Source: Maribacter luteus (GTDB taxonomy: Bacteria > Bacteroidota > Bacteroidia > Flavobacteriales > Flavobacteriaceae). From it: a stretch of DNA of 64,000 bases. The notes beneath the pieces were generated by a model. It was not told the DNA's origin and did no database searches. It was given only the letters and a program-made list of their open reading frames with translations. Both the position numbers and the translations under genes were made by a program. The stretch is from NCBI RefSeq assembly GCF_009674825.1, contig NZ_WKJH01000018.1, positions 62,001 through 126,000 of the forward strand, given 5' to 3'. This document shows positions 1 to 64,000 of this stretch, one piece after another (the stretch's first letter is position 1; each line of letters starts with the position of its first letter).

Positions 1-1371
1 CATGTTGCCTGTGGACTCACTCAAGAAATCATCTTGGGCTTCCATCCAACTAAATAAATCTTTTTTCAATTTTTTTTTGACAGATTGTAATTCTGGGTTC
101 TGGGTCAAATTATTTTGCTCAAATGGGTCACTCTCCAAATCGTACAATTCCTCAAGAGGTTCATCTTTAAAGGCATTAGCCCCTCTTTTAATAAAGTAAT
201 CTACATTGGGTTTTCCTGTTAGATTTTGTTCAACTACTTCCAAAGAATTAAAGTTTCGGATGTATTTATATCGATTGTCACGAATCATTCTTGAAGGGAA
301 AACCTCAGAATTTAAAATATTTTGGTTGGTTCTTACTCCATATACGTATTTATTTATTTGAACATCATTTCCTTGTAGAAGTCGTAAGAAACTATTACCA
401 TCCATACCCTCCGTGGCCTTACCACCTGCGATCTCGATAAATGTTGGTAAAACGTCTGTATAATGAATCAACTGATTTGATGTAGTCCCAGGCTTAATTA
501 CTTTTGGCCAACGTGCTACAAATGGCACTTTTAAACCGATGTCTTTGACCGTAAACTTTCCGGAGACACCATGATCTGCACTATAAATAAATAGTGTATT
601 GTCATCTAAGTACCTATCTACTAAGTCTAACACATTTTCTATTTGCGTATTATCTTCTTCAATACTTCGGTAATAACCTGCTTTAGATTTTACATATTCT
701 GGATTATCCTTTTTATTTATATTAAAAGGATAAAATTTAATATCGTCGACATTCGGGTTTTCAACATCAAAATACTTCCCATGAGGATATTTTGATGTGA
801 TGAACATACAAAACGGTTTTTTTGATGTTTTGAAATAACTTTCTATACTATCCAAAGGAATATAATACCTTGGAACATTCTTTTTGGGCACTGGTTCCCA
901 TTCTTTATCCCAATCATAAACACTCGAAGGTTTTACATGGCTTTTCCCTGCAAGAAGAACATCGTAACCTAATTTTCGCATTCGTGTGGTTACACTCTCT
1001 ATTTTTGATTTTGTAGAGGTATGATTTGCAAAACATCCATTTTTAAGAGGGTAATCACCCGTAAAAAGTTGGGATCTACTGGGAGCACAAATGGCCTGCG
1101 CTGTAAAGGCATTTTTAAACAACATTCCTTCTTTGGCAAGTTGGTCTACCGCAGACGTATTTACTTTTTCATTGCCATAACAGCCATAATCATATACATC
1201 TTGATCGTCAGCTAGATAGAAAATGATATTTGGCCGATGGCTTTGGATGTCAACATTTTCTACTTTAACAATATCCTGCCTTTTTGAATCAGAACGATTA
1301 TTGCCCAAACACCCTTTAAGCAATATAGCGATAAAGCTTATAGGGATTAAAATTAAATGACTTTTTTTCAT
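1..1371 (-). CDS. S1-type sulfatase lipoprotein, 3' end outside window
   Basis: The frame is open from an ATG at 1371 to the left edge (457 codons, no stop), so the C-terminus is missing. The product starts with a hydrophobic stretch ending in a Cys at about residue 21 (lipoprotein-like). It carries the sulfatase metal-site sequence LADDQD near residues 53-58 and the active-site motif CAPSR with Cys 95, the residue that is oxidised to formylglycine in this family. Further along are the typical SADHG and DLESDP-type segments. Known role of the family: hydrolysis of sulfate esters on glycans. It lies 10 bp downstream of another sulfatase and is the last visible gene of the operon that starts at 16,421. 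The substrate position cannot be read from sequence; a sulfated rhamnose or xylose in an ulvan-like polymer is an inference. Confidence 0.9.
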   Translation of the reverse strand, partial: MKKSHLILIPISFIAILLKGCLGNNRSDSKRQDIVKVENVDIQSHRPNIIFYLADDQDVYDYGCYGNEKVNTSAVDQLAKEGMLFKNAFTAQAICAPSRSQLFTGDYPLKNGCFANHTSTKSKIESVTTRMRKLGYDVLLAGKSHVKPSSVYDWDKEWEPVPKKNVPRYYIPLDSIESYFKTSKKPFCMFITSKYPHGKYFDVENPNVDDIKFYPFNINKKDNPEYVKSKAGYYRSIEEDNTQIENVLDLVDRYLDDNTLFIYSADHGVSGKFTVKDIGLKVPFVARWPKVIKPGTTSNQLIHYTDVLPTFIEIAGGKATEGMDGNSFLRLLQGNDVQINKYVYGVRTNQNILNSEVFPSRMIRDNRYKYIRNFNSLEVVEQNLTGKPNVDYFIKRGANAFKDEPLEELYDLESDPFEQNNLTQNPELQSVKKKLKKDLFSWMEAQDDFLSESTGNM

Positions 1372-1381
1372 TTTACTATTT

Positions 1382-3082
1382 TCAATTGTTGTATTTTAAA
1401 ACTCCATTACCTTTTGGATAGGGTACTTTCCCACCATTTTCAACCCAAGTTCCAGTAGGTGCGTTATTAGCTTTTAGCCACGCTAACATTTCAGTATTCA
1501 TATTTAAAGCAATTTCCAAATTTTTTGAAGTTGGATTCTTTAAAAGATTTGTTTTTTCTGATATATCTTTATTCAAGTGGTACATTGTAAATTCTTCCGT
1601 TTCATAAAAATAAAAGAGCTTATAATAATCATCTCCAAAACGTTTTTGGATAACTGTTGAAGGGGAAAAACGTTCATCCATGTATCCAGGAAGGTGCCAA
1701 AATAAGTTGGTTCTTGACAAACGTGTTTCTTCACCTGTAAGGATGCCTGTAAAAGAAACACCGTCATATTGAGGTTTACTACCATCTTTTTTTTTCAGTT
1801 CAGAAATATCTGCTCCTGCAAAATCTGCCAGTGTAGGTAGAAAATCTATGGAATGTACCGCTTGGCTGGTTATTGTATTTTCTGGAATTATATCTGGATA
1901 ACAAACAATTAAGGGAACTCTAATACCACCTTCATTCAAATGGCCCTTTATACCTGTAAGCGGATCGTTTCTGTAAATGCCCCCATTATCGGAATAAAAT
2001 ATAAAAAGGGTATTGTTGGTAATATCATCGGAAAAATCACCATCGCCATTAGGATCTTTTAAAGCTCTATTTATTTTTCCAACGTTTTGATCCAAGAGCT
2101 CGATCATCGAAGCATATTCCGCAATACGCTTGCTTAAACCTCTTTTTAGATATTTTTGAGTTAGATCTTTTCGTCCTACGACATTGGAATGTACGGCATG
2201 AAATGGGACATATAAAAAGAAAGGCCTTTCATCATTCGCTTTTTCTTTAATATAATCTACTGAAAAATCGCCAATAGCATCTGTAAGGTGTTTAGGGGTT
2301 GCTTTCAAAAGTGACAACTCACTTTGGGTATTGCATGGCTTAAGGACCCCATCTATATACTCTTGGTCATAAGGCTTTGCGTACTTATCAACATATTCTG
2401 AGCCAAAAGTCCATCCTACGTTATCGGAATTTAATGCTAAATAGTAGGACTTTGTCTTTTCTCCCTGAACAAAACCAGTAATGATATGATGAATGTCTGC
2501 AGGTAAATCAATACCGTAGTCGCCTTTTAAAGGATGTGGCGTACCATGGCTTTTACCAACAAAGGCGGTTTGGTAACCTTGCGATTTAAAGACATCGAAT
2601 ATATTGATTCCGTCTTCCGAAATTACTTTTTGTTGCTTAAACGGTTTTATAGGTAAATTAGGGAACCCTTGTGTTCTTTGGTCTTGTCTGTTTAAGGACC
2701 CTACGTTATATACCTGATTATCGATTCCTGTAGGATACTGACCACTGATAAGCGAAGCTCTAGTGGGGGCGCAGTTTTGATTGGTGTAGGCATTGGTAAA
2801 AGATATCCCTTGGGATGCTAATTTATCTATTTGGGGTGTTTCATAAATCTTGGATCCTCTATTGCCATTTGTATTACCAGTGCTAACATCTACCCAACCT
2901 AAATCGTCGGCAAAAAGAAATACAATGTTTGGTTTTTTATTATAATTCTTATTTCTTTCCAAGGTCCCTGTTTTACAGCCGAACATTAGAATCGCGGTAC
3001 AAATGAACATTGGGAATTTTGAAAATCCCTTGTTGTTGAGTATATTCTGATGACCATAGAAAAAGGATGTTGTTATATGCAT
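1382..3082 (-). CDS. S1-type sulfatase
   Basis: A 566-residue sulfatase. It contains FADDLGW near residue 57, the active-site motif CAPTR with Cys 104, and SDNGG in the middle of the chain, all standard for formylglycine-dependent arylsulfatase-like enzymes. The stated start gives an unusually long leader. The Met at residue 25 opens a hydrophobic stretch followed by a Cys at 36, so the real start may be there, giving a lipoprotein. Spacing is 10 bp to the next sulfatase and 37 bp from the preceding one, so three sulfatases are transcribed in a row. The CxPTR form is a normal variant of the CxPSR signature. Maturation needs a formylglycine-generating enzyme or an anaerobic maturase, neither of which is in the window. 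Confidence 0.9.
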   Translation of the reverse strand: MHITTSFFYGHQNILNNKGFSKFPMFICTAILMFGCKTGTLERNKNYNKKPNIVFLFADDLGWVDVSTGNTNGNRGSKIYETPQIDKLASQGISFTNAYTNQNCAPTRASLISGQYPTGIDNQVYNVGSLNRQDQRTQGFPNLPIKPFKQQKVISEDGINIFDVFKSQGYQTAFVGKSHGTPHPLKGDYGIDLPADIHHIITGFVQGEKTKSYYLALNSDNVGWTFGSEYVDKYAKPYDQEYIDGVLKPCNTQSELSLLKATPKHLTDAIGDFSVDYIKEKANDERPFFLYVPFHAVHSNVVGRKDLTQKYLKRGLSKRIAEYASMIELLDQNVGKINRALKDPNGDGDFSDDITNNTLFIFYSDNGGIYRNDPLTGIKGHLNEGGIRVPLIVCYPDIIPENTITSQAVHSIDFLPTLADFAGADISELKKKDGSKPQYDGVSFTGILTGEETRLSRTNLFWHLPGYMDERFSPSTVIQKRFGDDYYKLFYFYETEEFTMYHLNKDISEKTNLLKNPTSKNLEIALNMNTEMLAWLKANNAPTGTWVENGGKVPYPKGNGVLKYNN

Positions 3083-3119
3083 AACCGATAACTTTTAATG
3101 GCTTTCTTCATTTGGATTA

Positions 3120-4607
3120 TTATTCTAACACAGGCTTTGGAGATTGTACCACACCTTTACCATTATCAAACTCCCAATAAGGAATGGCGGGTTTTTTCAC
3201 ATCAAATTTGTAATTGTACTTATTTAGGTAATAATCCCTGGATTTAATTTCATCGCCAATTTGAGTTAATTTTGCGTTCAAGGTACTATCTAACTTTTGT
3301 TGAAGTTTTTTAAACTTAGGCTTACCAAGTAGGTTGTTTTGCTGGTATGGGTCGCTAATATTATCAAAGAACATATTTGGCCCATCTGGTGTCTTGGAAT
3401 ATGTGTATTGTTTGGTTCTAATAGCTCTATATGGAGGATTTTTGTAACTACCTGCAAAAGGTGCAACATTCATGACCAAAGCAGCACGGTCGGCATTCGG
3501 ATCAGGATTTTTCATTAATTCGGATAAATCTTCACCTTCAATACCTTCAGGAATTTTAATATTCGATAAACTTAATAGTGAGGGTAAAATATCAGGTGTA
3601 TTAATAGGAGCATTTACCAATGATCCTTTTTGTTTGTTTATTCCTGGACATTTAATTAAAAAAGGCACACGTACTGATTCGTCCCAAGCCAACTGTTTTT
3701 GAAAAGGTCTTACATCATGGGCACCCATCATTTCACCATGGTCGGCCGAAAACACAATAATGGTATTGTCAGAAAGATTTAAAGAATCTATTTGTTTTAA
3801 CAAAAGCCCAATGGCCTCATCAGTTGCAGTGGCATGTGCGTAGTAACCTTGCAATTCTTCTCTACTACGTTTTTCAAATTTTTTAGTAACATTTGGATTT
3901 AGGGTTAAAGAATCAGGTGGATACATATCCTTATACTTTTGAGGTGCGGTGTGGTGAGGAAAATGAGGTGTGGCAATAGATAATACTGCTAAAAACGGCG
4001 CAGCATCTTTCGCATGTTTCGCTAAATATTGATTGGCATCTTCAACAATAGCAAAAGGCGAATATTCGCCCCAATACTTTAATTCGGTATCATCATTATC
4101 ATAATAAGGCATCTTATTGTAATCGTGCGAACATTCTAATGCTTTCCAATACTCAAAACCTTGACGTCTTTCCTTGGGAATATAAGCGGAACGGCCATGA
4201 CCATCTAAATGCCATTTACCCCAATAAGCCGTGTTGTAACCTTCGGCTTTGTAAATTTCTGCCATGGTTAGTTCTTCAGAAGGTAAATACAGGTCATTTA
4301 CGAACATTCCAGTCGTTGTTGGGAATTTACCGGTCAATAATGATGCTCTGTGCGGAGTACAAACAGGTAAAACCGATACCGCATTGGTAAAGTTTACCGC
4401 TGTTTTTTCAAAAGCATCCAAATTAGGTGTTTTAACATCTGGATTACCGGCATAACCGAAGGCAGAACTGCGCCATTGGTCCGTTAAGATGTAAACAATG
4501 TTCGGTTTTTCAGATTCATTGATCGGTTCCTTTTTTACTTCTTCCTTGCAACTTAAAAGAGTAAAAAACACCCAAGCTAAAACGAATTTTTCTTTTCTTA
4601 TTTTCAT
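3120..4607 (-). CDS. S1-type sulfatase lipoprotein
   Basis: A 495-residue sulfatase. I prefer the ATG at 4607 over an in-frame ATG at 4631. The 4607 start gives a short signal peptide ending in LLSC (Cys 20) and makes an ATGA overlap with the stop of the upstream GH106-like gene, a typical sign of translational coupling. Motifs are ILTDQW near the N-terminus, the active-site motif CTPHR (Cys 83 from the 4607 start) and SADHGEMMGAHD. The CTPHR signature and overall layout resemble the sulfatase group often annotated as arylsulfatase A or choline-sulfatase-like. The coupling to the GH106-like gene suggests the two act on the same oligosaccharide, which is an inference. Confidence 0.9.
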   Translation of the reverse strand: MKIRKEKFVLAWVFFTLLSCKEEVKKEPINESEKPNIVYILTDQWRSSAFGYAGNPDVKTPNLDAFEKTAVNFTNAVSVLPVCTPHRASLLTGKFPTTTGMFVNDLYLPSEELTMAEIYKAEGYNTAYWGKWHLDGHGRSAYIPKERRQGFEYWKALECSHDYNKMPYYDNDDTELKYWGEYSPFAIVEDANQYLAKHAKDAAPFLAVLSIATPHFPHHTAPQKYKDMYPPDSLTLNPNVTKKFEKRSREELQGYYAHATATDEAIGLLLKQIDSLNLSDNTIIVFSADHGEMMGAHDVRPFQKQLAWDESVRVPFLIKCPGINKQKGSLVNAPINTPDILPSLLSLSNIKIPEGIEGEDLSELMKNPDPNADRAALVMNVAPFAGSYKNPPYRAIRTKQYTYSKTPDGPNMFFDNISDPYQQNNLLGKPKFKKLQQKLDSTLNAKLTQIGDEIKSRDYYLNKYNYKFDVKKPAIPYWEFDNGKGVVQSPKPVLE

Positions 4608-6892
4608 TTTGAATTTTGGTTTGAGACCCAAAAAGTAGTACTAACCGGTTTTAGGGTTAATGTACCTTTGGTAAATATGTTGTTATTTATTTTGAAATGG
4701 CTTGTGTTGTCCAAACGCATTATTTTTCCGGAATGTGGGTTGGCCTGGTATAAGTCTAGTTTGCCTTTTAGAGTTACCTCGGTTTCTATAAGATCGTCAC
4801 TTGAATTGGAAAAGAAATAAATATCCTTGCCTTCCTTTATTTTATGGATGTAATTAAACTTACCCAACTCTGAAGATAGGACCGGTTTTGGTGAAAATTC
4901 AACATCGGAAACCACATGTGTTTTTAGGGCTTCGGATAAATTCTTTTCATTCGGGTTGGGAATATGAATAGCCTCGCCGCCCGAAGTATTGTCACTAACA
5001 TGAATTTCGGTAATTGCACTAACTTCAGGGTTTATATTGAAAATTTCAAGGATCAATGCCTTGACTTTTTCATCCTGTCCCATTTCTGAAGATTTAAAAG
5101 GCAACTGTCCGGCAGAGATTACCAAACCACCTTTGTCGTAAAATTTCTTTATTTTCTCCAATGTTTTCAATGAGATAATTTTGCAACCGGTAAGTATGAG
5201 TGCATCGTACTTTTGCTTATTTTCATGATTGTTCAAGAGCACAGAACCATTAGCTATTTCATATTTACTATCCAAAAAGTACTCAGGATGTATAAAGGTG
5301 AAATCTTGTCGCAGGTCGTTGGTCAACAAACCACTGATTTCTTGGTAATTTGTTTCTGGGGAAATGAAAAAACCCTGTCGTGGATTTTTAGGATCTTCAA
5401 AACGGTACCAACCGGCCAATTCTTCAAAGGGATACAATACACCAATATTCGCTACCCGTTTCCCGCCTTGTAATAACATGCAAGACCTGCCTACGAAATT
5501 GGAATAATCGGGTAGGGCAGGAGCCAACTTTTCACTGTATGGGGAAACTAAAGGTGAAATGTAAACTTGATCGGGGTTATACCACATACCGTGAGGAATC
5601 ACAAAATTCACGCCACGGGAGAAAAGGTCCATAGCAGATCTGTAAAGCATTAACGAATCAAATGTTTTTTCTTTATAAGCCCCGTATATTTCCGTGGCTA
5701 CTACCGGTTTGTCATAATAATCTGCTGCCGAACTAATAAGTTTATGTCCGTTTTGTCCGAATTGATATCCAATGATGGCATCGGTCAAGGGAATAGCGGT
5801 ATGCCTATAAAATTTAAAAATATCCGCATTCATATCAATTGGTGTTGGGTCATAATTTCCTGGTGGGTGCCCTGTATCTTTCAGTCCGTTTTTTTTTGTC
5901 CATTCCCCAACTAATTTGGGGAAACCTTCGGCCAGTAATTCTGCACGTGTATTGAAAAAGGCATGGCGTACAGCTTCTGTTTCCGGACCTATATTGTACC
6001 ATAATGCGGGATACCATGGTTTTGGGTCATACCCGTTCACTTCCTCGAATTTATCATTGAAAAGACCTGTCCAGGTTCTTGGGTGTTTCCAAAAGCCTAC
6101 ATCATCGAAGAAGGTCATTTTAATGGTGTTACCAAAATAGGATCCAAAGTTCTCTTTATATACATCGTAGGTCATACTTATCATTTCCCTGACCGCTGTA
6201 GTGTCCATATAATCTACTACAGGAAATGCTTTATGATAACTATCCTTGACCAAGGTAAAGTACATGATTTTCCATGACCCTTTGGGTACTTTCCATACTA
6301 ATATCCCATTCTTGATGTAATCGTTAAGTACAATTCGCTCCAAGGTCTTTGGGTTCATTGCAACTGTGGAAAGTAATTTGCCATTTGGTATCTTATCCTT
6401 GAAATTTGAAGGTCCATTTGCCAATTTTTCCACTTTATCTAAACGTTTCATGGTATGTTGGGGAAACAGTTCGCCCATTTTACCTCCTGCCATTCCACTA
6501 GGAAAATCGTTGTCATCGTATAAAATAACTTGCATATCCAATTCTTCAGCAGTATTTAGAACATCCTGAAAACGGTTTATATATTGGGGAGTAAGAAACT
6601 TAGGCATGGTACCGGGTTTCCCGTTTTTTTTTGGGGCTAAAGGCAGAACACTTATTCCTGAAAAACCAGCCAGTTCCTTGGCATCTTTCATTTGCTTTTG
6701 AATACCTTGGGTGGTGAGCTCGCCATTCATATGCCAAAAAGGCATGGGTTTATAGGCCGATGGTGGATTCTCAAAATCTTGTACAAAATTTGCAGATAGG
6801 ACAGTGTTGTCTGATTGGCAAGAATTAAATAATAGGCCAAGTGATATAACAAGGATTGATTTCCAAATATGATGTTCATATGGTATAGCCAT
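4604..6892 (-). CDS. GH106-like putative alpha-L-rhamnosidase lipoprotein
   Basis: A 762-residue lipoprotein (signal peptide, Cys at about 25). The N-terminal segment contains PFWHMNGELT followed by a helix with KELAGFSGISVLPL and then LYDDNDFPSG, the pattern seen in GH106 alpha-L-rhamnosidases and relatives (W-x-x-x-G, then 'agigGv.i', then a D-rich strand). The rest has TIM-barrel-like segments with FFDDVGFW and VVATEIYGAY, which supply acidic residues that could be catalytic, and a C-terminal beta-rich part. It sits in a rhamnosidase/sulfatase operon, 9 bp after the heparinase-like lyase gene and overlapping the next sulfatase by four bases. The family assignment is by pattern only. It could instead be one of the uncharacterised GH106-related families in PULs. 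Confidence 0.6.
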   Translation of the reverse strand: MAIPYEHHIWKSILVISLGLLFNSCQSDNTVLSANFVQDFENPPSAYKPMPFWHMNGELTTQGIQKQMKDAKELAGFSGISVLPLAPKKNGKPGTMPKFLTPQYINRFQDVLNTAEELDMQVILYDDNDFPSGMAGGKMGELFPQHTMKRLDKVEKLANGPSNFKDKIPNGKLLSTVAMNPKTLERIVLNDYIKNGILVWKVPKGSWKIMYFTLVKDSYHKAFPVVDYMDTTAVREMISMTYDVYKENFGSYFGNTIKMTFFDDVGFWKHPRTWTGLFNDKFEEVNGYDPKPWYPALWYNIGPETEAVRHAFFNTRAELLAEGFPKLVGEWTKKNGLKDTGHPPGNYDPTPIDMNADIFKFYRHTAIPLTDAIIGYQFGQNGHKLISSAADYYDKPVVATEIYGAYKEKTFDSLMLYRSAMDLFSRGVNFVIPHGMWYNPDQVYISPLVSPYSEKLAPALPDYSNFVGRSCMLLQGGKRVANIGVLYPFEELAGWYRFEDPKNPRQGFFISPETNYQEISGLLTNDLRQDFTFIHPEYFLDSKYEIANGSVLLNNHENKQKYDALILTGCKIISLKTLEKIKKFYDKGGLVISAGQLPFKSSEMGQDEKVKALILEIFNINPEVSAITEIHVSDNTSGGEAIHIPNPNEKNLSEALKTHVVSDVEFSPKPVLSSELGKFNYIHKIKEGKDIYFFSNSSDDLIETEVTLKGKLDLYQANPHSGKIMRLDNTSHFKINNNIFTKGTLTLKPVSTTFWVSNQNSK

Positions 6893-6901
6893 ACAATAGT
6901 A

Positions 6902-9409
6902 TTATAGGTTTCTTAATATTCCTTTTTGTTCTTGGTTGGATCTCAGCTCCTGTGTATTGAACTTAAGTAGTTCACCTTGCCCTATGTAAAGGGTGACTTT
7001 GGAAGTGTTTTTAACGACGGTCTTACGTACAATCCCGAATCGCCCTTTGAAGTACAGGTTCAATTTATCATTTTTATAAATGGCATTGTCCCTGTCCTGT
7101 ACAATGATAATGTCGGTTATAAGCGAATCTTCAACTTTGGATGTTACTACAGCACCGATTACCTTATCCTGATCCCATAAAGGATCCACTTTTTGCACAC
7201 TGGTATTTTTTTTGGTGGACGGTTCAAAAATACCAATGTAGGGTCGGTCCCAAGCTTCGCCCTTTTGTCGAATGGCCAATACTTGGGTCTTTTTATTTAT
7301 ATACCCATTTTTTGCTTCACGAGTTGGAGGTGCCAAGGCTTTGGTATATTTCCTGGACACTCCTTCAGGTATAAAAAGATGCATGTATCGATCATCGTAT
7401 TCAATGTCAAATCGAATTTTCATACCTTTCTTAGTGGCTTTTGTAGACTTTGTATTCTCATAATAACGCCAACCAGGAGATTTAACCACATCGCCAATAT
7501 CGTTTTGGTAGCGATCGGTCTTTTTCAATGATAGCTTTCGATCATTAAAACCACTGATTTGGGTTTTGTCGCCAATGTTATGATAGACATAATCATGAAA
7601 TTTATTTTCATCATTGGATTTAGAGCGAAACATATCAAAATAATATCCCGTAGTTGCACTAGTTCTTATAATACTTAAGGTACGTTCTTGTTTTACATTG
7701 TTTACGGTATCATCCAAGAATTGAGTGGCGAAATTGAACTCTTTGGATATTCTTTCTTCCAAATGCTTGGGTTCTGCGGCAATATTTACCGTTTTATTCT
7801 GCCAAACATTAGCCCCGCCCTTCCATGAACCTTCGTCCCGTCCATGTGACGTGCCGTTAACGACTACGGTGTTATTGCCTGCATATAACCTAAAATAATG
7901 TTCATGCAATGGTATTTTACGTTCCCTGACAGTAGGGGGGAGCCCGGCATTGGCAGACATTATGTAGCCTGCGCCGTATAACTCCATACTTATTCCTGTA
8001 AGGTGTGAGTGCACATAATGAGCCCCTCCAATGATACCACACAGTCCGTAAGCTTCATTGTTTTCTTCAACATAGTTACGTTGTACGGCAATACCTGCGT
8101 GGTCAACAATTACAGTGGCTTTGTTTAAATCAACAGAACCTTCAATTGTTTTGGGTATGGGTTGTCCCCAAAATAGCTGTAAGGGTTTGTAATTATTGAA
8201 GATATTGTCCGTAGCTATATTCGGATGGTAACCACCATTGGCCTCATATGAATTCTTAAGAGCAAGTTCCGCTTTCCGTTGTAGTTTTTTATATCCTTTT
8301 CTTGTCGCAAGGTTCAACGTATATCGATACAGATTACCTGTGCCGTCATTATAGCGTTTTGAGTCCCCGTAGCGGACGAAGGTTCTATTGGGGTGCCTTA
8401 AATAATCAAATAAAAAATTTCCCTCAAAAATATGTTGATAGTCGGCCGTTACCTCCATATCGGGTTTTATACGGTCAACGATGTTCAATACCATAGTGAT
8501 AATGGGCATAAAACTATAGCTAAGTGATTCTGGCCAAATGCCTTGCCCTGAGAACATAGGTAATATGGTATGCTTGAACGAATTCTGGTGCGCTGTGCCC
8601 TTTTCCCAAAAAACCTGGAACAAACGCTCACGTTCCGTGTCATCTTCAATACATAAAATTCCGAACAGTGCTCCCGGTGCAGTAAGTATGGGGTGATTGG
8701 AAATTGTCTTGCCGTGTACATCTGGCTTTCCATACTCTTGTAAAACATTGCCAACCATATTGGCAATTGCTTTTTGAGCCTTGCTATTGTCAAAAGCAAC
8801 TTGATGTCCTTTGGTTCTACTAAAAACTTTTACATTTTTCTGTTTTAAATAATCATAAATAAAATCATAGGCAACGGCAAATGGGGCGTAGGTGGTTCTG
8901 GGGTCAAAAAAAGCGTATCCGCAAATTGTTGTGGTTTTGGGTGTTTTAGGGGCCAAAACATCTATATATGCCCATAAGATATCGGCTGCAAACTGTGCAT
9001 ATTTTTCATCTTCCGTGAGGTAATAGAGTGCTCCGGCATTAGCGGCCAAAGACAATACTTTGTTATGTTCAGTGGCTAATGGGCCAGCTTCGCGTTCTTT
9101 GTTCTCATGGTCATTGGTTGCTAATGCAGGTATTTCATTTAAAATAGCTGACGGATTCGCTAAATGTATAAGTAAGATGCTATCTACGTGTTCATGTAGT
9201 TGGTCTACAATACTTTTGGCCCAATCATATTTTTCAATTTTTTCCAAAACCAGGCCTCTTTCATGCATGGTGGTATAAATTACCGGATGCTGTAAAGATT
9301 GTCCATTTACTGTAATCATTGTTAAAAAGAGAACAAACCTAATGATCTTGAGAAAGGCTTGGTTTATTGAAATACCTCTTTTAATATAGCGGATAATAGA
9401 ATTTCCCAT
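6902..9409 (-). CDS. Heparinase II/III-like polysaccharide lyase (or related uronyl dehydratase)
   Basis: An 835-residue secreted protein with an N-terminal hydrophobic leader ending near residue 37. Residues of about 40-400 look like an alpha/alpha toroid of the alginate-lyase/heparinase type, with ATEHNKVLSLAANAG near 112 and GQGIWPESLSYSF near 288-300. Residues of about 430-830 are beta-rich and begin with GGAHYVHSHLTGISMELYG (His 464, 467, 469), a pattern of the heparinase II/III C-terminal domain. Lyases of this type cleave uronic-acid-containing chains by beta-elimination. Inside a sulfatase/rhamnosidase PUL it is the best candidate for the chain-cleaving uronate enzyme. PL40 ulvan lyase and the ulvan oligosaccharide dehydratase of Formosa agariphila are family-level comparisons I would test first; I cannot tell which applies. 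Confidence 0.7.
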   Translation of the reverse strand: MGNSIIRYIKRGISINQAFLKIIRFVLFLTMITVNGQSLQHPVIYTTMHERGLVLEKIEKYDWAKSIVDQLHEHVDSILLIHLANPSAILNEIPALATNDHENKEREAGPLATEHNKVLSLAANAGALYYLTEDEKYAQFAADILWAYIDVLAPKTPKTTTICGYAFFDPRTTYAPFAVAYDFIYDYLKQKNVKVFSRTKGHQVAFDNSKAQKAIANMVGNVLQEYGKPDVHGKTISNHPILTAPGALFGILCIEDDTERERLFQVFWEKGTAHQNSFKHTILPMFSGQGIWPESLSYSFMPIITMVLNIVDRIKPDMEVTADYQHIFEGNFLFDYLRHPNRTFVRYGDSKRYNDGTGNLYRYTLNLATRKGYKKLQRKAELALKNSYEANGGYHPNIATDNIFNNYKPLQLFWGQPIPKTIEGSVDLNKATVIVDHAGIAVQRNYVEENNEAYGLCGIIGGAHYVHSHLTGISMELYGAGYIMSANAGLPPTVRERKIPLHEHYFRLYAGNNTVVVNGTSHGRDEGSWKGGANVWQNKTVNIAAEPKHLEERISKEFNFATQFLDDTVNNVKQERTLSIIRTSATTGYYFDMFRSKSNDENKFHDYVYHNIGDKTQISGFNDRKLSLKKTDRYQNDIGDVVKSPGWRYYENTKSTKATKKGMKIRFDIEYDDRYMHLFIPEGVSRKYTKALAPPTREAKNGYINKKTQVLAIRQKGEAWDRPYIGIFEPSTKKNTSVQKVDPLWDQDKVIGAVVTSKVEDSLITDIIIVQDRDNAIYKNDKLNLYFKGRFGIVRKTVVKNTSKVTLYIGQGELLKFNTQELRSNQEQKGILRNL

Positions 9410-9445
9410 GTTTAATATGAAGTTTTAACCTAATAGCCGTTAATT

Positions 9446-10972
9446 TTAGTTTTTATCAATAAATTTTGATAATATCGTTTTAACATCTCTTACAGTCCCT
9501 GACTTCAGCCCCCCGTCTTTAGCACCGGTTATCCAGTACAATACCATTCCGGCATCTGAACAATCCCATTTTCCTTTTTGAAATTTGACTATATTATCGA
9601 CCTCTGCGATTTTTCCTTGGATCCAGACCCATTGTATTCTTGGGTCTGGGTGGTTTTTTGCCCAATCCCATTTTTCAATTGGCACCTTTAAATTCACATT
9701 TTGATCGGGGATGCGGACTTCCTCTATCCCAAAATCCAAAATCTGTTGCCACGTATAATAATCACCGGAATCATCATTTGCAGGATGGTGTGTTATTACT
9801 TTAACATATTTATGTTTTGAATTATCAGAGGCCTCCAATGCAAATCCTATGATATCCGGCTCTCCGGCTTCAATGATCCAGAGTGGGTCATTTTCAGATG
9901 ATGTGTTAATTGCTTTACTTAAATCATTGATGGTTTGTTCTTGTTGCCATTTAGCATCGAAGAAAGTCAAATCTTCAAAACCACCCCAACGCCTTGCCGT
10001 AACATCGCATGCGCTTTGCATTAAGGCGTGACGTTCTTTTTCTGCTGCTTCAGAAATCCTTTCTACCCTTTTTAAATCACAGCTATGGGAATAATGTACC
10101 AATCGCTTTTCTAGACCGGTAGCTCTTAGTAATGCGATAGAAACAGCTGTTCCACCTAGGTCATCCGGATCAGGGGAATTGCCATCTGCAACAATAGCAA
10201 TACGGCCTATTGGAGGGTTGATTTTTGGTTGGCCTATCTCAGAACCTAGCCATGTTGAAGGCAACTCATTTTCGAGGTTTTCTGTTGGAAAGAAATTCCT
10301 GTTTTTGGTCAAAATAAACTTATCGAATTCAAAACCATCTTCGCGCATGCTAAATTGAATGTCATGGATTCCTTTTGCAGTAATATCCAAATAAATCTCA
10401 TGGGGAATACCGCAATGATCCTCTTTAGTTCGCTGACGACTTGCCCAGGTCCATTGGTTTTTTCCTTCGCACCATTGCATACGTTGCCCATGGGCAGGCC
10501 ATTCACCATTTATTCCTACATGTAAACCGTTATCCTCACTTCCAGTGCTAAACGCCCGTACCCAAACATAATAGCGCCCTGGGGTGTTTATTTTGACCTT
10601 ATAGTGTACCACGGCCATTTCACCTGCCTTATTAGAAAAGTTTTCACCACGAATCAGTTCATCCCCATGGGTTACCCGAGAATCGGGTAAGAGTTCGATA
10701 TATGTATTTCCACTAGCACTTTGACTATGGTTTTTATCATCATCCTGGCCAACAACAGGAGCATAATCCAAGGTGGTTCTATACCATTGGCGTTTGTTAG
10801 ATTTACTTTGCTTGTAAAAGTCTTCTGCTTCGACAATAATAAGATCGTCCTGTTCAATGGTAATATATTGGTTATCGGCAATAGGAACATTTACTTCAGG
10901 TGATTGGGCATCTAGGGGTAGGGTAGATACCATCAAAAAAATAATAAGTGATAGGAATGATTTCATTCTCAT
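9446..10972 (-). CDS. Secreted two-domain protein: carbohydrate-binding-like module plus nucleoside-hydrolase-like domain
   Basis: A 508-residue secreted protein (signal peptide of about 22 residues). Residues of about 40-225 form a beta-sandwich-like module with VEAEDF, GRYYVWVRAFS and HDIQFSMREDGFEFDKFIL, the pattern of CBM-like domains found at the ends of several glycosidases. From about residue 255 a second domain starts with IAIVADGNSPDPDDLGGTA. The D-x-N-x-x-D-x-DD spacing (Asp 263, Asn 265, Asp 268, Asp 270, Asp 271) matches the calcium/ribose-binding motif of inosine-uridine nucleoside hydrolases and Sde0182-like proteins. The function in a PUL is unknown. An N- or O-glycosidase on a furanosyl or unusual sugar is possible but speculative. 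It lies between the DUF5060 gene (40 bp) and the lyase gene (36 bp). Confidence 0.7.
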   Translation of the reverse strand: MRMKSFLSLIIFLMVSTLPLDAQSPEVNVPIADNQYITIEQDDLIIVEAEDFYKQSKSNKRQWYRTTLDYAPVVGQDDDKNHSQSASGNTYIELLPDSRVTHGDELIRGENFSNKAGEMAVVHYKVKINTPGRYYVWVRAFSTGSEDNGLHVGINGEWPAHGQRMQWCEGKNQWTWASRQRTKEDHCGIPHEIYLDITAKGIHDIQFSMREDGFEFDKFILTKNRNFFPTENLENELPSTWLGSEIGQPKINPPIGRIAIVADGNSPDPDDLGGTAVSIALLRATGLEKRLVHYSHSCDLKRVERISEAAEKERHALMQSACDVTARRWGGFEDLTFFDAKWQQEQTINDLSKAINTSSENDPLWIIEAGEPDIIGFALEASDNSKHKYVKVITHHPANDDSGDYYTWQQILDFGIEEVRIPDQNVNLKVPIEKWDWAKNHPDPRIQWVWIQGKIAEVDNIVKFQKGKWDCSDAGMVLYWITGAKDGGLKSGTVRDVKTILSKFIDKN

Positions 10973-11012
10973 TTTTGATTATTTGTTTTGTTGACCAAAA
11001 CCGGTCGATAAG

Positions 11013-12893
11013 TCATGTGCCGAATTTCTTATCTCGACTTACTTTAATAATCCAATCCTTCTTTATTTCTTTTGGTGGATATCCTAAAAATCGGGTGCCA
11101 CCATTGCTTTTCACAGATTGTAGGGAGCCATACATCATTTCACCTCCATTTCTTGGGTCGAACCATTTAATTTCAAAAGTGTTTCCTGAATTTCCCAAAT
11201 CCAAGGAAATGGTCTCAGCTCCCATTTGAAGGTACACAAGGTAAACTTCATCCTTTTTAGCAAAGCAAAAACCTTTGCCACCTTTTATAAGGTAATCGGC
11301 CGGTTCCATTTCCCAGAAGGGTAGTTGTTCCTCAAAAAAATGTAAGGCATAACTATTTTGGTCCCAGAATAGGTCGCGGCTTCTGAAATCCTCACAGGTT
11401 AGGTCTGAATTTGGACTTGAATACCCAAAATACCATTCCAAACCAAAACCGCCGGCCATTAGGGTGCCCCAAAGAGCATTTGATCGTGCCATATCATGTT
11501 TTGAGTCTTCATCATCGGGTAGTAAGGCAATATTCGCCTTGCCCGGTTCATCAACTGACAAGGCCCACTTTTTCCCTGTTGCATTGGATTTCTCCCTCCA
11601 CTTCAAAACCCTTGGATGAACATCGGTAAATAAAGAATCACTTAATTGTAGGGAGGCTCCGGTTAATGGGGACTTATCACCAATGAAATCTTCGTAACGG
11701 CCATCTTTATTGGGGAATGTATGCAGTACCCTATGATGGTTGTATGGGTCTAATCGTTTTACATAATGGGCAACTTTCAATACTTCTTCGGTAGGTTGGT
11801 CGTTTTCTTCCCCTAGATTCCAGTTCATCGAAAGGTGATGCCCAAAGCGGGCAATGAGTTCGCGGTAGTATAATTTTCCCTCCGTTCCAAAAACTCCCTT
11901 GTCCATAAGGTGGTCCGTTTCGGTTTCATTGGTTTTAAAATGAAGGAACATGCCCAAGGTTTCGGCATATTCGAATATACGTTCCCACTGGTCCAATTTT
12001 GAAACATCCAAACGGGTCTTGTGAAAAAACGTTTCCCATGCTTCTATGTTCTTTTTGTTACTGGCATATTTTTCGTAATCGGAAATAGGTTTTTTCAGAA
12101 GATAGAAAAAGATATTTCGGTCGTCCCCATCTACGTTAAAGGTCAAAAAGGAAAATGCGTTCAATTCTTCAAAGGCTAAATAATTAATTGCGCCTAATAA
12201 ATTTTTCCCTTTATTTCCTTGCCAGACAAAAGGCTGTGCTTCTTCAGCGAAATCTTTTGCATGGGGTTCCCAATTTTTTCTTAGGTTTAAAGCATTGGTA
12301 GAGGCATCAAAATCTATATAACCGAGTAAGTTCTCTGGTGCATCGACCCCTAGTTTAATAAAGTATTTTCCCGTTTCCTCAAATTTTAAATAGGATTCCC
12401 CGACATAATTAAGACGTCCTTTGGCTCTATTGTCCCTTCCGGTTTTATCTGTTTCCACTATACTGAAACTTCCCCTTTCACCATCAATCGATCCTACAGA
12501 TTCCGCATTTTCAAAACTGTCGGCCACTGCAATTCCTTTGCCTTTTTTGAAAGATATACTATACCGCCATTTGCCCGTTGCATCCGGGGTAAATCTTGCT
12601 TGCCAAATATTTCCTGAAGTAGCACTGGTTTCGGCCGCATTGCCATCGGCAGCATAAAAACCGGGAACAATATATGTTTTGTCCCCATTGGTAAATGTAA
12701 CATCCAGACGATAATCGAGAAAAGGATTTTCGGCTGCCAATTCATTGGTTTCGACCCCTTCTATATTTAAGGTTATCCTGTGCCATTTTTTAAGTTCACC
12801 TTCTATTCCTACTTCTTTTTGTTGGGTACAGGAAAAAAAAGAATGACTAAATAAGACAATGCATAGCAAACGAAACCAAACGGGGTGTTTCAT
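11013..12893 (-). CDS. DUF5060-containing putative glycoside hydrolase lipoprotein
   Basis: A 626-residue lipoprotein (FFSC, Cys 22). Residues of about 30-150 match the DUF5060 beta-sandwich (WHRITLNIEG, then IWQARFTPDATGKWRYSISF). The central part is TIM-barrel-like, with MNWNLGEEND near 355-365 and WALSVDEPG near 443-451. The Glu residues in these two segments occupy the places expected for acid/base and nucleophile in clan GH-A type enzymes. The C-terminal about 90 residues resemble the 'putative collagen-binding domain' that often ends such proteins. The specificity is unknown. It is 6 bp downstream of the sulfatase-GH78 gene, so the two are co-expressed. Confidence in an enzyme role is moderate. 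Confidence 0.7.
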   Translation of the reverse strand: MKHPVWFRLLCIVLFSHSFFSCTQQKEVGIEGELKKWHRITLNIEGVETNELAAENPFLDYRLDVTFTNGDKTYIVPGFYAADGNAAETSATSGNIWQARFTPDATGKWRYSISFKKGKGIAVADSFENAESVGSIDGERGSFSIVETDKTGRDNRAKGRLNYVGESYLKFEETGKYFIKLGVDAPENLLGYIDFDASTNALNLRKNWEPHAKDFAEEAQPFVWQGNKGKNLLGAINYLAFEELNAFSFLTFNVDGDDRNIFFYLLKKPISDYEKYASNKKNIEAWETFFHKTRLDVSKLDQWERIFEYAETLGMFLHFKTNETETDHLMDKGVFGTEGKLYYRELIARFGHHLSMNWNLGEENDQPTEEVLKVAHYVKRLDPYNHHRVLHTFPNKDGRYEDFIGDKSPLTGASLQLSDSLFTDVHPRVLKWREKSNATGKKWALSVDEPGKANIALLPDDEDSKHDMARSNALWGTLMAGGFGLEWYFGYSSPNSDLTCEDFRSRDLFWDQNSYALHFFEEQLPFWEMEPADYLIKGGKGFCFAKKDEVYLVYLQMGAETISLDLGNSGNTFEIKWFDPRNGGEMMYGSLQSVKSNGGTRFLGYPPKEIKKDWIIKVSRDKKFGT

Positions 12894-12899
12894 ATAAAT

Positions 12900-15800
12900 T
12901 TAAAATGAATTTATTTTTAATTGGATCGTATGTTCACCTGGTGACAATCTAATCGATTCGAAAGCTGACGGAACTTTTTGTCCGTTGTGAATCAAGTCCT
13001 TACCATCCAGTCCATTCAATGAAAATTCGGCCACCATATTACCAGGTACTTCTATTATATAGGTTTGAAGTCGTGGTCCGTTATGGGTATATTTTCCTTT
13101 AATGGTCCCCCTTACAGTAGGGACTTCAATGCTACTTGATTTTAAATTGCTCATTTGAGGTTTAATCGTGGCCACCCCAAACCCGGGTGTTTTTGGTTTT
13201 ATTCCCCATAAACCCCTTGGTATAACATTGGCTGGCACAGCTCCCCACGCGTGGTTCCAGTCTAAGTTATTCTTATATTTATTGTCCCAAGCTTCCAGTG
13301 TAATGGTAGAACCTATACGAATCATGTTATACCAACTTCTTTCTGCCGTACTTGCTAATAGATCCAGGGCATAATCTTCTTCTCCAGCATTATACAAACC
13401 ATCCATTAAGAATTGGGAGCCATATACACTACATGCCAAACCTCGGGATTTAACGTAATCCACTACCGAGCTATAATGTTCCTCTGGGACCAAACCAAAG
13501 GCCAATGGCATCATATTGGCGTGTAATGATGCGTGGTCTGTACCTATTCCGTCTACATAGATTCCACGTTCTTTATCGAACATTTGCTCATTAACAGCCT
13601 TTTTGGCTTTTGCTGCCCTTAGCTCAAAATCAAGGACTTCTTGTGTTTTACCCAGTATTTTGGCAAATTCCGCCATGATTTTCATATTCTCATAGAAGAA
13701 TGAATTTATTACCGTACTATAAGGTTTGAATACAAAACCATCGCGTTCCCCTTTGGTTTCACTTCCGTTAAAATTAGCTCCCGGCCAATCTACGATATCT
13801 GTCAAAGGTTTTTTATAACCATCGGGGAATCCTAATTTTCGCATAAATTCCGCATCTACCTTAGTAGAGGTAATTAAGCCGTCTTCATTTGAAAGTTCAT
13901 ATAATGACTTATGTTTTAAGGCGTCATAGTAACGCTCTATGAGCTCTGTATTACCTGTGTACATATAATCGGCATATATCAACAAAGGAACATGCTGCTG
14001 CCATTCGGTCGGCCAAGTAGGGTGCTGCATAAAATACTCTATGGTACGCCTGGCCATGGCGTACTCCCGATCGGTGGTATAATGACTCAATTGATTTAGA
14101 TAGGCATCGGCTTCATAAGGAATACGCTCTCTATCACCATCTACATATAGCCCATTAAAGGTGGTTGCTTTGATAGAATATTTACACAAATCCCAAACTT
14201 GATTTAAGATCGTATTGTTACTCTTAAAACTACTGGCACTATCATCCCAATAGGTGTGAAATGCCAATTGCTCAACATCTTTTGATTTAATCTCTGATTG
14301 GGTACCTTCAATTTCAGCATACCTGAACGGCACCAATGGAGGAAATCCGTCTGGTAATGGTATAGCCTTATTCGGTCTTGTATTCCTTTCGTCAGTTTGA
14401 ACAGGAATCCTATAGGTGGTTTGTCCTGGTTTTACGTTGACTTTCAATTCTTGGTAACGAATATTGCTTTTTGCGGGAGGGGTCCGGTTAACATTGCCCT
14501 GCCCATCCAACATTTCTCCCACTCTAATGGTTAAAGTGTGCGGGGTTTCTGCATGGTATGTGAAATCCATGGTAGCAAAAGCAGCTTTACCAAAATCCAT
14601 AAAATAAAAACCATTTTTATTTTCGAACTTTTCCGGCTTGATCTTATCCATTATGAATTTATTCTCAGTGGATATGATATAACTATCACTTTTTCCTGTA
14701 GTGAATTTTTGGGCTTCTGAGTAATTGACCAAACGATTTTCATCATCCCAAATGCGTACTTTCCAATAATAGGTTTTACCTATTTCTAAAGGTTTTCCTT
14801 CATATTCCACATTTGTTGATTTTCCCGAGGCAACTCGTTGGCTATCCCAAATGTCCCCATTATTGTTATCGATACCCGATTTGCTTGAAGCAACTAAAAT
14901 CTGATAGGCCGACTGGAAATTTGATTCTAATGGCACTGTCCAACCAAACTCAGGTTTTAAATCAAAAATTTTTACATCCGTGCTAGGTTCTCTAATAAGT
15001 TCAACGGTTAGATCTACAGGTGGGGAAGTATATTTGTCGCTGTTTTTCTGTATTAAAATTTCAAGTTTTGCTCTTAATTTATCGGATATGTTTTTATACT
15101 TTTTCTTGCCAATCAAGTTCTTAATCTCTTGTGGGTCTTTTTTTAAATTATAAAGTTCCTCAATGGATTTGTCGTTTACATACCTAAAATATTTCCATTC
15201 TTCCGTTCGCACCCCTTCGCTTGGAGGAATATTTTCAAAATCCCATAAATGTTCGATTAAAACCGTGTCTCTGTTGATTTCGTTGGTTTCTTGCTCGACT
15301 ATTGGCAATAAACTTTTTCCTTGCCATGATTCCGGAGCTTTAACCCCAGCCACATCCGCAATTGTAGATGTCACGTCAATGTTAAGAACCATGTCATTGA
15401 TATCTTGGTGCTTGTTTATCCTTGGGTCATAAATTATCAATGGTACGCGAACGGAATTATCATACATGAGCCATTTACCTGCCAATTGGCGTTCTCCCAT
15501 AAAGTAACCATTATCCCCCATTAGGATAATAACGGTGTTTTTATCCAGTCCTTTTCTCTTAAGTTCTTCCCTGATTTTTGCGATTTCCCGATCAACACCC
15601 GAAATCATTCGATAATACCCTTTTACGCTATGTTGGTATTTTTCCGGGGTGTCGTAACGCCAAGTCCATCGTAATCTATTGAAACCATCACGAACAGATT
15701 TTGGTAGGGCCTCGAAGAATTTGTCATCTGCCAATTCTGGACCGGGCATATTGGTGTTTTGGAGCAATGCATCAGACTCTTCTTGCCAAAAATATTGTTC

Positions 15801-16421
15801 TTTTGCACCATCATGAGCGTGCGGCGCACTGAAACTGAGTGAAAGACAGAAAGGTTTTTCCTTGTCTGCCCCTGCTATGAAATCTATTGCTTTTTGTCCG
15901 GTATATCGCGTTAGGTGAACCGTATCCTTACCTAAGGTTTTGTAGTAGTATCCCCTTCTGTCTTTATAGGAGTTGTTTCGATCGTAAGATTCATAGATGT
16001 CAAATTGTTTGTCCAATCCCTCGTAACGAACGCCGAATTTACCGAAGAATCCCGTCATGTATCCGTTTTCTTTCAATACCCTTGGATAGGAATTTACCAT
16101 ATAGCTTTCCCTGATGTTCCCTGTTTGAAAGTTGAAATTATGGGTGCGCTCATGAAGTCCCGTCCAAAGACTGGCTCTACTCGCTGCACAAATGGGAGTA
16201 GTAACCATGGCGTTGTTGAAATAAGTTCCCTCAGTGGCCAATTTGTCCATTTCAGGAGTAGAAATCAATTTGTTGCCTGCATACCCCAATGCGTCAAAAC
16301 GCTGGTCATCTGTCAGTATGAAAATGATATTGGGTTTTTTTGTTTCATCTGTTTCATTTTGTGCTTTTACCATAATAATGGAAAAACAAAAAAGGATAAC
16401 TGTAAATAGTCTCATTTTCAT
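12900..16421 (-). CDS. Sulfatase-GH78 alpha-L-rhamnosidase fusion
   Basis: A 1173-residue secreted protein (signal peptide about 20 residues). Residues of about 29-465 are an S1 sulfatase with [11 protein letters not shown], the active-site motif CAASR (Cys 78, with Ala in place of the usual Pro) and [17 protein letters not shown]. From about residue 475 a GH78-type rhamnosidase follows: [10 protein letters not shown] and [12 protein letters not shown] (N-terminal beta domain), then [15 protein letters not shown] and [21 protein letters not shown] in the alpha/alpha barrel, which correspond to the acid and base loops of GH78. Both activities would act on one substrate, for example desulfating and then removing terminal L-rhamnose. 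Fusions of this layout are known from the ulvan PUL of Formosa agariphila. It is the first gene of an eight-gene operon starting from promoter A at 16,496-16,540. Confidence 0.92.
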
Positions 16422-17005
16422 CGAAATATATTTTAAAGTATTGACTTGAATAGCCGTGACATAAGCTGGCTATATGTTATTAAGATAATGTTCTTCAAAC
16501 TTATGTTTCAAAGGGATAATATCCATCCTGTTCTGTCCTGAAATTTTGAGTAATAAAAACAACTTAAATTCTGTTGTTTAAAGCAAATTACTAATCTTCT
16601 CTAAATTATGCGTTTTAACATTGCCCCTGACTTTAAACCTTAAATGATAGGGGAGAGGATATTGAAGTTTTAATTATTGGAAATAATTTTTTTTTCGGGT
16701 ATTTATTTAATCCAGTGATGTATAAAAAGCATTATCTTTTATGGTCGTTTATATTCAATAAGAGGAGAGAAGTTCTTAAATGGGATTATTATAATAATCA
16801 AAGCTCTTGTCAGTGATTGTATTGGTTTTTTTTTACCTTTATAGATGTCAAAAAGCCATATTCTGATTACCAGTTTCGGTGTTCAATACACATTCTTGCA
16901 AAATGATATCTGAAACTTGGTTAAATCATATTTAGTGACGATTTGATTGGTTTTTTCTTCTTTTTAATATTCTTGAATAAAAAAATTCCCGTAAACTAAA
17001 TTAAC
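16422..17005. other. Divergent intergenic region between the left operon and the plus-strand sulfatase
   Basis: This 584-bp AT-rich gap contains promoter A on the minus strand. On the plus side I see no CAGNA-type element upstream of the sulfatase at 17,006, only T-rich tracts and an imperfect T-rich repeat near 16,812 and 16,933. No open frame of note and no RNA gene were recognised. Confidence 0.7.
16496..16540 (-). promoter_or_regulatory. PUL promoter A: CAGNA-repeat element plus -7 box
   Basis: In the minus-strand direction, positions 16540-16525 read CAGGACAGAACAGGAT, three CAGNA-like 5-mers. A box TAAGTTTG follows at 16503-16496, matching the Bacteroidetes -7 consensus TAnnTTTG exactly. 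Exactly 21 bases separate element and box. The same arrangement occurs at the three other minus-strand PUL operons. It lies about 75 bp upstream of the sulfatase-GH78 start. Activator-site function is inferred. Confidence 0.65.
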
Positions 17006-18769
17006 ATGAAAAATTATTTCGTCTTGTTTAAGATTCTAACATTTTTTGCACTTAGCTGTTTGTTATTGGCAAGCTGCCAATCCAAAACCAAGGAAACAAA
17101 AAACTTTTCTTCGTCAGTTGCTACGAACGAGTTGCCCCAACGCCCTAATATTCTATGGTTGGTGACCGAAGATATGGGTGCTTATATTCCTTCTTTTGGT
17201 GATTCGACTATAGTAACACCGAATTTAAGTCGATTAGCAAAAGAAGGAGTCGTATATCCAAATTTATATTCTACCTCTGGGGTATGCGCTCCAAGTAGAG
17301 CGGCAATTGCTACGGGGATGTATCCTACGAGTATTGGGGCGAATGATATGAGAACTACTTCGAATACCAATGAAACAGGTTTGCCTGCATATGGCGCGGT
17401 TCCTCCACCCGAAGTGCGTATGGTCAGTGAATTGCTTCGGATGAACGGTTATTATTGTTCAAACAATTATAAAGAGGATTATCAATTTAAAGCCCCTAAA
17501 ACAGCATGGGATGAGAGTGGGCCATATGCCCATTGGCGCAATCGCGATAAGAATCAGCCTTTTTTCTCTGTATTCAATTTTACCGAAACGCATGAGTCGG
17601 GATTATTTGAACCTTATGGTTTCAGAAAAATAGAAACCAGGCATTACCATGAAGGGGATACAACCTATACATGGGGTCCAGGACGAATGACTGAAGAAGA
17701 AACACCCGTACACTTGCCAAAAGATACAGAGTTTAACATTCCCCCCTATTTACCCAATACGCCCGTGGTGCGCCGCGATATGTGGAAATTATACAATAAT
17801 ATTGCTGAGATGGATCGTCAAGTCGGGGCGGTATTGAAGCAGTTGGAGGAAGATGGTCTGTTGGATAACACCATTGTCTTTTTCTATGGAGATCATGGTG
17901 GTCCGTTGCCTAGAGAGAAACGCTTGATCTATGATTCAGGATTGAATACTCCCATGATCATTCGATTCCCTAATAAGGTCAATGCAGGGATTAAAGATGG
18001 TGAATTGATCAGTTTTGTCGATTTTGCCCCCACTCTTCTTTCTTTAGTGGGTATTGAGCCTCCCGCATATTTACAAGGACAAGCTTTTTTAGGTGTCGAT
18101 AAATCGAGTAAGGAACGCAAATATATTCATGCTGCCGCTGATCGGTTTGATGAGATTACCGACGTAATCAGGGCCGTGCGGGATGATCAATTTAAGTACA
18201 TTCGAAATTACAGACCTGATCAAGGTTATTATTTACCCGTTGGGTACAGGGAAAAAATACCTACAATGCAGGAATTATTGCGTTTACGTGATGAAGGAAA
18301 TTTGGACAGTATACAATCACTTTGGTTCAGGAATCGAAAAGACCCTGAAGAATTGTATGATTGCAAGTCCGACCCCCACGAAATACATAATTTGGCCAAG
18401 GATCCTGCCTTTAAAGGAAAATTGGAAGAATTGCGAACAGAAATGGATCGTTGGCTTAAAGAGATTGAGGATGAGCCCAATCTTCCGGAAAGGGGGTTGA
18501 TTGCCCAGTTGTGGAATGGCGCAGAAACGCAACCTGTAACTTCGAAACCTGAAATTGAAATAATTAATAATAAGATTTTGATTAACTGTGCTACTGAAGG
18601 TGCCTCATTGGGATATAAGATTATTGGTAAAGATGGGAATATACCTAAAGTTTGGACCGTCTATCAAGAACCTTTTGAAGCTCCAGAAGGTAGTAAATTA
18701 CTATCACAAGCCTATCGGATAGGGTTTATTCCTAGTAGTATTGTAGAGCATACTAATATTGGTAGTTAA
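17006..18769 (+). CDS. S1-type sulfatase lipoprotein
   Basis: A 587-residue sulfatase and the only plus-strand gene of the PUL. The signal peptide ends in LLASC (Cys 24). Motifs are LVTEDMGAYIPSFGD (with Glu-Asp where many sulfatases have Asp-Asp), the active-site CAPSR (Cys 94) and YGDHGGPLPREKR. The last about 80 residues, after the sulfatase core, form a small beta-type tail (ASLGYKIIGKDG...) resembling the chitobiase/hexosaminidase C-terminal fold. It is isolated between promoter A and the strong bidirectional terminator at 18,824 and has no copy of the shared PUL promoter element, so its expression may be controlled differently. The sulfate position it removes is not predictable here. 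Confidence 0.92.
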   Translation: MKNYFVLFKILTFFALSCLLLASCQSKTKETKNFSSSVATNELPQRPNILWLVTEDMGAYIPSFGDSTIVTPNLSRLAKEGVVYPNLYSTSGVCAPSRAAIATGMYPTSIGANDMRTTSNTNETGLPAYGAVPPPEVRMVSELLRMNGYYCSNNYKEDYQFKAPKTAWDESGPYAHWRNRDKNQPFFSVFNFTETHESGLFEPYGFRKIETRHYHEGDTTYTWGPGRMTEEETPVHLPKDTEFNIPPYLPNTPVVRRDMWKLYNNIAEMDRQVGAVLKQLEEDGLLDNTIVFFYGDHGGPLPREKRLIYDSGLNTPMIIRFPNKVNAGIKDGELISFVDFAPTLLSLVGIEPPAYLQGQAFLGVDKSSKERKYIHAAADRFDEITDVIRAVRDDQFKYIRNYRPDQGYYLPVGYREKIPTMQELLRLRDEGNLDSIQSLWFRNRKDPEELYDCKSDPHEIHNLAKDPAFKGKLEELRTEMDRWLKEIEDEPNLPERGLIAQLWNGAETQPVTSKPEIEIINNKILINCATEGASLGYKIIGKDGNIPKVWTVYQEPFEAPEGSKLLSQAYRIGFIPSSIVEHTNIGS

Positions 18770-18823
18770 TATAATGATCTACGTGATTTTCATTCACCTT
18801 ATATCAAATAATATTGAAAACTT

Positions 18824-18852
18824 AAAAACCCCGGTAAGTAGCCGGGGTTTTT
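18824..18852. terminator. Bidirectional intrinsic terminator between convergent genes
   Basis: A perfect 11-bp inverted repeat, AAAAACCCCGG (18824-18834) and CCGGGGTTTTT (18842-18852), with a 7-nt loop. T-tracts lie on the exit side in both directions. It sits between the convergent stops of the plus-strand sulfatase (18769) and the GH78 gene (18881). Confidence 0.93.
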
Positions 18853-18880
18853 ATTTACGGAAATTTATGATTTTTCAGGA

Positions 18881-21637
18881 TTATAGTTTATCTATCGGGT
18901 ATATGAACGAATACGTGCCCGAACCTAGTTCAACTTGAACACCTTTATCTGTTTGCTTAATCGTAAACTTTATGTTTCCCTTGGGCTTATTGCCGTTGGG
19001 TAAAACATGTTCAATAGTAGCTTTCGGTAGCGTAATTGTTGCGGTAGTGTTCGCGGGTATGATTACTTCATAATGGAATTTTCCTTCCTTAATTTCCCAA
19101 TCGGATTTTATCTTTCCATAAAGGGAGAAGAATTCAGCCTTTGCAGAAGTTAATCCACCTCCGGGATGTGGGTCAAATAATATATGCTTGTACCCAGGGT
19201 TTTCCGGATCTATCCTTAATCCGCCTACGTGTGTATAGAGCCATTCTCCAATTGCACCATATGAATAGTGATTAAAACTGTTCATGCCTTCAATAATGGT
19301 TCCATCTGGTTTTTGTGTGTCCCAACGTTCCCAAATGGTCGTGGCTCCCATGGTTATTGGGTAAAGCCAAGAAGGAAACTCCTTTCGGTTCAATAACATA
19401 AAGGCCAAGTCGTCTCGACCTATTTTTGAAAGCGTGCTGCAGAGTAGGGGGGTACCCAAAAATCCGGTAGTTAAATGTCCGAATTTTTTTACGTCTTGGG
19501 CGAAATACCCGGCAGACTTATCAATTAAGTTCTCGGGAATCAAATCAAATGAAAGTGCTAACGCATAGGCCGTTTGCGTATGGGAGACCAAACGGCCGTT
19601 TGGTGTAATATATTCTTGAATAAAGGCTTCCCTAATATTTTCTGCTAGCCTCCCATAGGTAACCATATCTTCATTCTCACCTATTATAGAAGCTATTTTA
19701 CTTAATAAGGTGGTGGAGTAATAGGCATAAGCCGTGGCGATCAAATCCTTCTCAGTAACCGATCCATTGTAATCGGGCTTATCTGCATTGTAAGCGAGCC
19801 AATCGCCCCAATGCCAATGTTTATAGTCGATCCATAGATAATCTTCTCCGGCACTTTTGGCCATAAAATCTACCCATTTTTTCATGCTGCTATACTGTTC
19901 TTCCAAAATACGTTTATCACCGTAAGATTGGTATACCGTCCAAGGAATGATTACTGCTGCATCTGCCCAACCTGTTGCACCACCTTTCGCAGCTGCACCT
20001 TTACTTGCGCTAAGTATATCTGGCACTACATTGGTAACCACCCCATCTTTATGTTGATCTAGGGCCAAATCTTTTAGCCACTTTGTATAAAATGCGGCTA
20101 CGTCGAAATTATAAGCAGCCGTCATACTGAAAACCTGGGCGTCACCTGTCCAACCTGCTCTTTCATCCCGTTGAGGGCAATCTGTAGGAATATCCAAAAA
20201 ATTATCTTTTTGTCCCCATTGGATATTACTCTGTAATTGATTGATCATTGGGTCGGAAGTTGTAAAACTTCCGGTAGGAGTGATTTCGGAATGAATGACC
20301 ACACCCGTTATATCATCTAGGTTTAAGGTACCAGGATAGTCGATTACTTGAATATAACGAAATCCGTGAAAGGTAAAATGAGGTTCAAATATTTCTTCGC
20401 CTTCACCTTTTAATGTGTAAATATCTGTCGCTTCGGCAGCTCTTAAGTTGGTTGTATAAAAATTGCCGTTTTTATCAAGGACTTCGGCAAATTTCAAGGT
20501 GACTTTGTGCCCTTTTGGACCTCTTACTTTCATACGCGCCCAACCGACTATATTTTGACCTAGGTCCAAAACGGTTTCTCCTTTGGGAGTAGAAATCAGT
20601 TTTTTGGGTTTAATTTCTTGAATGGCTTTTACTGGCGGACCTTGTGGTGCAACCAGAATATCTTTTGGATGGTCTAGGACTTCGACCTTATCCCAATTAT
20701 TATCATTGAACCCAATATTAGCCCAACCATCTAGCTCTAATCGAGCATCATATTTTTCACCGTTGTACATGTCTGACTCTAAGATGGGACCGTATGAAGC
20801 CTTCCAATCGCCGTTGCTAACGACAGTCTCGGTTGTGCCATCATTGTAAATTATGTTCAATTGAATAAATAGAGCAAGTTGTTTTCCATAAAAGGCATAG
20901 TCACCTTGCCATCCTATATTGCCACGATACCAACCATCACCGACTATTGCTCCGATCGCGTTGTTGCTTTTCAACATATTCGTAACATCATAAGTCTGGT
21001 ACTGCAATCTCTTATCATAACTGGTATAACCTGGCGTAAAAAGATCATCACCTACTTTTTCTCCGTTCAGGTAAATTTCATAGACACCTAAGGAGGTTAC
21101 TTGAACTTTGGCTGATTTTATCGATTTTTTGGCCTGAAACTCGGTTCTAAAATATTGTGAAGGGTGTGATTTTTTCTCAGTGGTTATATCGTCCATGGCA
21201 ATGTAAGAAGCAGACCATAATGATTTATCCAAGATGCCCATTTCCCAAAATGCAGGGGAACTCCATGAAGAAACTTTGTTCTTATTGTTCCATACCCTTA
21301 CCCGCCAGTACGCCCGTTGCATTGACTTTAATACAGGTCCGTTATAAACCACATTTACCGATTGATCACTTTCTACCCGGTTCGAAGACCAAATAAGGCT
21401 TTTCCCATTTACTAGATTTTCCTTGGAGTCCGCTACGTGAATTTCGTATGCCGTTTGCATAACATTTTGGCCATCTGAACTTATTTGCCAACTCAGTCGC
21501 GGTTTTTCCACATCAATGCCAATGGGATTGGTTCTGTATTCTGTAACCAGTTTTGTTATCTGATCTTTTTTAATGGTAAATGATGTTGTCAAGAGTAGAC
21601 CAAGGATTATAAAACCAACTTTAAGTGTATTCTGCAT
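18881..21637 (-). CDS. GH78 alpha-L-rhamnosidase, secreted
   Basis: A 918-residue enzyme with an N-terminal signal peptide (about 20 residues, no clear lipobox). Domain order is the GH78 norm: fibronectin-like N domain (PRLSWQISS, AYWRVRVWNN), the Bac_rhamnosid_N beta domain (YEIYLNGEKVGDD, GDGWYRG), the second beta domain ending HGFRYIQV, then the alpha/alpha barrel with IPTDCPQRDERAGWTGDA (general acid Glu 492) and TTIWERWD (base Glu), and a C-terminal beta domain. The reaction is hydrolysis of terminal alpha-L-rhamnose. It is the last gene of the GH5-GH3-GH78 operon, 21 bp after GH3, and ends at the strong terminator at 18,824. Confidence 0.95.
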   Translation of the reverse strand: MQNTLKVGFIILGLLLTTSFTIKKDQITKLVTEYRTNPIGIDVEKPRLSWQISSDGQNVMQTAYEIHVADSKENLVNGKSLIWSSNRVESDQSVNVVYNGPVLKSMQRAYWRVRVWNNKNKVSSWSSPAFWEMGILDKSLWSASYIAMDDITTEKKSHPSQYFRTEFQAKKSIKSAKVQVTSLGVYEIYLNGEKVGDDLFTPGYTSYDKRLQYQTYDVTNMLKSNNAIGAIVGDGWYRGNIGWQGDYAFYGKQLALFIQLNIIYNDGTTETVVSNGDWKASYGPILESDMYNGEKYDARLELDGWANIGFNDNNWDKVEVLDHPKDILVAPQGPPVKAIQEIKPKKLISTPKGETVLDLGQNIVGWARMKVRGPKGHKVTLKFAEVLDKNGNFYTTNLRAAEATDIYTLKGEGEEIFEPHFTFHGFRYIQVIDYPGTLNLDDITGVVIHSEITPTGSFTTSDPMINQLQSNIQWGQKDNFLDIPTDCPQRDERAGWTGDAQVFSMTAAYNFDVAAFYTKWLKDLALDQHKDGVVTNVVPDILSASKGAAAKGGATGWADAAVIIPWTVYQSYGDKRILEEQYSSMKKWVDFMAKSAGEDYLWIDYKHWHWGDWLAYNADKPDYNGSVTEKDLIATAYAYYSTTLLSKIASIIGENEDMVTYGRLAENIREAFIQEYITPNGRLVSHTQTAYALALSFDLIPENLIDKSAGYFAQDVKKFGHLTTGFLGTPLLCSTLSKIGRDDLAFMLLNRKEFPSWLYPITMGATTIWERWDTQKPDGTIIEGMNSFNHYSYGAIGEWLYTHVGGLRIDPENPGYKHILFDPHPGGGLTSAKAEFFSLYGKIKSDWEIKEGKFHYEVIIPANTTATITLPKATIEHVLPNGNKPKGNIKFTIKQTDKGVQVELGSGTYSFIYPIDKL

Positions 21638-21658
21638 AGTGTAAATGATTTTACTTTA

Positions 21659-23827
21659 TTAAAAAACCTTAAGTGTGGTTTGTTTAAGATCTTTAGTAGC
21701 TGATGATGATCCTACGGAAATCGTAAACGTACCGGGTTCAACGACTTTTTCCATTTCCTGGTTCAGAATGGAAAGCTCATCAAAACCTAATTGAAAGGAT
21801 ACGGTTTTAGTTTCCCCTGGTTCTAGATGGATGCGTTCAAACCCCTTTAGCATTTTAAGATACCTGCCCACTGAAGCAAAATCATCCCGAACATACATCT
21901 GTACCACTTCATCACCAGCTCTGGATCCCGTATTTTTAACTTCCACGGAAACAGTAGTTGAACCGTCCTTGGCAATCGTGGCATCTGCAAGTATTGGTTC
22001 ACTGTATTTAAAAGTAGTATAACTTAGGCCGTAACCAAAGGGAAACAGGGGAGACTTATCACTATACCTGTACTGCCCTTTGCCGGTCCCTATAAAATCG
22101 GGACGTTCCAAATAAGTGACAGGTAGTTGCCCAACTGAACGGGGGAAGGAAACGGTAAGTTTACCTCCTGGATTTACATCGCCAAAAATAGCATCTGCGA
22201 TTGCGTCACCTGAACGCATTCCCAAATACCAAGTCTCAAGAATTGAAGGTACATTTTCGGCAATATAGTTAATGGTTAGTGGTCGCCCGTTGATGAGTAC
22301 AACAATTACTGGTTTTCCTGTTTTATGTATTGCTTCTACAAGTTCGTTTTGTACGCCATAAAGGTTTAAATCGGAGCGATCAGCACCTTCACCACCTGTA
22401 CTTCGGGATCCACCGACTACTAAAACAACGGCATCCGAATTTTTTGCCGCGGCAATTGCTGCCGGAAAGCCTGCTTTGGAGGTATCCAATAAATCACAAC
22501 CTTTGGCGTAATTGATTTTTACATTATTGTTCACCTTGTTTTTTATACCATCTAAAACAGATACATAATATGGCGGTAAACCGGAGTACCCGCCCAAGAG
22601 TGAGTAAGAACCTTTTTCAGGTCTTTCTTCGGTGGCATTGGGACCGATAACTGCCAAGGATTTGATTTTCGTCATATCCAACGGTAAGAGGTCGTTATCA
22701 TTTTTTAATAGGATAATTGCCTTTTTGGCCATTTCATAAGCATAATCCTGATGTTCTTTTGTACCGGCATTAACAGTTTCAGTATCAATCTCTTTAGGTT
22801 CAGTATCAAATAAGCCCAATTTATATTTTGCAGTTAAAATACGAGATGTTGCAATGTCTATGTACTTCATCAATTCAGGATCCTGTGTTATCGTATCCTT
22901 CAATACATTGGTGTGATACGATGCGAGGTCAACATTCTTTCCAATGACTAAGTCCATGTCAACACCAGCTTTTAGTCCTAAGATAGCTGACTTGGCTCTC
23001 GTTTCCGAAATAAAATGCATGGTCCCTAACCTTGCAATATCATTATTATCAGAAACTATAAAACCGTCGAAACCTAGCTCATCTCGTAAAATATCCTTTA
23101 GTAACCAAGTATTCATATGGTTTGGAACTCCATTATAATCTTGATGGCCTGGCATAACTGAACCTACCTTTGCTATCTTAACTGCAGCCTCAAAGGGTGG
23201 TAGATAAACCTCTCGCAATCGACGTTCGGACATATCACTAAAACCACCATTGATGCCGCGACGGTTTTCCGGATATCCTATAAAATGCTTAGCCGTTGCA
23301 ATAACATGATTCTCATCAAACTGCTCATCACCTGTACCTTGTAGACCCTCGATAAACGCAACACCCATTTTCGAAACCAAATAAGGATCTTCGCCATAAG
23401 ATTCTTCGACCCTACCATACCTTGGATCACCAGAAATTACGTCTAAATTAGGTGAATAACAATGGGTAACACCTAAAGTACGCGCTTCTATTGCTGTTTG
23501 TGAAGCCATTTTTTTAATTAACTCGGGTTCCCAAGTTGAGCCACAAGCAATAGCTTGAGGATAAACAGTTGTATTACCATAATAATCAAGAACAAGCCAT
23601 AATCCATGTAGGGCTTCTCCATATTTCATATACGGAATACCTAAACGATGGTTGGCAGGCGCATCTTGGGTCATTTCCGCTATTTTTTCCTCAAAGGTCA
23701 TTTGACTTACTAGATGTTCTACTTTTTTATTGATATCGCGGTCCTCTTTACTTTTATAGGTTTTGTTTTCAGTTTTGCAACCGACAATGAACATTATGTA
23801 CAATACTATGGAAATCGTTTTTTTCAT
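21659..23827 (-). CDS. GH3 beta-glycosidase lipoprotein (candidate beta-xylosidase or beta-glucosidase)
   Basis: A 722-residue lipoprotein (FIVGC, Cys 17). It has the complete GH3 layout: N-terminal barrel with YGEALHG, SPNLDV, GRVEESYGEDPYL and the nucleophile loop FDGFIVSDNNDIA (Asp 260), then the alpha/beta sandwich with VVGGSRSTGGEGADRSDL, and a C-terminal fibronectin type III-like domain (GDEVVQMYVRD). GH3 enzymes remove terminal beta-linked glucose, xylose or related sugars. In an ulvan-type PUL a beta-xylosidase would fit the xylose-rhamnose repeats, but that is inference. It lies 16 bp downstream of GH5 and 21 bp upstream of GH78. Confidence 0.93.
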   Translation of the reverse strand: MKKTISIVLYIMFIVGCKTENKTYKSKEDRDINKKVEHLVSQMTFEEKIAEMTQDAPANHRLGIPYMKYGEALHGLWLVLDYYGNTTVYPQAIACGSTWEPELIKKMASQTAIEARTLGVTHCYSPNLDVISGDPRYGRVEESYGEDPYLVSKMGVAFIEGLQGTGDEQFDENHVIATAKHFIGYPENRRGINGGFSDMSERRLREVYLPPFEAAVKIAKVGSVMPGHQDYNGVPNHMNTWLLKDILRDELGFDGFIVSDNNDIARLGTMHFISETRAKSAILGLKAGVDMDLVIGKNVDLASYHTNVLKDTITQDPELMKYIDIATSRILTAKYKLGLFDTEPKEIDTETVNAGTKEHQDYAYEMAKKAIILLKNDNDLLPLDMTKIKSLAVIGPNATEERPEKGSYSLLGGYSGLPPYYVSVLDGIKNKVNNNVKINYAKGCDLLDTSKAGFPAAIAAAKNSDAVVLVVGGSRSTGGEGADRSDLNLYGVQNELVEAIHKTGKPVIVVLINGRPLTINYIAENVPSILETWYLGMRSGDAIADAIFGDVNPGGKLTVSFPRSVGQLPVTYLERPDFIGTGKGQYRYSDKSPLFPFGYGLSYTTFKYSEPILADATIAKDGSTTVSVEVKNTGSRAGDEVVQMYVRDDFASVGRYLKMLKGFERIHLEPGETKTVSFQLGFDELSILNQEMEKVVEPGTFTISVGSSSATKDLKQTTLKVF

Positions 23828-23843
23828 TTTAATTGGCTTTTAT

Positions 23844-25250
23844 TTATTCTTTAGATGTTTCAAAATTCCTGATGCCGGGAACGATTCTTATCTTTAATCG
23901 GTTTCTACCTTCCGGCCATTTTAATATGATTAATTTTTGGCTGCTATCATCCCAAATGTAATTATGGGGGTCAACATCCTTGGGAACTTTATAAACTTCC
24001 AAATCTATATTTTTCAATGGGTTGTGGTAGAGGTAGATATCATCGTCGATTAGTACTGAAAATCCGTCGGGATAATGTCTATTGGCTCCTATGAATATCT
24101 TAGAAGCCCCTTTTTCGTTATCGGGTTTTATGTTTAGGTCCAAACTTCGCGTGGCATGGTGGTACATAAATGATTGTATGTCCCCGGCAATGGTTTGGGG
24201 ATAAGGTCTTGCGATAATATCGGTAATATATTTTCTTTCGACCGTTCCTACGGCCTTTTTGTCACTGAAAATCGCCCAAGTTGAAGGTCCTCCGGGAAGA
24301 AAATTCTGCATAGTTCTATTCCCTAAAAACCATGCCTTGATACTGCCAACTCCCATTTGATCAAATACTTCTGCAGTTCGGATATAAAGTTCCCTGTATT
24401 TGAGTTGGCCAAAATTACCTGAGATCAAGGTGTCTGTAGTGGCAAAAGTGGGAAATCCCCATTCCCCGATAAGAATAGGTGCATTGAGCATTTGTGATTC
24501 TTGGTCAAAGCGATCCATCACAGGTTTGATAAAATCAATTTTATTTTGATAGATATGTGGGGCGAATATAATATTCTCCCGGTTAATGGGCGCGGTGATT
24601 TCCGCATATTGATTATTGTCGATACCTTCTCCTTTGTTCATGAATATGGATTGTAAAAGAATCTTTTTATCGGCATTTATCTTTTGACTTTCGTCGATAA
24701 TCCTTTGGTAAAGGGGAATCAGATATTTTTTTGTGAGGCGGTCGTAAGAAATATCCATCGTTAGCTTCCTAGGTTCATTGACAATGTCATATCCCAAGAC
24801 TGATGGGTCGTCTGTGTACCTGTTCCAGATTACCTTCCAAGCTTCTATATAGGTTTGGTACTCGTTGTTCTTGTTCAACCAAAACTCTTCCCAAATAAAT
24901 TTATCTACCCCATAAACGGTCATTTTAAAAACTGTTTTCATACCGGAATTTTTGCCTAGGTTGACCAAAGTATCAAGTTTCATCAAATAATCCTGTTCTA
25001 ATCTGCCACCTGGGAAAATGCTTAACTTTCCTAGTTCCAATCGTATGACTTGTGTATTGGCTCCCATACGAACCATTCTGGTATAATCGTCAGAGTTGAA
25101 AAATATCTCACCTTTATGGTCATTGGTGTTGACCACGAAACCTCTTGGTATGATGTGGCGCCCAGCTTCATCGCGAAGGCCGTGTTTAATCTGTGTAAAT
25201 GCCATAAAGGCATTGAATAAAGATACAAAGAGAACAATTCTAAATTTCAT
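23844..25250 (-). CDS. GH5-like endo-glycosidase, secreted
   Basis: A 468-residue protein with a signal peptide (cleavage near residue 19). The barrel has the GH5 landmarks: GYDIVNEP (acid/base Glu 159), FAPHIYQN (His/Tyr before strand 7) and ILIGEWGFP (nucleophile Glu 263). The last about 120 residues form a beta-rich C-terminal domain, as in endoglycoceramidase-like GH5 members. Substrate is unknown. GH5 is not one of the usual ulvan families, so this enzyme may act on a beta-linked backbone or side chain specific to this organism's target. It is the first gene of the operon driven by promoter D. Confidence 0.85.
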   Translation of the reverse strand: MKFRIVLFVSLFNAFMAFTQIKHGLRDEAGRHIIPRGFVVNTNDHKGEIFFNSDDYTRMVRMGANTQVIRLELGKLSIFPGGRLEQDYLMKLDTLVNLGKNSGMKTVFKMTVYGVDKFIWEEFWLNKNNEYQTYIEAWKVIWNRYTDDPSVLGYDIVNEPRKLTMDISYDRLTKKYLIPLYQRIIDESQKINADKKILLQSIFMNKGEGIDNNQYAEITAPINRENIIFAPHIYQNKIDFIKPVMDRFDQESQMLNAPILIGEWGFPTFATTDTLISGNFGQLKYRELYIRTAEVFDQMGVGSIKAWFLGNRTMQNFLPGGPSTWAIFSDKKAVGTVERKYITDIIARPYPQTIAGDIQSFMYHHATRSLDLNIKPDNEKGASKIFIGANRHYPDGFSVLIDDDIYLYHNPLKNIDLEVYKVPKDVDPHNYIWDDSSQKLIILKWPEGRNRLKIRIVPGIRNFETSKE

Positions 25251-25273
25251 AATGAGTAATCAGATATGAGTAG

Positions 25274-25318
25274 GCAATATATTATTTGGTTCGCGAATAT
25301 CTATCCCGCACTGTGCTG
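25274..25318 (-). promoter_or_regulatory. PUL promoter D: CAGNA-repeat element plus -7-like box
   Basis: The minus strand reads CAGCACAGTGCGGGAT at 25318-25303 and TATATTGC at 25281-25274. The spacing of 21 bases is identical to promoters A, B and C. The box is a looser match to TAnnTTTG. The segment GGATAGATATT after the repeats resembles GGATGGATATT in promoter A. The start codon of the GH5 gene is about 24 bp downstream of the box. Confidence 0.55.
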
Positions 25319-25465
25319 ACTTTATCTATTATTAAGAACTTCAAGTGCATGGTAATGAAATCTTCTCGGTAATTTTTCTTTTTCAGATAGGGCTGATATA
25401 TTTATCGGAGTTATCGAATATGGAAAAAGAACGTAAATAAGAAATCGGAATATCTGTTATGTAAT

Positions 25466-25499
25466 AAAATGGGGCAAAAGATTTCTTTTGCCCCATTTT
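25466..25499 (-). terminator. Intrinsic terminator downstream of SusD
   Basis: A perfect 15-bp inverted repeat, AAAATGGGGCAAAAG (25466-25480) and its complement (25485-25499), around a 4-nt loop. It lies about 70 bp after the SusD stop. The arms supply T-rich ends in both directions. Confidence 0.9.
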
Positions 25500-25570
25500 C
25501 CAAACTAACTCAAACAACTCAAAATTAAATTACCCATAAGATTGTGCTTTGTGCAATATTATTTTTCATC

Positions 25571-27148
25571 TTACCTATATCCATTATTAGTAGGGTCCGA
25601 GTCCAATAAAGCAGGATTTTGTTCCAGTTCTTGCAGAGGAATGGGCAGTAAGACATGGTAGGGTTTTATATTGACATTCGGTTCCCAGAAGCGATATTCA
25701 AGATTTTGAACCACATCAAGCAATATACCCCACCTTATTAAGTCATACCTTCTATGTGCCTCTCCGGCTAGTTCCCATTTACGTTCATCGTAGATGGCTT
25801 CCCTAAACTCTTGCTGGCTCAACCCTTTAATTGCTTCAGCCTCCTCTATGGTCGCAAAGGCGCGTTCCCTAATTTCTTTGATGTACCCATAAGCAACCGT
25901 AGGGTCCCCTCCAGGGCGTTCGTTCTCACATTCGGCAGCCATCAGGTGCACATCGGCCAATCTAAACACCATTCGATTATCTGAATGGTTAAAACGAGGA
26001 GAAGTTTCCAGATCTAAATTCCAAAATTTGGCCATGTAGGGGAAATTTAAATCAAACCCCAAATAGTTATCCACAATGTTTAGCTCCCTTCTTAAATCGT
26101 TCAAAGGAAATTTTTCTGCAAAATCCTTAGATGCCACCTGTAACCCTGTTCCATTAAATGCTTGTCCGTTTGCAGAAAGTGCATCCCTCAATGCACCTCT
26201 TTCATCTGTGTTTTTGGGTTCATCCCTCAAACGTGGATTGAACATACTGGGTCTCCAGCTATTATTACCTGCAAAGGCGGCGCCAGGAAAAGCTGGGTCA
26301 AATATACCTTCAATATCTTTTGCAAAATCCAAGGACCAAATAATTTCAGCATTATACTCATTCAAGGGATCAAAAACTTCATTATAGGTTGGTAAAAGCA
26401 TATGAGGGGATTCATTAATGATTTCCAAACATTTGGCCAGACCTGCTTCCCAGCTTTCTTGTTTCATATAAATTTTTGCCTCAATGATAGCCGCGGCCCA
26501 TTTTGAAGCCCTTCCTCTTTGTGCCTCTGGATAAGAGTCTGGTAAATTGGCTTGTGCGAATTGTAGATCGGACAAAATACCGTTAATTATGGTTGCTTCA
26601 TCCGTTCTTCCTAATTGACCGACTTCTTCAAGTGTCAATACTTCGTTATAATAAGGTGCAGCTCCCCAAAGATTGGTAATATGCCAATAACATAATGCTC
26701 GTAAAAATGTAGCTTCAGCAATGATTTCTGTCCGTGCTTCTTGAAGTAAAGCTTCATTGCCGCTAACCCTATCTATAATAATATTAGTATTGAAAATAAC
26801 TCTATAAAGGTCTTTCCATGTATCCGAAACACTCATTTTTTGTACTGACACATCGGCTAATGCTTCATTCAATGAATAATTGCCAATAGGTTCTACAAAA
26901 TTTGCTGAACGATTGGGTTCAATTATATCTGCGCCGTTGTCATAAAAATGATCAAGGCCTACTTGACCGTATATCGAGTTGTTTTTCAGAATGGCATAGG
27001 TACCCTGAATAGCCTGTCTTGCATCGTTTTCCGATGCAAAAAAAGTTTCTGGTGCCACAATTGCTCTTGGTTCTTCTTCTAAAAATTTCTCGCAACTTAG
27101 AAACGAAAATAATATGAAGGTGTATATAAATATATTTTTTGTTTTCAT
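25571..27148 (-). CDS. SusD/RagB-family glycan-binding lipoprotein
   Basis: A 525-residue lipoprotein (SFLSC, Cys 19) with the classic SusD start: CEKFLEEEPRAIVAPETFFASENDARQAIQGTYA, followed by TPR-type helices (ATFLRALCYWHITNLWG, GRASKWAAAIIEAKIYM) and the C-terminal segment ELAGEAHRRYDLIRWG. Known role: cell-surface glycan capture and lid of the SusC channel. It follows susC by 17 bp. It is the only SusD in the window, so all enzymes around it presumably serve this one importer. Confidence 0.97.
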   Translation of the reverse strand: MKTKNIFIYTFILFSFLSCEKFLEEEPRAIVAPETFFASENDARQAIQGTYAILKNNSIYGQVGLDHFYDNGADIIEPNRSANFVEPIGNYSLNEALADVSVQKMSVSDTWKDLYRVIFNTNIIIDRVSGNEALLQEARTEIIAEATFLRALCYWHITNLWGAAPYYNEVLTLEEVGQLGRTDEATIINGILSDLQFAQANLPDSYPEAQRGRASKWAAAIIEAKIYMKQESWEAGLAKCLEIINESPHMLLPTYNEVFDPLNEYNAEIIWSLDFAKDIEGIFDPAFPGAAFAGNNSWRPSMFNPRLRDEPKNTDERGALRDALSANGQAFNGTGLQVASKDFAEKFPLNDLRRELNIVDNYLGFDLNFPYMAKFWNLDLETSPRFNHSDNRMVFRLADVHLMAAECENERPGGDPTVAYGYIKEIRERAFATIEEAEAIKGLSQQEFREAIYDERKWELAGEAHRRYDLIRWGILLDVVQNLEYRFWEPNVNIKPYHVLLPIPLQELEQNPALLDSDPTNNGYR

Positions 27149-27165
27149 ATCTGATTTTTTATTTT

Positions 27166-30100
27166 TTAAAAAGTTATGTTTAGACCAAGTGTAATAACAC
27201 GAGGATTGGGATATTCACCATTTAAATATCCTTGTGCTATATTACCTAATCCAGATCTGCCAAAGTTACTGGCCTCAGGCTCAATCAAACGAGTCTTCGA
27301 AAATAACAACAGATTACTTCCCGATACATATACGGTTGCATTTTTTATACCGTCTAAGCCCATTTTTTCTATTGGGAAATTATAGGCCATCCTTGCAGTT
27401 TTAAGACGAATGTGAGAGCCGTCTTCAACATATTCCGAATTACTAGGTGTGTTTGTAACCGAATCACCACCTGCCCTTGGAATGTCGGAAGTTGGGTTTT
27501 CAACTGTCCAACGGTCACGTAAATCTCCAAATTTCACCGTTTCACCACGATTAAAATAATGATTACGCATTCTTAAATTATAGACTTCATTGCCCGTGGT
27601 ACCTTGAAAATAAAATGAAAAATCAAAATTTTTGTATGAAAATGAATTTTCGAATCCAAAGATCAAATCGGGAAACGGACTACCCAAAACAACATTATCT
27701 TCTGTTGAAATAATATTATCTCCGTTCAAATCCTCAAATCTTGCTCCTCCAACTACTTGAGAGGAAAGGCCGGAAGCATCTATTTCTTCCTGACTTTTCC
27801 AGGTTCCCAGATAATTTACCCCTGTAAAAACAGGAACCGATTCACCTACGATCAATCGAGTATTACCCGAGCCAATAATGGGGTCTACTACGACATCAAT
27901 AAATTCTTGTCCACCAAGATCTAATATTTTGTTCTTGTTTGACGATAAGGTTATCGTAGAGTTCCAACTAAAATTGTCATTTGATATATTGGTGGAATTC
28001 ACCAATAATTCCCATCCTTTATTTTCAAGGGCCCCAACGTTCTGCAACTGACTGGTAAATCCGGTTTGCCTAGGAATGGTAACATCCAACAGGAGGTCAT
28101 TGGTTTCTTTTTGGTAGTAATTGAATTCTGTAAATAACCTACCGTTAAACAGTGATGCTTCCAATGCTATGTCCAATGAAGTGGTGGTTTCCCATTTTAA
28201 ATTGGGATTTGAAGGCCTACCCAATGTTAGACCGGGTACTTCAGATCCATTTAAAGTAGTGTTCGCTTCCGTTAAAACTCCAAGTGTTCTGTATGCTCCG
28301 ATGGCTTGGTTACCTGAACGTCCCCAACTAGCTCTTAATTTTAAATCCTTGAATAAGTTTTGGTCTTGCATAAATGCCTCTTCACTAATTTTCCATGCAC
28401 CTGCAATCGAAGGGTAAAACTCATATTTATTTCCTTCAGCGAAAACTGAACTACCATCTGTTCTTCCCACCAAGGTTAATAGATATTTATCCTTATAACT
28501 ATAGTTTATCCTTCCAAAAAAAGAAGCTATTTGAAATCCGCTATAACCACTGTTCACTATTGATCTGGCTGGATCGGAATTACTTAAATTGTTAAATCCG
28601 GTAGCATCACTGGTAATACCGGCGGCTTCTGCTTCGGTGGTTTCTGTAGTAACTTTTTGAAAAGAGGCTCCACCAAGTATGGTAAGGCTATGGTTTTCAT
28701 TGATATCGGTTTGATATTGTATAGTGTTTTCATTATTCCAACCAGTACTTGCCACGGTCCGTACGCTTGCAGTTCCACCATCGGTTACCCCTATGGCCAG
28801 ATTGCCAGGTAATTGACTAGAATTGAATCTATTTTGTTTTGTATTATTGAATTCTGGGCTGAAAGTCGAACGAATAGTCCAGGCTGGTGCTGGCTTGTAT
28901 TCCAAATAAACGGTTCCCAACAAGTTATTGGTGAAGGTCTCATTGGTGTTCAATTCAAAATTTGCAAGCGGGTTCGAGAATGGCGAACCGATAACATCAT
29001 TAAACCCATTATAAGTACCGTCTTCATTGTATATGGGTTGTGTACGCAATGTTCCAAAAGCGTTGCCACCAAATGAGGTAAGACCATTATCTTGTTTTAT
29101 TCTAGAATAATTGATACGGAATCCTGCTTTCAAATTATCACTAAGTTTTATATCTAAATTTGATCTGAAAATAAACTTTTCAATACCAGTGCTCTTTACA
29201 ATCCCTTCTTGATTAAAATAATTGATAGAATTGTAGTAGTTAACGTTTTCGGAAGCCCCTGAAATGGATACATCGGCATTATATATAGGAGCTGGACCTG
29301 TTACCAAATCAACCCAATCATTATCTGGATAGGTAGAGGGGTCATTAGGGAATGGTAATGCGGCAGATCTAAACTCGGCACTTTCGTTGGTAAAAGCGAT
29401 TTGTTCCGCTTGTGATAATAAATCCGGAAGTTCAGGTAACATCTGCATACTTGTATATACATTTACACTTACTTCAGGTTTTCCGGTTCCTACACCTAGG
29501 CCATTTTTAGTGGTTAATAATACAACGCCATTTGCACCTCTTGAACCATAAATGGCTATAGAAGAGGCATCTTTTAATATTTCTATGGATTTTATATCAT
29601 TTGCGTTAATGTTGTTCAGGTTGAAATTTGTTCCGACAACAATACCATCAATGACCCAAAGTGGTTCGTTACTTCCGGTAATGGAATTACCACCCCTAAC
29701 TCTAATAGCTGTTCCTGCGCCCGGCGCACCACTAACTTGTGTCACTTGGACTCCGGCTGCCCTACCCTGTAATACTTGGTCTACCCTTGAAGAAGGGACT
29801 TGGGTGATTTCTTCAGAACTTACTGATGCAACAGAACCGGTCAAGTCAGATTTCGTTGTGGTTCCATAACCGATAACAACGACTTCATCTAATTCGTTGC
29901 TTGATTGTAAGAGCACATTGATTTGTGTTTGGGTACCGACAACAACTTCTTTTGGAGCATAGCCTATATAAGAGATTACAAGAACGCTTTGGGGCTCTGC
30001 CTGAATCGTGAAATTGCCATCAAAATCTGTGCTCACGCCTGTAGTTGTTCCTTTTATAACTACGGATGCCCCTGGTAATGGGCCGTCGTCTGCGGATACG

Positions 30101-30207
30101 TTTCCTGATACGGTTTGTTGCGACCATGCAACCACCGAACTAAAGACACAGAGAAGGGTTAAAACCCCACTCCAGAAATTACGGGAATTAGTTTTTTTTC
30201 TTTTCAT
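27166..30207 (-). CDS. SusC/RagA-family TonB-dependent oligosaccharide transporter
   Basis: A TonB-dependent outer-membrane transporter of 1013 residues from the ATG at 30207. I prefer this start over the upstream in-frame ATG at 30342, because it puts a normal signal peptide (VLTLLCVFSSVVAWSQ) at the N-terminus and leaves promoter B outside the gene. The mature protein begins with a carboxypeptidase-like beta domain (TVSGNVSADDGPLPGASV), then the plug domain (DLTGSVASVS, VLQGRAAGVQV, IRVRGGNSI, PLWVIDGI), then the 22-strand barrel ending in ITLGLNITF. It imports oligosaccharides into the periplasm with SusD and TonB. It is the first gene of the susCD operon. Confidence 0.97.
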   Translation of the reverse strand: MKRKKTNSRNFWSGVLTLLCVFSSVVAWSQQTVSGNVSADDGPLPGASVVIKGTTTGVSTDFDGNFTIQAEPQSVLVISYIGYAPKEVVVGTQTQINVLLQSSNELDEVVVIGYGTTTKSDLTGSVASVSSEEITQVPSSRVDQVLQGRAAGVQVTQVSGAPGAGTAIRVRGGNSITGSNEPLWVIDGIVVGTNFNLNNINANDIKSIEILKDASSIAIYGSRGANGVVLLTTKNGLGVGTGKPEVSVNVYTSMQMLPELPDLLSQAEQIAFTNESAEFRSAALPFPNDPSTYPDNDWVDLVTGPAPIYNADVSISGASENVNYYNSINYFNQEGIVKSTGIEKFIFRSNLDIKLSDNLKAGFRINYSRIKQDNGLTSFGGNAFGTLRTQPIYNEDGTYNGFNDVIGSPFSNPLANFELNTNETFTNNLLGTVYLEYKPAPAWTIRSTFSPEFNNTKQNRFNSSQLPGNLAIGVTDGGTASVRTVASTGWNNENTIQYQTDINENHSLTILGGASFQKVTTETTEAEAAGITSDATGFNNLSNSDPARSIVNSGYSGFQIASFFGRINYSYKDKYLLTLVGRTDGSSVFAEGNKYEFYPSIAGAWKISEEAFMQDQNLFKDLKLRASWGRSGNQAIGAYRTLGVLTEANTTLNGSEVPGLTLGRPSNPNLKWETTTSLDIALEASLFNGRLFTEFNYYQKETNDLLLDVTIPRQTGFTSQLQNVGALENKGWELLVNSTNISNDNFSWNSTITLSSNKNKILDLGGQEFIDVVVDPIIGSGNTRLIVGESVPVFTGVNYLGTWKSQEEIDASGLSSQVVGGARFEDLNGDNIISTEDNVVLGSPFPDLIFGFENSFSYKNFDFSFYFQGTTGNEVYNLRMRNHYFNRGETVKFGDLRDRWTVENPTSDIPRAGGDSVTNTPSNSEYVEDGSHIRLKTARMAYNFPIEKMGLDGIKNATVYVSGSNLLLFSKTRLIEPEASNFGRSGLGNIAQGYLNGEYPNPRVITLGLNITF

Positions 30208-30235
30208 AAGTTGATTGTTTTGTGAGTTGATTTTA

Positions 30236-30280
30236 TGAATATACTTTGTGAATCTTTTAACACTATCCTGTCCTATCCTG
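30236..30280 (-). promoter_or_regulatory. PUL promoter B: CAGNA-repeat element plus -7-like box (susC)
   Basis: The minus strand reads CAGGATAGGACAGGAT at 30280-30265. It belongs to a perfect 10-bp tandem duplication (GGACAGGATA twice, 30264-30283). The box TATATTCA lies at 30243-30236, again exactly 21 bases away. The susC ATG is at 30207, giving a leader of roughly 25 bases. The element resembles those of promoters A, C and D. Confidence 0.6.
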
Positions 30281-30904
30281 TCCTTTTTTGTGTCAATTGA
30301 CAAAAAAAACCTGATTTGCTTAATGTTTATAGGGGTTGGCAAATGATATTAAAATCACAAAAAAATAACTATTAAATTGTTTTTATATCAATTATATGGT
30401 TAAAAAATACAATATACAACAAATGGAGATTTGATTTATTTTAGGTTATGAGAGTTGTTTTTAATAAGGAAATGATATCCAATACATCCTCAAATTGGAA
30501 AGAATTTTTTATAATAAATAGATGTGATTTATAAAAATCGATCTCTAATCATTTCGTGGTAAGACTGAAGAGTCGGCACTATGTTGGCCCGTATTGCAAT
30601 TATGAATGTTCTAATCTATTCTGATAAAATAATTAAGATTTCTATTGGTACAAATAGAAAAAGTATTGATTTGTTCAACAATTCATTACTTCTTTGATTA
30701 AATGCAAAAAAGTAGATTGAAAGGCAGTAATTGGTAGGTGTAAATTGTGAGGTAATGCTGTTGTGACTCGTTTATAGTCCCTCTTGTTTATTTTTAATAT
30801 TTACAGCTTAATTGCCTTTAGTAAAAACAGGTTTATATATTCCGATCAAGGGGTTGTTTATATGTTTCGTAATCCTGTTAAATGAATGTTCAGGGGGTGC
30901 TCTC

Positions 30905-30931
30905 ATTGTTGATTACATTGTAATCAACAAT
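30905..30931. repeat. Perfect dyad, 12-bp arms
   Basis: ATTGTTGATTAC (30905-30916) and GTAATCAACAAT (30920-30931) are exact reverse complements with a 3-nt centre. It lies 90 bp after the sulfatase stop at 31021. No T-tract follows in either direction, so it is either a weak terminator for the minus-strand operon or a dimer-binding operator. Confidence 0.6.
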
Positions 30932-31020
30932 TCATTTGTACACTTAGCAATCGTAACTGGGTATATTTCAACACTAAAATGCCATTACTATGTGATATTT
31001 TAAATTACTATAATAACGAA

Positions 31021-32535
31021 CTAGTGGTCTGCTCCAATTACCTTGACAGGCCTATTAATAGTTCCATTTGTTCTTGCTTTTTGTTCTACATAATAAGGTT
31101 GAAATGTATAGGATGAATTTTGATCCCAGTGGGCATTTGTCTTTGGCAAAAATTCTTTAAGCCTGGCTATTTCTTCCTTATATTGGGGTTTCCTGGCGAG
31201 ATTCGTAAATTCATTTGGGTCGGTTTTATGATCGTATAGTTCTTCACCACCATCTTCATATCGAATGTATCTGTAACGATCGGACTTAATGGTGTGGTTT
31301 TTCATTCCGAAGGTCGTAATGGCAACTGAAGGTTCTTCTTCAGTTTCACCCATCATGAGCGGTACTAAACTTTTACCTTCGTTTCTTTCATAAGCGGGAA
31401 GACCACAAAGTTCTAGAAGCGTTGGGTAAATAGATAATAATTCGGCCGGCTTGTCAACTATCTTCCCTTTTGGTAGATTGGGTGCATCGAAAATAAGAGG
31501 TGTTTTGGTAGCGGGATCCCAAAGGGCATGCTTGGCAAACGTACCTTTTTCACCTAACCGGTAGCCATGATCAGACCATAAGACAATGACGGTATTATCG
31601 GCATATTCACTATTTTCAAGAGCGTTTAACAATCGGCCTATTTCATTGTCAACAAAACTGATACATGCCAAGTAGGCTTGAATGATCTTAGGCCATTCCC
31701 CGCTTTTAATGGCCCATTCGGTAGATGGCATCATGGGAAGGTCGTTTATCTTTAGCGCAATCGGAGGAACGTCATTGAGGTCATCTGCCCTATAAGGTAT
31801 TGTTTCAATACTGTCCAACGGATACATGTCGAACCATTTTTGTGGCACATATAAGGGTACATGTACCCGTAAAAAGCCTACCCCCATAAAGAAAGGTTTA
31901 TCTTGTTTCCTATTCAGTCGTTCCATCGCCCAATCTACCGATTGATGATCCGGCATTAACGAATCAGCTTCAGGAAAAGCACCCCAATCGGTACTTGTTC
32001 TTCCGTATTTTTTTCTGTCAGATGTACCAAAACCATCCCAAACAAAACGTTCTGGAGGGTAAGGTCCAAAACCTTTTACCCGGCCGCCCGATTCATCGAA
32101 AACACCATCTGGAGCATGGTTGTGGAACAATTTTCCAATGCCCATGGTATGATATCCGTTTTGTTTAAAGTATTCAGGGAGCATGACAATATCCTTGGTT
32201 GCCGGATTCCCTGAACGTATATTATTGTCGTGAACCATACCATAGATACCGGTTGTAGAAGGTCTTAAACCTGTCATTAAAGAAGCTCTTGAAGGTCCGC
32301 ACAAAGGAGCTTGGCAATGCGCATCGGAAAACACCACCCCATTTGAAATTAATCTGTCTATGTTCGGTGTTTTAGCAGGTCCGTCAAGTCCTCCAATCAT
32401 CATATTCAGGTCATCTACAGCTAAAAAAAGTACATTGGGATGTTCTGTTTTTTTTGGTATTGATTTTTCTTTTTTTTCAGCACATGCAAGTAGGAGTATA
32501 CTTAGTGTGATTATTATGTAGTATTTTGTTTTCAT
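31021..32535 (-). CDS. S1-type sulfatase lipoprotein, iduronate-2-sulfatase-like
   Basis: A 504-residue lipoprotein (LLLAC, Cys 18). It begins HPNVLFLAVDDLNMMIGGL, then carries the active-site motif CGPSR (Cys 79) and, later, LWSDHGYRLGEKGTFAKHALWD. The VDDLN start and the CGPSR motif are typical of the iduronate-2-sulfatase-like group (S1_7). In an ulvan-type polymer such an enzyme could act on a sulfated terminal sugar, which is inferred. It is separated from the GH2 gene by 459 bp that hold gene remnants, and I see no copy of the shared promoter element there. It may be read through from the upstream operon or have its own promoter. Confidence 0.92.
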   Translation of the reverse strand: MKTKYYIIITLSILLLACAEKKEKSIPKKTEHPNVLFLAVDDLNMMIGGLDGPAKTPNIDRLISNGVVFSDAHCQAPLCGPSRASLMTGLRPSTTGIYGMVHDNNIRSGNPATKDIVMLPEYFKQNGYHTMGIGKLFHNHAPDGVFDESGGRVKGFGPYPPERFVWDGFGTSDRKKYGRTSTDWGAFPEADSLMPDHQSVDWAMERLNRKQDKPFFMGVGFLRVHVPLYVPQKWFDMYPLDSIETIPYRADDLNDVPPIALKINDLPMMPSTEWAIKSGEWPKIIQAYLACISFVDNEIGRLLNALENSEYADNTVIVLWSDHGYRLGEKGTFAKHALWDPATKTPLIFDAPNLPKGKIVDKPAELLSIYPTLLELCGLPAYERNEGKSLVPLMMGETEEEPSVAITTFGMKNHTIKSDRYRYIRYEDGGEELYDHKTDPNEFTNLARKPQYKEEIARLKEFLPKTNAHWDQNSSYTFQPYYVEQKARTNGTINRPVKVIGADH

Positions 32536-32994
32536 CTCCCTATTTAGGATTTCGGTTGTTTACTTTATTATTATATGGTGTTGAAAAAGTCATTATTTAC
32601 TTCAGCATGGTTATTTGGTGATCTAGATTGATCTTATGGGTTTTCATCTGTATTAACATAGATGACTTTTAATTGATTCACTAAAAAAGTTCCTAATCAA
32701 TTTCAATACACCATATAGTTGTATTTACTGCTATTATGTATTTTCATTCGTTCAACGGCTTGCAACACTTCTTTTTTCAGAACTTGACTGTTATGGCTTA
32801 CCAAATAGATTGTATTCATAGCTTGGGTCTGGGCAAATTTCCGATTTGTTCTTTTTGCACCATTCTTCTCTTGATAGAGCTCCTATCCAGTCGGTGATAC
32901 CATGTATGGCCGTAAATTGCCCAGTCATTAATATAATAGTTGTTTGGCCATTTTAAAGGTCATCTTACTTTGACGATTGTTAATAAGGTTATGC
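32536..32994. other. Intergenic region with decayed coding remnants
   Basis: This 459-bp gap separates the GH2 gene from the downstream sulfatase. Its upstream part (32703-32961) carries two minus-strand protein-like fragments in different frames, described separately. Its downstream part (32536-32700) is AT-rich with no recognised motif. Confidence 0.6.
32703..32961 (-). pseudogene. Remnant of a frameshifted gene, family not recognised
   Basis: On the minus strand, 32961-32816 encodes a fragment with YYINDWAIYGHTWYHRLD and then stops. In an overlapping second frame, 32861-32703 encodes KRTNRKFAQTQAMNTIYLVS and then KKEVLQAVERMK, ending in a stop after YNYMVY. Both pieces have normal protein composition but no start, and together are far shorter than any PUL enzyme. 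I read them as the 3' end of a former gene broken by frameshift and deletion between the GH2 and sulfatase genes. I cannot name the family. Chance open frames remain possible. Confidence 0.4.
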
Positions 32995-35469
32995 TCATTG
33001 TTTTACGGTCAATGCATTTAATTCAACCGTTTTTGGCGTAAGCCCCTCCGAATAGGCTTCGACCTTAATGTTTCCTTCTTCTAACTTACTTTGTAGTATC
33101 AGTAAACATTTGCCATTGAATACCTTTCGTTCATTAATCTTGGTTGAAGCCAAGTCCAACGGATCTCCATTGTCAACACCGATATTCTCAGCCGGCCCGG
33201 TTATCTTAAAATGAATTAAATTGTTTGCATTGGGTACAAGATTGCCATCTTTATCGATTATGTTGACTTCTAAGTGTATACAACTTTCGCCGTCGGCGTT
33301 CATAGTTTCCTTATCTGCCAGAATTTGAATTTTAGCCGGTTTTGAAGCTGTATTTACAATTTTTTCACTTACTACTTTGCCGTCTGTTCTGGCAATCGCC
33401 TTTATTGTTCCTGCCTCGTAAGGTACATTCCAAGAGAGATTCATTTGCCCTTCATTACGCTTTGTACCGAACGATTCACCATTAAGGAAAAGCTCTACTT
33501 CTTCGGCATTGGAATATGTCCATACAGGGATAACTTTCCCTTCCTTTCCTGGCCATGTCCAATGTGGCAAAATATGTACCATCGGTTCATTCGTCCACTG
33601 GCTTTTGTAGAAATAATAATGGTCTTTTGGGAAACCACATAGATCAATGATTCCGAAATTGTGAAAACGGGCCGGCCAACCATTTATGGCTTCACCTAAA
33701 TAATCATAACCTGTCCATCTAAATTCCCCTGCTACATAGTCTATACTATCTGTTCTTCTCCAAGAATCCCGGGCACTTATTCGAACACTTGAATTATCAT
33801 AAGAGGAGTTATAAAAATTTGAGAATTCAGGAAAAACCTCTTCCTGTGTTAAATCCGGTACTGCAATACCTTGCTTAGGTGACCTCATCACCGTTTTGGT
33901 TTTATATACCCCTCTGGTTTGAAACGAATGGGGAATCTCCGTAGCAATGAACTTTCTATTAGGATAAGTTATTTTGTCCTTTTCATAAAAAACGGACCCA
34001 CCACCACCGTTGTAACCTGTAACATCGAGCATGGAAGCGAAACCGGAGTCGTTGGCCAAATGTATGAAGCAACAGCCTGCGGTCACAGGTCTTGTATTAT
34101 CCAATTTATGAACGGTTTTCATTAATGGCTTTAACCGTTTTGGTCCCTCGGGGTAACATTGATCTGGAATTTCATTACCGACACTCCACATAATAATACT
34201 TGGGTGGTTTCTGTCGCGAAGTATAATATCCTTTAAATCTTGTTGTGCCCATTGTTCAAAATGTTCATGATAACCATGCTTTACCTTACCTTCATTTTTA
34301 TAATCAACCCATGGCCAGGAGGCAATCCATTCATCAAAAACCTCATCCATTACCAAAAAGCCCATTTCATCACAAAGTTTGTAAAACTCTGGAGCAAATG
34401 GGTTATGTGCCGTACGGATGGCATTACACCCCATATCTTTCAGGATCTTAAGTCTACGGTGAAGTACATCTTCGGGTACGGCCGCGCCGACCGGTCCTGC
34501 GTCATGATGGTTGTTAACGCCTTTAATTTTGATGTTTTTTCCGTTTAACCAGAAACCGGTTTCAACTTCAAACTTAATATCCCTGATACCAAATTTGGTT
34601 TTATAGGTGTCAAGTACAATATTGTCTTTTGTGATCTTGGTCATTAAAGTATATTGAATCGGTGATTCCGTTGACCATAAATCTGGGTTCTTAACATCAA
34701 TTTTTTGATTTATTATCTTTTGGGCGTTTTTCAGTACATATTGATCTACCGTGCTTTCCGATACCTTTTCTCCCTTAGGATTGTATATTTCATTAATGAT
34801 TTGAACCTTTTCATCTGTTGGTAATGTATTGTCTAAAGTGGTTTCTATATGTATTTCTGCGGAATCATCGGTAATATTACGGGCTATAATGTATGTACCG
34901 TTTTCGGCAACTGCAATTTTGTTTTTCACATTCAACCAGATATTACGGTAAATTCCACAGCCTGTATACCAACGGCTATTCGGTTGAGCAGAATTATCTG
35001 CGCGTACGGTTAATTCATTGTTCCTTTCATTTAAATATGGGGTTAGGTCATAAGTGAAACCAACATACCCATTAGGACGTTTCCCTAGTGATTTGCCATT
35101 GATCCATACTTCACTATTACTCATTACCCCATCGAAAGTTATCAAAACCCGTTTGTTTTTCCATGTTTTTTCAAAAGCAAAGTTTTTTCTGTAATAACCT
35201 ATGCCACCGGGATAAAATCCACCTTGGGGTCCAGAAGGGTTATCTCGATTGATTTCCCCTTCAATACTCCAATCATGTGGAATTTTAACCTTGTCCCAAC
35301 TAGAATCATCGAAATCAGGTTGTGAGGCCGATTTTTCATCGATCAGCTTAAAACTCCAATCGGTATTGAATTTTATATTACGCAAGGAAATGAATTCCTT
35401 TTCGTTATGTGTATTACAATTGGTGAATAGTGTGATCGTTAATATGAACCAGATAAATTTTTTCCCCAT
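32995..35469 (-). CDS. GH2 beta-glycosidase lipoprotein (beta-galactosidase/beta-glucuronidase family)
   Basis: An 824-residue lipoprotein (FTNC, Cys 18). Domain order: sugar-binding N domain (FNTDWSFKLID, WDKVKIPHDWS, RRNF-like strand), immunoglobulin-like domain, TIM barrel with RTAHNPFAPEFYKLCDEMG, the acid/base loop IIMWSVGNE (Glu 433) and the nucleophile strand FIATEIPHSF (Glu 511), then DUF4982- and invasin-like C-terminal beta domains (ADGESCIHLEVNIIDKDGN). GH2 enzymes remove beta-linked galactose, glucuronate or mannose. Here a beta-glucuronidase or galactosidase role is equally possible. Its start lies directly against the stop of the upstream GH78 gene, so the two are co-transcribed. 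Confidence 0.95.
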   Translation of the reverse strand: MGKKFIWFILTITLFTNCNTHNEKEFISLRNIKFNTDWSFKLIDEKSASQPDFDDSSWDKVKIPHDWSIEGEINRDNPSGPQGGFYPGGIGYYRKNFAFEKTWKNKRVLITFDGVMSNSEVWINGKSLGKRPNGYVGFTYDLTPYLNERNNELTVRADNSAQPNSRWYTGCGIYRNIWLNVKNKIAVAENGTYIIARNITDDSAEIHIETTLDNTLPTDEKVQIINEIYNPKGEKVSESTVDQYVLKNAQKIINQKIDVKNPDLWSTESPIQYTLMTKITKDNIVLDTYKTKFGIRDIKFEVETGFWLNGKNIKIKGVNNHHDAGPVGAAVPEDVLHRRLKILKDMGCNAIRTAHNPFAPEFYKLCDEMGFLVMDEVFDEWIASWPWVDYKNEGKVKHGYHEHFEQWAQQDLKDIILRDRNHPSIIMWSVGNEIPDQCYPEGPKRLKPLMKTVHKLDNTRPVTAGCCFIHLANDSGFASMLDVTGYNGGGGSVFYEKDKITYPNRKFIATEIPHSFQTRGVYKTKTVMRSPKQGIAVPDLTQEEVFPEFSNFYNSSYDNSSVRISARDSWRRTDSIDYVAGEFRWTGYDYLGEAINGWPARFHNFGIIDLCGFPKDHYYFYKSQWTNEPMVHILPHWTWPGKEGKVIPVWTYSNAEEVELFLNGESFGTKRNEGQMNLSWNVPYEAGTIKAIARTDGKVVSEKIVNTASKPAKIQILADKETMNADGESCIHLEVNIIDKDGNLVPNANNLIHFKITGPAENIGVDNGDPLDLASTKINERKVFNGKCLLILQSKLEEGNIKVEAYSEGLTPKTVELNALTVKQ

Positions 35470-38265
35470 TTAATTTAAATTTGATTTAAAACTGTAGGTT
35501 CCGGGTCGCACCAAAACTTCAAAAGAACCTTCTTGCGAATCCATCATTCTTATGTTCTGATAGTCTTTAATGTTACCACCATTGACTTTTATTTCTTTTT
35601 CTGTATTCCCAGGAATATTGATTATTGCCGTGGTATTTGGAGGAACGGTAACATTCAAATAAAATGAACCATTTTCTTTTTTCCATGCAGAACTTATTTT
35701 TCCATAAGGGGAGTGGTAGCTAGCTTCAGCCGATGTAAGAGGTCCTCCTGGAATTGGGGCAATTCTAATGCTTTTATAGCCAGGTTCCAAAGGAGCTATT
35801 CCTGCAATTCTTTCATACATCCATTGGCCTATGGCACCATAAGCATAATGATTCAGGCTATTCATACTTTGCGGGTTGTAACCTTCTTCCTTATTATAGC
35901 TATTCCAGCGTTCCCACATGGTGGTCGCTCCTTGATTGATAGAATAAAACCAAGACGGATAGGTTTCTTTGAACAAAATTTTATACATTAAATCAATCTC
36001 ACCCATATCATCCAAAACCTTGGGTAAAATTGGTGTTCCTAAAAACCCTGTTCCTAAATGATAATCCGCCTTCTTAATTTCTTCAAGCAAATGGTTTTGC
36101 GCTTTTATTTTGGATTCTGGTTTAAATAAATCGAAATATATACCTAGTAAATAACTTGTTTGAGTTTGCTTGTCTTGTTTAAACCTAGCGTTTTCGTCAA
36201 AAAATTCATTTTCAAAAGCGTTAGCAACAGCTTTATACAAATTTTTATACTCTTTTTCGTCATCCGTTTTACCTAAAACACCTGCAATTTTAGATATTAA
36301 ATGCGCCGAATGCGCAAAATAAGCGGTATTAATTAATTCCTTTGGTGTATCACCTCTATTTCCCTTTTTTAAACTTTTAGAAGGATAAGGTTGCAACCAA
36401 TCTCCAAAAGAATGCATTATCGGTATATAGGGTTTCTTTTTAACTTTAGATTCATAGTATCCAACCCATTTTTTTGCAGATTCATAACTATCTTCAAGTA
36501 CCGTAACATCTCCCGTAATATTATAAATATCCCATGGAATAATAACACAGGCATCACCCCAACCTGAACTGGCATTATTATTTTGAAGCACATCAGGAAC
36601 AATGAATGGTATTAAACCATTTTCATGTTCGGATTGGGTTTCGCGCATACTTTGTAGCCATGCTGTCCAGAAAGCATGTGTATTATAATTGAACATAGCG
36701 GTAGGCGAAATAACTTGTGCATCTCCTGTCCATCCCAAACGTTCGTCGCGTTGTGGGCAATCTGTGGGGACATCAAAAAAGTTGTCACGCAAACCCCAAG
36801 TAATATTGCTTTGGAGTTGATTTAATTTTTTATGTGATGATGTAAACGTTCCATTTACCTTGAAATTTGAATGTTGCACAAGGCCCTGTACCCAATCTGA
36901 GCTTGGTTTGGCATTTTGGTCAAATCCCCTTAATTCTACAAATTGAAATCCGTGGAAGGTAAACTTTGGTGTATATTCTGCAATACCGTCTTTAGCAGCG
37001 ATATAATAATCGGTTGATCGTGCAGAACGATAATTGGTAGTGTAAAAAGTACCATCTGAAAGTAACATTTCAGAAAAACGGATTTTCAGGGTGTCCCCTT
37101 TTTTCATCGGGACCTTTAACTTGGGCACCCCTACCATGTTCTGCCCTAAATTGAAAATTGCCGAGTTATTGTCTACTGATACAATAGTCACATCATCTAT
37201 GATCGTTTTTTGTTTTACCGTATTATGGCGTTTAGGTTCTAATTTGACGGAGTCCATGATAGCTTCGGTTTCAACACTTTTCCAATCTTTGTCGTTAAAA
37301 GAGGTCTTTGTCCAATCCGGCATTTCAAGATTAGCGTCATATACTTCACCATCATAGATGCCGGCCAATCGGATGGGGCCGTTGGCCGTACCTTTCCAAC
37401 TTTTATCGGAGACTATGATTTTCTTTGAGCCATCTATTGATTCTAGCTCTAATTGACATAAAATTTTAGGCGAAGCCAAATTATCATAAAGAGCCTTTCC
37501 TCTGCTGATTCTCCCAGAGTGCCAACCAGAAGCTAATTCTACGGCTAAGGTATTCTGACCTGATTCTATTAAATCGGTAACATCATAGGTGATGGTCTCA
37601 ATGCGTTTGTCATAGGGGGTCCATCCCGGTGGTATAACGTCATTACTCACATCGTTGCCATTTAAATGAACATCAAAAACACCTTTTGCCGTAATGTACA
37701 ATCTGGCTGAGGTGATATCAGTAGTTAATTCAAATACCTTTCGCAAATATTGAGGTCTATGCATTAAAAATTCCCGTACCCCTTTGATGCTGTCTTTTGC
37801 AGTATTGATTCCTATCCAGTGGGCTTTCCAATCATTATTCTTTAAAAGTCCCAATTCAAAATTTGCTATCTCGCTCCATTCCGATGGTTGTTCTTGGGAA
37901 TCCCAATACTTAACCTGCCAGTATACTTTCTGTCTTGAAACCAAATTTGGACCTTCATATTTAATGAATATGGAATGGTCAGATATTATTTTTCCGCTTT
38001 TCCATACATCAGGATTGTTTGGTAAAAGGTCGGGGGAACTTGCAGCAACAATGGAATAGGCAGTTTGTGATTTTATGTTTTCTGGAAGCTTCCAAGAAAA
38101 AGTCGGAGTAGCATCATAAAACCCTTTTGGGTTTTCAAAACCCTCACTGACCGTTAATTCAAATGGGGACAAGTTTTTATTTTCCTGCTTACAAGAAAAA
38201 ATGCCTAAACATAAAAGTAGTAATAAGTGCTTTTTTGTAAAGTAAAGAAAAGAAACCTGTTTCAT
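35470..38265 (-). CDS. GH78 alpha-L-rhamnosidase lipoprotein
   Basis: A 931-residue GH78 enzyme with a lipoprotein signal (IFSC, Cys 25). It has the same domain order as the enzyme at 18,881 but is clearly a different paralogue: N-terminal fibronectin-like domain (PTFSWKLPE, VYWQVKYWDS), beta domains (FDVHLNGNDV, ELASGWHSGR, HGFQFVELRG), barrel with VPTDCPQRDERLGWTGDA (general acid Glu 508) and TTMWERWN (base), and a C-terminal beta domain. It removes terminal alpha-L-rhamnose. The presence of three GH78 modules in one PUL suggests rhamnose in several linkage or sulfation contexts. It lies 24 bp after the 639-residue gene. Confidence 0.95.
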   Translation of the reverse strand: MKQVSFLYFTKKHLLLLLCLGIFSCKQENKNLSPFELTVSEGFENPKGFYDATPTFSWKLPENIKSQTAYSIVAASSPDLLPNNPDVWKSGKIISDHSIFIKYEGPNLVSRQKVYWQVKYWDSQEQPSEWSEIANFELGLLKNNDWKAHWIGINTAKDSIKGVREFLMHRPQYLRKVFELTTDITSARLYITAKGVFDVHLNGNDVSNDVIPPGWTPYDKRIETITYDVTDLIESGQNTLAVELASGWHSGRISRGKALYDNLASPKILCQLELESIDGSKKIIVSDKSWKGTANGPIRLAGIYDGEVYDANLEMPDWTKTSFNDKDWKSVETEAIMDSVKLEPKRHNTVKQKTIIDDVTIVSVDNNSAIFNLGQNMVGVPKLKVPMKKGDTLKIRFSEMLLSDGTFYTTNYRSARSTDYYIAAKDGIAEYTPKFTFHGFQFVELRGFDQNAKPSSDWVQGLVQHSNFKVNGTFTSSHKKLNQLQSNITWGLRDNFFDVPTDCPQRDERLGWTGDAQVISPTAMFNYNTHAFWTAWLQSMRETQSEHENGLIPFIVPDVLQNNNASSGWGDACVIIPWDIYNITGDVTVLEDSYESAKKWVGYYESKVKKKPYIPIMHSFGDWLQPYPSKSLKKGNRGDTPKELINTAYFAHSAHLISKIAGVLGKTDDEKEYKNLYKAVANAFENEFFDENARFKQDKQTQTSYLLGIYFDLFKPESKIKAQNHLLEEIKKADYHLGTGFLGTPILPKVLDDMGEIDLMYKILFKETYPSWFYSINQGATTMWERWNSYNKEEGYNPQSMNSLNHYAYGAIGQWMYERIAGIAPLEPGYKSIRIAPIPGGPLTSAEASYHSPYGKISSAWKKENGSFYLNVTVPPNTTAIINIPGNTEKEIKVNGGNIKDYQNIRMMDSQEGSFEVLVRPGTYSFKSNLN

Positions 38266-38289
38266 TTGTCTGGATTTAGAAATAAATTT

Positions 38290-40209
38290 CTAGGATACTT
38301 CTATCGTAATGGATACTGTATTTTCATTATTTTCAAAAAACGCCATAATCGGAATTGCTTCTGCCCCTGGTACCATATTAAAGATTCGTTCCTTCGGGAT
38401 TTCACTGATTTTTAGGGGTACACTTGAAGTTATCCTAACCAAACCTTTTGGTTTTTGTACGGTTATCTCTTTTGGGTTTACCTGTGTTACGGCCTCTCCA
38501 GTGGGTGAAATAATCGGCAAAACAAAAGCGGTCTCCGAGGTGATTTTTTGGTTGGTGTTTGCCAAAATCTGCAAAGCGCTTTCGGAACAATGATAGGTTA
38601 AACTGAATTCAGAAGCAGTTTCTTCAACAGCTTCATTTTCATCATTTTTCAATTGACATTGGGCATCTATACGGATTTTTCCATCTGTATCCACTGAAGA
38701 AATATTGGCAGCACGGTCAAAAATGTTGGAATACCATTTGTCTTTATGTACTGTTTCTACCCTTGGGGTAAAGGGGAAATCTTCCCCTGGGTTAGGTTGT
38801 TGGTTCAACGATTCAACCAATTCATACTTGGCCATACTTGCAGCCAATAAAAGTCCTACTTTATTATGGTATAAAAGAGATATGGCCCCACCTGTTGCTT
38901 GACGATAATGACCATCTTTATAAATTGCATCATAAGCCGTTACGGTTCCTCTCCAATCGCCACGAGCAAACAGACTGGTGTCTATTTCCTTATAGTGTTT
39001 TATTCCATCAGCGGTGCTTCTAGGTAGGGGTACAGTAGTGTCTATTTTGGGCAGATTATCCCAATTGTCTAACAAATGTGCCAATGGTTTGGTATGGGCA
39101 AAAGTATGGTGTATACAGGGTTTAATCCAATGTGAAACATAGTGTATACCCCCATGTAATAAGCCGTTGTTCGTACATCTTTTCAGTAATTCCGTATATT
39201 TTACCGCTGCCGTACCCAATGCCGGATTACGGTTGGCCATCAAGACCAAAGCCGGTTGACTGCCATCACATGTACGGCTGCCCCAATAGGTCCATTTAAA
39301 CATTCGTGTTCCCCAACCGTTGTCCCAACCCCCGTCAGGTAACATAAATTCTAAATGGGTGCTCAATGATTTGTCTAAAAGATCAAGGAGTTCTGTGTCG
39401 TTCTCATGAACTGCATATAGCACAATATTGTTTAAAGATTCTTCCACATTATAGCCTAAGTCCACTCCAGGTAATCCTTTAGCACTTAACTTATGTGCAC
39501 TGGGTTTTATCTCGCCGTATAAAAAATTGTTGGGTGCCGTAAAGTATGTTTTTATTGATTCGGCCAGTTCTTTGCTGCGAGTCAGATATTCAGGTTTGTT
39601 GAGTATTTTACCAATAAGGTTTAGGGCATAAATGGTAGTTGCCCCGTAATTCACATTGGTCACATCCATTGTTGGGAATTTCTTATAAATAAAATCAGCG
39701 GCTCGGGCCAATCTGTCTGTCCAGTTTTTTCGACGCTGGTCATCCAAAAGGTCACCGTGATAATGTAAAGCTTCCGCCAATGAAATAGCTCCAAAAACAG
39801 TAATGCCGTTCCAAGATTTTGGGTTAAGGTCATTGGACCATGCGCCACTGGGCAAGGTCACGTTTTGTGCCCATTCCATTACTGCTATTCCAGAATCTAG
39901 ATATTTTTGTTCTCCCGTGTATTTTGCCATAGCAAGGAGAGGATAAACGGCATCCATCATTCGTCCATGAACCTTATTACATGCCGGACATTTGAACATA
40001 CCATGGATTTTAGGGTCTTCAGTATCCATGATTTGGGTTTTTATCAGTCCATCGCACCAATTTTTCAATAAATCATAGGTCAACTTTTTGAATTCAGAGG
40101 AATGTTCTTTACTTGGTGTTTCGGTACAGGAAGAAAGCCATGCCCCCAAAGGGAGTGTTAGGCCTATTCCTGCCAATGTAGATCTTTGTATAAAATCTTT
40201 ACGATTCAT
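38290..40209 (-). CDS. Uncharacterised secreted alpha-toroid plus beta-sandwich protein, Tat-like lipoprotein leader
   Basis: A 639-residue protein. The leader MNRKDFIQRSTLAGIGLTLP resembles a Tat signal but has Arg-Lys in place of the twin Arg, and a possible lipobox LSSC (Cys 28) follows. Residues of about 40-400 are helical repeats of alpha/alpha-toroid type (MMDAVYPLLAMAKYTGEQKY, WNGITVFGAISLAEALHYH) with a CPAC pair (Cys 74 and 77) that could bind a metal. Residues of about 410-639 are beta-rich. The architecture resembles polysaccharide lyases, uronyl dehydratases and GH88/105/154-like enzymes, but I see no diagnostic motif of a named family. It is first in the operon with GH78 and GH2, driven by promoter C. 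A new lyase, dehydratase or glycosidase of this PUL is the most useful hypothesis. Confidence 0.65.
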   Translation of the reverse strand: MNRKDFIQRSTLAGIGLTLPLGAWLSSCTETPSKEHSSEFKKLTYDLLKNWCDGLIKTQIMDTEDPKIHGMFKCPACNKVHGRMMDAVYPLLAMAKYTGEQKYLDSGIAVMEWAQNVTLPSGAWSNDLNPKSWNGITVFGAISLAEALHYHGDLLDDQRRKNWTDRLARAADFIYKKFPTMDVTNVNYGATTIYALNLIGKILNKPEYLTRSKELAESIKTYFTAPNNFLYGEIKPSAHKLSAKGLPGVDLGYNVEESLNNIVLYAVHENDTELLDLLDKSLSTHLEFMLPDGGWDNGWGTRMFKWTYWGSRTCDGSQPALVLMANRNPALGTAAVKYTELLKRCTNNGLLHGGIHYVSHWIKPCIHHTFAHTKPLAHLLDNWDNLPKIDTTVPLPRSTADGIKHYKEIDTSLFARGDWRGTVTAYDAIYKDGHYRQATGGAISLLYHNKVGLLLAASMAKYELVESLNQQPNPGEDFPFTPRVETVHKDKWYSNIFDRAANISSVDTDGKIRIDAQCQLKNDENEAVEETASEFSLTYHCSESALQILANTNQKITSETAFVLPIISPTGEAVTQVNPKEITVQKPKGLVRITSSVPLKISEIPKERIFNMVPGAEAIPIMAFFENNENTVSITIEVS

Positions 40210-40489
40210 TTATTGTGTTATTAGTTGCAGTGCAATTTGTTATTTTAGAAGCGAATGGGACTACATAGTTTTAGAGTGGCATTGGTTTATATATAATTAA
40301 GAAACTTATTGAAATCAAACTAAAAGGTTTTTTTGTGGGCCGATAAATGACTTTATTATCCTTAAAATAGTATAAACTTTAAAAATGGTTTCTATCATAA
40401 AAATGGATAATCTTTCATTTTCAAGAGTTTTTTGGGAAAACAGTAAATAAGTTAGTTTTTCCTATTTAAATATTGAACTGAACCCATTA

Positions 40490-40534
40490 CAATTATAAGT
40501 GGGATTTTAGTATTTAGCATCCTGTACTGTACTG
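40490..40534 (-). promoter_or_regulatory. PUL promoter C: CAGNA-repeat element plus -7-like box
   Basis: The minus strand reads CAGTACAGTACAGGAT at 40534-40519 and TATAATTG at 40497-40490, with 21 bases between, as in promoters A, B and D. The downstream gene starts at 40209, so the predicted leader is about 275 bases, much longer than at susC or GH5. Confidence 0.6.
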
Positions 40535-40772
40535 TTGAAATGCAGTATATTGGTTTTTAATTTAATGGATATTGAGATGGAGGGGTAATTTAGAATGGGG
40601 ATATGAAGTTTTAATTAGTAATAAGTTGCAGTGTGTAATTGCTGTTATTAAATCTGAATATTATATTTTAAGTGTCTCGCATGATATTCCTTATCATATA
40701 CCACCTAAAATAATCCCTCAAATTGTCATGGTAATTTTGGACTCCATCATTTTAAACTTTCTATAAAATAAA

Positions 40773-40798
40773 AAACCCATAACTCTCGTTATGGGTTT
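40773..40798 (-). terminator. Intrinsic terminator of tRNA-Ser
   Basis: Inverted repeat AAACCCATAAC (40773-40783) and GTTATGGGTTT (40788-40798) with a TCTC loop, 7 bp after the tRNA 3' end. T-rich sequence follows on the minus strand (and also on the plus strand). Confidence 0.88.
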
Positions 40799-40805
40799 CT
40801 TTTTG

Positions 40806-40890
40806 CGGAGAAAGAGGGATTCGAACCCCCGGAGGTGTGACCCTCAACAGTTTTCAAGACTGCCGCATTCGACCACTCTGCCATTTCTCC
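40806..40890 (-). tRNA. tRNA-Ser (anticodon UGA)
   Basis: An 85-nt class II tRNA. The acceptor arms GGAGAAA and TTTCTCC pair exactly, with G as discriminator base. The anticodon stem-loop is CAGTCTTGAAAACTG with anticodon TGA, a long variable arm follows, and the T arm GGGGGTTCGAATCCC is canonical. CCA is not encoded. It marks the right boundary of the PUL. Confidence 0.97.
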
Positions 40891-40925
40891 TGAGTGCCTC
40901 ATCAGGTATTCCCTGAATGCGGGTG

Positions 40926-40933
40926 CAAATATA
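40926..40933 (-). promoter_or_regulatory. Putative -7 box of tRNA-Ser
   Basis: The minus strand reads TATATTTG, an exact TAnnTTTG match, about 36 bp upstream of the tRNA 5' end. No good -33 element was seen at the usual distance. Confidence 0.5.
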
Positions 40934-41021
40934 ATAACCTTTTTCAATTCCAAAAAGGGAAAGTTGATTATTATTTTAAATGGATCGGTATTATTCTTTC
41001 CAAGGGGGTTATTTTTACCCT

Positions 41022-41783
41022 ATGGAAGAATGGTATCATTATGTTCTCTTGATTACCGTCGGATTTATAGTTGGGTTTATAAATACGGTTGCCGGGGGTG
41101 GATCTCTACTCATATTACCGGTTTTGATATTCTTGGGTCTTCCACCTAGCGTTGCCAATGGTACCAATAGGGTTGCCATTGTAATACAAACGGCCATTGC
41201 CACAGCTGGGTTTAAGAGTAAAAAGGTGTCTACGTATCCGTTTAGTCTCTATCTGGGGATTTCTGCCTTGATCGGATCCATTATAGGGGCGAACATAGCG
41301 GTTGATATAAAGGGAGAAACTTTCAATAAAATATTGGCTATAATAATGTTCTTGGTAATATTGATCATTATCTTTAAGCCGAAAATCCGTTCGGAAGATT
41401 TTTTGGAGCGTACCAAAGGCAAGTATTTGTGGATAAATGTTGTAGCATTTTTCTTTTTTGGTATTTACGGTGGCTTCATTAATGCCGGACTAGGGTTTGT
41501 CATGATCATCTTCCTACACTATGTGAGTCAAATGACCTTGGTACGGGCAAATGCTACCAAAGTTGCCGTGGTGTTTCTTTACACCGCTTCAGCATTGGTC
41601 GTTTTTATTTTGAACGACAAGGTGAATTGGGCAGTAGGACTGGTCTTGGCAATAGGAAATGGGTCGGGGGCTTGGCTGGCTAGTAGGGTCTCTGTAAAAA
41701 AGGGTGACGGATTTATAATGACCTTTATTGTGATAATGGTCATTATCATGGCCATAAAATTGTGGTTTTTCGATTTAAATTAA
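41022..41783 (+). CDS. TauE/SafE-family sulfite/anion exporter
   Basis: An integral membrane protein of the TauE/SafE family. From the ATG at 41022 it has 253 residues; an in-frame ATG at 40980 would add 14 polar or aromatic residues before the first membrane segment and is less likely. Landmarks are GFIVGFINTVAGGGSLLILPVL in the first membrane helix and YGGFINAGLGFVMI in the second half, the duplicated family motif. About eight membrane segments are visible. Members export sulfite, sulfoacetate or other organic anions, or are of unknown specificity. Next to a sulfatase-rich PUL a sulfur-anion role is tempting, but the tRNA and terminator separate it from the PUL operons. Confidence 0.87.
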   Translation: MEEWYHYVLLITVGFIVGFINTVAGGGSLLILPVLIFLGLPPSVANGTNRVAIVIQTAIATAGFKSKKVSTYPFSLYLGISALIGSIIGANIAVDIKGETFNKILAIIMFLVILIIIFKPKIRSEDFLERTKGKYLWINVVAFFFFGIYGGFINAGLGFVMIIFLHYVSQMTLVRANATKVAVVFLYTASALVVFILNDKVNWAVGLVLAIGNGSGAWLASRVSVKKGDGFIMTFIVIMVIIMAIKLWFFDLN

Positions 41784-41790
41784 AATAGAA

Positions 41791-42438
41791 TTGTTGAAAG
41801 TGGAGAAGAACATTGCACATTTAAAATGGCGATATGCCGTTAAAAAATTTGATTCAAAAAAGATATTGCCCAAAGAAAAGGTCAATGGATTGAAACACGC
41901 CTTTAATCTTACGGCAACTTCCTACGGTTTACAGCCCTTAAAAATGGTAATTCTACATAATAAGGAAGTGCAGAAAAAATTGGTGGATTTTTCATACGGA
42001 CAAGGACAGGTAGGTAACGCCTCCCATATCTTGATTATCTGTATAGAGAATAAGATCGATACCGACTTTATAACCCGATATTTTGATCTTGTTAGAAAGG
42101 TTAGGGGTACAAAAGACGAAATACTGAAACCTTTCCAAGATTCCTTAGTCGATAGCTTTTCTAAGAAGGAATCCGAAGAAGTAGGTATTTGGGCTACAAA
42201 TCAGGCTTATTTGGCATTAGGCAATCTATTGTCGTATTGTGCGCTGGAGGAAATAGATTCTTGTCCCATGGAAGGTTTTATCCCTGAGGAATATGATAGA
42301 CTTTTGGGATTGCAAGAGAAGGGACTCACTTCTGTTTTGGTTTTACCTGTGGGGTATAGGTCAAAGACGGATCCCTTTTCAAAAATGGAAAAAGTGAGGA
42401 AGCATGTTGATGAAAGTGTTATTGAAATCATTGAATAA
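41791..42438 (+). CDS. Nitroreductase-family NAD(P)H-dependent oxidoreductase
   Basis: A 215-residue flavoprotein of the nitroreductase (NfsB-like) family: KWRYAVKKFDSKKIL at the N-terminus, LTATSYGLQPLKMVIL after it, and NQAYLALGNLLSYCALEEIDSCPMEGF in the C-terminal half are family landmarks (FMN contacts and dimer interface). No ATG is available; the start is TTG at 41791 or 41794, or GTG at 41800, with GTG giving VEKNIAHL. It follows the TauE/SafE gene by 7 bp and probably belongs to its transcript. The physiological substrate (quinone, nitro compound or pteridine) is unknown. Confidence 0.9.
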   Translation: MLKVEKNIAHLKWRYAVKKFDSKKILPKEKVNGLKHAFNLTATSYGLQPLKMVILHNKEVQKKLVDFSYGQGQVGNASHILIICIENKIDTDFITRYFDLVRKVRGTKDEILKPFQDSLVDSFSKKESEEVGIWATNQAYLALGNLLSYCALEEIDSCPMEGFIPEEYDRLLGLQEKGLTSVLVLPVGYRSKTDPFSKMEKVRKHVDESVIEIIE

Positions 42439-42458
42439 ATTTTAAAAAAATAAATAGA

Positions 42459-43649
42459 ATGCCAGGTTTTGAACTTTTTGGTGAACAAGAAAAAAAGGAA
42501 GTACAGGATGTATTGGATTCCGGAGTACTAATGCGATATGGTTTTGATGGTATGCGTCAAGGCCATTGGAAAGCAAAGGAATTGGAATCGGCTCTAACGC
42601 AACGAATGCAGTCTAAATATGCCCATATGGTGAGCAGTGGCACTGCCGCTTTGACCGTTGCGTTAGCGAGTGCCGGTATTGGGGCAGGGGACGAGGTTAT
42701 CGTGCCCACTTTTACATTTGTCGCCAGTTTTGAAGCTGTTTTGGCTTTAGGTGCGATTCCGGTTTTGGTTGATATCGATGCTACGCTCACTTTAGATCCA
42801 CTAGCCGTAGAAAATGCGATTACAAAAAATACGAAAGTCGTAATGCCCGTACACATGTGCGGTTCAATGGCCGATTTGGATGCCTTGAAGTCTATTTGTG
42901 ATAAGCATGGTTTATTGTTGCTGGAAGATGCTTGTCAGGCAATCGGCGGTAGTTATAATGGCAAACCACTAGGTAGTTATGGGGATTTAGGTTGTTTTTC
43001 CTTCGATTATGTAAAGACCATAACTTGTGGGGAAGGAGGAGCCATAATTACGAATAATGAAAGTTATTACAGTAATGCAGATCATTATTCCGATCACGGA
43101 CATGATCATGTTGGAAATGATAGGGGGGCGGAGGCGCATCCGTTCTTAGGATATAATTATCGTATCTCGGAACTGAATGCAGCTACCGGACTAGCACAAA
43201 TTAGGCGTTTGGATGAATTTCTGGATATTCAGGAACGTAATTACAGCATCATAAGAAAAGCCTTGGAACCCATAGATAATATCACGTTTAGAACCGTACC
43301 CAATGGGGGAGTGGAGAATTATTCTTTTCTTAGTTTTTTCCTGCCTGATGGTGAGAGGGCAAAGTTGGCACAGAATGCACTTAAAGAAGCTGGGCTTGAT
43401 GGCTGTTTTTATTGGTATGATAATAATTGGCATTACTACCGCAAATGGGAACATTTGATCCATAAGAAATCATTGGGTAATTTACCACAGGATGTAAAGA
43501 ACCAATTGCCGGATTATTCCCAATCGGACTTTTCCAAATCCGATTATTGGATTTCCCGGAATATTTCCTGTTTGATCAAACTGTCTTGGTCAGAGGAAGA
43601 AGTTCATCAACGAGCCACAAAAATGGCAGATGTTTTAAGGAATTTATAG
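42459..43649 (+). CDS. DegT/DnrJ/EryC1/StrS-family PLP aminotransferase
   Basis: A 396-residue sugar-aminotransferase-like enzyme. It has SSGTAALTVALASAGIGAGDEVIVP (PLP phosphate binding), LLLEDACQAIGG (Asp 157 to the PLP nitrogen) and SFDYVKTITCGEGG, whose Lys 186 is the Schiff-base lysine. These enzymes aminate keto-sugars for surface polysaccharides or antibiotics. There is no neighbouring sugar-nucleotide gene, so the substrate is open. It is 20 bp after the nitroreductase and convergent with ribB, whose stop lies only 6 bp away. Confidence 0.93.
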   Translation: MPGFELFGEQEKKEVQDVLDSGVLMRYGFDGMRQGHWKAKELESALTQRMQSKYAHMVSSGTAALTVALASAGIGAGDEVIVPTFTFVASFEAVLALGAIPVLVDIDATLTLDPLAVENAITKNTKVVMPVHMCGSMADLDALKSICDKHGLLLLEDACQAIGGSYNGKPLGSYGDLGCFSFDYVKTITCGEGGAIITNNESYYSNADHYSDHGHDHVGNDRGAEAHPFLGYNYRISELNAATGLAQIRRLDEFLDIQERNYSIIRKALEPIDNITFRTVPNGGVENYSFLSFFLPDGERAKLAQNALKEAGLDGCFYWYDNNWHYYRKWEHLIHKKSLGNLPQDVKNQLPDYSQSDFSKSDYWISRNISCLIKLSWSEEEVHQRATKMADVLRNL

Positions 43650-43655
43650 GTGATT

Positions 43656-44798
43656 TTAGTATTTAACGTACTCCACGATTTCAAGACCATAACCTACAAT
43701 ACCAACTCGTTTGGTTTGTTGGGTGTTGGTCAATAATTTGATTTTGGATATTTTAAGGTCGTGCAATATTTGGGCACCAACACCGAAATCCCTGGAATCC
43801 ATTTCAATTTTCGGGGCTTCATAGACACCGTTTTCCTGTAGTTTTTTCAACTCGGACAAACGGTTCAAAAGGTTCAATGATTGTGATTCTTGGTTAATGA
43901 AGACAAATGCGGCATTATCGGCATCGCTGATAGCCTCGAACATCTGCTGTAACTTCGTATCCGGATTGGTGGTCAAGGTTCCTAAAATATCATTGTTGAC
44001 CAATGTGGCATTGATACGGGTCAAAATAGGTTCGCCTTCGTCCCAACTTCCCTTGGTCAATGCTATATGTATTTGATTGTTCGTGGTCTGTTGGTAAGCA
44101 CGTAGCCTAAATTTGCCAAAACGGGTGTTGATTTCAAAATCTTCTTTCTTTTCTATCAAACTATCGTGCTCCATCCGATACGCAACGAGGTCTTCGATAG
44201 ATATGATTTTTAAATCGAACTTTTTGGCCACCTTCACCAATTGTGGCAATCTGGCCATGGTACCGTCTTCGTTCAAGATTTCCACCAAAATACCTGCTGG
44301 TTCGGCACCCGCCAATCGTGCTAGGTCTATTGCTGCTTCGGTATGGCCTGTTCTTCTTAGTACACCACCATTCCTTGCTTTTAATGGGAAAATGTGACCG
44401 GGACGCCCTAAATCATGGGGTTTTGTTGATTTATCTACTAAGGATAAGATGGTTTTGGAACGATCATGCACAGATATCCCCGTAGTACAGCCGTGCCCTA
44501 TCAAATCTACCGAAACGGTAAATGGGGTTTGGTGCAATACGGTATTGTGTTGAACCATCATATTCAGATCTAATTCCTTACAACGATCTTCGGTCAAGGG
44601 AGCACAGATCAAACCACGACCATGTTGGGCCATAAAGTTGATCATTTCCGGAGTTACTTTTTCGGCTGCTGCAATAAAATCCCCTTCATTTTCACGATTT
44701 TCATCGTCAACTACAATAATGACCTCTCCTTTTTGTATAGATTCGATTGCTTCTTCAATCGTATTTAATTGTATGTTGTTCTTCGTTTCAACCATCAT
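43656..44798 (-). CDS. ribB: RibB (3,4-dihydroxy-2-butanone-4-phosphate synthase) with degenerate GTP cyclohydrolase II domain
   Basis: A 380-residue RibBA-like protein. Residues of about 10-210 are an intact DHBP synthase: [62 protein letters not shown]. The C-terminal half has the GTP-cyclohydrolase II fold pattern and its ending ([38 protein letters not shown]). It lacks the three zinc-binding cysteines and the GRGIGL-type catalytic stretch of RibA, so it should be inactive as a cyclohydrolase. It makes the four-carbon unit of riboflavin. A true RibA should be encoded elsewhere. It starts 17 bp downstream of the LptF/LptG-like gene. Confidence 0.92.
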
Positions 44799-44815
44799 GT
44801 CGCAATTGATTTTTT

Positions 44816-46309
44816 CTATTTCTTTTTAAATAATTTTTGAAAAAACTCAACAAATCCATCTAAATTCATCAATCCTCTATCGGCCGTTGCCCGTTTTGTC
44901 AAAACAATGCTCAAAGGTAACATTATCATTGTAGATAACCATGCCCCGATTATGGGGTGTATTTCGTTTTTCTTGGCATAATTCTCTGCAAACACACCAA
45001 TGAAATAGTAGGTAAGAAATAATATAATGGCAATTACCATGGGTAGGCCTATACCTCCTTTACGTATAATGGCGCCTAAAGGAGCACCAACAAAAAATAG
45101 AATGACACAGGATAGGGCCAAGGCAAACTTTTTATGTAATGAGAGAATATGCCTATTGTAGATCTCGTAGCGTTTACTGAGTTCGTTTTTCTTTCCTTGA
45201 ATAGAGGTCAATAAATTGGAGGAATTGGTTTTGGCAGCTGACATCAGCTGAATTTTTTGCCAATCAGGGTATAGGTTTATTATATCTGCAATTGATCTAA
45301 TACTATCTTTGGCAATAGTGTCTTTCTTTATTTTTTTGACTTTGCTGTATTTTTCTTCAATCTCTTCCTTAGTAATAGGTTTTAAAGAGTCTTTACGGAA
45401 ACCTGCAAATGCCCCGACCCTTGTTTGAATATTTTTGGAAAAGGCCCCCACGATCCTTAGGTTGTCCTTTTTTAATGAATCAATATCTTTTGTTAGACGG
45501 GAAACATTTTTCATTTTTTCAGTACTTACATCCCGTTCTTCCTCCATATCAACATTATTGAATTCAGACAGGTCGATATTCATGGTATAGGTGTCAAAAT
45601 TCGCGTTGGCAAATGGGTATTTATTCTTGCCTTTGGTCGTACTTTTTTCCAAATCACGGTAATAATGGCCATCGTAGAGTACCAGTTGAAGTATATCGGA
45701 AGATTCGCTACTTTTCAGTTCACCGGTTTTAGCCTTGATTACGGTAGAGTTTACCTTGGTCTTCGTTTTTAAGTGTATGGTTACATTTTCTAGAAAACGA
45801 TCGTTCTCACCATATTTTCTATCAACCTTTATATTCATATCGGCCCCTTCAAAGTCACTGAAGACCCCTTCTACGATTGCAACAGCAGGCTTTACCTTTG
45901 CGATGTTCCTTCTAAGGTTATATATCTTTTGTTCTGAAGCCGGTATAACACTATTGGCGAAATAAAAGGTGATCCCACCCAAAAAGACAATGAAAACGAT
46001 TAAGCTGAGCATGGCCCTCTGTAATGAAATCCCGGAAGCTTTCATGGCCGCGAATTCATAATTTTCAGCGAGGGTGCCAAAAGTCAATATGGAGGATAAA
46101 AGAACCGTAAGGGGTAAAACCTTCTCGGTCAGGTTGGGCATCAAATAAAATAAGAACTTGCCTATTATTATGATATCCAGTCCTTTACCGGCCAAGTCAT
46201 CTATAAAAAGCCAAATCGTTTGGAATATGAAGATGAACATCAATATAACAAACGAGCTGAAAAAGTTAAATAGGAATCTCGATAAAATATACCGGTCTAG
46301 TATTCTCAA
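44816..46309 (-). CDS. LptF/LptG-family (YjgP/YjgQ) lipopolysaccharide transport permease
   Basis: A 497-residue inner-membrane protein: [33 protein letters not shown] at the N-terminus, [40 protein letters not shown] (family hallmark), a large periplasmic part (about residues 120-390), and three membrane segments at the C-terminus ([25 protein letters not shown]). It works with LptB and a partner permease to extract LPS from the inner membrane. The long periplasmic insert is typical for Bacteroidetes members. Whether it is the F or the G paralogue cannot be decided. Confidence 0.92.
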
Positions 46310-46470
46310 TGTGATAATGTTAATTTAAATAAAACCTACAAATTGCCCCAATTTTGATTTGTGCCGAATAATGACCCAAAAATAATCATTTGTTTTGTCT
46401 TTCATGGGTTTTAAAAGGCAATCGAAAATAAGCTAGCTATTTGAAATATCATTCAGGATTTAAACCAACA

Positions 46471-47115
46471 TTAGTTTCGAATAATGTAGTAACCTTCATC
46501 TTTGTACTTGTTCTCATCAAAAGTAAATAAGGTTTTCGACAAAGTTTGGTTCGTTTTAAAAGAATTAACAGTAATGGTAGTCATTGTACCGTTCTTCCCC
46601 GTTTCTATTACTTTATATATGTGTTTGGTCTCGGCATCAATACCTAGTAAAATGGATTTTATTTCGGTATTTGTGTCAATCGGGGTCAGTTTAATGAACT
46701 GTATTTTCTTTCCTTGTACGTTTTGTAATATGTCCCATTTATAGGTGTGTCCTTCCCTGTAGAATGTCAACATTTTGGAAGGGGTCACGGTGTCTTCATC
46801 GTTTGATTTGTCCTCAATGGTCACTTCCTCATTTTCAGGAACTATGGTATAGACCTTGCTACCATCGAACAATTGCTGTGCACCAAAGAAATTAGCGAGA
46901 TATTTATCGCCTTGCATGGTAACATTGCCCCTGGTCTCGTCATTGATGCCTGCTTCTTTGTTATTTAGGACATATTTAAAGTCTACGAAAATATTGTCAT
47001 ACCCTTGAACTTTATTGTATACGTCATCCAATAAGGCTTTCGCCTTTTCTGAATTTTGGGCATTTGAAACACTTAGGGTTAAAAAAGTAACTGCAATTAA
47101 AAATATCTTTTTCAT
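46471..47115 (-). CDS. lolA: LolA-family outer-membrane lipoprotein carrier protein
   Basis: A 214-residue periplasmic protein (signal peptide ending SNAQ, about 19 residues). It has the LolA pattern: AKALLDDVYNKVQGYDNIFVDFKY, GNVTMQGDKYLANFFGAQQLFDGSKVYTIVPENEEV, then PSKMLTFY and a C-terminal beta-strand set. It carries lipoproteins through the periplasm, which matters in an organism whose PUL depends on many lipoprotein enzymes. It follows ftsK by 6 bp, the usual flavobacterial gene order. Confidence 0.92.
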   Translation of the reverse strand: MKKIFLIAVTFLTLSVSNAQNSEKAKALLDDVYNKVQGYDNIFVDFKYVLNNKEAGINDETRGNVTMQGDKYLANFFGAQQLFDGSKVYTIVPENEEVTIEDKSNDEDTVTPSKMLTFYREGHTYKWDILQNVQGKKIQFIKLTPIDTNTEIKSILLGIDAETKHIYKVIETGKNGTMTTITVNSFKTNQTLSKTLFTFDENKYKDEGYYIIRN

Positions 47116-47121
47116 TAAAAT

Positions 47122-49491
47122 TTATTTTGACTCGTTATTCAATAATTGATCTAATGCAATAATATCGGGCACCAAAACCTGTCTGGCCTTACTACCTTCA
47201 AAAGGACCTACGATTCCGGCAGATTCTAACTGGTCAATGATTCGCCCTGCTCGGTTGTATCCCAACTTCAGTTTTCGCTGCAATAATGAGGCCGATCCTT
47301 GTTGGGCGATAACAATTACTTCGGCAGCCTCCCTGAACATCGCATCCCTTTCGCTTATTTCATAATCAATACTTGTGCCAGAATCTTCTCCAACATATTC
47401 AGGTAGCTCATGGGCTTCAGGATATGCACGTTGGGATCCAATATAAGCCGTTATTTTTTCAACTTCCGGAGTGTCTACAAAAGCACATTGTAATCTGGTA
47501 ACTTCATTTCCTTGGGTAAACAACATATCCCCACGACCGATTAATTGATCGGCACCTTGGGCATCCAAGATGGTTCTGGAATCTATTTTTGATGTTACCC
47601 TAAAGGCAATACGCGCCGGGAAATTCGCTTTTATGATACCTGTGATCACATTCACTGAAGGTCTTTGTGTGGCAATGATCAAATGGATACCGATTGCCCT
47701 GGCCAATTGTGCCAAACGTGCGATAGGGGTTTCCACCTCCTTCCCTGCGGTCATGATCAAATCGGCGAACTCATCAATGACCAATACGATATAGGGTAAA
47801 AACTTATGTCCGTCATTGGGATTCAGTTTACGTGCCTTGAACTTCGCGTTATATTCCTTAATGTTACGAACCATGGCCAATTTCAATAGTTCATATCTAT
47901 TGTCCATTTCAATACAAAGGGAATTCAATGTGTTGATAACCTTGTTGTTGTCCGTAATGATGGCTTCTTCGGAATCAGGGAGCTTGGCCAGAAAATGGCG
48001 CTCTATTTTATTGTAAAGTGTAAGCTCAACTTTTTTGGGATCTACTAAAATAAATTTGACCTCTGCCGGATGCTTTTTGTACAGAAGGGAGGTTATAACC
48101 GCATTCAATCCTACTGATTTACCTTGGCCTGTAGCACCTGCCATGAGCATATGGGGCATTTTTGCCAAATCGACCACAAAGGTCTCGTTGCTAATGGTTT
48201 TACCAAAAGCGATGGGTAATTGCATTTCCGCTTTTTGGAATTTGCTTGAAGCAATGACCGAACGCATGGAAACTACCGTGGCGTTTTTATTCGGCACTTC
48301 TATTCCTATGGTTCCCTTGCCTGGGATAGGGGCAATAATCCGAATGCCCAACGCAGCTAGGGATAAGGCGATATCGTCCTCTAGGTTTTTTATTTTTGAA
48401 ATACGCACTCCTGCTTCGGGTACAATCTCATAAAGTGTTACGGTGGGGCCAATGGTCGCTTTTATCTGGGCGATTCCTATTTTATAGTTCTTAAGGGTCT
48501 CGACGATTTTATTTTTGTTTTCTTCCAGCTCTTCTTGGTTAATGGTAATGCCGCCAGCAGCACCATGCTGTTCCAATAAGTCTATTGTAGGGAATTTATA
48601 ATTACCCAATTCCAAAGTAGGGTCAAATTCCCCGAAATCGTCCACTAATTTATTCGCGAGAATATCGGTTTCTTCCTGTTCCTCAACAATTTTTTCCACT
48701 TCCATGGCGAGGACTTCCTCATCTTCGGTTTCTTCCGTTGGTATGTTGACCTCAAAATCGTCGATCACAGGTTCTTTTTCTAACGGTGGAATATCTTTTT
48801 TATGGGTGTAGGTGTCTATAATTACGGGAGCGTCATCCTCCTTTTCGAGAATAATCGAATCGTCGGAAACCGTTTTCTTGCTTTTGAATTCTGAACTGAT
48901 GGATTCTTTTTTAGATTTAAAATAACCTATAAGGTCCTCGGGGGTGAAATTGAACAATCGTACCAAAATGAAAATCAAACCGAATAGCAAAAGCAGAAAA
49001 ACACCGATTTTGCCCGTGTAATCTTGAAGAAAATCATTCATTTCATAGCCTACAAGACCTCCTAATAGCGGCCTTTCAACAGCAAAGAAACCTAGCGTTA
49101 TCGATATCCAGATTACAAATACCAATCCCCAAATCCATTTTTTGAGTAATGCTTTTCCCGTAAGGCTAAGAAACATATACAAACCTGTATAACCCAATAG
49201 AAAAGGAAATATCAAGGATGCCAATCCAAAGCCCTTGTACATGAACCAGTGACTTACGCTCGCACCGAATTTGTTCAAAAGGTTTTTGGCCTCTTCATTG
49301 CGATTGGCAAATTCGGTCAATAGGCTTTGATCGTCTTGCCATGTAAAATAAAACGAGACGAACGAAAAGAACAAGGCGATACTGAAAAGCATTAAAAGGC
49401 TTCCCAATATGATTTTATTTTGTTTGGATAATTTTAAAGATACGCCCTTTTTGGGGGTCTTGGGCTTTGACTTTCTACCTTTTTTTGCCAT
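47122..49491 (-). CDS. ftsK: FtsK/SpoIIIE DNA translocase
   Basis: A 789-residue translocase. Four membrane segments lie within residues of about 25-190, followed by an acidic linker (about 200-290), then the motor: Walker A GATGQGKSVGLN, Walker B YIVLVIDEFADLIM, the RPSVNVITG loop, and the C-terminal winged-helix gamma domain (SASLLQRKLKLGYNRAGRIIDQLE). It moves chromosome ends and helps resolve dimers at division. It begins 64 bp upstream of the dgk stop region and reads into lolA. Confidence 0.97.
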   Translation of the reverse strand: MAKKGRKSKPKTPKKGVSLKLSKQNKIILGSLLMLFSIALFFSFVSFYFTWQDDQSLLTEFANRNEEAKNLLNKFGASVSHWFMYKGFGLASLIFPFLLGYTGLYMFLSLTGKALLKKWIWGLVFVIWISITLGFFAVERPLLGGLVGYEMNDFLQDYTGKIGVFLLLLFGLIFILVRLFNFTPEDLIGYFKSKKESISSEFKSKKTVSDDSIILEKEDDAPVIIDTYTHKKDIPPLEKEPVIDDFEVNIPTEETEDEEVLAMEVEKIVEEQEETDILANKLVDDFGEFDPTLELGNYKFPTIDLLEQHGAAGGITINQEELEENKNKIVETLKNYKIGIAQIKATIGPTVTLYEIVPEAGVRISKIKNLEDDIALSLAALGIRIIAPIPGKGTIGIEVPNKNATVVSMRSVIASSKFQKAEMQLPIAFGKTISNETFVVDLAKMPHMLMAGATGQGKSVGLNAVITSLLYKKHPAEVKFILVDPKKVELTLYNKIERHFLAKLPDSEEAIITDNNKVINTLNSLCIEMDNRYELLKLAMVRNIKEYNAKFKARKLNPNDGHKFLPYIVLVIDEFADLIMTAGKEVETPIARLAQLARAIGIHLIIATQRPSVNVITGIIKANFPARIAFRVTSKIDSRTILDAQGADQLIGRGDMLFTQGNEVTRLQCAFVDTPEVEKITAYIGSQRAYPEAHELPEYVGEDSGTSIDYEISERDAMFREAAEVIVIAQQGSASLLQRKLKLGYNRAGRIIDQLESAGIVGPFEGSKARQVLVPDIIALDQLLNNESK

Positions 49492-49555
49492 TAACAGATC
49501 AATTCTTGGGGTAAAAATACAAATTTACAACCTAAGCCAAAGCAAGGATTGTTTT

Positions 49556-49921
49556 TTAAAAAATTTTTGGAAGATAGATGATTAACCCGATGATGCTTGC
49601 CCCAATGGAGACAAACATCACTGCGCCGGCTGAAATATCTTTGATGAAACCGATTTTGTCATCGAACTCAGGATGTACAAAATCAGATAACTTTTCAACC
49701 GCAGTATTGAGTCCTTCTATACCTAATACCAGTGAAATCGCAAAAATCTGAAGTATCCATTCCGTTGCGGAAATATCAAAATAGAATCCGCCAGCGGTTA
49801 CTATCAAGGCAATGAATACCTGGATTTTAATACTCGCTTCGGTTTTGATCAAAAGAAAAGCTCCCTTTAGGGCAAAACCCACACTGCGGATTCTATTTTT
49901 AAGAAAAGACTCCTTAGGCAT
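49556..49921 (-). CDS. dgkA: Diacylglycerol kinase family protein (DgkA-like)
   Basis: A 121-residue protein with three membrane helices. The signature is GIEGLNTAVEKLSDFVHP followed by KIGFIKDISAGAVMF, the DgkA/undecaprenol-kinase motif (Glu, Asn, Glu and the KD pair). It phosphorylates diacylglycerol or undecaprenol for lipid recycling. Its ATG at 49921 overlaps the tpx stop at 49914 by 8 bp, so the two genes are transcribed and probably translated together. Confidence 0.92.
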   Translation of the reverse strand: MPKESFLKNRIRSVGFALKGAFLLIKTEASIKIQVFIALIVTAGGFYFDISATEWILQIFAISLVLGIEGLNTAVEKLSDFVHPEFDDKIGFIKDISAGAVMFVSIGASIIGLIIYLPKIF

Positions 49922-50420
49922 CCATCAATGCTTCCAAGGCGGCCTTATAATTAGGCTCATCTACCGTTTCGGCAACTTGTTCGGTATACACGACATTGCC
50001 TTTTTCATCGATTACCACGACTGATCGCGATAAGAGACCTTGTAAAGGACCATCGGTAAACTCCAGGCTATAGGTTTTTCCAAAGTTACCATCCTTGTAA
50101 TCTGATAACATTACCACATTTTCAATGCCTTCGGCCCCACAAAAACGGGTTTGGGCAAATGGTAAATCTTTAGAGATACAGAGAACAATGGTGTTGTCCA
50201 ACTCGGCAGCTTCTTGGTTAAACTGACGTACCGATGCGGCGCAAGTACCTGTATCGATGCTTGGAAAAATATTTAAAACCAATTTCCTTCCTTCATATTC
50301 GGATAAAGAACGGGTAGAAAGATCGGTGAGGGTCAATTTAAAATCAGGGGCAGGACTGCCAACTGATGGTAAATTGCCAATAGTATGTATTTCGTTTCCT
50401 TTTAGTGTTACGGTAGCCAT
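49914..50420 (-). CDS. tpx: Thiol peroxidase (Tpx)
   Basis: A 168-residue atypical 2-Cys peroxiredoxin from the ATG at 50420 (MATVTLKGNEIHTIGNLPSV). A longer in-frame start at 50507 adds a nonhomologous leader and runs into the preceding terminator, so it is rejected. The peroxidatic Cys 60 lies in FPSIDTGTCAASVRQFN and the resolving Cys 94 in LPFAQTRFCGAEG. It reduces hydrogen peroxide and organic peroxides with thioredoxin. A terminator upstream shows it has its own promoter. Confidence 0.96.
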   Translation of the reverse strand: MATVTLKGNEIHTIGNLPSVGSPAPDFKLTLTDLSTRSLSEYEGRKLVLNIFPSIDTGTCAASVRQFNQEAAELDNTIVLCISKDLPFAQTRFCGAEGIENVVMLSDYKDGNFGKTYSLEFTDGPLQGLLSRSVVVIDEKGNVVYTEQVAETVDEPNYKAALEALMDA

Positions 50421-50483
50421 AATTTTGTGTTTTAAAATGAACCGTGAAAATAAAAAATATATACCTGATATGGAATGAATATC

Positions 50484-50520
50484 AAATAAAAAAAGTCCGT
50501 TCCCCATTGGGTACCGGACT
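50484..50520 (-). terminator. Intrinsic terminator after the thioredoxin pair
   Basis: Stem AGTCCG (50494-50499) and CGGACT (50515-50520), with an inner CCC/GGG pairing. An A-tract on the plus strand at 50484-50494 gives a T-tract on the minus strand. It ends the transcript of the small protein at 50551. Confidence 0.8.
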
Positions 50521-50550
50521 CCTTTTCTTTTTCAAAGCAATTTTATTTGA

Positions 50551-50808
50551 CTATTTGTCTATAGATCCAACAACGCGTTTCATAAACTCGTTCAAGGCCT
50601 CTTTCTTATCTTTACCTTCCTTCACCGCCTTGTTCACCTCAAGCGCACCATACATATTTGAGATGATCTCGCCTATTACATCGAGTTCCTCATCTTTCAA
50701 TGAAGGTACTTCGGTAAGAGCTTCCAAGGTCTCAAGGGTCTCGATGATGTAATCTTCATCGTTCTCTTCTATAAAACCGGTAAGATGTTTAATTACTGGT
50801 AACTTCAC
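50551..50808 (-). CDS. Small conserved protein of unknown function next to thioredoxin
   Basis: An 85-residue, acidic, helical protein (EENDEDYIIETLETLEALTEVPSLKDEELDVIGEIISNMYGALEV). It matches a small family (I believe DUF6952) that is found in Flavobacteria beside a thioredoxin-like gene. It starts 20 bp before the thioredoxin stop, so the pair is translationally coupled. No enzymatic motif is visible. A partner of the thioredoxin is plausible. Confidence 0.8.
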   Translation of the reverse strand: MKLPVIKHLTGFIEENDEDYIIETLETLEALTEVPSLKDEELDVIGEIISNMYGALEVNKAVKEGKDKKEALNEFMKRVVGSIDK

Positions 50809-51103
50809 TGATCAAATCTTTTAGGACATCATACTTATTCGTCTGAACCTGATTTTTCAATTCCCCGTTTACGAAGGTCGCAAAAGTGGGTAGGTTATCA
50901 ACTTTGGCCAATTTCCTTGACTCTGGGAATTTTTCCGCATCGGCCATTATAAAAGTAATGTCTTCGTTTACAGTAGATTCTTTTTTAAACTTTGGCTTCA
51001 TGATTCTGCAATTGCCACACCATGTAGCGGAGTATTGAACCACGACATTTTTATTTTCTGCGATAATTTCATTCAAATTATCATTTTCCAATTCTAAAAG
51101 CAT
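50789..51103 (-). CDS. Thioredoxin-like protein
   Basis: A 104-residue thioredoxin-fold protein with the active site WCGNC (Cys 29 and 32) in VVQYSATWCGNCRIMKPKF and the cis-Pro segment NLPTFATFVNG. It has CGNC rather than the CGPC of general thioredoxins, so redox behaviour may differ. It is cytoplasmic (no signal). It lies between a 2-Cys peroxiredoxin and a thiol peroxidase, suggesting it supplies electrons to one of them, which is an inference from context. Confidence 0.93.
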   Translation of the reverse strand: MLLELENDNLNEIIAENKNVVVQYSATWCGNCRIMKPKFKKESTVNEDITFIMADAEKFPESRKLAKVDNLPTFATFVNGELKNQVQTNKYDVLKDLISEVTSN

Positions 51104-51137
51104 GCCTTTATAGTTTTATGATATGAAATTCATTGAG

Positions 51138-51166
51138 ACAATGGCCTGCTTAATACAGGCCATTGT
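51138..51166. terminator. Hairpin between peroxiredoxin and thioredoxin genes
   Basis: An 11-bp perfect stem, ACAATGGCCTG (51138-51148) and CAGGCCATTGT (51156-51166), with a 7-nt loop, 22 bp after the peroxiredoxin stop. The clear T-tract (51171-51179) follows on the plus strand only, so termination of the minus-strand gene may be partial. Confidence 0.6.
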
Positions 51167-51188
51167 GATTGTTTTTTTTGCTGTTGAT

Positions 51189-51833
51189 TTAGTTTGAATG
51201 TGTAGCCAAATATTCTGAAACCCCTTTTCTGTCAGCGGTCATGGCATCTTTCCCTTCTTCCCAGTTCGCAGGGCAAACCTCACCTTTTTCCTGTACATGC
51301 GTATAAGCATCGATCAAACGTAAATACTCATTTACATTTCTACCTAATGGCATATGGTTGATTCCTTCATGGAAAACGGTTCCTTCCTCATCGATCAAAT
51401 AAGTAGCCCTATAGGTAACATTGTCACCGTCAACAGTTACTACCCCGGTTTCCTCATTGTATTGCTCATTGGTAATATCCAAGATTCCCAAAGTAGAAGC
51501 AAGGTTTCTGTTGCTGTCTGCCAATAGGGGGTAAGTTACACCCTCGATACCACCATTGTCCCTTGCTGTATTCAACCAGGCAAAATGTACTTCGGCCGTA
51601 TCACAAGATGCACCAATAACCACAGTGTTCCTATCTTCAAATTTCTTTAACGATTCTTGGAACGCCAATAATTCGGTCGGACATACAAAGGTGAAATCTT
51701 TTGGGTACCAAAAAAGCAATACCTTCTTATTGTTCTTTTGAGCTTCTTCCAATACATTCAGTTTGAAAGTATCGCCCATTTCATTCATTGCGTTTACATC
51801 TAAATCTGGAAATTTTTTCCCTACAAAAGCCAT
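51189..51833 (-). CDS. 2-Cys peroxiredoxin (AhpC/TSA family)
   Basis: A 214-residue typical 2-Cys peroxiredoxin. The peroxidatic Cys 51 is in FWYPKDFTFVCPTE and the resolving Cys 187 in KGEVCPANW. It detoxifies hydrogen peroxide and alkyl hydroperoxides. It has a good -7 box at 51869-51876, and the length and motifs are normal for the family. Confidence 0.96.
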   Translation of the reverse strand: MAFVGKKFPDLDVNAMNEMGDTFKLNVLEEAQKNNKKVLLFWYPKDFTFVCPTELLAFQESLKKFEDRNTVVIGASCDTAEVHFAWLNTARDNGGIEGVTYPLLADSNRNLASTLGILDITNEQYNEETGVVTVDGDNVTYRATYLIDEEGTVFHEGINHMPLGRNVNEYLRLIDAYTHVQEKGEVCPANWEEGKDAMTADRKGVSEYLATHSN

Positions 51834-51868
51834 ATATAATCTTCTTTAATTGTTTAATAATTCTGATG

Positions 51869-51876
51869 CAAAATTA
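51869..51876 (-). promoter_or_regulatory. Putative -7 box of the peroxiredoxin gene
   Basis: The minus strand reads TAATTTTG, an exact TAnnTTTG match, 36 bp upstream of the start codon. The identical 12-mer GTGCTAATTTTG stands in front of lpdA. Confidence 0.55.
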
Positions 51877-52013
51877 GCACACGGTTACTTTATTTCTAAT
51901 TATGATAATTAGTAAAATCGATGGGTATATAACTATAGTAAATACCAAAGTTGAAAACGGACAATTTCTAAGAATCACAAAAATTTGAACTTCTTATTTT
52001 GCCTAAACAACAA

Positions 52014-52046
52014 AATTGCCATCCCTTTATTGAAGAGATGGCAATT
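52014..52046 (-). terminator. Intrinsic terminator downstream of nhaC
   Basis: Stem AATTGCCATC (52014-52023) and GATGGCAATT (52037-52046) with further inner pairs, 28 bp after the nhaC stop. A T-rich stretch follows on the minus strand. Confidence 0.8.
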
Positions 52047-52073
52047 GATTATTTTAAGTTTTTTTGGATAAAA

Positions 52074-53555
52074 TCAATACACCTTGGCCAATTGCTTTAT
52101 TTTGATTTGAAAAGCGGCGAAAATCAAGGTCATTATAGGGCTAAGCCAATTGAAAATGGCATAGAGGAAATATTCGCCTACACTAACCCCTAAAACACCA
52201 CTGTGGTAGGCACCGCAGGTATTCCAAGGAATCAATACAGAAGTTACGGTACCGGAATCCTCCAGGGTCCTACTTAAGTTTTCAGGGGAAAGGCCCCTGT
52301 CCGCATAGGCTTTTGAAAACATTTTACCAGGAACAACAATGGCCAGGTATTGGTCAGAAGCTGTAATATTAAGGGCAAGGCAGCTACCTACGGTACTGGC
52401 GAATAATCCAAAAGTGGATTTGGCCATTTGTAATAAGGATTTGGTAATCCTTGATAAGGCACCGATACCATCCATGATTCCTCCAAAGAACATGGCACAG
52501 ATTATTAGCCAAATGGTACCCAGCATGCCTTCCATACCTTTGCCGGTAAATAAATCGTTCAATGCGGCATTATCTGTCGCAACACTGGTTTTAACGGTTA
52601 TGGCTTTCATAACCCCTTTGTAGCCTGATTCAAAAGTCAGTTGTTTGGAATTTGTAAGTCCGGCAACAATATCAGGTTGAAAAATAAGCGCGAACAGTGC
52701 GCCCAATAAAGTGCCGATCAAAAGCGCGGCCAAAGGAGGGGTTTTTTTTATGATCAAGAAAATAACCGCAACGGGAACAATGAAGAGCCAACCATTGATG
52801 TTGAATGTTGCATCTATATCACCCATAATCGCAGCCGTATCGGCAGAACCTGTTGTTTCTAGAGTGAACCCAAGAATTATAAAAACCAACAGCGTAACTA
52901 TAATCGTTGGTACGGTGGTCAGGAACATATATTTAATATGGTCGAACAGATCACCACCGGCCATTGCGGGTGCTAAATTGGTGGTATCACTTAAAGGGGA
53001 CATCTTGTCACCGAAGTAGGCTCCCGAGAGTACGGCCCCTGCGGTCATTCCCAATGAGATTCCCAATGCTTCACCTATGCCTATGAGCGCAATACCTACG
53101 GTAGCAGATGTTGTCCAGCTACTTCCAGTTGCAATGGATATGATGGCACAGATCACAACGCATGCCGCAAGAAAAATAGTGGGATTCAATATTTGTAATC
53201 CGTAATAGATCATTGCAGGAATGATACCACTTATCAACCAAGTACCTGCCAAAGAACCGACCAATAATAATATAAGAATGGCCCCAGTGGTCGATTTGAT
53301 GTTTTCAGCAACCTCGGCCAACATTTGGGTGTAGCTTATTTTATTCCAAAAACCCACAATGGCAGCCACAGCACCACCAAGTAAAAGAATAAACTGATTG
53401 GATCCCCCTATGGCCTCATCCCCGAAAACAAATACATTATAAGCAAGCATGCCCACTAAGGCAACAACTGGAATTAGGGCCTCCCAAATGCTAAGTTCTT
53501 TGTTATCTACGATATGTTCTTCTTGTCTAAGCTCATCGGGATTGGTTTCGGTCAT
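52074..53555 (-). CDS. nhaC: Na+/H+ antiporter NhaC family
   Basis: A 493-residue membrane protein with about 11 hydrophobic segments. It contains ATGSSWTTSATVGIALIGIGEALGISLGMTAGAVLSGAYFGDKMSPLSDTTNLAPAM as the central half-channel region, the hallmark of NhaC antiporters. It exchanges sodium for protons, as expected in a marine bacterium. It forms its own transcription unit with the terminator at 52,014. Confidence 0.93.
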   Translation of the reverse strand: MTETNPDELRQEEHIVDNKELSIWEALIPVVALVGMLAYNVFVFGDEAIGGSNQFILLLGGAVAAIVGFWNKISYTQMLAEVAENIKSTTGAILILLLVGSLAGTWLISGIIPAMIYYGLQILNPTIFLAACVVICAIISIATGSSWTTSATVGIALIGIGEALGISLGMTAGAVLSGAYFGDKMSPLSDTTNLAPAMAGGDLFDHIKYMFLTTVPTIIVTLLVFIILGFTLETTGSADTAAIMGDIDATFNINGWLFIVPVAVIFLIIKKTPPLAALLIGTLLGALFALIFQPDIVAGLTNSKQLTFESGYKGVMKAITVKTSVATDNAALNDLFTGKGMEGMLGTIWLIICAMFFGGIMDGIGALSRITKSLLQMAKSTFGLFASTVGSCLALNITASDQYLAIVVPGKMFSKAYADRGLSPENLSRTLEDSGTVTSVLIPWNTCGAYHSGVLGVSVGEYFLYAIFNWLSPIMTLIFAAFQIKIKQLAKVY

Positions 53556-53626
53556 AAGTGTATTTTTGGTTTGACAGTAATATTACGATTTTGTGAACTT
53601 TTCTGCAAACCCAAACACAAAAGAGC

Positions 53627-54847
53627 CTATACCATGGTGGTATCCGATTTAAGGATATCCAATGCAACCATACATTCCCTCATTACCCTATAGGTTCTAT
53701 GTATGTCATTATCCAAACCGATGGAAAAACGTACCAATCCGCTGGACAATCCCATTTCTTTTTGTTCTTCTAACGGAATTTCTGAGGAGGTAGAAGTCCC
53801 CGGGGCGCTGAAAAGTGTCTTGTAGAACCCTAAACTCACCGCCAGATAACCTAATTTTCGTTCCTGCATCATTTCCATCAGGGCGTTGGCCTTTTCCAAT
53901 GACCCCATATCTATGGTCATTAGTCCGCCATAACCAAATTCCTTGTTCATGAAACTTTTCAATTTTTCATGGTCTTTGTGCGACTTTAAACCTGGGTATA
54001 CTACTCGGAGTCCGTCTTTTTCAAAATTCTCGGCCAAATATTGGGTGTTCTCGCTGTGTTTTTTCACACGAATATGTAGCGTTCGCATGTTTTTAAGGAT
54101 GGATGCAGCCCTAAGGCTATCCAAAGTGCTGCCCAGTAGCATGCCCGCTCCGCTGTGAACATCTTTCAACGAAAGGCAAAATTCCTTTGTGCCACAAATA
54201 ACGCCGGCAACACAATCACTTGAGCCATTAATGAATTTCGTAAGACTATGGATGACGATATCGGCCCCTAATCTGGCCGGGGTAATGGTAAGTGGTGAGA
54301 AGGTATTGTCGACCACCAAAGGTATCCCATGTTTTTTGGCCAGTTGGGACAATGCCTTAATATCCGCTATTTCCAAAAGCGGATTACTTACCGCTTCGCA
54401 ATAGATCATTTTCGTTTTAGGGGTAATGGCTTTTTCAACAACTTCTAAGTTCGTTATGTCTACAAAGGAAGTTCCGATATTGAATTTTTTCAAGAAGTTC
54501 TTCATAAAAGCATAAGTACCCCCATAAATGGTTCTACTACTTACCACATGGTCATCTGTATTGCACAATTGCATGATCACTGCGGTAATCGCCCCCATAC
54601 CACTAGCCGTTACATTGGCCGCTTCAGTACCTTCCATAGCTGCCAGGGCCTCGCCTAAATATAGGTTGCTTGGTGATGAGTGTCTGGTATAGAGATAACA
54701 ACCTTCGGTATTACCTTCAAAAGTATCGAACATCTTTTTTGCCGATAAAAAGGTATAGGTTGATGAATCTGAGATAGACGGATTAACGCCTCCGTATTCT
54801 CCAAAATATTGTAAGTCCTGTAAATTATCCGAAGTTTTGCTTTCCAT
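53627..54847 (-). CDS. Trans-sulfuration-type PLP enzyme (methionine gamma-lyase/cystathionine synthase family)
   Basis: A 406-residue Cys/Met-metabolism PLP enzyme. Landmarks are YTRHSSPSNLYLGEALAAMEGTEAANVTASGMGAI, VDNTFSPLTITPARLGADIVIHSLTKFINGSSD with the PLP lysine at 204, and GLVRFSIGLDN near the end. Reaction choice between methionine gamma-lyase, cystathionine gamma-lyase or a synthase is not decided by motifs. The divergent Lrp-type gene 154 bp away suggests amino-acid-responsive control of a catabolic lyase. Confidence 0.92.
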   Translation of the reverse strand: MESKTSDNLQDLQYFGEYGGVNPSISDSSTYTFLSAKKMFDTFEGNTEGCYLYTRHSSPSNLYLGEALAAMEGTEAANVTASGMGAITAVIMQLCNTDDHVVSSRTIYGGTYAFMKNFLKKFNIGTSFVDITNLEVVEKAITPKTKMIYCEAVSNPLLEIADIKALSQLAKKHGIPLVVDNTFSPLTITPARLGADIVIHSLTKFINGSSDCVAGVICGTKEFCLSLKDVHSGAGMLLGSTLDSLRAASILKNMRTLHIRVKKHSENTQYLAENFEKDGLRVVYPGLKSHKDHEKLKSFMNKEFGYGGLMTIDMGSLEKANALMEMMQERKLGYLAVSLGFYKTLFSAPGTSTSSEIPLEEQKEMGLSSGLVRFSIGLDNDIHRTYRVMRECMVALDILKSDTTMV

Positions 54848-55001
54848 TTGATTGATTTTTATACATTAAAATTACATTGAAATTGTTTTTAATTCAACAT
54901 CAATTGAAAAACTTAGATAAAAAAACTATTAATTAAACTTATGGTAGATAAAATAAATGTAAATTGTAAAAAGTTTGTACATCTAAAGAAAATCATTCCA
55001 A

Positions 55002-55460
55002 ATGAAATTTGATGAAGTGGACATTAAGTTACTTGGTTTGCTGCAAGAGAACAGTAAAAAGACAACAAAGGAGTATGCCAATAAATTAAATCTTTCTGTA
55101 ACAGCGGTTTATGAGCGCATAAAAAGACTCGAAAAAACCGGAGTCATTAAAAATTATGTGGCTTTAGTCGATAAGAAAAAGGTCAACAAAGCCTTTGTGG
55201 TACTTTGCCATGTGAAATTGACCCAGCACGCCAAGGCCTATGTTTTGCAGTTTGAAAAAGAGGTGCAGCAATTACAAGAGGTCGTAGAATGTTACCATAC
55301 GAGCGGGGATTATGATTATATCCTAAAGATATATGTTCGTGATATGGAAGCGTACCGCGATTTTATGGTGACGAAACTCACCGCTTTGAACCATATAGGT
55401 AGCACACAGAGCTCTTTTGTGATCAATGAGGTTAAGCATACCACGAGAATACCATTATAA
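55002..55460 (+). CDS. Lrp/AsnC-family transcriptional regulator
   Basis: A 152-residue regulator. Residues 1-60 are the winged helix-turn-helix (DEVDIKLLGLLQENSKKTTKEYANKLNLSVTAVYERIKRLEKTGVIKNY). Residues of about 65-150 are the ligand-binding RAM domain (GDYDYILKIYVRDMEAYRDFM). It probably controls the divergent PLP enzyme in response to an amino acid, inferred from position. Its start matches the usual length of the family. Confidence 0.93.
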   Translation: MKFDEVDIKLLGLLQENSKKTTKEYANKLNLSVTAVYERIKRLEKTGVIKNYVALVDKKKVNKAFVVLCHVKLTQHAKAYVLQFEKEVQQLQEVVECYHTSGDYDYILKIYVRDMEAYRDFMVTKLTALNHIGSTQSSFVINEVKHTTRIPL

Positions 55461-55476
55461 AATCGGAAAATAGTGC

Positions 55477-55484
55477 TAATTTTG
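55477..55484 (+). promoter_or_regulatory. Putative -7 box of lpdA
   Basis: TAATTTTG, exact TAnnTTTG match, 28 bp upstream of the lpdA start. No obvious -33 element. Confidence 0.5.
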
Positions 55485-55512
55485 TTAGTACATAAAAAAA
55501 TCAAAAACTATT

Positions 55513-56919
55513 ATGACTGAATATGATGTGGCCGTAATCGGCTCTGGACCTGGCGGATATGTAGCTGCAATTCGTTGCGCCCAACTTGGAATGAAAACGG
55601 CGATTATTGAAAAATACAGCACACTGGGCGGTACTTGCCTAAATGTTGGGTGTATTCCTTCAAAAGCATTGCTAGACTCATCACACCATTACGAGGATGC
55701 CGTAAAACATTTTCAGGAACACGGAATTGATATTCCTGGCGAGGTCAAAGTCAATTTAAAACAAATGATTTCCCGTAAACAGGGTGTTGTTGATATGACC
55801 ACTAAAGGAATCCAATTTTTGATGGATAAAAATAAGATAGATGTTTATGAGGGTGTAGGTAGTTTTAAAGATGCTACCCATGTCAATATATTGAAAAATG
55901 ATGGTAAAGAAGAAACCATTGCTGCCAAAAATACCATAATCGCAACGGGGTCCAAACCTTCAACATTGCCCTTTATCACTTTAGATAAAGAACGTGTTAT
56001 CACATCTACCGAAGCTTTGGAGCTTAAGGAGATTCCCAAACACATGATCGTCATCGGCGGTGGCGTTATTGGTTTGGAATTGGGACAGGTGTATAAACGT
56101 CTTGGTTCCGAGGTTACGGTTATTGAATATATGGATCGAATTATTCCAACAATGGATGCCGGTTTATCGAAAGAATTGATGAAATCGATGAAAAAGCAAA
56201 AGGTGAAATTCAATCTCTCACATAAAGTAAAATCGGTTGAGCGCAAAGGTAAAGAGGTGATCGTTAAGGCTGATGATAAAAAAGGTAAGGAAGTGACCTT
56301 TACAGGCGATTATTGTTTGGTATCCGTTGGTCGTCGCCCCTATACTGATGGGTTGAACGTTGAAGCCGCAGGTGTTCAAATGGATGATCGGGGTAAGATT
56401 GCTGTTAATGATCACTTACAGACCAATGTTCCGAATATTTATGCCATCGGTGATGTAATCCGTGGCGCTATGTTGGCCCATAAGGCTGAAGAAGAGGGTA
56501 CCTTGGTAGCGGAAGTTCTTGCGGGTCAAAAACCCCATATCGATTATAATCTGATTCCAGGAGTGGTTTACACTTGGCCAGAAGTTGCTGCAGTTGGTAA
56601 AACGGAAGAAGAACTTATAGAGGCCGGTATCGCATACAAAGTGGGGCAATTTCCTATGCGTGCCTTAGGGCGTGCACGTGCTAGTATGGATGTTGATGGT
56701 TTCGTGAAGATACTTGCCGATGCCAGTACGGATGAAGTACTTGGGGTTCATATGATCGGGGCGCGTTGTGCCGATTTGATCAGCGAGGCAGTAACCGCTA
56801 TGGAATTCCGAGCGTCTGCCGAGGATATTGCCAGGATGAGCCATGCACACCCTACATATTCAGAGGCGGTAAAGGAAGCTGCATTGGCGGCTACCGACGA
56901 TAGGGCCTTGCATGTGTAA
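55513..56919 (+). CDS. lpdA: Dihydrolipoyl dehydrogenase (E3)
   Basis: A 468-residue flavoprotein disulfide reductase. FAD-binding GSGPGGYVAA at residue 10, the redox disulfide GGTCLNVGCIPSK (Cys 42 and 47), NAD-binding VIGGGVIGLELG near 180, and the C-terminal catalytic HAHPTYSEA. It regenerates lipoamide in the pyruvate and 2-oxoglutarate dehydrogenase complexes. The length and motifs are typical. No E1/E2 genes are nearby, so it serves complexes encoded elsewhere. Confidence 0.97.
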   Translation: MTEYDVAVIGSGPGGYVAAIRCAQLGMKTAIIEKYSTLGGTCLNVGCIPSKALLDSSHHYEDAVKHFQEHGIDIPGEVKVNLKQMISRKQGVVDMTTKGIQFLMDKNKIDVYEGVGSFKDATHVNILKNDGKEETIAAKNTIIATGSKPSTLPFITLDKERVITSTEALELKEIPKHMIVIGGGVIGLELGQVYKRLGSEVTVIEYMDRIIPTMDAGLSKELMKSMKKQKVKFNLSHKVKSVERKGKEVIVKADDKKGKEVTFTGDYCLVSVGRRPYTDGLNVEAAGVQMDDRGKIAVNDHLQTNVPNIYAIGDVIRGAMLAHKAEEEGTLVAEVLAGQKPHIDYNLIPGVVYTWPEVAAVGKTEEELIEAGIAYKVGQFPMRALGRARASMDVDGFVKILADASTDEVLGVHMIGARCADLISEAVTAMEFRASAEDIARMSHAHPTYSEAVKEAALAATDDRALHV

Positions 56920-57005
56920 TTAGGTCCGTTAATTTATTTACTAGATTCTATAATAGCTAATTTGTACCATAGGTTGTACATCGAAGGCGATAATTACAAA
57001 ATGTG

Positions 57006-58019
57006 ATGATGGAAATCAATGATAAAACAGGGGTAAAGGAATATCGTCCTGCAACGGGTAGATATGAAACCATGAAATACAATCGATGTGGAAAAAGCGG
57101 TGTTCTATTGCCTGCTCTTTCCCTTGGTTTGTGGCATAATTTTGGTTTTGTCGATAGTACGGAAAATGCACGTGAAATTTTAAGGTGTGCCTTTGATTTG
57201 GGAATTACACATTTTGATCTTGCCAATAACTACGGGCCACCTTATGGTTCGGCCGAGGAGAATTTCGGACAGATTTTCAAAAAGGATTTCAAGCCTTATC
57301 GCGATGAGCTTTTCATTGCTTCAAAGGCTGGTTACGATATGTGGCCTGGCCCTTATGGGAATTTCGGTTCCAGAAAATATTTGATCTCAAGTTTGGACCA
57401 AAGCCTTAAACGGATGGGGTTGGACTATGTTGATGTTTTTTACCATCATAGGCCAGATCCAGATACACCATTGGAAGAAACTATGATCGCCCTTTCGGAT
57501 ATCGTACGCCAAGGAAAGGCACTTTATGTTGGAATTTCCAACTACCAACCTAAAGAGACCGCTGAGGCCAGTAAGCTTTTGAAAGAATTGAAAGTGCCCT
57601 TTATTTTACACCAAGCTCGCTATTCTATTTTTGATAGATGGGTAGAAGACGGACTTTTGGAAACGTTAGAGGATAATGGTGTAGGTTGTATTACCTTTTC
57701 CCCTTTGGCGCAAGGAATGCTTACCAATAAGTATGTTAATGGTATTCCCAAGGATTCCAGGGCTGCGAGGGACTTTACATATTTAGATACTACGGATGTT
57801 GAGCAAAACTTGACGAAAATCAAGAACCTTGCTAAAATTGCCGATAAAAGAGGACAGAAATTGTCGCAAATGGCGATTGCTTGGCTTTTGGGTAGACCAA
57901 GTGTAAGTTCGGTACTGATAGGTGCAAGTTCTACCAATCAGCTTAAAGAAAATGTAGGGGCATTGGAGCAATTACAGTTTACACAGGAAGAATTGGATCT
58001 TATAGATGCCAATTCTTGA
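57006..58019 (+). CDS. Aldo/keto reductase, YghZ/L-glyceraldehyde-3-phosphate reductase type
   Basis: About 337 residues. Landmarks agree closely with the E. coli YghZ type: YNRCGKSGVLLPALSLGLWHNFG, ITHFDLANNYGPPYGSAEENFG (catalytic Asp and Tyr), ASKAGYDMWPGPYG (Lys), FYHHRPDPDTPLEET (His) and FSPLAQGMLTNKY. It reduces small aldehydes with NADPH. Starts at GTG 57003, ATG 57006 or ATG 57009 are all possible; I chose the first ATG. It has no operon partner. Confidence 0.93.
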   Translation: MMEINDKTGVKEYRPATGRYETMKYNRCGKSGVLLPALSLGLWHNFGFVDSTENAREILRCAFDLGITHFDLANNYGPPYGSAEENFGQIFKKDFKPYRDELFIASKAGYDMWPGPYGNFGSRKYLISSLDQSLKRMGLDYVDVFYHHRPDPDTPLEETMIALSDIVRQGKALYVGISNYQPKETAEASKLLKELKVPFILHQARYSIFDRWVEDGLLETLEDNGVGCITFSPLAQGMLTNKYVNGIPKDSRAARDFTYLDTTDVEQNLTKIKNLAKIADKRGQKLSQMAIAWLLGRPSVSSVLIGASSTNQLKENVGALEQLQFTQEELDLIDANS

Positions 58020-58034
58020 TGTAAAATAAGATCA

Positions 58035-59225
58035 TTAGCCTTTTAGAACCCTGAAAGATCGAAGCAGTTTAAATAGATAAAGTTTTATAAGTCTTTGTGT
58101 AAACGTATACCAAGGAAGTAGATATCCATATAAAGATTTTAGCATACGCCTAAGACCTGCTTTTATGATCGCCTTCTTGCTTTCATACAATAACGCGGTA
58201 AAAGAACATACGACCATAAATGTGATGGCACCTGAAATGGCCAATGCGGGAGTCAATTGATGGTTAAAGAACCTATAAAGTCCCAACCCTGTGAAACTTC
58301 CATATAGGATTATGAAATGGATAATGTAGATGGATAGTGTGCTTTGCCCTATTTTTAAAAGTGTAGCGTTGGTCATTAATCTTCTAAAAAGCATAAACAC
58401 GGCAAAGACCATAAATACATCGCCCAAGCGAATAAAAAGGTAGTTATTGTTCGCAATATCCGTAAATAGGGTTATCCCGGTTATATCGGTAAGTCCTAAA
58501 AAGAAATCCGAAGAAAGGAAAATCAATGTCAAGCCTGCCAATAGCGACAAACTGATAGCATATTCATATAAAAACTTATGATCCTTATATTTTGTGAACA
58601 TAACTGATAGGAACGCTCCGAAGGTTGTATAACCAAACCATGGGATGATGGTAAACACAGAGCCGTTATCCTTGGTCAGGAAATTAGCCAAGGCTTGCGG
58701 TAAAAATCCAAATGTCCAACTATCATAAATGGGTTCAAATAAGAACAATAAGAGGGTTACGCTTACCAAGAAGACTGATAGTAAGGCCTTGTTCATTCGG
58801 TGGGCCAGAAGGTAGATCCCTACGATTCCCAATATTGAAAGTCCTATACAATGAAGAACGTCCACTAGAAAAAAGGCATCGTATATTTCCCCTTGCAGTA
58901 ATCCAAAAAGATTGGCCCTAAGCAAATAACCAATAAAAAGAAGTTGTAAACCTCTTTTGATTCCTTTTAGGACCCTAGGATTTTGCCATCCTTTTTGGGG
59001 CACTTTTATAAGTAAATATGTAAATATGAATCCTGATACCGTGAAAAAAACAGGAGCGGTAATCCCTCTGAAATATTTCCAAATAGTATAGGTAATATCG
59101 GTGTTGTCCCTAAAGGCGTTATCCAATAATCCGTCAATAAAATGCCCCTGCAACATCATTAAAATGGCCCAGGCACGCATGGCATCTACGAAATATAGTC
59201 GGGTAGTTTTCTTCTCCAAGGACAA
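58035..59225 (-). CDS. Acyltransferase-family membrane protein (DUF1624/acyltransferase 3-like)
   Basis: A 396-residue protein with about ten hydrophobic segments. It begins RLYFVDAMRAWAILMMLQGHFIDGL, with Arg and His in the positions seen in heparan-alpha-glucosaminide N-acetyltransferase and related O-acyltransferases, followed by GITAPVFFTVSGFIFTYLL. It likely transfers acyl groups to a surface or exported sugar. The acceptor is unknown. A TAATTTTG -7 box lies 20 bp upstream. Confidence 0.83.
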   Translation of the reverse strand: MSLEKKTTRLYFVDAMRAWAILMMLQGHFIDGLLDNAFRDNTDITYTIWKYFRGITAPVFFTVSGFIFTYLLIKVPQKGWQNPRVLKGIKRGLQLLFIGYLLRANLFGLLQGEIYDAFFLVDVLHCIGLSILGIVGIYLLAHRMNKALLSVFLVSVTLLLFLFEPIYDSWTFGFLPQALANFLTKDNGSVFTIIPWFGYTTFGAFLSVMFTKYKDHKFLYEYAISLSLLAGLTLIFLSSDFFLGLTDITGITLFTDIANNNYLFIRLGDVFMVFAVFMLFRRLMTNATLLKIGQSTLSIYIIHFIILYGSFTGLGLYRFFNHQLTPALAISGAITFMVVCSFTALLYESKKAIIKAGLRRMLKSLYGYLLPWYTFTQRLIKLYLFKLLRSFRVLKG

Positions 59226-59244
59226 AAAATTAGCAATTAGATCG

Positions 59245-59252
59245 CAAAATTA
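59245..59252 (-). promoter_or_regulatory. Putative -7 box of the acyltransferase gene
   Basis: The minus strand reads TAATTTTG (59252-59245), an exact TAnnTTTG match and identical to the boxes of lpdA and the peroxiredoxin gene. Confidence 0.5.
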
Positions 59253-59382
59253 CAAAATCAAATTAATCTATATACTTGAAATACAAGGTATTTGGATGTT
59301 TCAGGCTGCAAATTCGATAAAATACTCGCATTGTGTCCGATTTTACGGTATTTTCGTTGGACACAAACTACTATTATTTATT

Positions 59383-59916
59383 ATGGCGTCATTATTAGCT
59401 TTCGCAGGAAGCAATTCGGCCTCTTCTATCAATTTTCAGTTGGTACGTTATACTACATCCCTAATCGAAGGGCATGAAATTGAAGTTTTGAATATGGCCA
59501 GTGAAACTTTCCCTATGTACAGTGAGGATCGTGAAAAACAACTGGGTTACCCAGAAGCATTGGTGAAATTCCAGAAGAAAATAGAAAAAGCCGATGCACT
59601 TATACTTTCCGTTAACGAGCATAATGGGGGCCCTTCAGCATATTTTAAGAATTTATTGGACTGGTTGTCCAGATCAAACCGAAATTACTTGGACAAAACT
59701 AAGGTATTCCTAATGTCAACTTCGCCTGGGCAGAGAGGCGCTATAGGGGCACATGAATATGTAAAGTATGCATTTTCTAGGGTAGGAGGGGAAGTAACGG
59801 CTTCTTATAGCCTGCCATCATTTAATACGAACTTTGAGGAAAACTCAGGAATTGTTAACGCTGCTTTGAAGAAAGAACACAAAAGCATCCTGGACAACTT
59901 TCTTTTAGATCTATAG
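59383..59916 (+). CDS. NADPH-dependent FMN reductase family protein
   Basis: A 177-residue flavodoxin-like protein from the ATG at 59383 (MASLLAFAGSNSASSINFQL). An in-frame start at 59101 would add 94 unrelated residues and lie inside the divergent gene, so it is rejected. The phosphate loop GSNSASSIN and the SVNEHNGGPSAYFKNLLDWL segment are the FMN-binding hallmarks. It reduces FMN or quinone-type substrates with NAD(P)H. It precedes the pabB-like gene by 4 bp. Confidence 0.92.
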   Translation: MASLLAFAGSNSASSINFQLVRYTTSLIEGHEIEVLNMASETFPMYSEDREKQLGYPEALVKFQKKIEKADALILSVNEHNGGPSAYFKNLLDWLSRSNRNYLDKTKVFLMSTSPGQRGAIGAHEYVKYAFSRVGGEVTASYSLPSFNTNFEENSGIVNAALKKEHKSILDNFLLDL

Positions 59917-59920
59917 TATT

Positions 59921-61225
59921 TTGCGCACGCTAAAATCGTTCGAGGTTTCTGACGAACCAACTTTCAGGTCCAATTTAATCAGCTGGTCACAACAGTTTTA
60001 TGAAACCGTTTGGTTGGAAAGTAATGCGCATTTGAAAACATATTCCTCTTTCGATGCAATCTTGGCAGTCGATGCCCTTACCTTGATCCAAACAGATGCT
60101 TTTAATGCCTTTGAAGATCTAAAGGCCTATCAACAGGAAACCAAGGATTGGATTTTTGGTTATTTGACCTATGACCTCAAGAACGATGTTGAAAACCTTT
60201 CGTCAAAGAATCGAGACGGACTTCATTTTCCCGAGCTATTCTTTTTTCAGCCCAAGAAGATTATAAAAATCACAGGGAAAAAGGTTGAGTTCAACTATTT
60301 GAATATGGTTGCCGATGAAATAGAGGAAGATTTTGAACTGATCAGAAAAGGAGGGTCAGACTATAAAACCATTGAAGCTACGAAGTATATTCGTATAAGA
60401 ATGCGCATTTTCAAGGATGAGTATTATAAAGGCGCCCACGAAATGTTGCGGCATATACATCGTGGCGATATTTATGAAGCCAATTTTTGCCAAGAATTTT
60501 ATGCTGAGGATACGTGTATTGATCCATTGGGTACTTACGAACGATTAAATTCAATATCCAAGGCACCGTATGCCACTTTTTTAAAATTGAACGATAAATA
60601 CCTATTGTCGGCTTCTCCGGAAAGATATTTGCGTAAGGAGGGTACCAAGATCATATCACAACCCATAAAAGGTACGGCCAAAAGGTCAATAAACCGAATG
60701 GAGGATGACCTCTTAAAGGATAGATTGGAAAATGACCCCAAGGAACGTGCAGAGAACATCATGATCGTAGATCTTGTGCGGAACGATCTTTCTAAAAGTG
60801 CTTTGAAAGGTTCTGTTGAAGTTGAGGAGTTGTGTAAGATATATAGTTATGAACAGGTGCATCAAATGGTGTCTACAGTTGTTGCCCAAGTTGAGGAAAG
60901 CCGGAATCCTGTAGATATTATAAAAGATAGTTTTCCGATGGGAAGTATGACAGGGGCACCTAAAATTTCCGCAATGAAACTTATTGAGGAATTGGAAGGA
61001 TTTAAAAGAGGGCTTTATAGTGGTGCAGTGGGTTATTTTACGCCAGAGAACGATTTTGATTTTAATGTGGTCATACGCAGCATTTTATATAATGAGACCG
61101 AAAAATATGTTTCCTATGCTGTTGGCAGTGCCTTAACTGCCAAGGCCCTTCCGGAAGCTGAGTATGAAGAGTGTTTATTGAAAGCCAAGGCCATGCGGGA
61201 GGTTTTGGAGAATTCAAACGAATAA
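59921..61225 (+). CDS. pabB: Chorismate-binding enzyme, aminodeoxychorismate synthase component I
   Basis: A 434-residue chorismate-utilising enzyme. Landmarks are IHRGDIYEANFCQEFYAE, SASPERYLRKEGTKIISQPIKGTAKR, DVAENIM-like RAENIMIVDLVRNDLS and PMGSMTGAPKISAM, the pattern of PabB rather than TrpE. It makes 4-amino-4-deoxychorismate for folate. The reading frame starts with TTG at 59921, 4 bp after the FMN reductase stop; no ATG is available nearby. Confidence 0.93.
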   Translation: MRTLKSFEVSDEPTFRSNLISWSQQFYETVWLESNAHLKTYSSFDAILAVDALTLIQTDAFNAFEDLKAYQQETKDWIFGYLTYDLKNDVENLSSKNRDGLHFPELFFFQPKKIIKITGKKVEFNYLNMVADEIEEDFELIRKGGSDYKTIEATKYIRIRMRIFKDEYYKGAHEMLRHIHRGDIYEANFCQEFYAEDTCIDPLGTYERLNSISKAPYATFLKLNDKYLLSASPERYLRKEGTKIISQPIKGTAKRSINRMEDDLLKDRLENDPKERAENIMIVDLVRNDLSKSALKGSVEVEELCKIYSYEQVHQMVSTVVAQVEESRNPVDIIKDSFPMGSMTGAPKISAMKLIEELEGFKRGLYSGAVGYFTPENDFDFNVVIRSILYNETEKYVSYAVGSALTAKALPEAEYEECLLKAKAMREVLENSNE

Positions 61226-61252
61226 AGATGAACTAATTACCGGGTTTTTACT

Positions 61253-62080
61253 ATGATTGTACATTATTTCAATACTGAATCATACGGTATTCCTATCCAT
61301 GCAGGCACGGTTAGCCCTAAAACCATCAAGGGGGTAGTGGTGTTGGTACACGGTTTTGGAGAGCATTCCGGTCGTTATTTAAGTGGAGTGGTCCCTATGT
61401 TGACCGATTTGGGTTTGGCCGTTTTGTTTTATGATAATTTTGGTCATGGTAAATCTGGAGGTAAGCGTGGTCATTGTCCCGGCTATGAGGCACTTTTAGG
61501 TCTATTGGGGGAAATGCTGGATAAGAGTGCGGAATTATTCCCAAATGTACCCAAATTTCTATACGGTCATAGCATGGGCGGTAATCTGGTATTGAACTAT
61601 GCACTTCGTAATGAAGGTAGCTTAAAGGGTATTATAGCTTCCAGTCCTTATCTCAGGTTGGCATTTACACCGCCCAAATGGAAATTGGTACTTGGGAAGG
61701 TCCTATTGAAAATTTGGCCATCAATAACAATGCCCTCAGGCTTGGATGCCGATGGAATTTCGAGAAAAACCGAGGAGGTGGAAAAATACCGGGCAGATTC
61801 CTTGGTACATGACAAGGTGAGTCCCATGTTCTCATTTCCAATTATCGATGCGGGGGAATGGGCCATAAATAATGCATCTATTTTGAAAATACCAACGCTG
61901 TTGATCCATGGTACCGCTGATCCCATTATTGATGTTAGGGGAAGTGAGGAATTCCATAAAAACAACCCAGAGTATACCACTTTGGAATTATTTGAAGAGG
62001 GATTTCATGAATTGCACCATGACCTTTGTTCTAAAGAAGTATTCAATTCCATACAGAGTTGGTTACGGCAACAACTTTAA
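61253..62080 (+). CDS. Monoacylglycerol-lipase-like alpha/beta hydrolase
   Basis: A 275-residue cytoplasmic alpha/beta hydrolase of the serine-aminopeptidase S33/Hydrolase_4 group. It has the oxyanion loop VHGFGEHSGRY, the nucleophile elbow GHSMGG (Ser 107), Asp in HGTADPIID and His in GFHELHHD. It probably hydrolyses monoacylglycerols or related lipids. It lies 27 bp after pabB and 13 bp before tilS, in the same operon. Confidence 0.92.
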   Translation: MIVHYFNTESYGIPIHAGTVSPKTIKGVVVLVHGFGEHSGRYLSGVVPMLTDLGLAVLFYDNFGHGKSGGKRGHCPGYEALLGLLGEMLDKSAELFPNVPKFLYGHSMGGNLVLNYALRNEGSLKGIIASSPYLRLAFTPPKWKLVLGKVLLKIWPSITMPSGLDADGISRKTEEVEKYRADSLVHDKVSPMFSFPIIDAGEWAINNASILKIPTLLIHGTADPIIDVRGSEEFHKNNPEYTTLELFEEGFHELHHDLCSKEVFNSIQSWLRQQL

Positions 62081-62093
62081 GTAAATTTGTACG

Positions 62094-63398
62094 GTGCGGA
62101 ACCAATTCAGAATACATATCCAAGATAATTTTCCAGAACTGTTGCAAAACAGGTTTTTATTGGCCTGTAGTGGAGGGTTGGATAGTGTCGTACTTGCTCA
62201 TCTATGTGCTCAAAATGAACTTGATTTTTCATTGGCACATTGTAATTTTAAGTTACGGGGTCAGGAAAGTGATAAAGATGAGCAATTTGTTAGGGAGTTG
62301 GCCAAAGAATTGAATAAGACCTTATGGGTAGAACATTTCAACACAAAAGCTTATGTCAACGACCATAAGGTTTCCGTACAAATGGCCGCAAGGGAATTAC
62401 GCTATACATGGTTTAAGGACTTATTGGCGGAACACGGACTAAAAACTTTGGTGACCGCCCATCATGCAGACGATAATCTGGAAACTTTTATTATTAACCT
62501 CTCCCGTGGTACGGGAATTAATGGTCTAAGTGGCATACCTGCCAAGACGGATATGATTTCACGCCCTCTACTGCCTTATTCAAGAGCAGAGTTAGCAGCT
62601 TATGCCGACCAAGAAAAGATCCAATGGCGCGAGGATCAAAGTAATGCGGAGAAAAAATATTTACGGAACAAGATCCGTCACGATATTATCCCTCTTTTGA
62701 AGGAAACCCATCCAACGTTTCTACATAATTTTCAAACCACTCAAAAAAATCTGCAACAAATCGTTGATATCTCGGAAACACATTTATCCAACTTGAAAAA
62801 AGAACTTTTTAGGAAAGAGAATGATGTTATTCGTATTTCAACAGCATCTTTAATAGCGCTTAATCCTATTAAGGCCTATATGTACGGGTTGTTCCATGTC
62901 TACGGTTTTACCGCTTGGAACGATGTGGTGCAGTTGCTTTCGGCAATGAGTGGAAAGGAAATTAGATCAAAGACACATCGCTTACTCAAGGATAGGGACG
63001 ATTTACTACTTAGTCCAATACAACAAGATACTGAAGCATACTATGAAATAAATGAGGGTATAACCCAGATCAATACCCCTATTGGTCTTGTATTGGAAGA
63101 GGGTGTCATGATTTCTGCAACAGCCCCGAATATACTTTATGTAGATAAATCAACGTTAAAATATCCGTTGGTGTTAAGAAAGTGGCAAAATGGCGACTAT
63201 TTTTACCCGTTAGGGATGAAAGGCCGTAAAAAACTGGCCAAATTCTTTAAAGATGAAAAGATGGATGTTTTCGCCAAGGAAAATCAGTGGTTGTTGTGTT
63301 CTGACAACCAGATTGTTTGGGTCGTAGGTAAACGGCCAGATGAGCGATTTAAGATAACCCCGAAAACCAAGAACATTATAAAAATAATATTGAATTGA
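62094..63398 (+). CDS. tilS: tRNA(Ile)-lysidine synthase
   Basis: A 434-residue N-type ATP pyrophosphatase. The P-loop is LACSGGLDS (residues 23-31), with SLAHCNFKLRGQESDKDEQFVRELA and TAHHADDNLETFIINLSRGTGINGL after it, then the C-terminal TilS substrate domain. It converts the wobble C of AUA-reading tRNA-Ile to lysidine and is essential. It starts with GTG at 62094. The stop overlaps the dsbD start by one base (TGATG). Confidence 0.96.
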   Translation: MRNQFRIHIQDNFPELLQNRFLLACSGGLDSVVLAHLCAQNELDFSLAHCNFKLRGQESDKDEQFVRELAKELNKTLWVEHFNTKAYVNDHKVSVQMAARELRYTWFKDLLAEHGLKTLVTAHHADDNLETFIINLSRGTGINGLSGIPAKTDMISRPLLPYSRAELAAYADQEKIQWREDQSNAEKKYLRNKIRHDIIPLLKETHPTFLHNFQTTQKNLQQIVDISETHLSNLKKELFRKENDVIRISTASLIALNPIKAYMYGLFHVYGFTAWNDVVQLLSAMSGKEIRSKTHRLLKDRDDLLLSPIQQDTEAYYEINEGITQINTPIGLVLEEGVMISATAPNILYVDKSTLKYPLVLRKWQNGDYFYPLGMKGRKKLAKFFKDEKMDVFAKENQWLLCSDNQIVWVVGKRPDERFKITPKTKNIIKIILN

Positions 63399-64000
63399 TG
63401 AGACAATTTTTAGCATTCATATTCTTACTATTCACCAGTATGGCATTTTATGCACAGGATGATGAAAACCCTGTATCCTGGTCCCATGAGCTAAACAAGA
63501 TTAGCGACACGGAATTCGATCTGATCATTAAAGGGGATATTTTCAAAGGGTGGCACGTTTATTCGCAACATACAGCGGAAGGGGGGTCTTTGCCGAGTGA
63601 GTTTACATATGAAAAAGCAGGGATTGATTATGAATTGGTCGGGGAAACCAAAGAAAGTCCGACCGAGACAGCATTTAGCGATATCTTCGAGGTAGATGAA
63701 ACATTTTTTAAAAAGCAGGCGATTTTCACCCAAAGGGTAAAGTTATTGAACCCTGATGTTCGACAGATAGATGTGAACCTTTTTTATCAGGTGTGTAAAG
63801 AGGTCTGTTTGGCGGTGGATAAGGATTTTAATTTTGTGTTGGATGGTGGTGAGGCCGTTACCGTTGAAAAGCATGTCGATGAACGAAGTCTGGCCATGGG
63901 AGAGGCCTTGAAATTAGACCTTAAGAATAAGGATATACTAAAAGGAGGTAATGATCAGGACGAAGGCCAATCGAGTTTGTGGGTGGTCTTTGGATTGGGA
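63398..64000 (+). CDS. dsbD: DsbD-type thiol:disulfide interchange protein, 3' end outside window
   Basis: The first 201 codons of a gene that runs off the right edge, starting with the ATG at 63398. A signal peptide ends in FYAQ. The visible part is the periplasmic N-terminal domain (DsbD-alpha type): FDLIIKGDIFKGWHVYSQ, SEFTYEKAGIDYELVG and the redox pair VCKEVCL. The membrane and C-terminal thioredoxin domains would follow. It passes electrons from cytoplasmic thioredoxin to periplasmic proteins. It is coupled to tilS. Confidence 0.9.
   Translation, partial: MRQFLAFIFLLFTSMAFYAQDDENPVSWSHELNKISDTEFDLIIKGDIFKGWHVYSQHTAEGGSLPSEFTYEKAGIDYELVGETKESPTETAFSDIFEVDETFFKKQAIFTQRVKLLNPDVRQIDVNLFYQVCKEVCLAVDKDFNFVLDGGEAVTVEKHVDERSLAMGEALKLDLKNKDILKGGNDQDEGQSSLWVVFGLG

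Follow-up and report, generated by a model that had tools for sequence, protein, structure and literature searches.

An 18-bp element at fixed distance from the -7 box in Maribacter luteus and its relatives points to a rhamnose/ulvan regulon of a GntR/LacI-type regulator

The pairing of a GntR domain with a LacI-type domain defines, in the excerpted account of the family, the AraR subfamily, with AraR of Bacillus subtilis as the arabinose repressor of Firmicutes acting on sugar and polysaccharide genes (PMC4494728). Equally, the flavobacterium Zobellia galactanivorans possesses with AusR, considered here from its description in a review, a GntR-family repressor of the alginate system. Regulators of rhamnose use have, according to the excerpts of the respective study, been described as of AraC, DeoR or LacI type, whereby the sites of the DeoR-type proteins are direct repeats with a period of 10-11 bp (PMC3870299). 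RhaR of Bacteroides thetaiotaomicron (BT3768) is summarized as an AraC-family regulator of rhamnose catabolism with a direct-repeat site of 21-bp period and a single target operon, while PULs can be controlled by HTCS, which are membrane AraC-type regulators recognizing direct-repeat sites of two boxes about 21 bp apart. A GntR-type rhamnose/ulvan regulon with the site reported below has not been found in print in the open-licence literature.

In a 64,000-nucleotide stretch of the 4.65 Mb Maribacter luteus genome (the window, part of contig C14), an initial annotation had singled out four 16-mers on the minus strand, each separated by exactly 21 bases from a -7 box starting with TA, and all four pairs were found at these positions when re-read. 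Element 1, CAGGACAGAACAGGAT (16525..16540), is followed by the box TAAGTTTG (16496..16503). Element 2, CAGCACAGTGCGGGAT (25303..25318), the weakest of the four with two mismatches to the family form, is followed by TATATTGC (25274..25281), a box that resembles the TAnnTTGY promoter class SM5 of F. psychrophilum as given in the excerpted source (PMC9723704). Element 3, CAGGATAGGACAGGAT (30265..30280), is embedded in a longer tandem run, with GGACAGGATA occurring twice in tandem and then a G (30263-30283, minus strand), and is followed by TATATTCA (30236..30243), and element 4, CAGTACAGTACAGGAT (40519..40534), is followed by TATAATTG (40490..40497). The pattern CAGNANAGNNCNGGAT-N21-TA matches four times in the window versus 0.01 times expected from 100 shuffles. 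A matrix built from 58 sites, all of other genomes, recognizes exactly the same four elements (scores of 38.4 for element 4, 35.7 for element 1, 29.2 for element 3 and 21.9 for element 2), with no other position of the 64-kb window scoring above 5 and a best score of 12.3 in 30 random windows generated by a first-order Markov model. On such comparative evidence the element is considered to be functional.

Behind promoter 1, a minus-strand gene run (1382..16421) begins with a sulfatase-GH78 fusion and continues with genes for a DUF5060 protein, a 508-aa protein with a GH115_C match, an 835-aa protein, a GH106 enzyme and two sulfatases, which common orientation and short gaps suggest to be one operon. 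Promoter 2 precedes GH5-GH3-GH78 genes (18881..25250, minus strand), and promoter 3 a susC-susD pair (25571..30207, minus strand) with the ATG of susC at 30207; an alternative longer TTG open reading frame of susC would overlap the promoter. Promoter 4 is followed on the minus strand (31021..40209) by genes for a 639-aa protein, GH78 and GH2 and then by a sulfatase gene, which is preceded by a 459-base gap and presumably belongs to the same operon. The 639-aa protein (38290-40209, minus strand) has no Pfam match, and the sole match of the 835-aa protein (6902-9409, minus strand) is heparinase II/III-like and below the cut-off. Both proteins sit inside the regulon outlined below; they are candidates for new ulvan-degrading functions.

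Beyond the window, the first pattern located two further sites on contig C29, both with a gap of exactly 21 bases, that flank a GntR-type regulator gene (about 171151-172134 of C29) and point outwards. One of them faces a susC-susD pair and the other a rhamnose operon, which starts with rhaEW, the gene for rhamnulose-phosphate aldolase/dehydrogenase, and further encodes a rhamnose isomerase-like protein, an FGGY kinase, an aldolase and an aldehyde dehydrogenase. A relaxed pattern, which is partly circular since it was composed after inspection of sites, gave 12 matches in the genome versus 0 in the reversed control, and every match lies in front of ulvan enzyme genes, susCD, the rhamnose or a uronate operon or a probable transporter gene: the four window operons, GH78 and PL28 ulvan lyase genes in opposite directions, a sulfatase gene, two copies of uxuB-uxuA-kduI, susCD, rhaEW and the gene of a 469-aa protein that weakly matches a transporter. 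A stricter pattern with 2 mismatches allowed yielded 17 genome matches versus 5 in the reversed control, of which 10 are among the 12 and seven look like chance, six of these being intragenic. Both copies of the uronate operon (G000 C8:107587-108414 and C14:2095-2922) carry the element, their UxuB proteins being 93% identical, and the copy on C14 adjoins a gene for a 1365-aa HTCS-like protein. The 469-aa protein (L018:12570-13979), whose weak match is to NCS1 transporters, has relatives of 83-88% identity in three other loci (L084, L114, L135) and is perhaps a rhamnose transporter. Sulfated rhamnose and uronic acids are the main constituents of ulvan, so that the target list reads as one ulvan regulon. 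The initial placement of the element before PUL operons stands for the four window PULs but is too narrow, with rhamnose and uronate operons equally preceded by it; as judged from these targets, the element appears to belong to a rhamnose/ulvan regulon and not to PULs alone.

The regulator gene between the two C29 sites has its probable start codon, a TTG, 21 codons ahead of the ATG. Its product combines an N-terminal GntR winged helix (PF00392, E=1e-9) with a C-terminal LacI/GalR-type sensor domain (PF13377 Peripla_BP_3, E=1e-7, above the cut-off). A profile of 24 regulator sequences matches the DNA-binding domain of AraR (4egy, E=3e-11), with a weak PDB match for the C-terminal part (2qu7, E=2e-4). 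The ligand would be rhamnose. The predicted recognition helix does not closely track the site, with G020 retaining SRDTVEKAY despite a drifted site, and was dropped as evidence.

Presence of the element and of a close regulator, defined as an orthologue of at least 47% identity, coincides tightly. The family sample comprised 149 genomes, of which 27 contain the element accompanied by a nearby TA and 28 a close regulator; both occur in 25 genomes, the element only in 2 (G077, and G064 with a 45% homologue), the regulator only in 3 (G001, G049 and G100, which have near-matches before rhaEW, that of G100 being weak) and 119 genomes lack both (p about 7e-23 by Fisher's test). Counting one orthologue per genome, no more than 600 bp separate the regulator gene from an element in 18 of the 28 genomes, and the distance to any found element is larger in 10 (864 kb in G071). 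Several genomes hold 2-4 close paralogues, which renders the acting copy ambiguous. In a wider scan of 395 genomes of the class, none of the 16 matches examined out of 19 outside the family has TA at +21; in five of these loci (L179, L181, L182, L188, L189), GH78, susC or the GntR regulator is matched nearby by tblastn, which leaves room for divergent versions of the element there.

Taken from co-occurrence and gene position, the element is very probably the binding site of the GntR/LacI-type regulator. Binding by another regulator of AraC, DeoR or HTCS type, with the GntR gene as a mere neighbour, would accord with the families of the described rhamnose regulators and the repeat period of DeoR-type sites mentioned above, as well as with the 10 genomic matches to Y_Y_Y, a domain characteristic of HTCS; the tight co-occurrence with the GntR orthologue, the location of its gene between two sites and the lack of a second conserved box of the kind described for HTCS sites speak against such a regulator, which is considered very unlikely. 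In detail, neither the spacer nor the 30 bases before the element showed a second conserved box in 66 aligned sites (defined below), and no HTCS was found tied to the element. A reading of the repeat as an HTCS site, for which the 21-bp two-box form is missing, was rejected; a site of the Bacteroides AraC-type RhaR does not agree with the GntR type of the regulator beside the rhamnose operon and with a site period of 5/10 bp.

Upstream regions were also chosen by gene, presence of the element not being a selection criterion. Occurring in 33 of the 149 family genomes, rhaEW was scanned in 32 (G002 left out) over at most 320 upstream bases, and the element with a box at +21 was found in 26 of the 27 genomes with a close regulator (scores 16-41), using a matrix that contains the +21 box and had 12 of the 26 found sites, and not the other 14, in its training set. 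The exception, G127, has no site within 320 bp of rhaEW. Of five genomes whose regulator is more distant, three (G020, G064 and G108) show drifted sites (scores of 0.0, 16.8 and 6.3, respectively) at unchanged spacing, and G024 and G037 show none within 320 bp; in G127, G024 and G037, another gene may precede rhaEW in the operon. For uxuB, scores above 15 were obtained upstream of the gene in 7 of 13 loci (6 of 12 genomes), against a background maximum of 5.1 in 20 stretches of 3 kb. In one of the seven, G045, the uxuB-facing site has a gap of about 20 bases and a second site faces the divergent gene.

A pattern without any requirement for a -7 box gave 71 matches in the family genomes. Of these, 66 are retained, five from genomes without a close regulator (G032, G104, G124, G126, G077) being left out and G064, with its 45% homologue only, being kept. 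TA begins at exactly +21 in 63 of the 66 sites, with about 11% expected per offset, and the remaining three have TA at 22, TA at 20 and no TA, respectively; including the five left-out sites, of which only that of G077 conforms, the count is 64 of 71. Alignment on the element alone brings out TAnnTTtG at the +21 place, with TAnnTT present there in 47 of the 66 sites, while on the opposite side of the element no single offset shows TAnnTT in more than 4 of 66. The distance from element to first long open reading frame ranges from 4 to 1070 bases (median 85), and the element therefore follows the promoter and not the gene. The earlier proposal of one regulator-specific element with fixed geometry to the -7 box, made from four promoters, is supported.

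Class II activators bind near position -41. In F. johnsoniae, the excerpted promoter study (PMC6847099) locates the -7 T at position -12; counted from there, the 18-bp element would extend from about -49 to -32 with its centre at -40.5, and so is at the position of a class II activator if this -12 reference applies. That the spacing is constant, and on one side only, speaks for a contact with polymerase. On the other hand, the original argument from a -7 box without a -33 element is weak and was dropped, because 52 promoter-like places of the examined loci show no TTTG/TTG peak for a general -33 box; equally, a -33 motif is, in the same excerpts, hardly visible in F. johnsoniae promoters generally (PMC6847099). 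This same weakness of the -33 box, by which a missing -33 is no proof of activator dependence, would be compatible with the regulator binding the same site as a repressor, placed on the upstream part of the promoter, and leaving it when rhamnose is present, as might be expected from AraR and AusR, both described as repressors, and from a protein at -49 to -32 that could block polymerase. For a repressor, however, there would be no need of the exact one-sided spacing that 63 of 66 promoters show, and the related element at paralogues (see below) is located at varied distance from -7-like boxes, so that repression appears less likely. A role of the regulator as rhamnose-responsive activator of the regulon is, on this sequence-based reasoning, the likely one. 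The initial annotation had left the choice between an activator and a special sigma factor, of which the fixed geometry suggests the activator. Fixed spacing of two boxes is also what a promoter class of an alternative sigma factor would display, but the -7 box is the primary-sigma TAnnTTtG and the 18-bp upstream box exceeds the length that a sigma region would read, which makes a sigma factor highly improbable. A reading as ECF sigma promoter was rejected in the same way, the -10 box not being non-primary.

The conserved element comprises 18 bp, CAGNAYAGNACAGGATRS, which corrects the 16 bp of the first description. Three tandem CAGNA 5-mers had been read from it, and this repeat reading is retained as one of two that score alike: at 29 rhaEW-promoter sites, a direct repeat reaches 0.67 for 5 bp and 0.68 for 10 bp, and a palindrome around position 7 reaches 0.67, the imperfect palindrome CAGTAC-A-GTACAG being equally good. 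A palindrome with GT...AC half-sites is what the AraR-like subfamily would lead one to expect. The promoter-proximal ACAGGA core is the most constant part in the rhaEW promoters.

The first or next genes behind the 66 sites were tallied by ourselves, many by BLAST to M. luteus genes and the rest partly by Pfam. As first gene, rhaEW and susC were counted at 13 sites each and RhaT, a transporter-like gene and an FGGY kinase gene once each; other targets are susCD pairs led by ECF sigma or FecR genes and genes for GH78, GH106, GH88, GH28, GH43, GH31, sulfatases, esterases, and ulvan lyase or like enzymes. A confinement to PUL promoters, as had been anticipated, does not hold literally, with rhaEW and the uronate operons among the targets. 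Many unrelated genes, which would have spoken against the element, were not seen: 3 of the 66 sites precede unrelated or unclear genes (L086, L122, L141), one an O-antigen ligase gene with a gap of 22 bases and two unclear genes. In three genomes (L111, L125, L142), an ECF sigma gene stands between the element and susC, which suggests that control by the element feeds an ECF cascade there.

Paralogues of the regulator with 35-40% identity are associated with a related element, the 10-bp direct repeat CTRGTAGGKWCTRGTAG, which is present in 19 of 20 loci (L198-L217) if up to 2 mismatches are allowed and which in 18 of them is intergenic and directly precedes the gene of the paralogue itself; the consensus is derived from the same loci, with a shuffled mean of 0-0.2 per locus. 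A galactokinase gene adjoins CTRGTAGGKWCTRGTAG in L200, L206, L212 and L213, the four loci in which it was sought. A first k-mer, CATAATTATG, was located at the galactokinase gene and was discarded for the intergenic repeat. The paralogue repeat supports the assignment of the regulator and suggests repeat-reading to be common to the clade. Tentatively, and with somewhat less than even confidence, it might be generalized that the clade reads one-turn head-to-tail direct repeats and not palindromes, that its rhamnose branch has turned into a class II activator and that PULs are induced from within the cytoplasm by a released monosaccharide, over both the rhamnose and the uronate pathway, and not solely by envelope systems of HTCS or ECF/anti-sigma type.

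In the mechanism proposed, a one-component GntR/LacI-type factor would sense L-rhamnose or an early breakdown product, then occupy the 18-bp site, located at about -49 to -32, and recruit the primary RNA polymerase to the TAnnTTTG -7 box in the style of a class II activator. A single site per promoter would link ulvan enzymes, susCD, rhamnose and uronate catabolism and a probable transporter in one regulon, tying polymer cutting to sugar catabolism. For about a fifth of the sampled family genomes, the use of rhamnose-rich algal polysaccharides could thereby be assigned to a regulator with its site and its targets, proteins that belong to no known family, among them the 639-aa protein, might by their membership in the regulon be marked as likely contributors to ulvan breakdown, and the prediction is testable with one protein and one promoter.

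Compared with known systems, the putative regulator shares with AraR the GntR winged helix, the LacI/GalR-type sensor and the control of sugar and polysaccharide genes, but differs from this Firmicutes arabinose repressor by lineage, by rhamnose/ulvan target genes, by a repeated element and by an activator-like geometry (PMC4494728). A rhamnose catabolic regulon is common to BT3768, which, as summarized, differs in protein family, site period and number of target operons, and rhamnose genes together with direct-repeat sites of similar period are common to the DeoR-type RhaR, from which the protein family differs. With HTCS, as far as described, the system has PUL control and direct-repeat sites in common, and not the membrane AraC-type regulator with its two-box site. 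AusR, in its review description, is equally a GntR-family regulator for an algal polysaccharide in a flavobacterium, but serves the alginate system as a repressor, unlike the rhamnose-responsive activator which is considered probable here.
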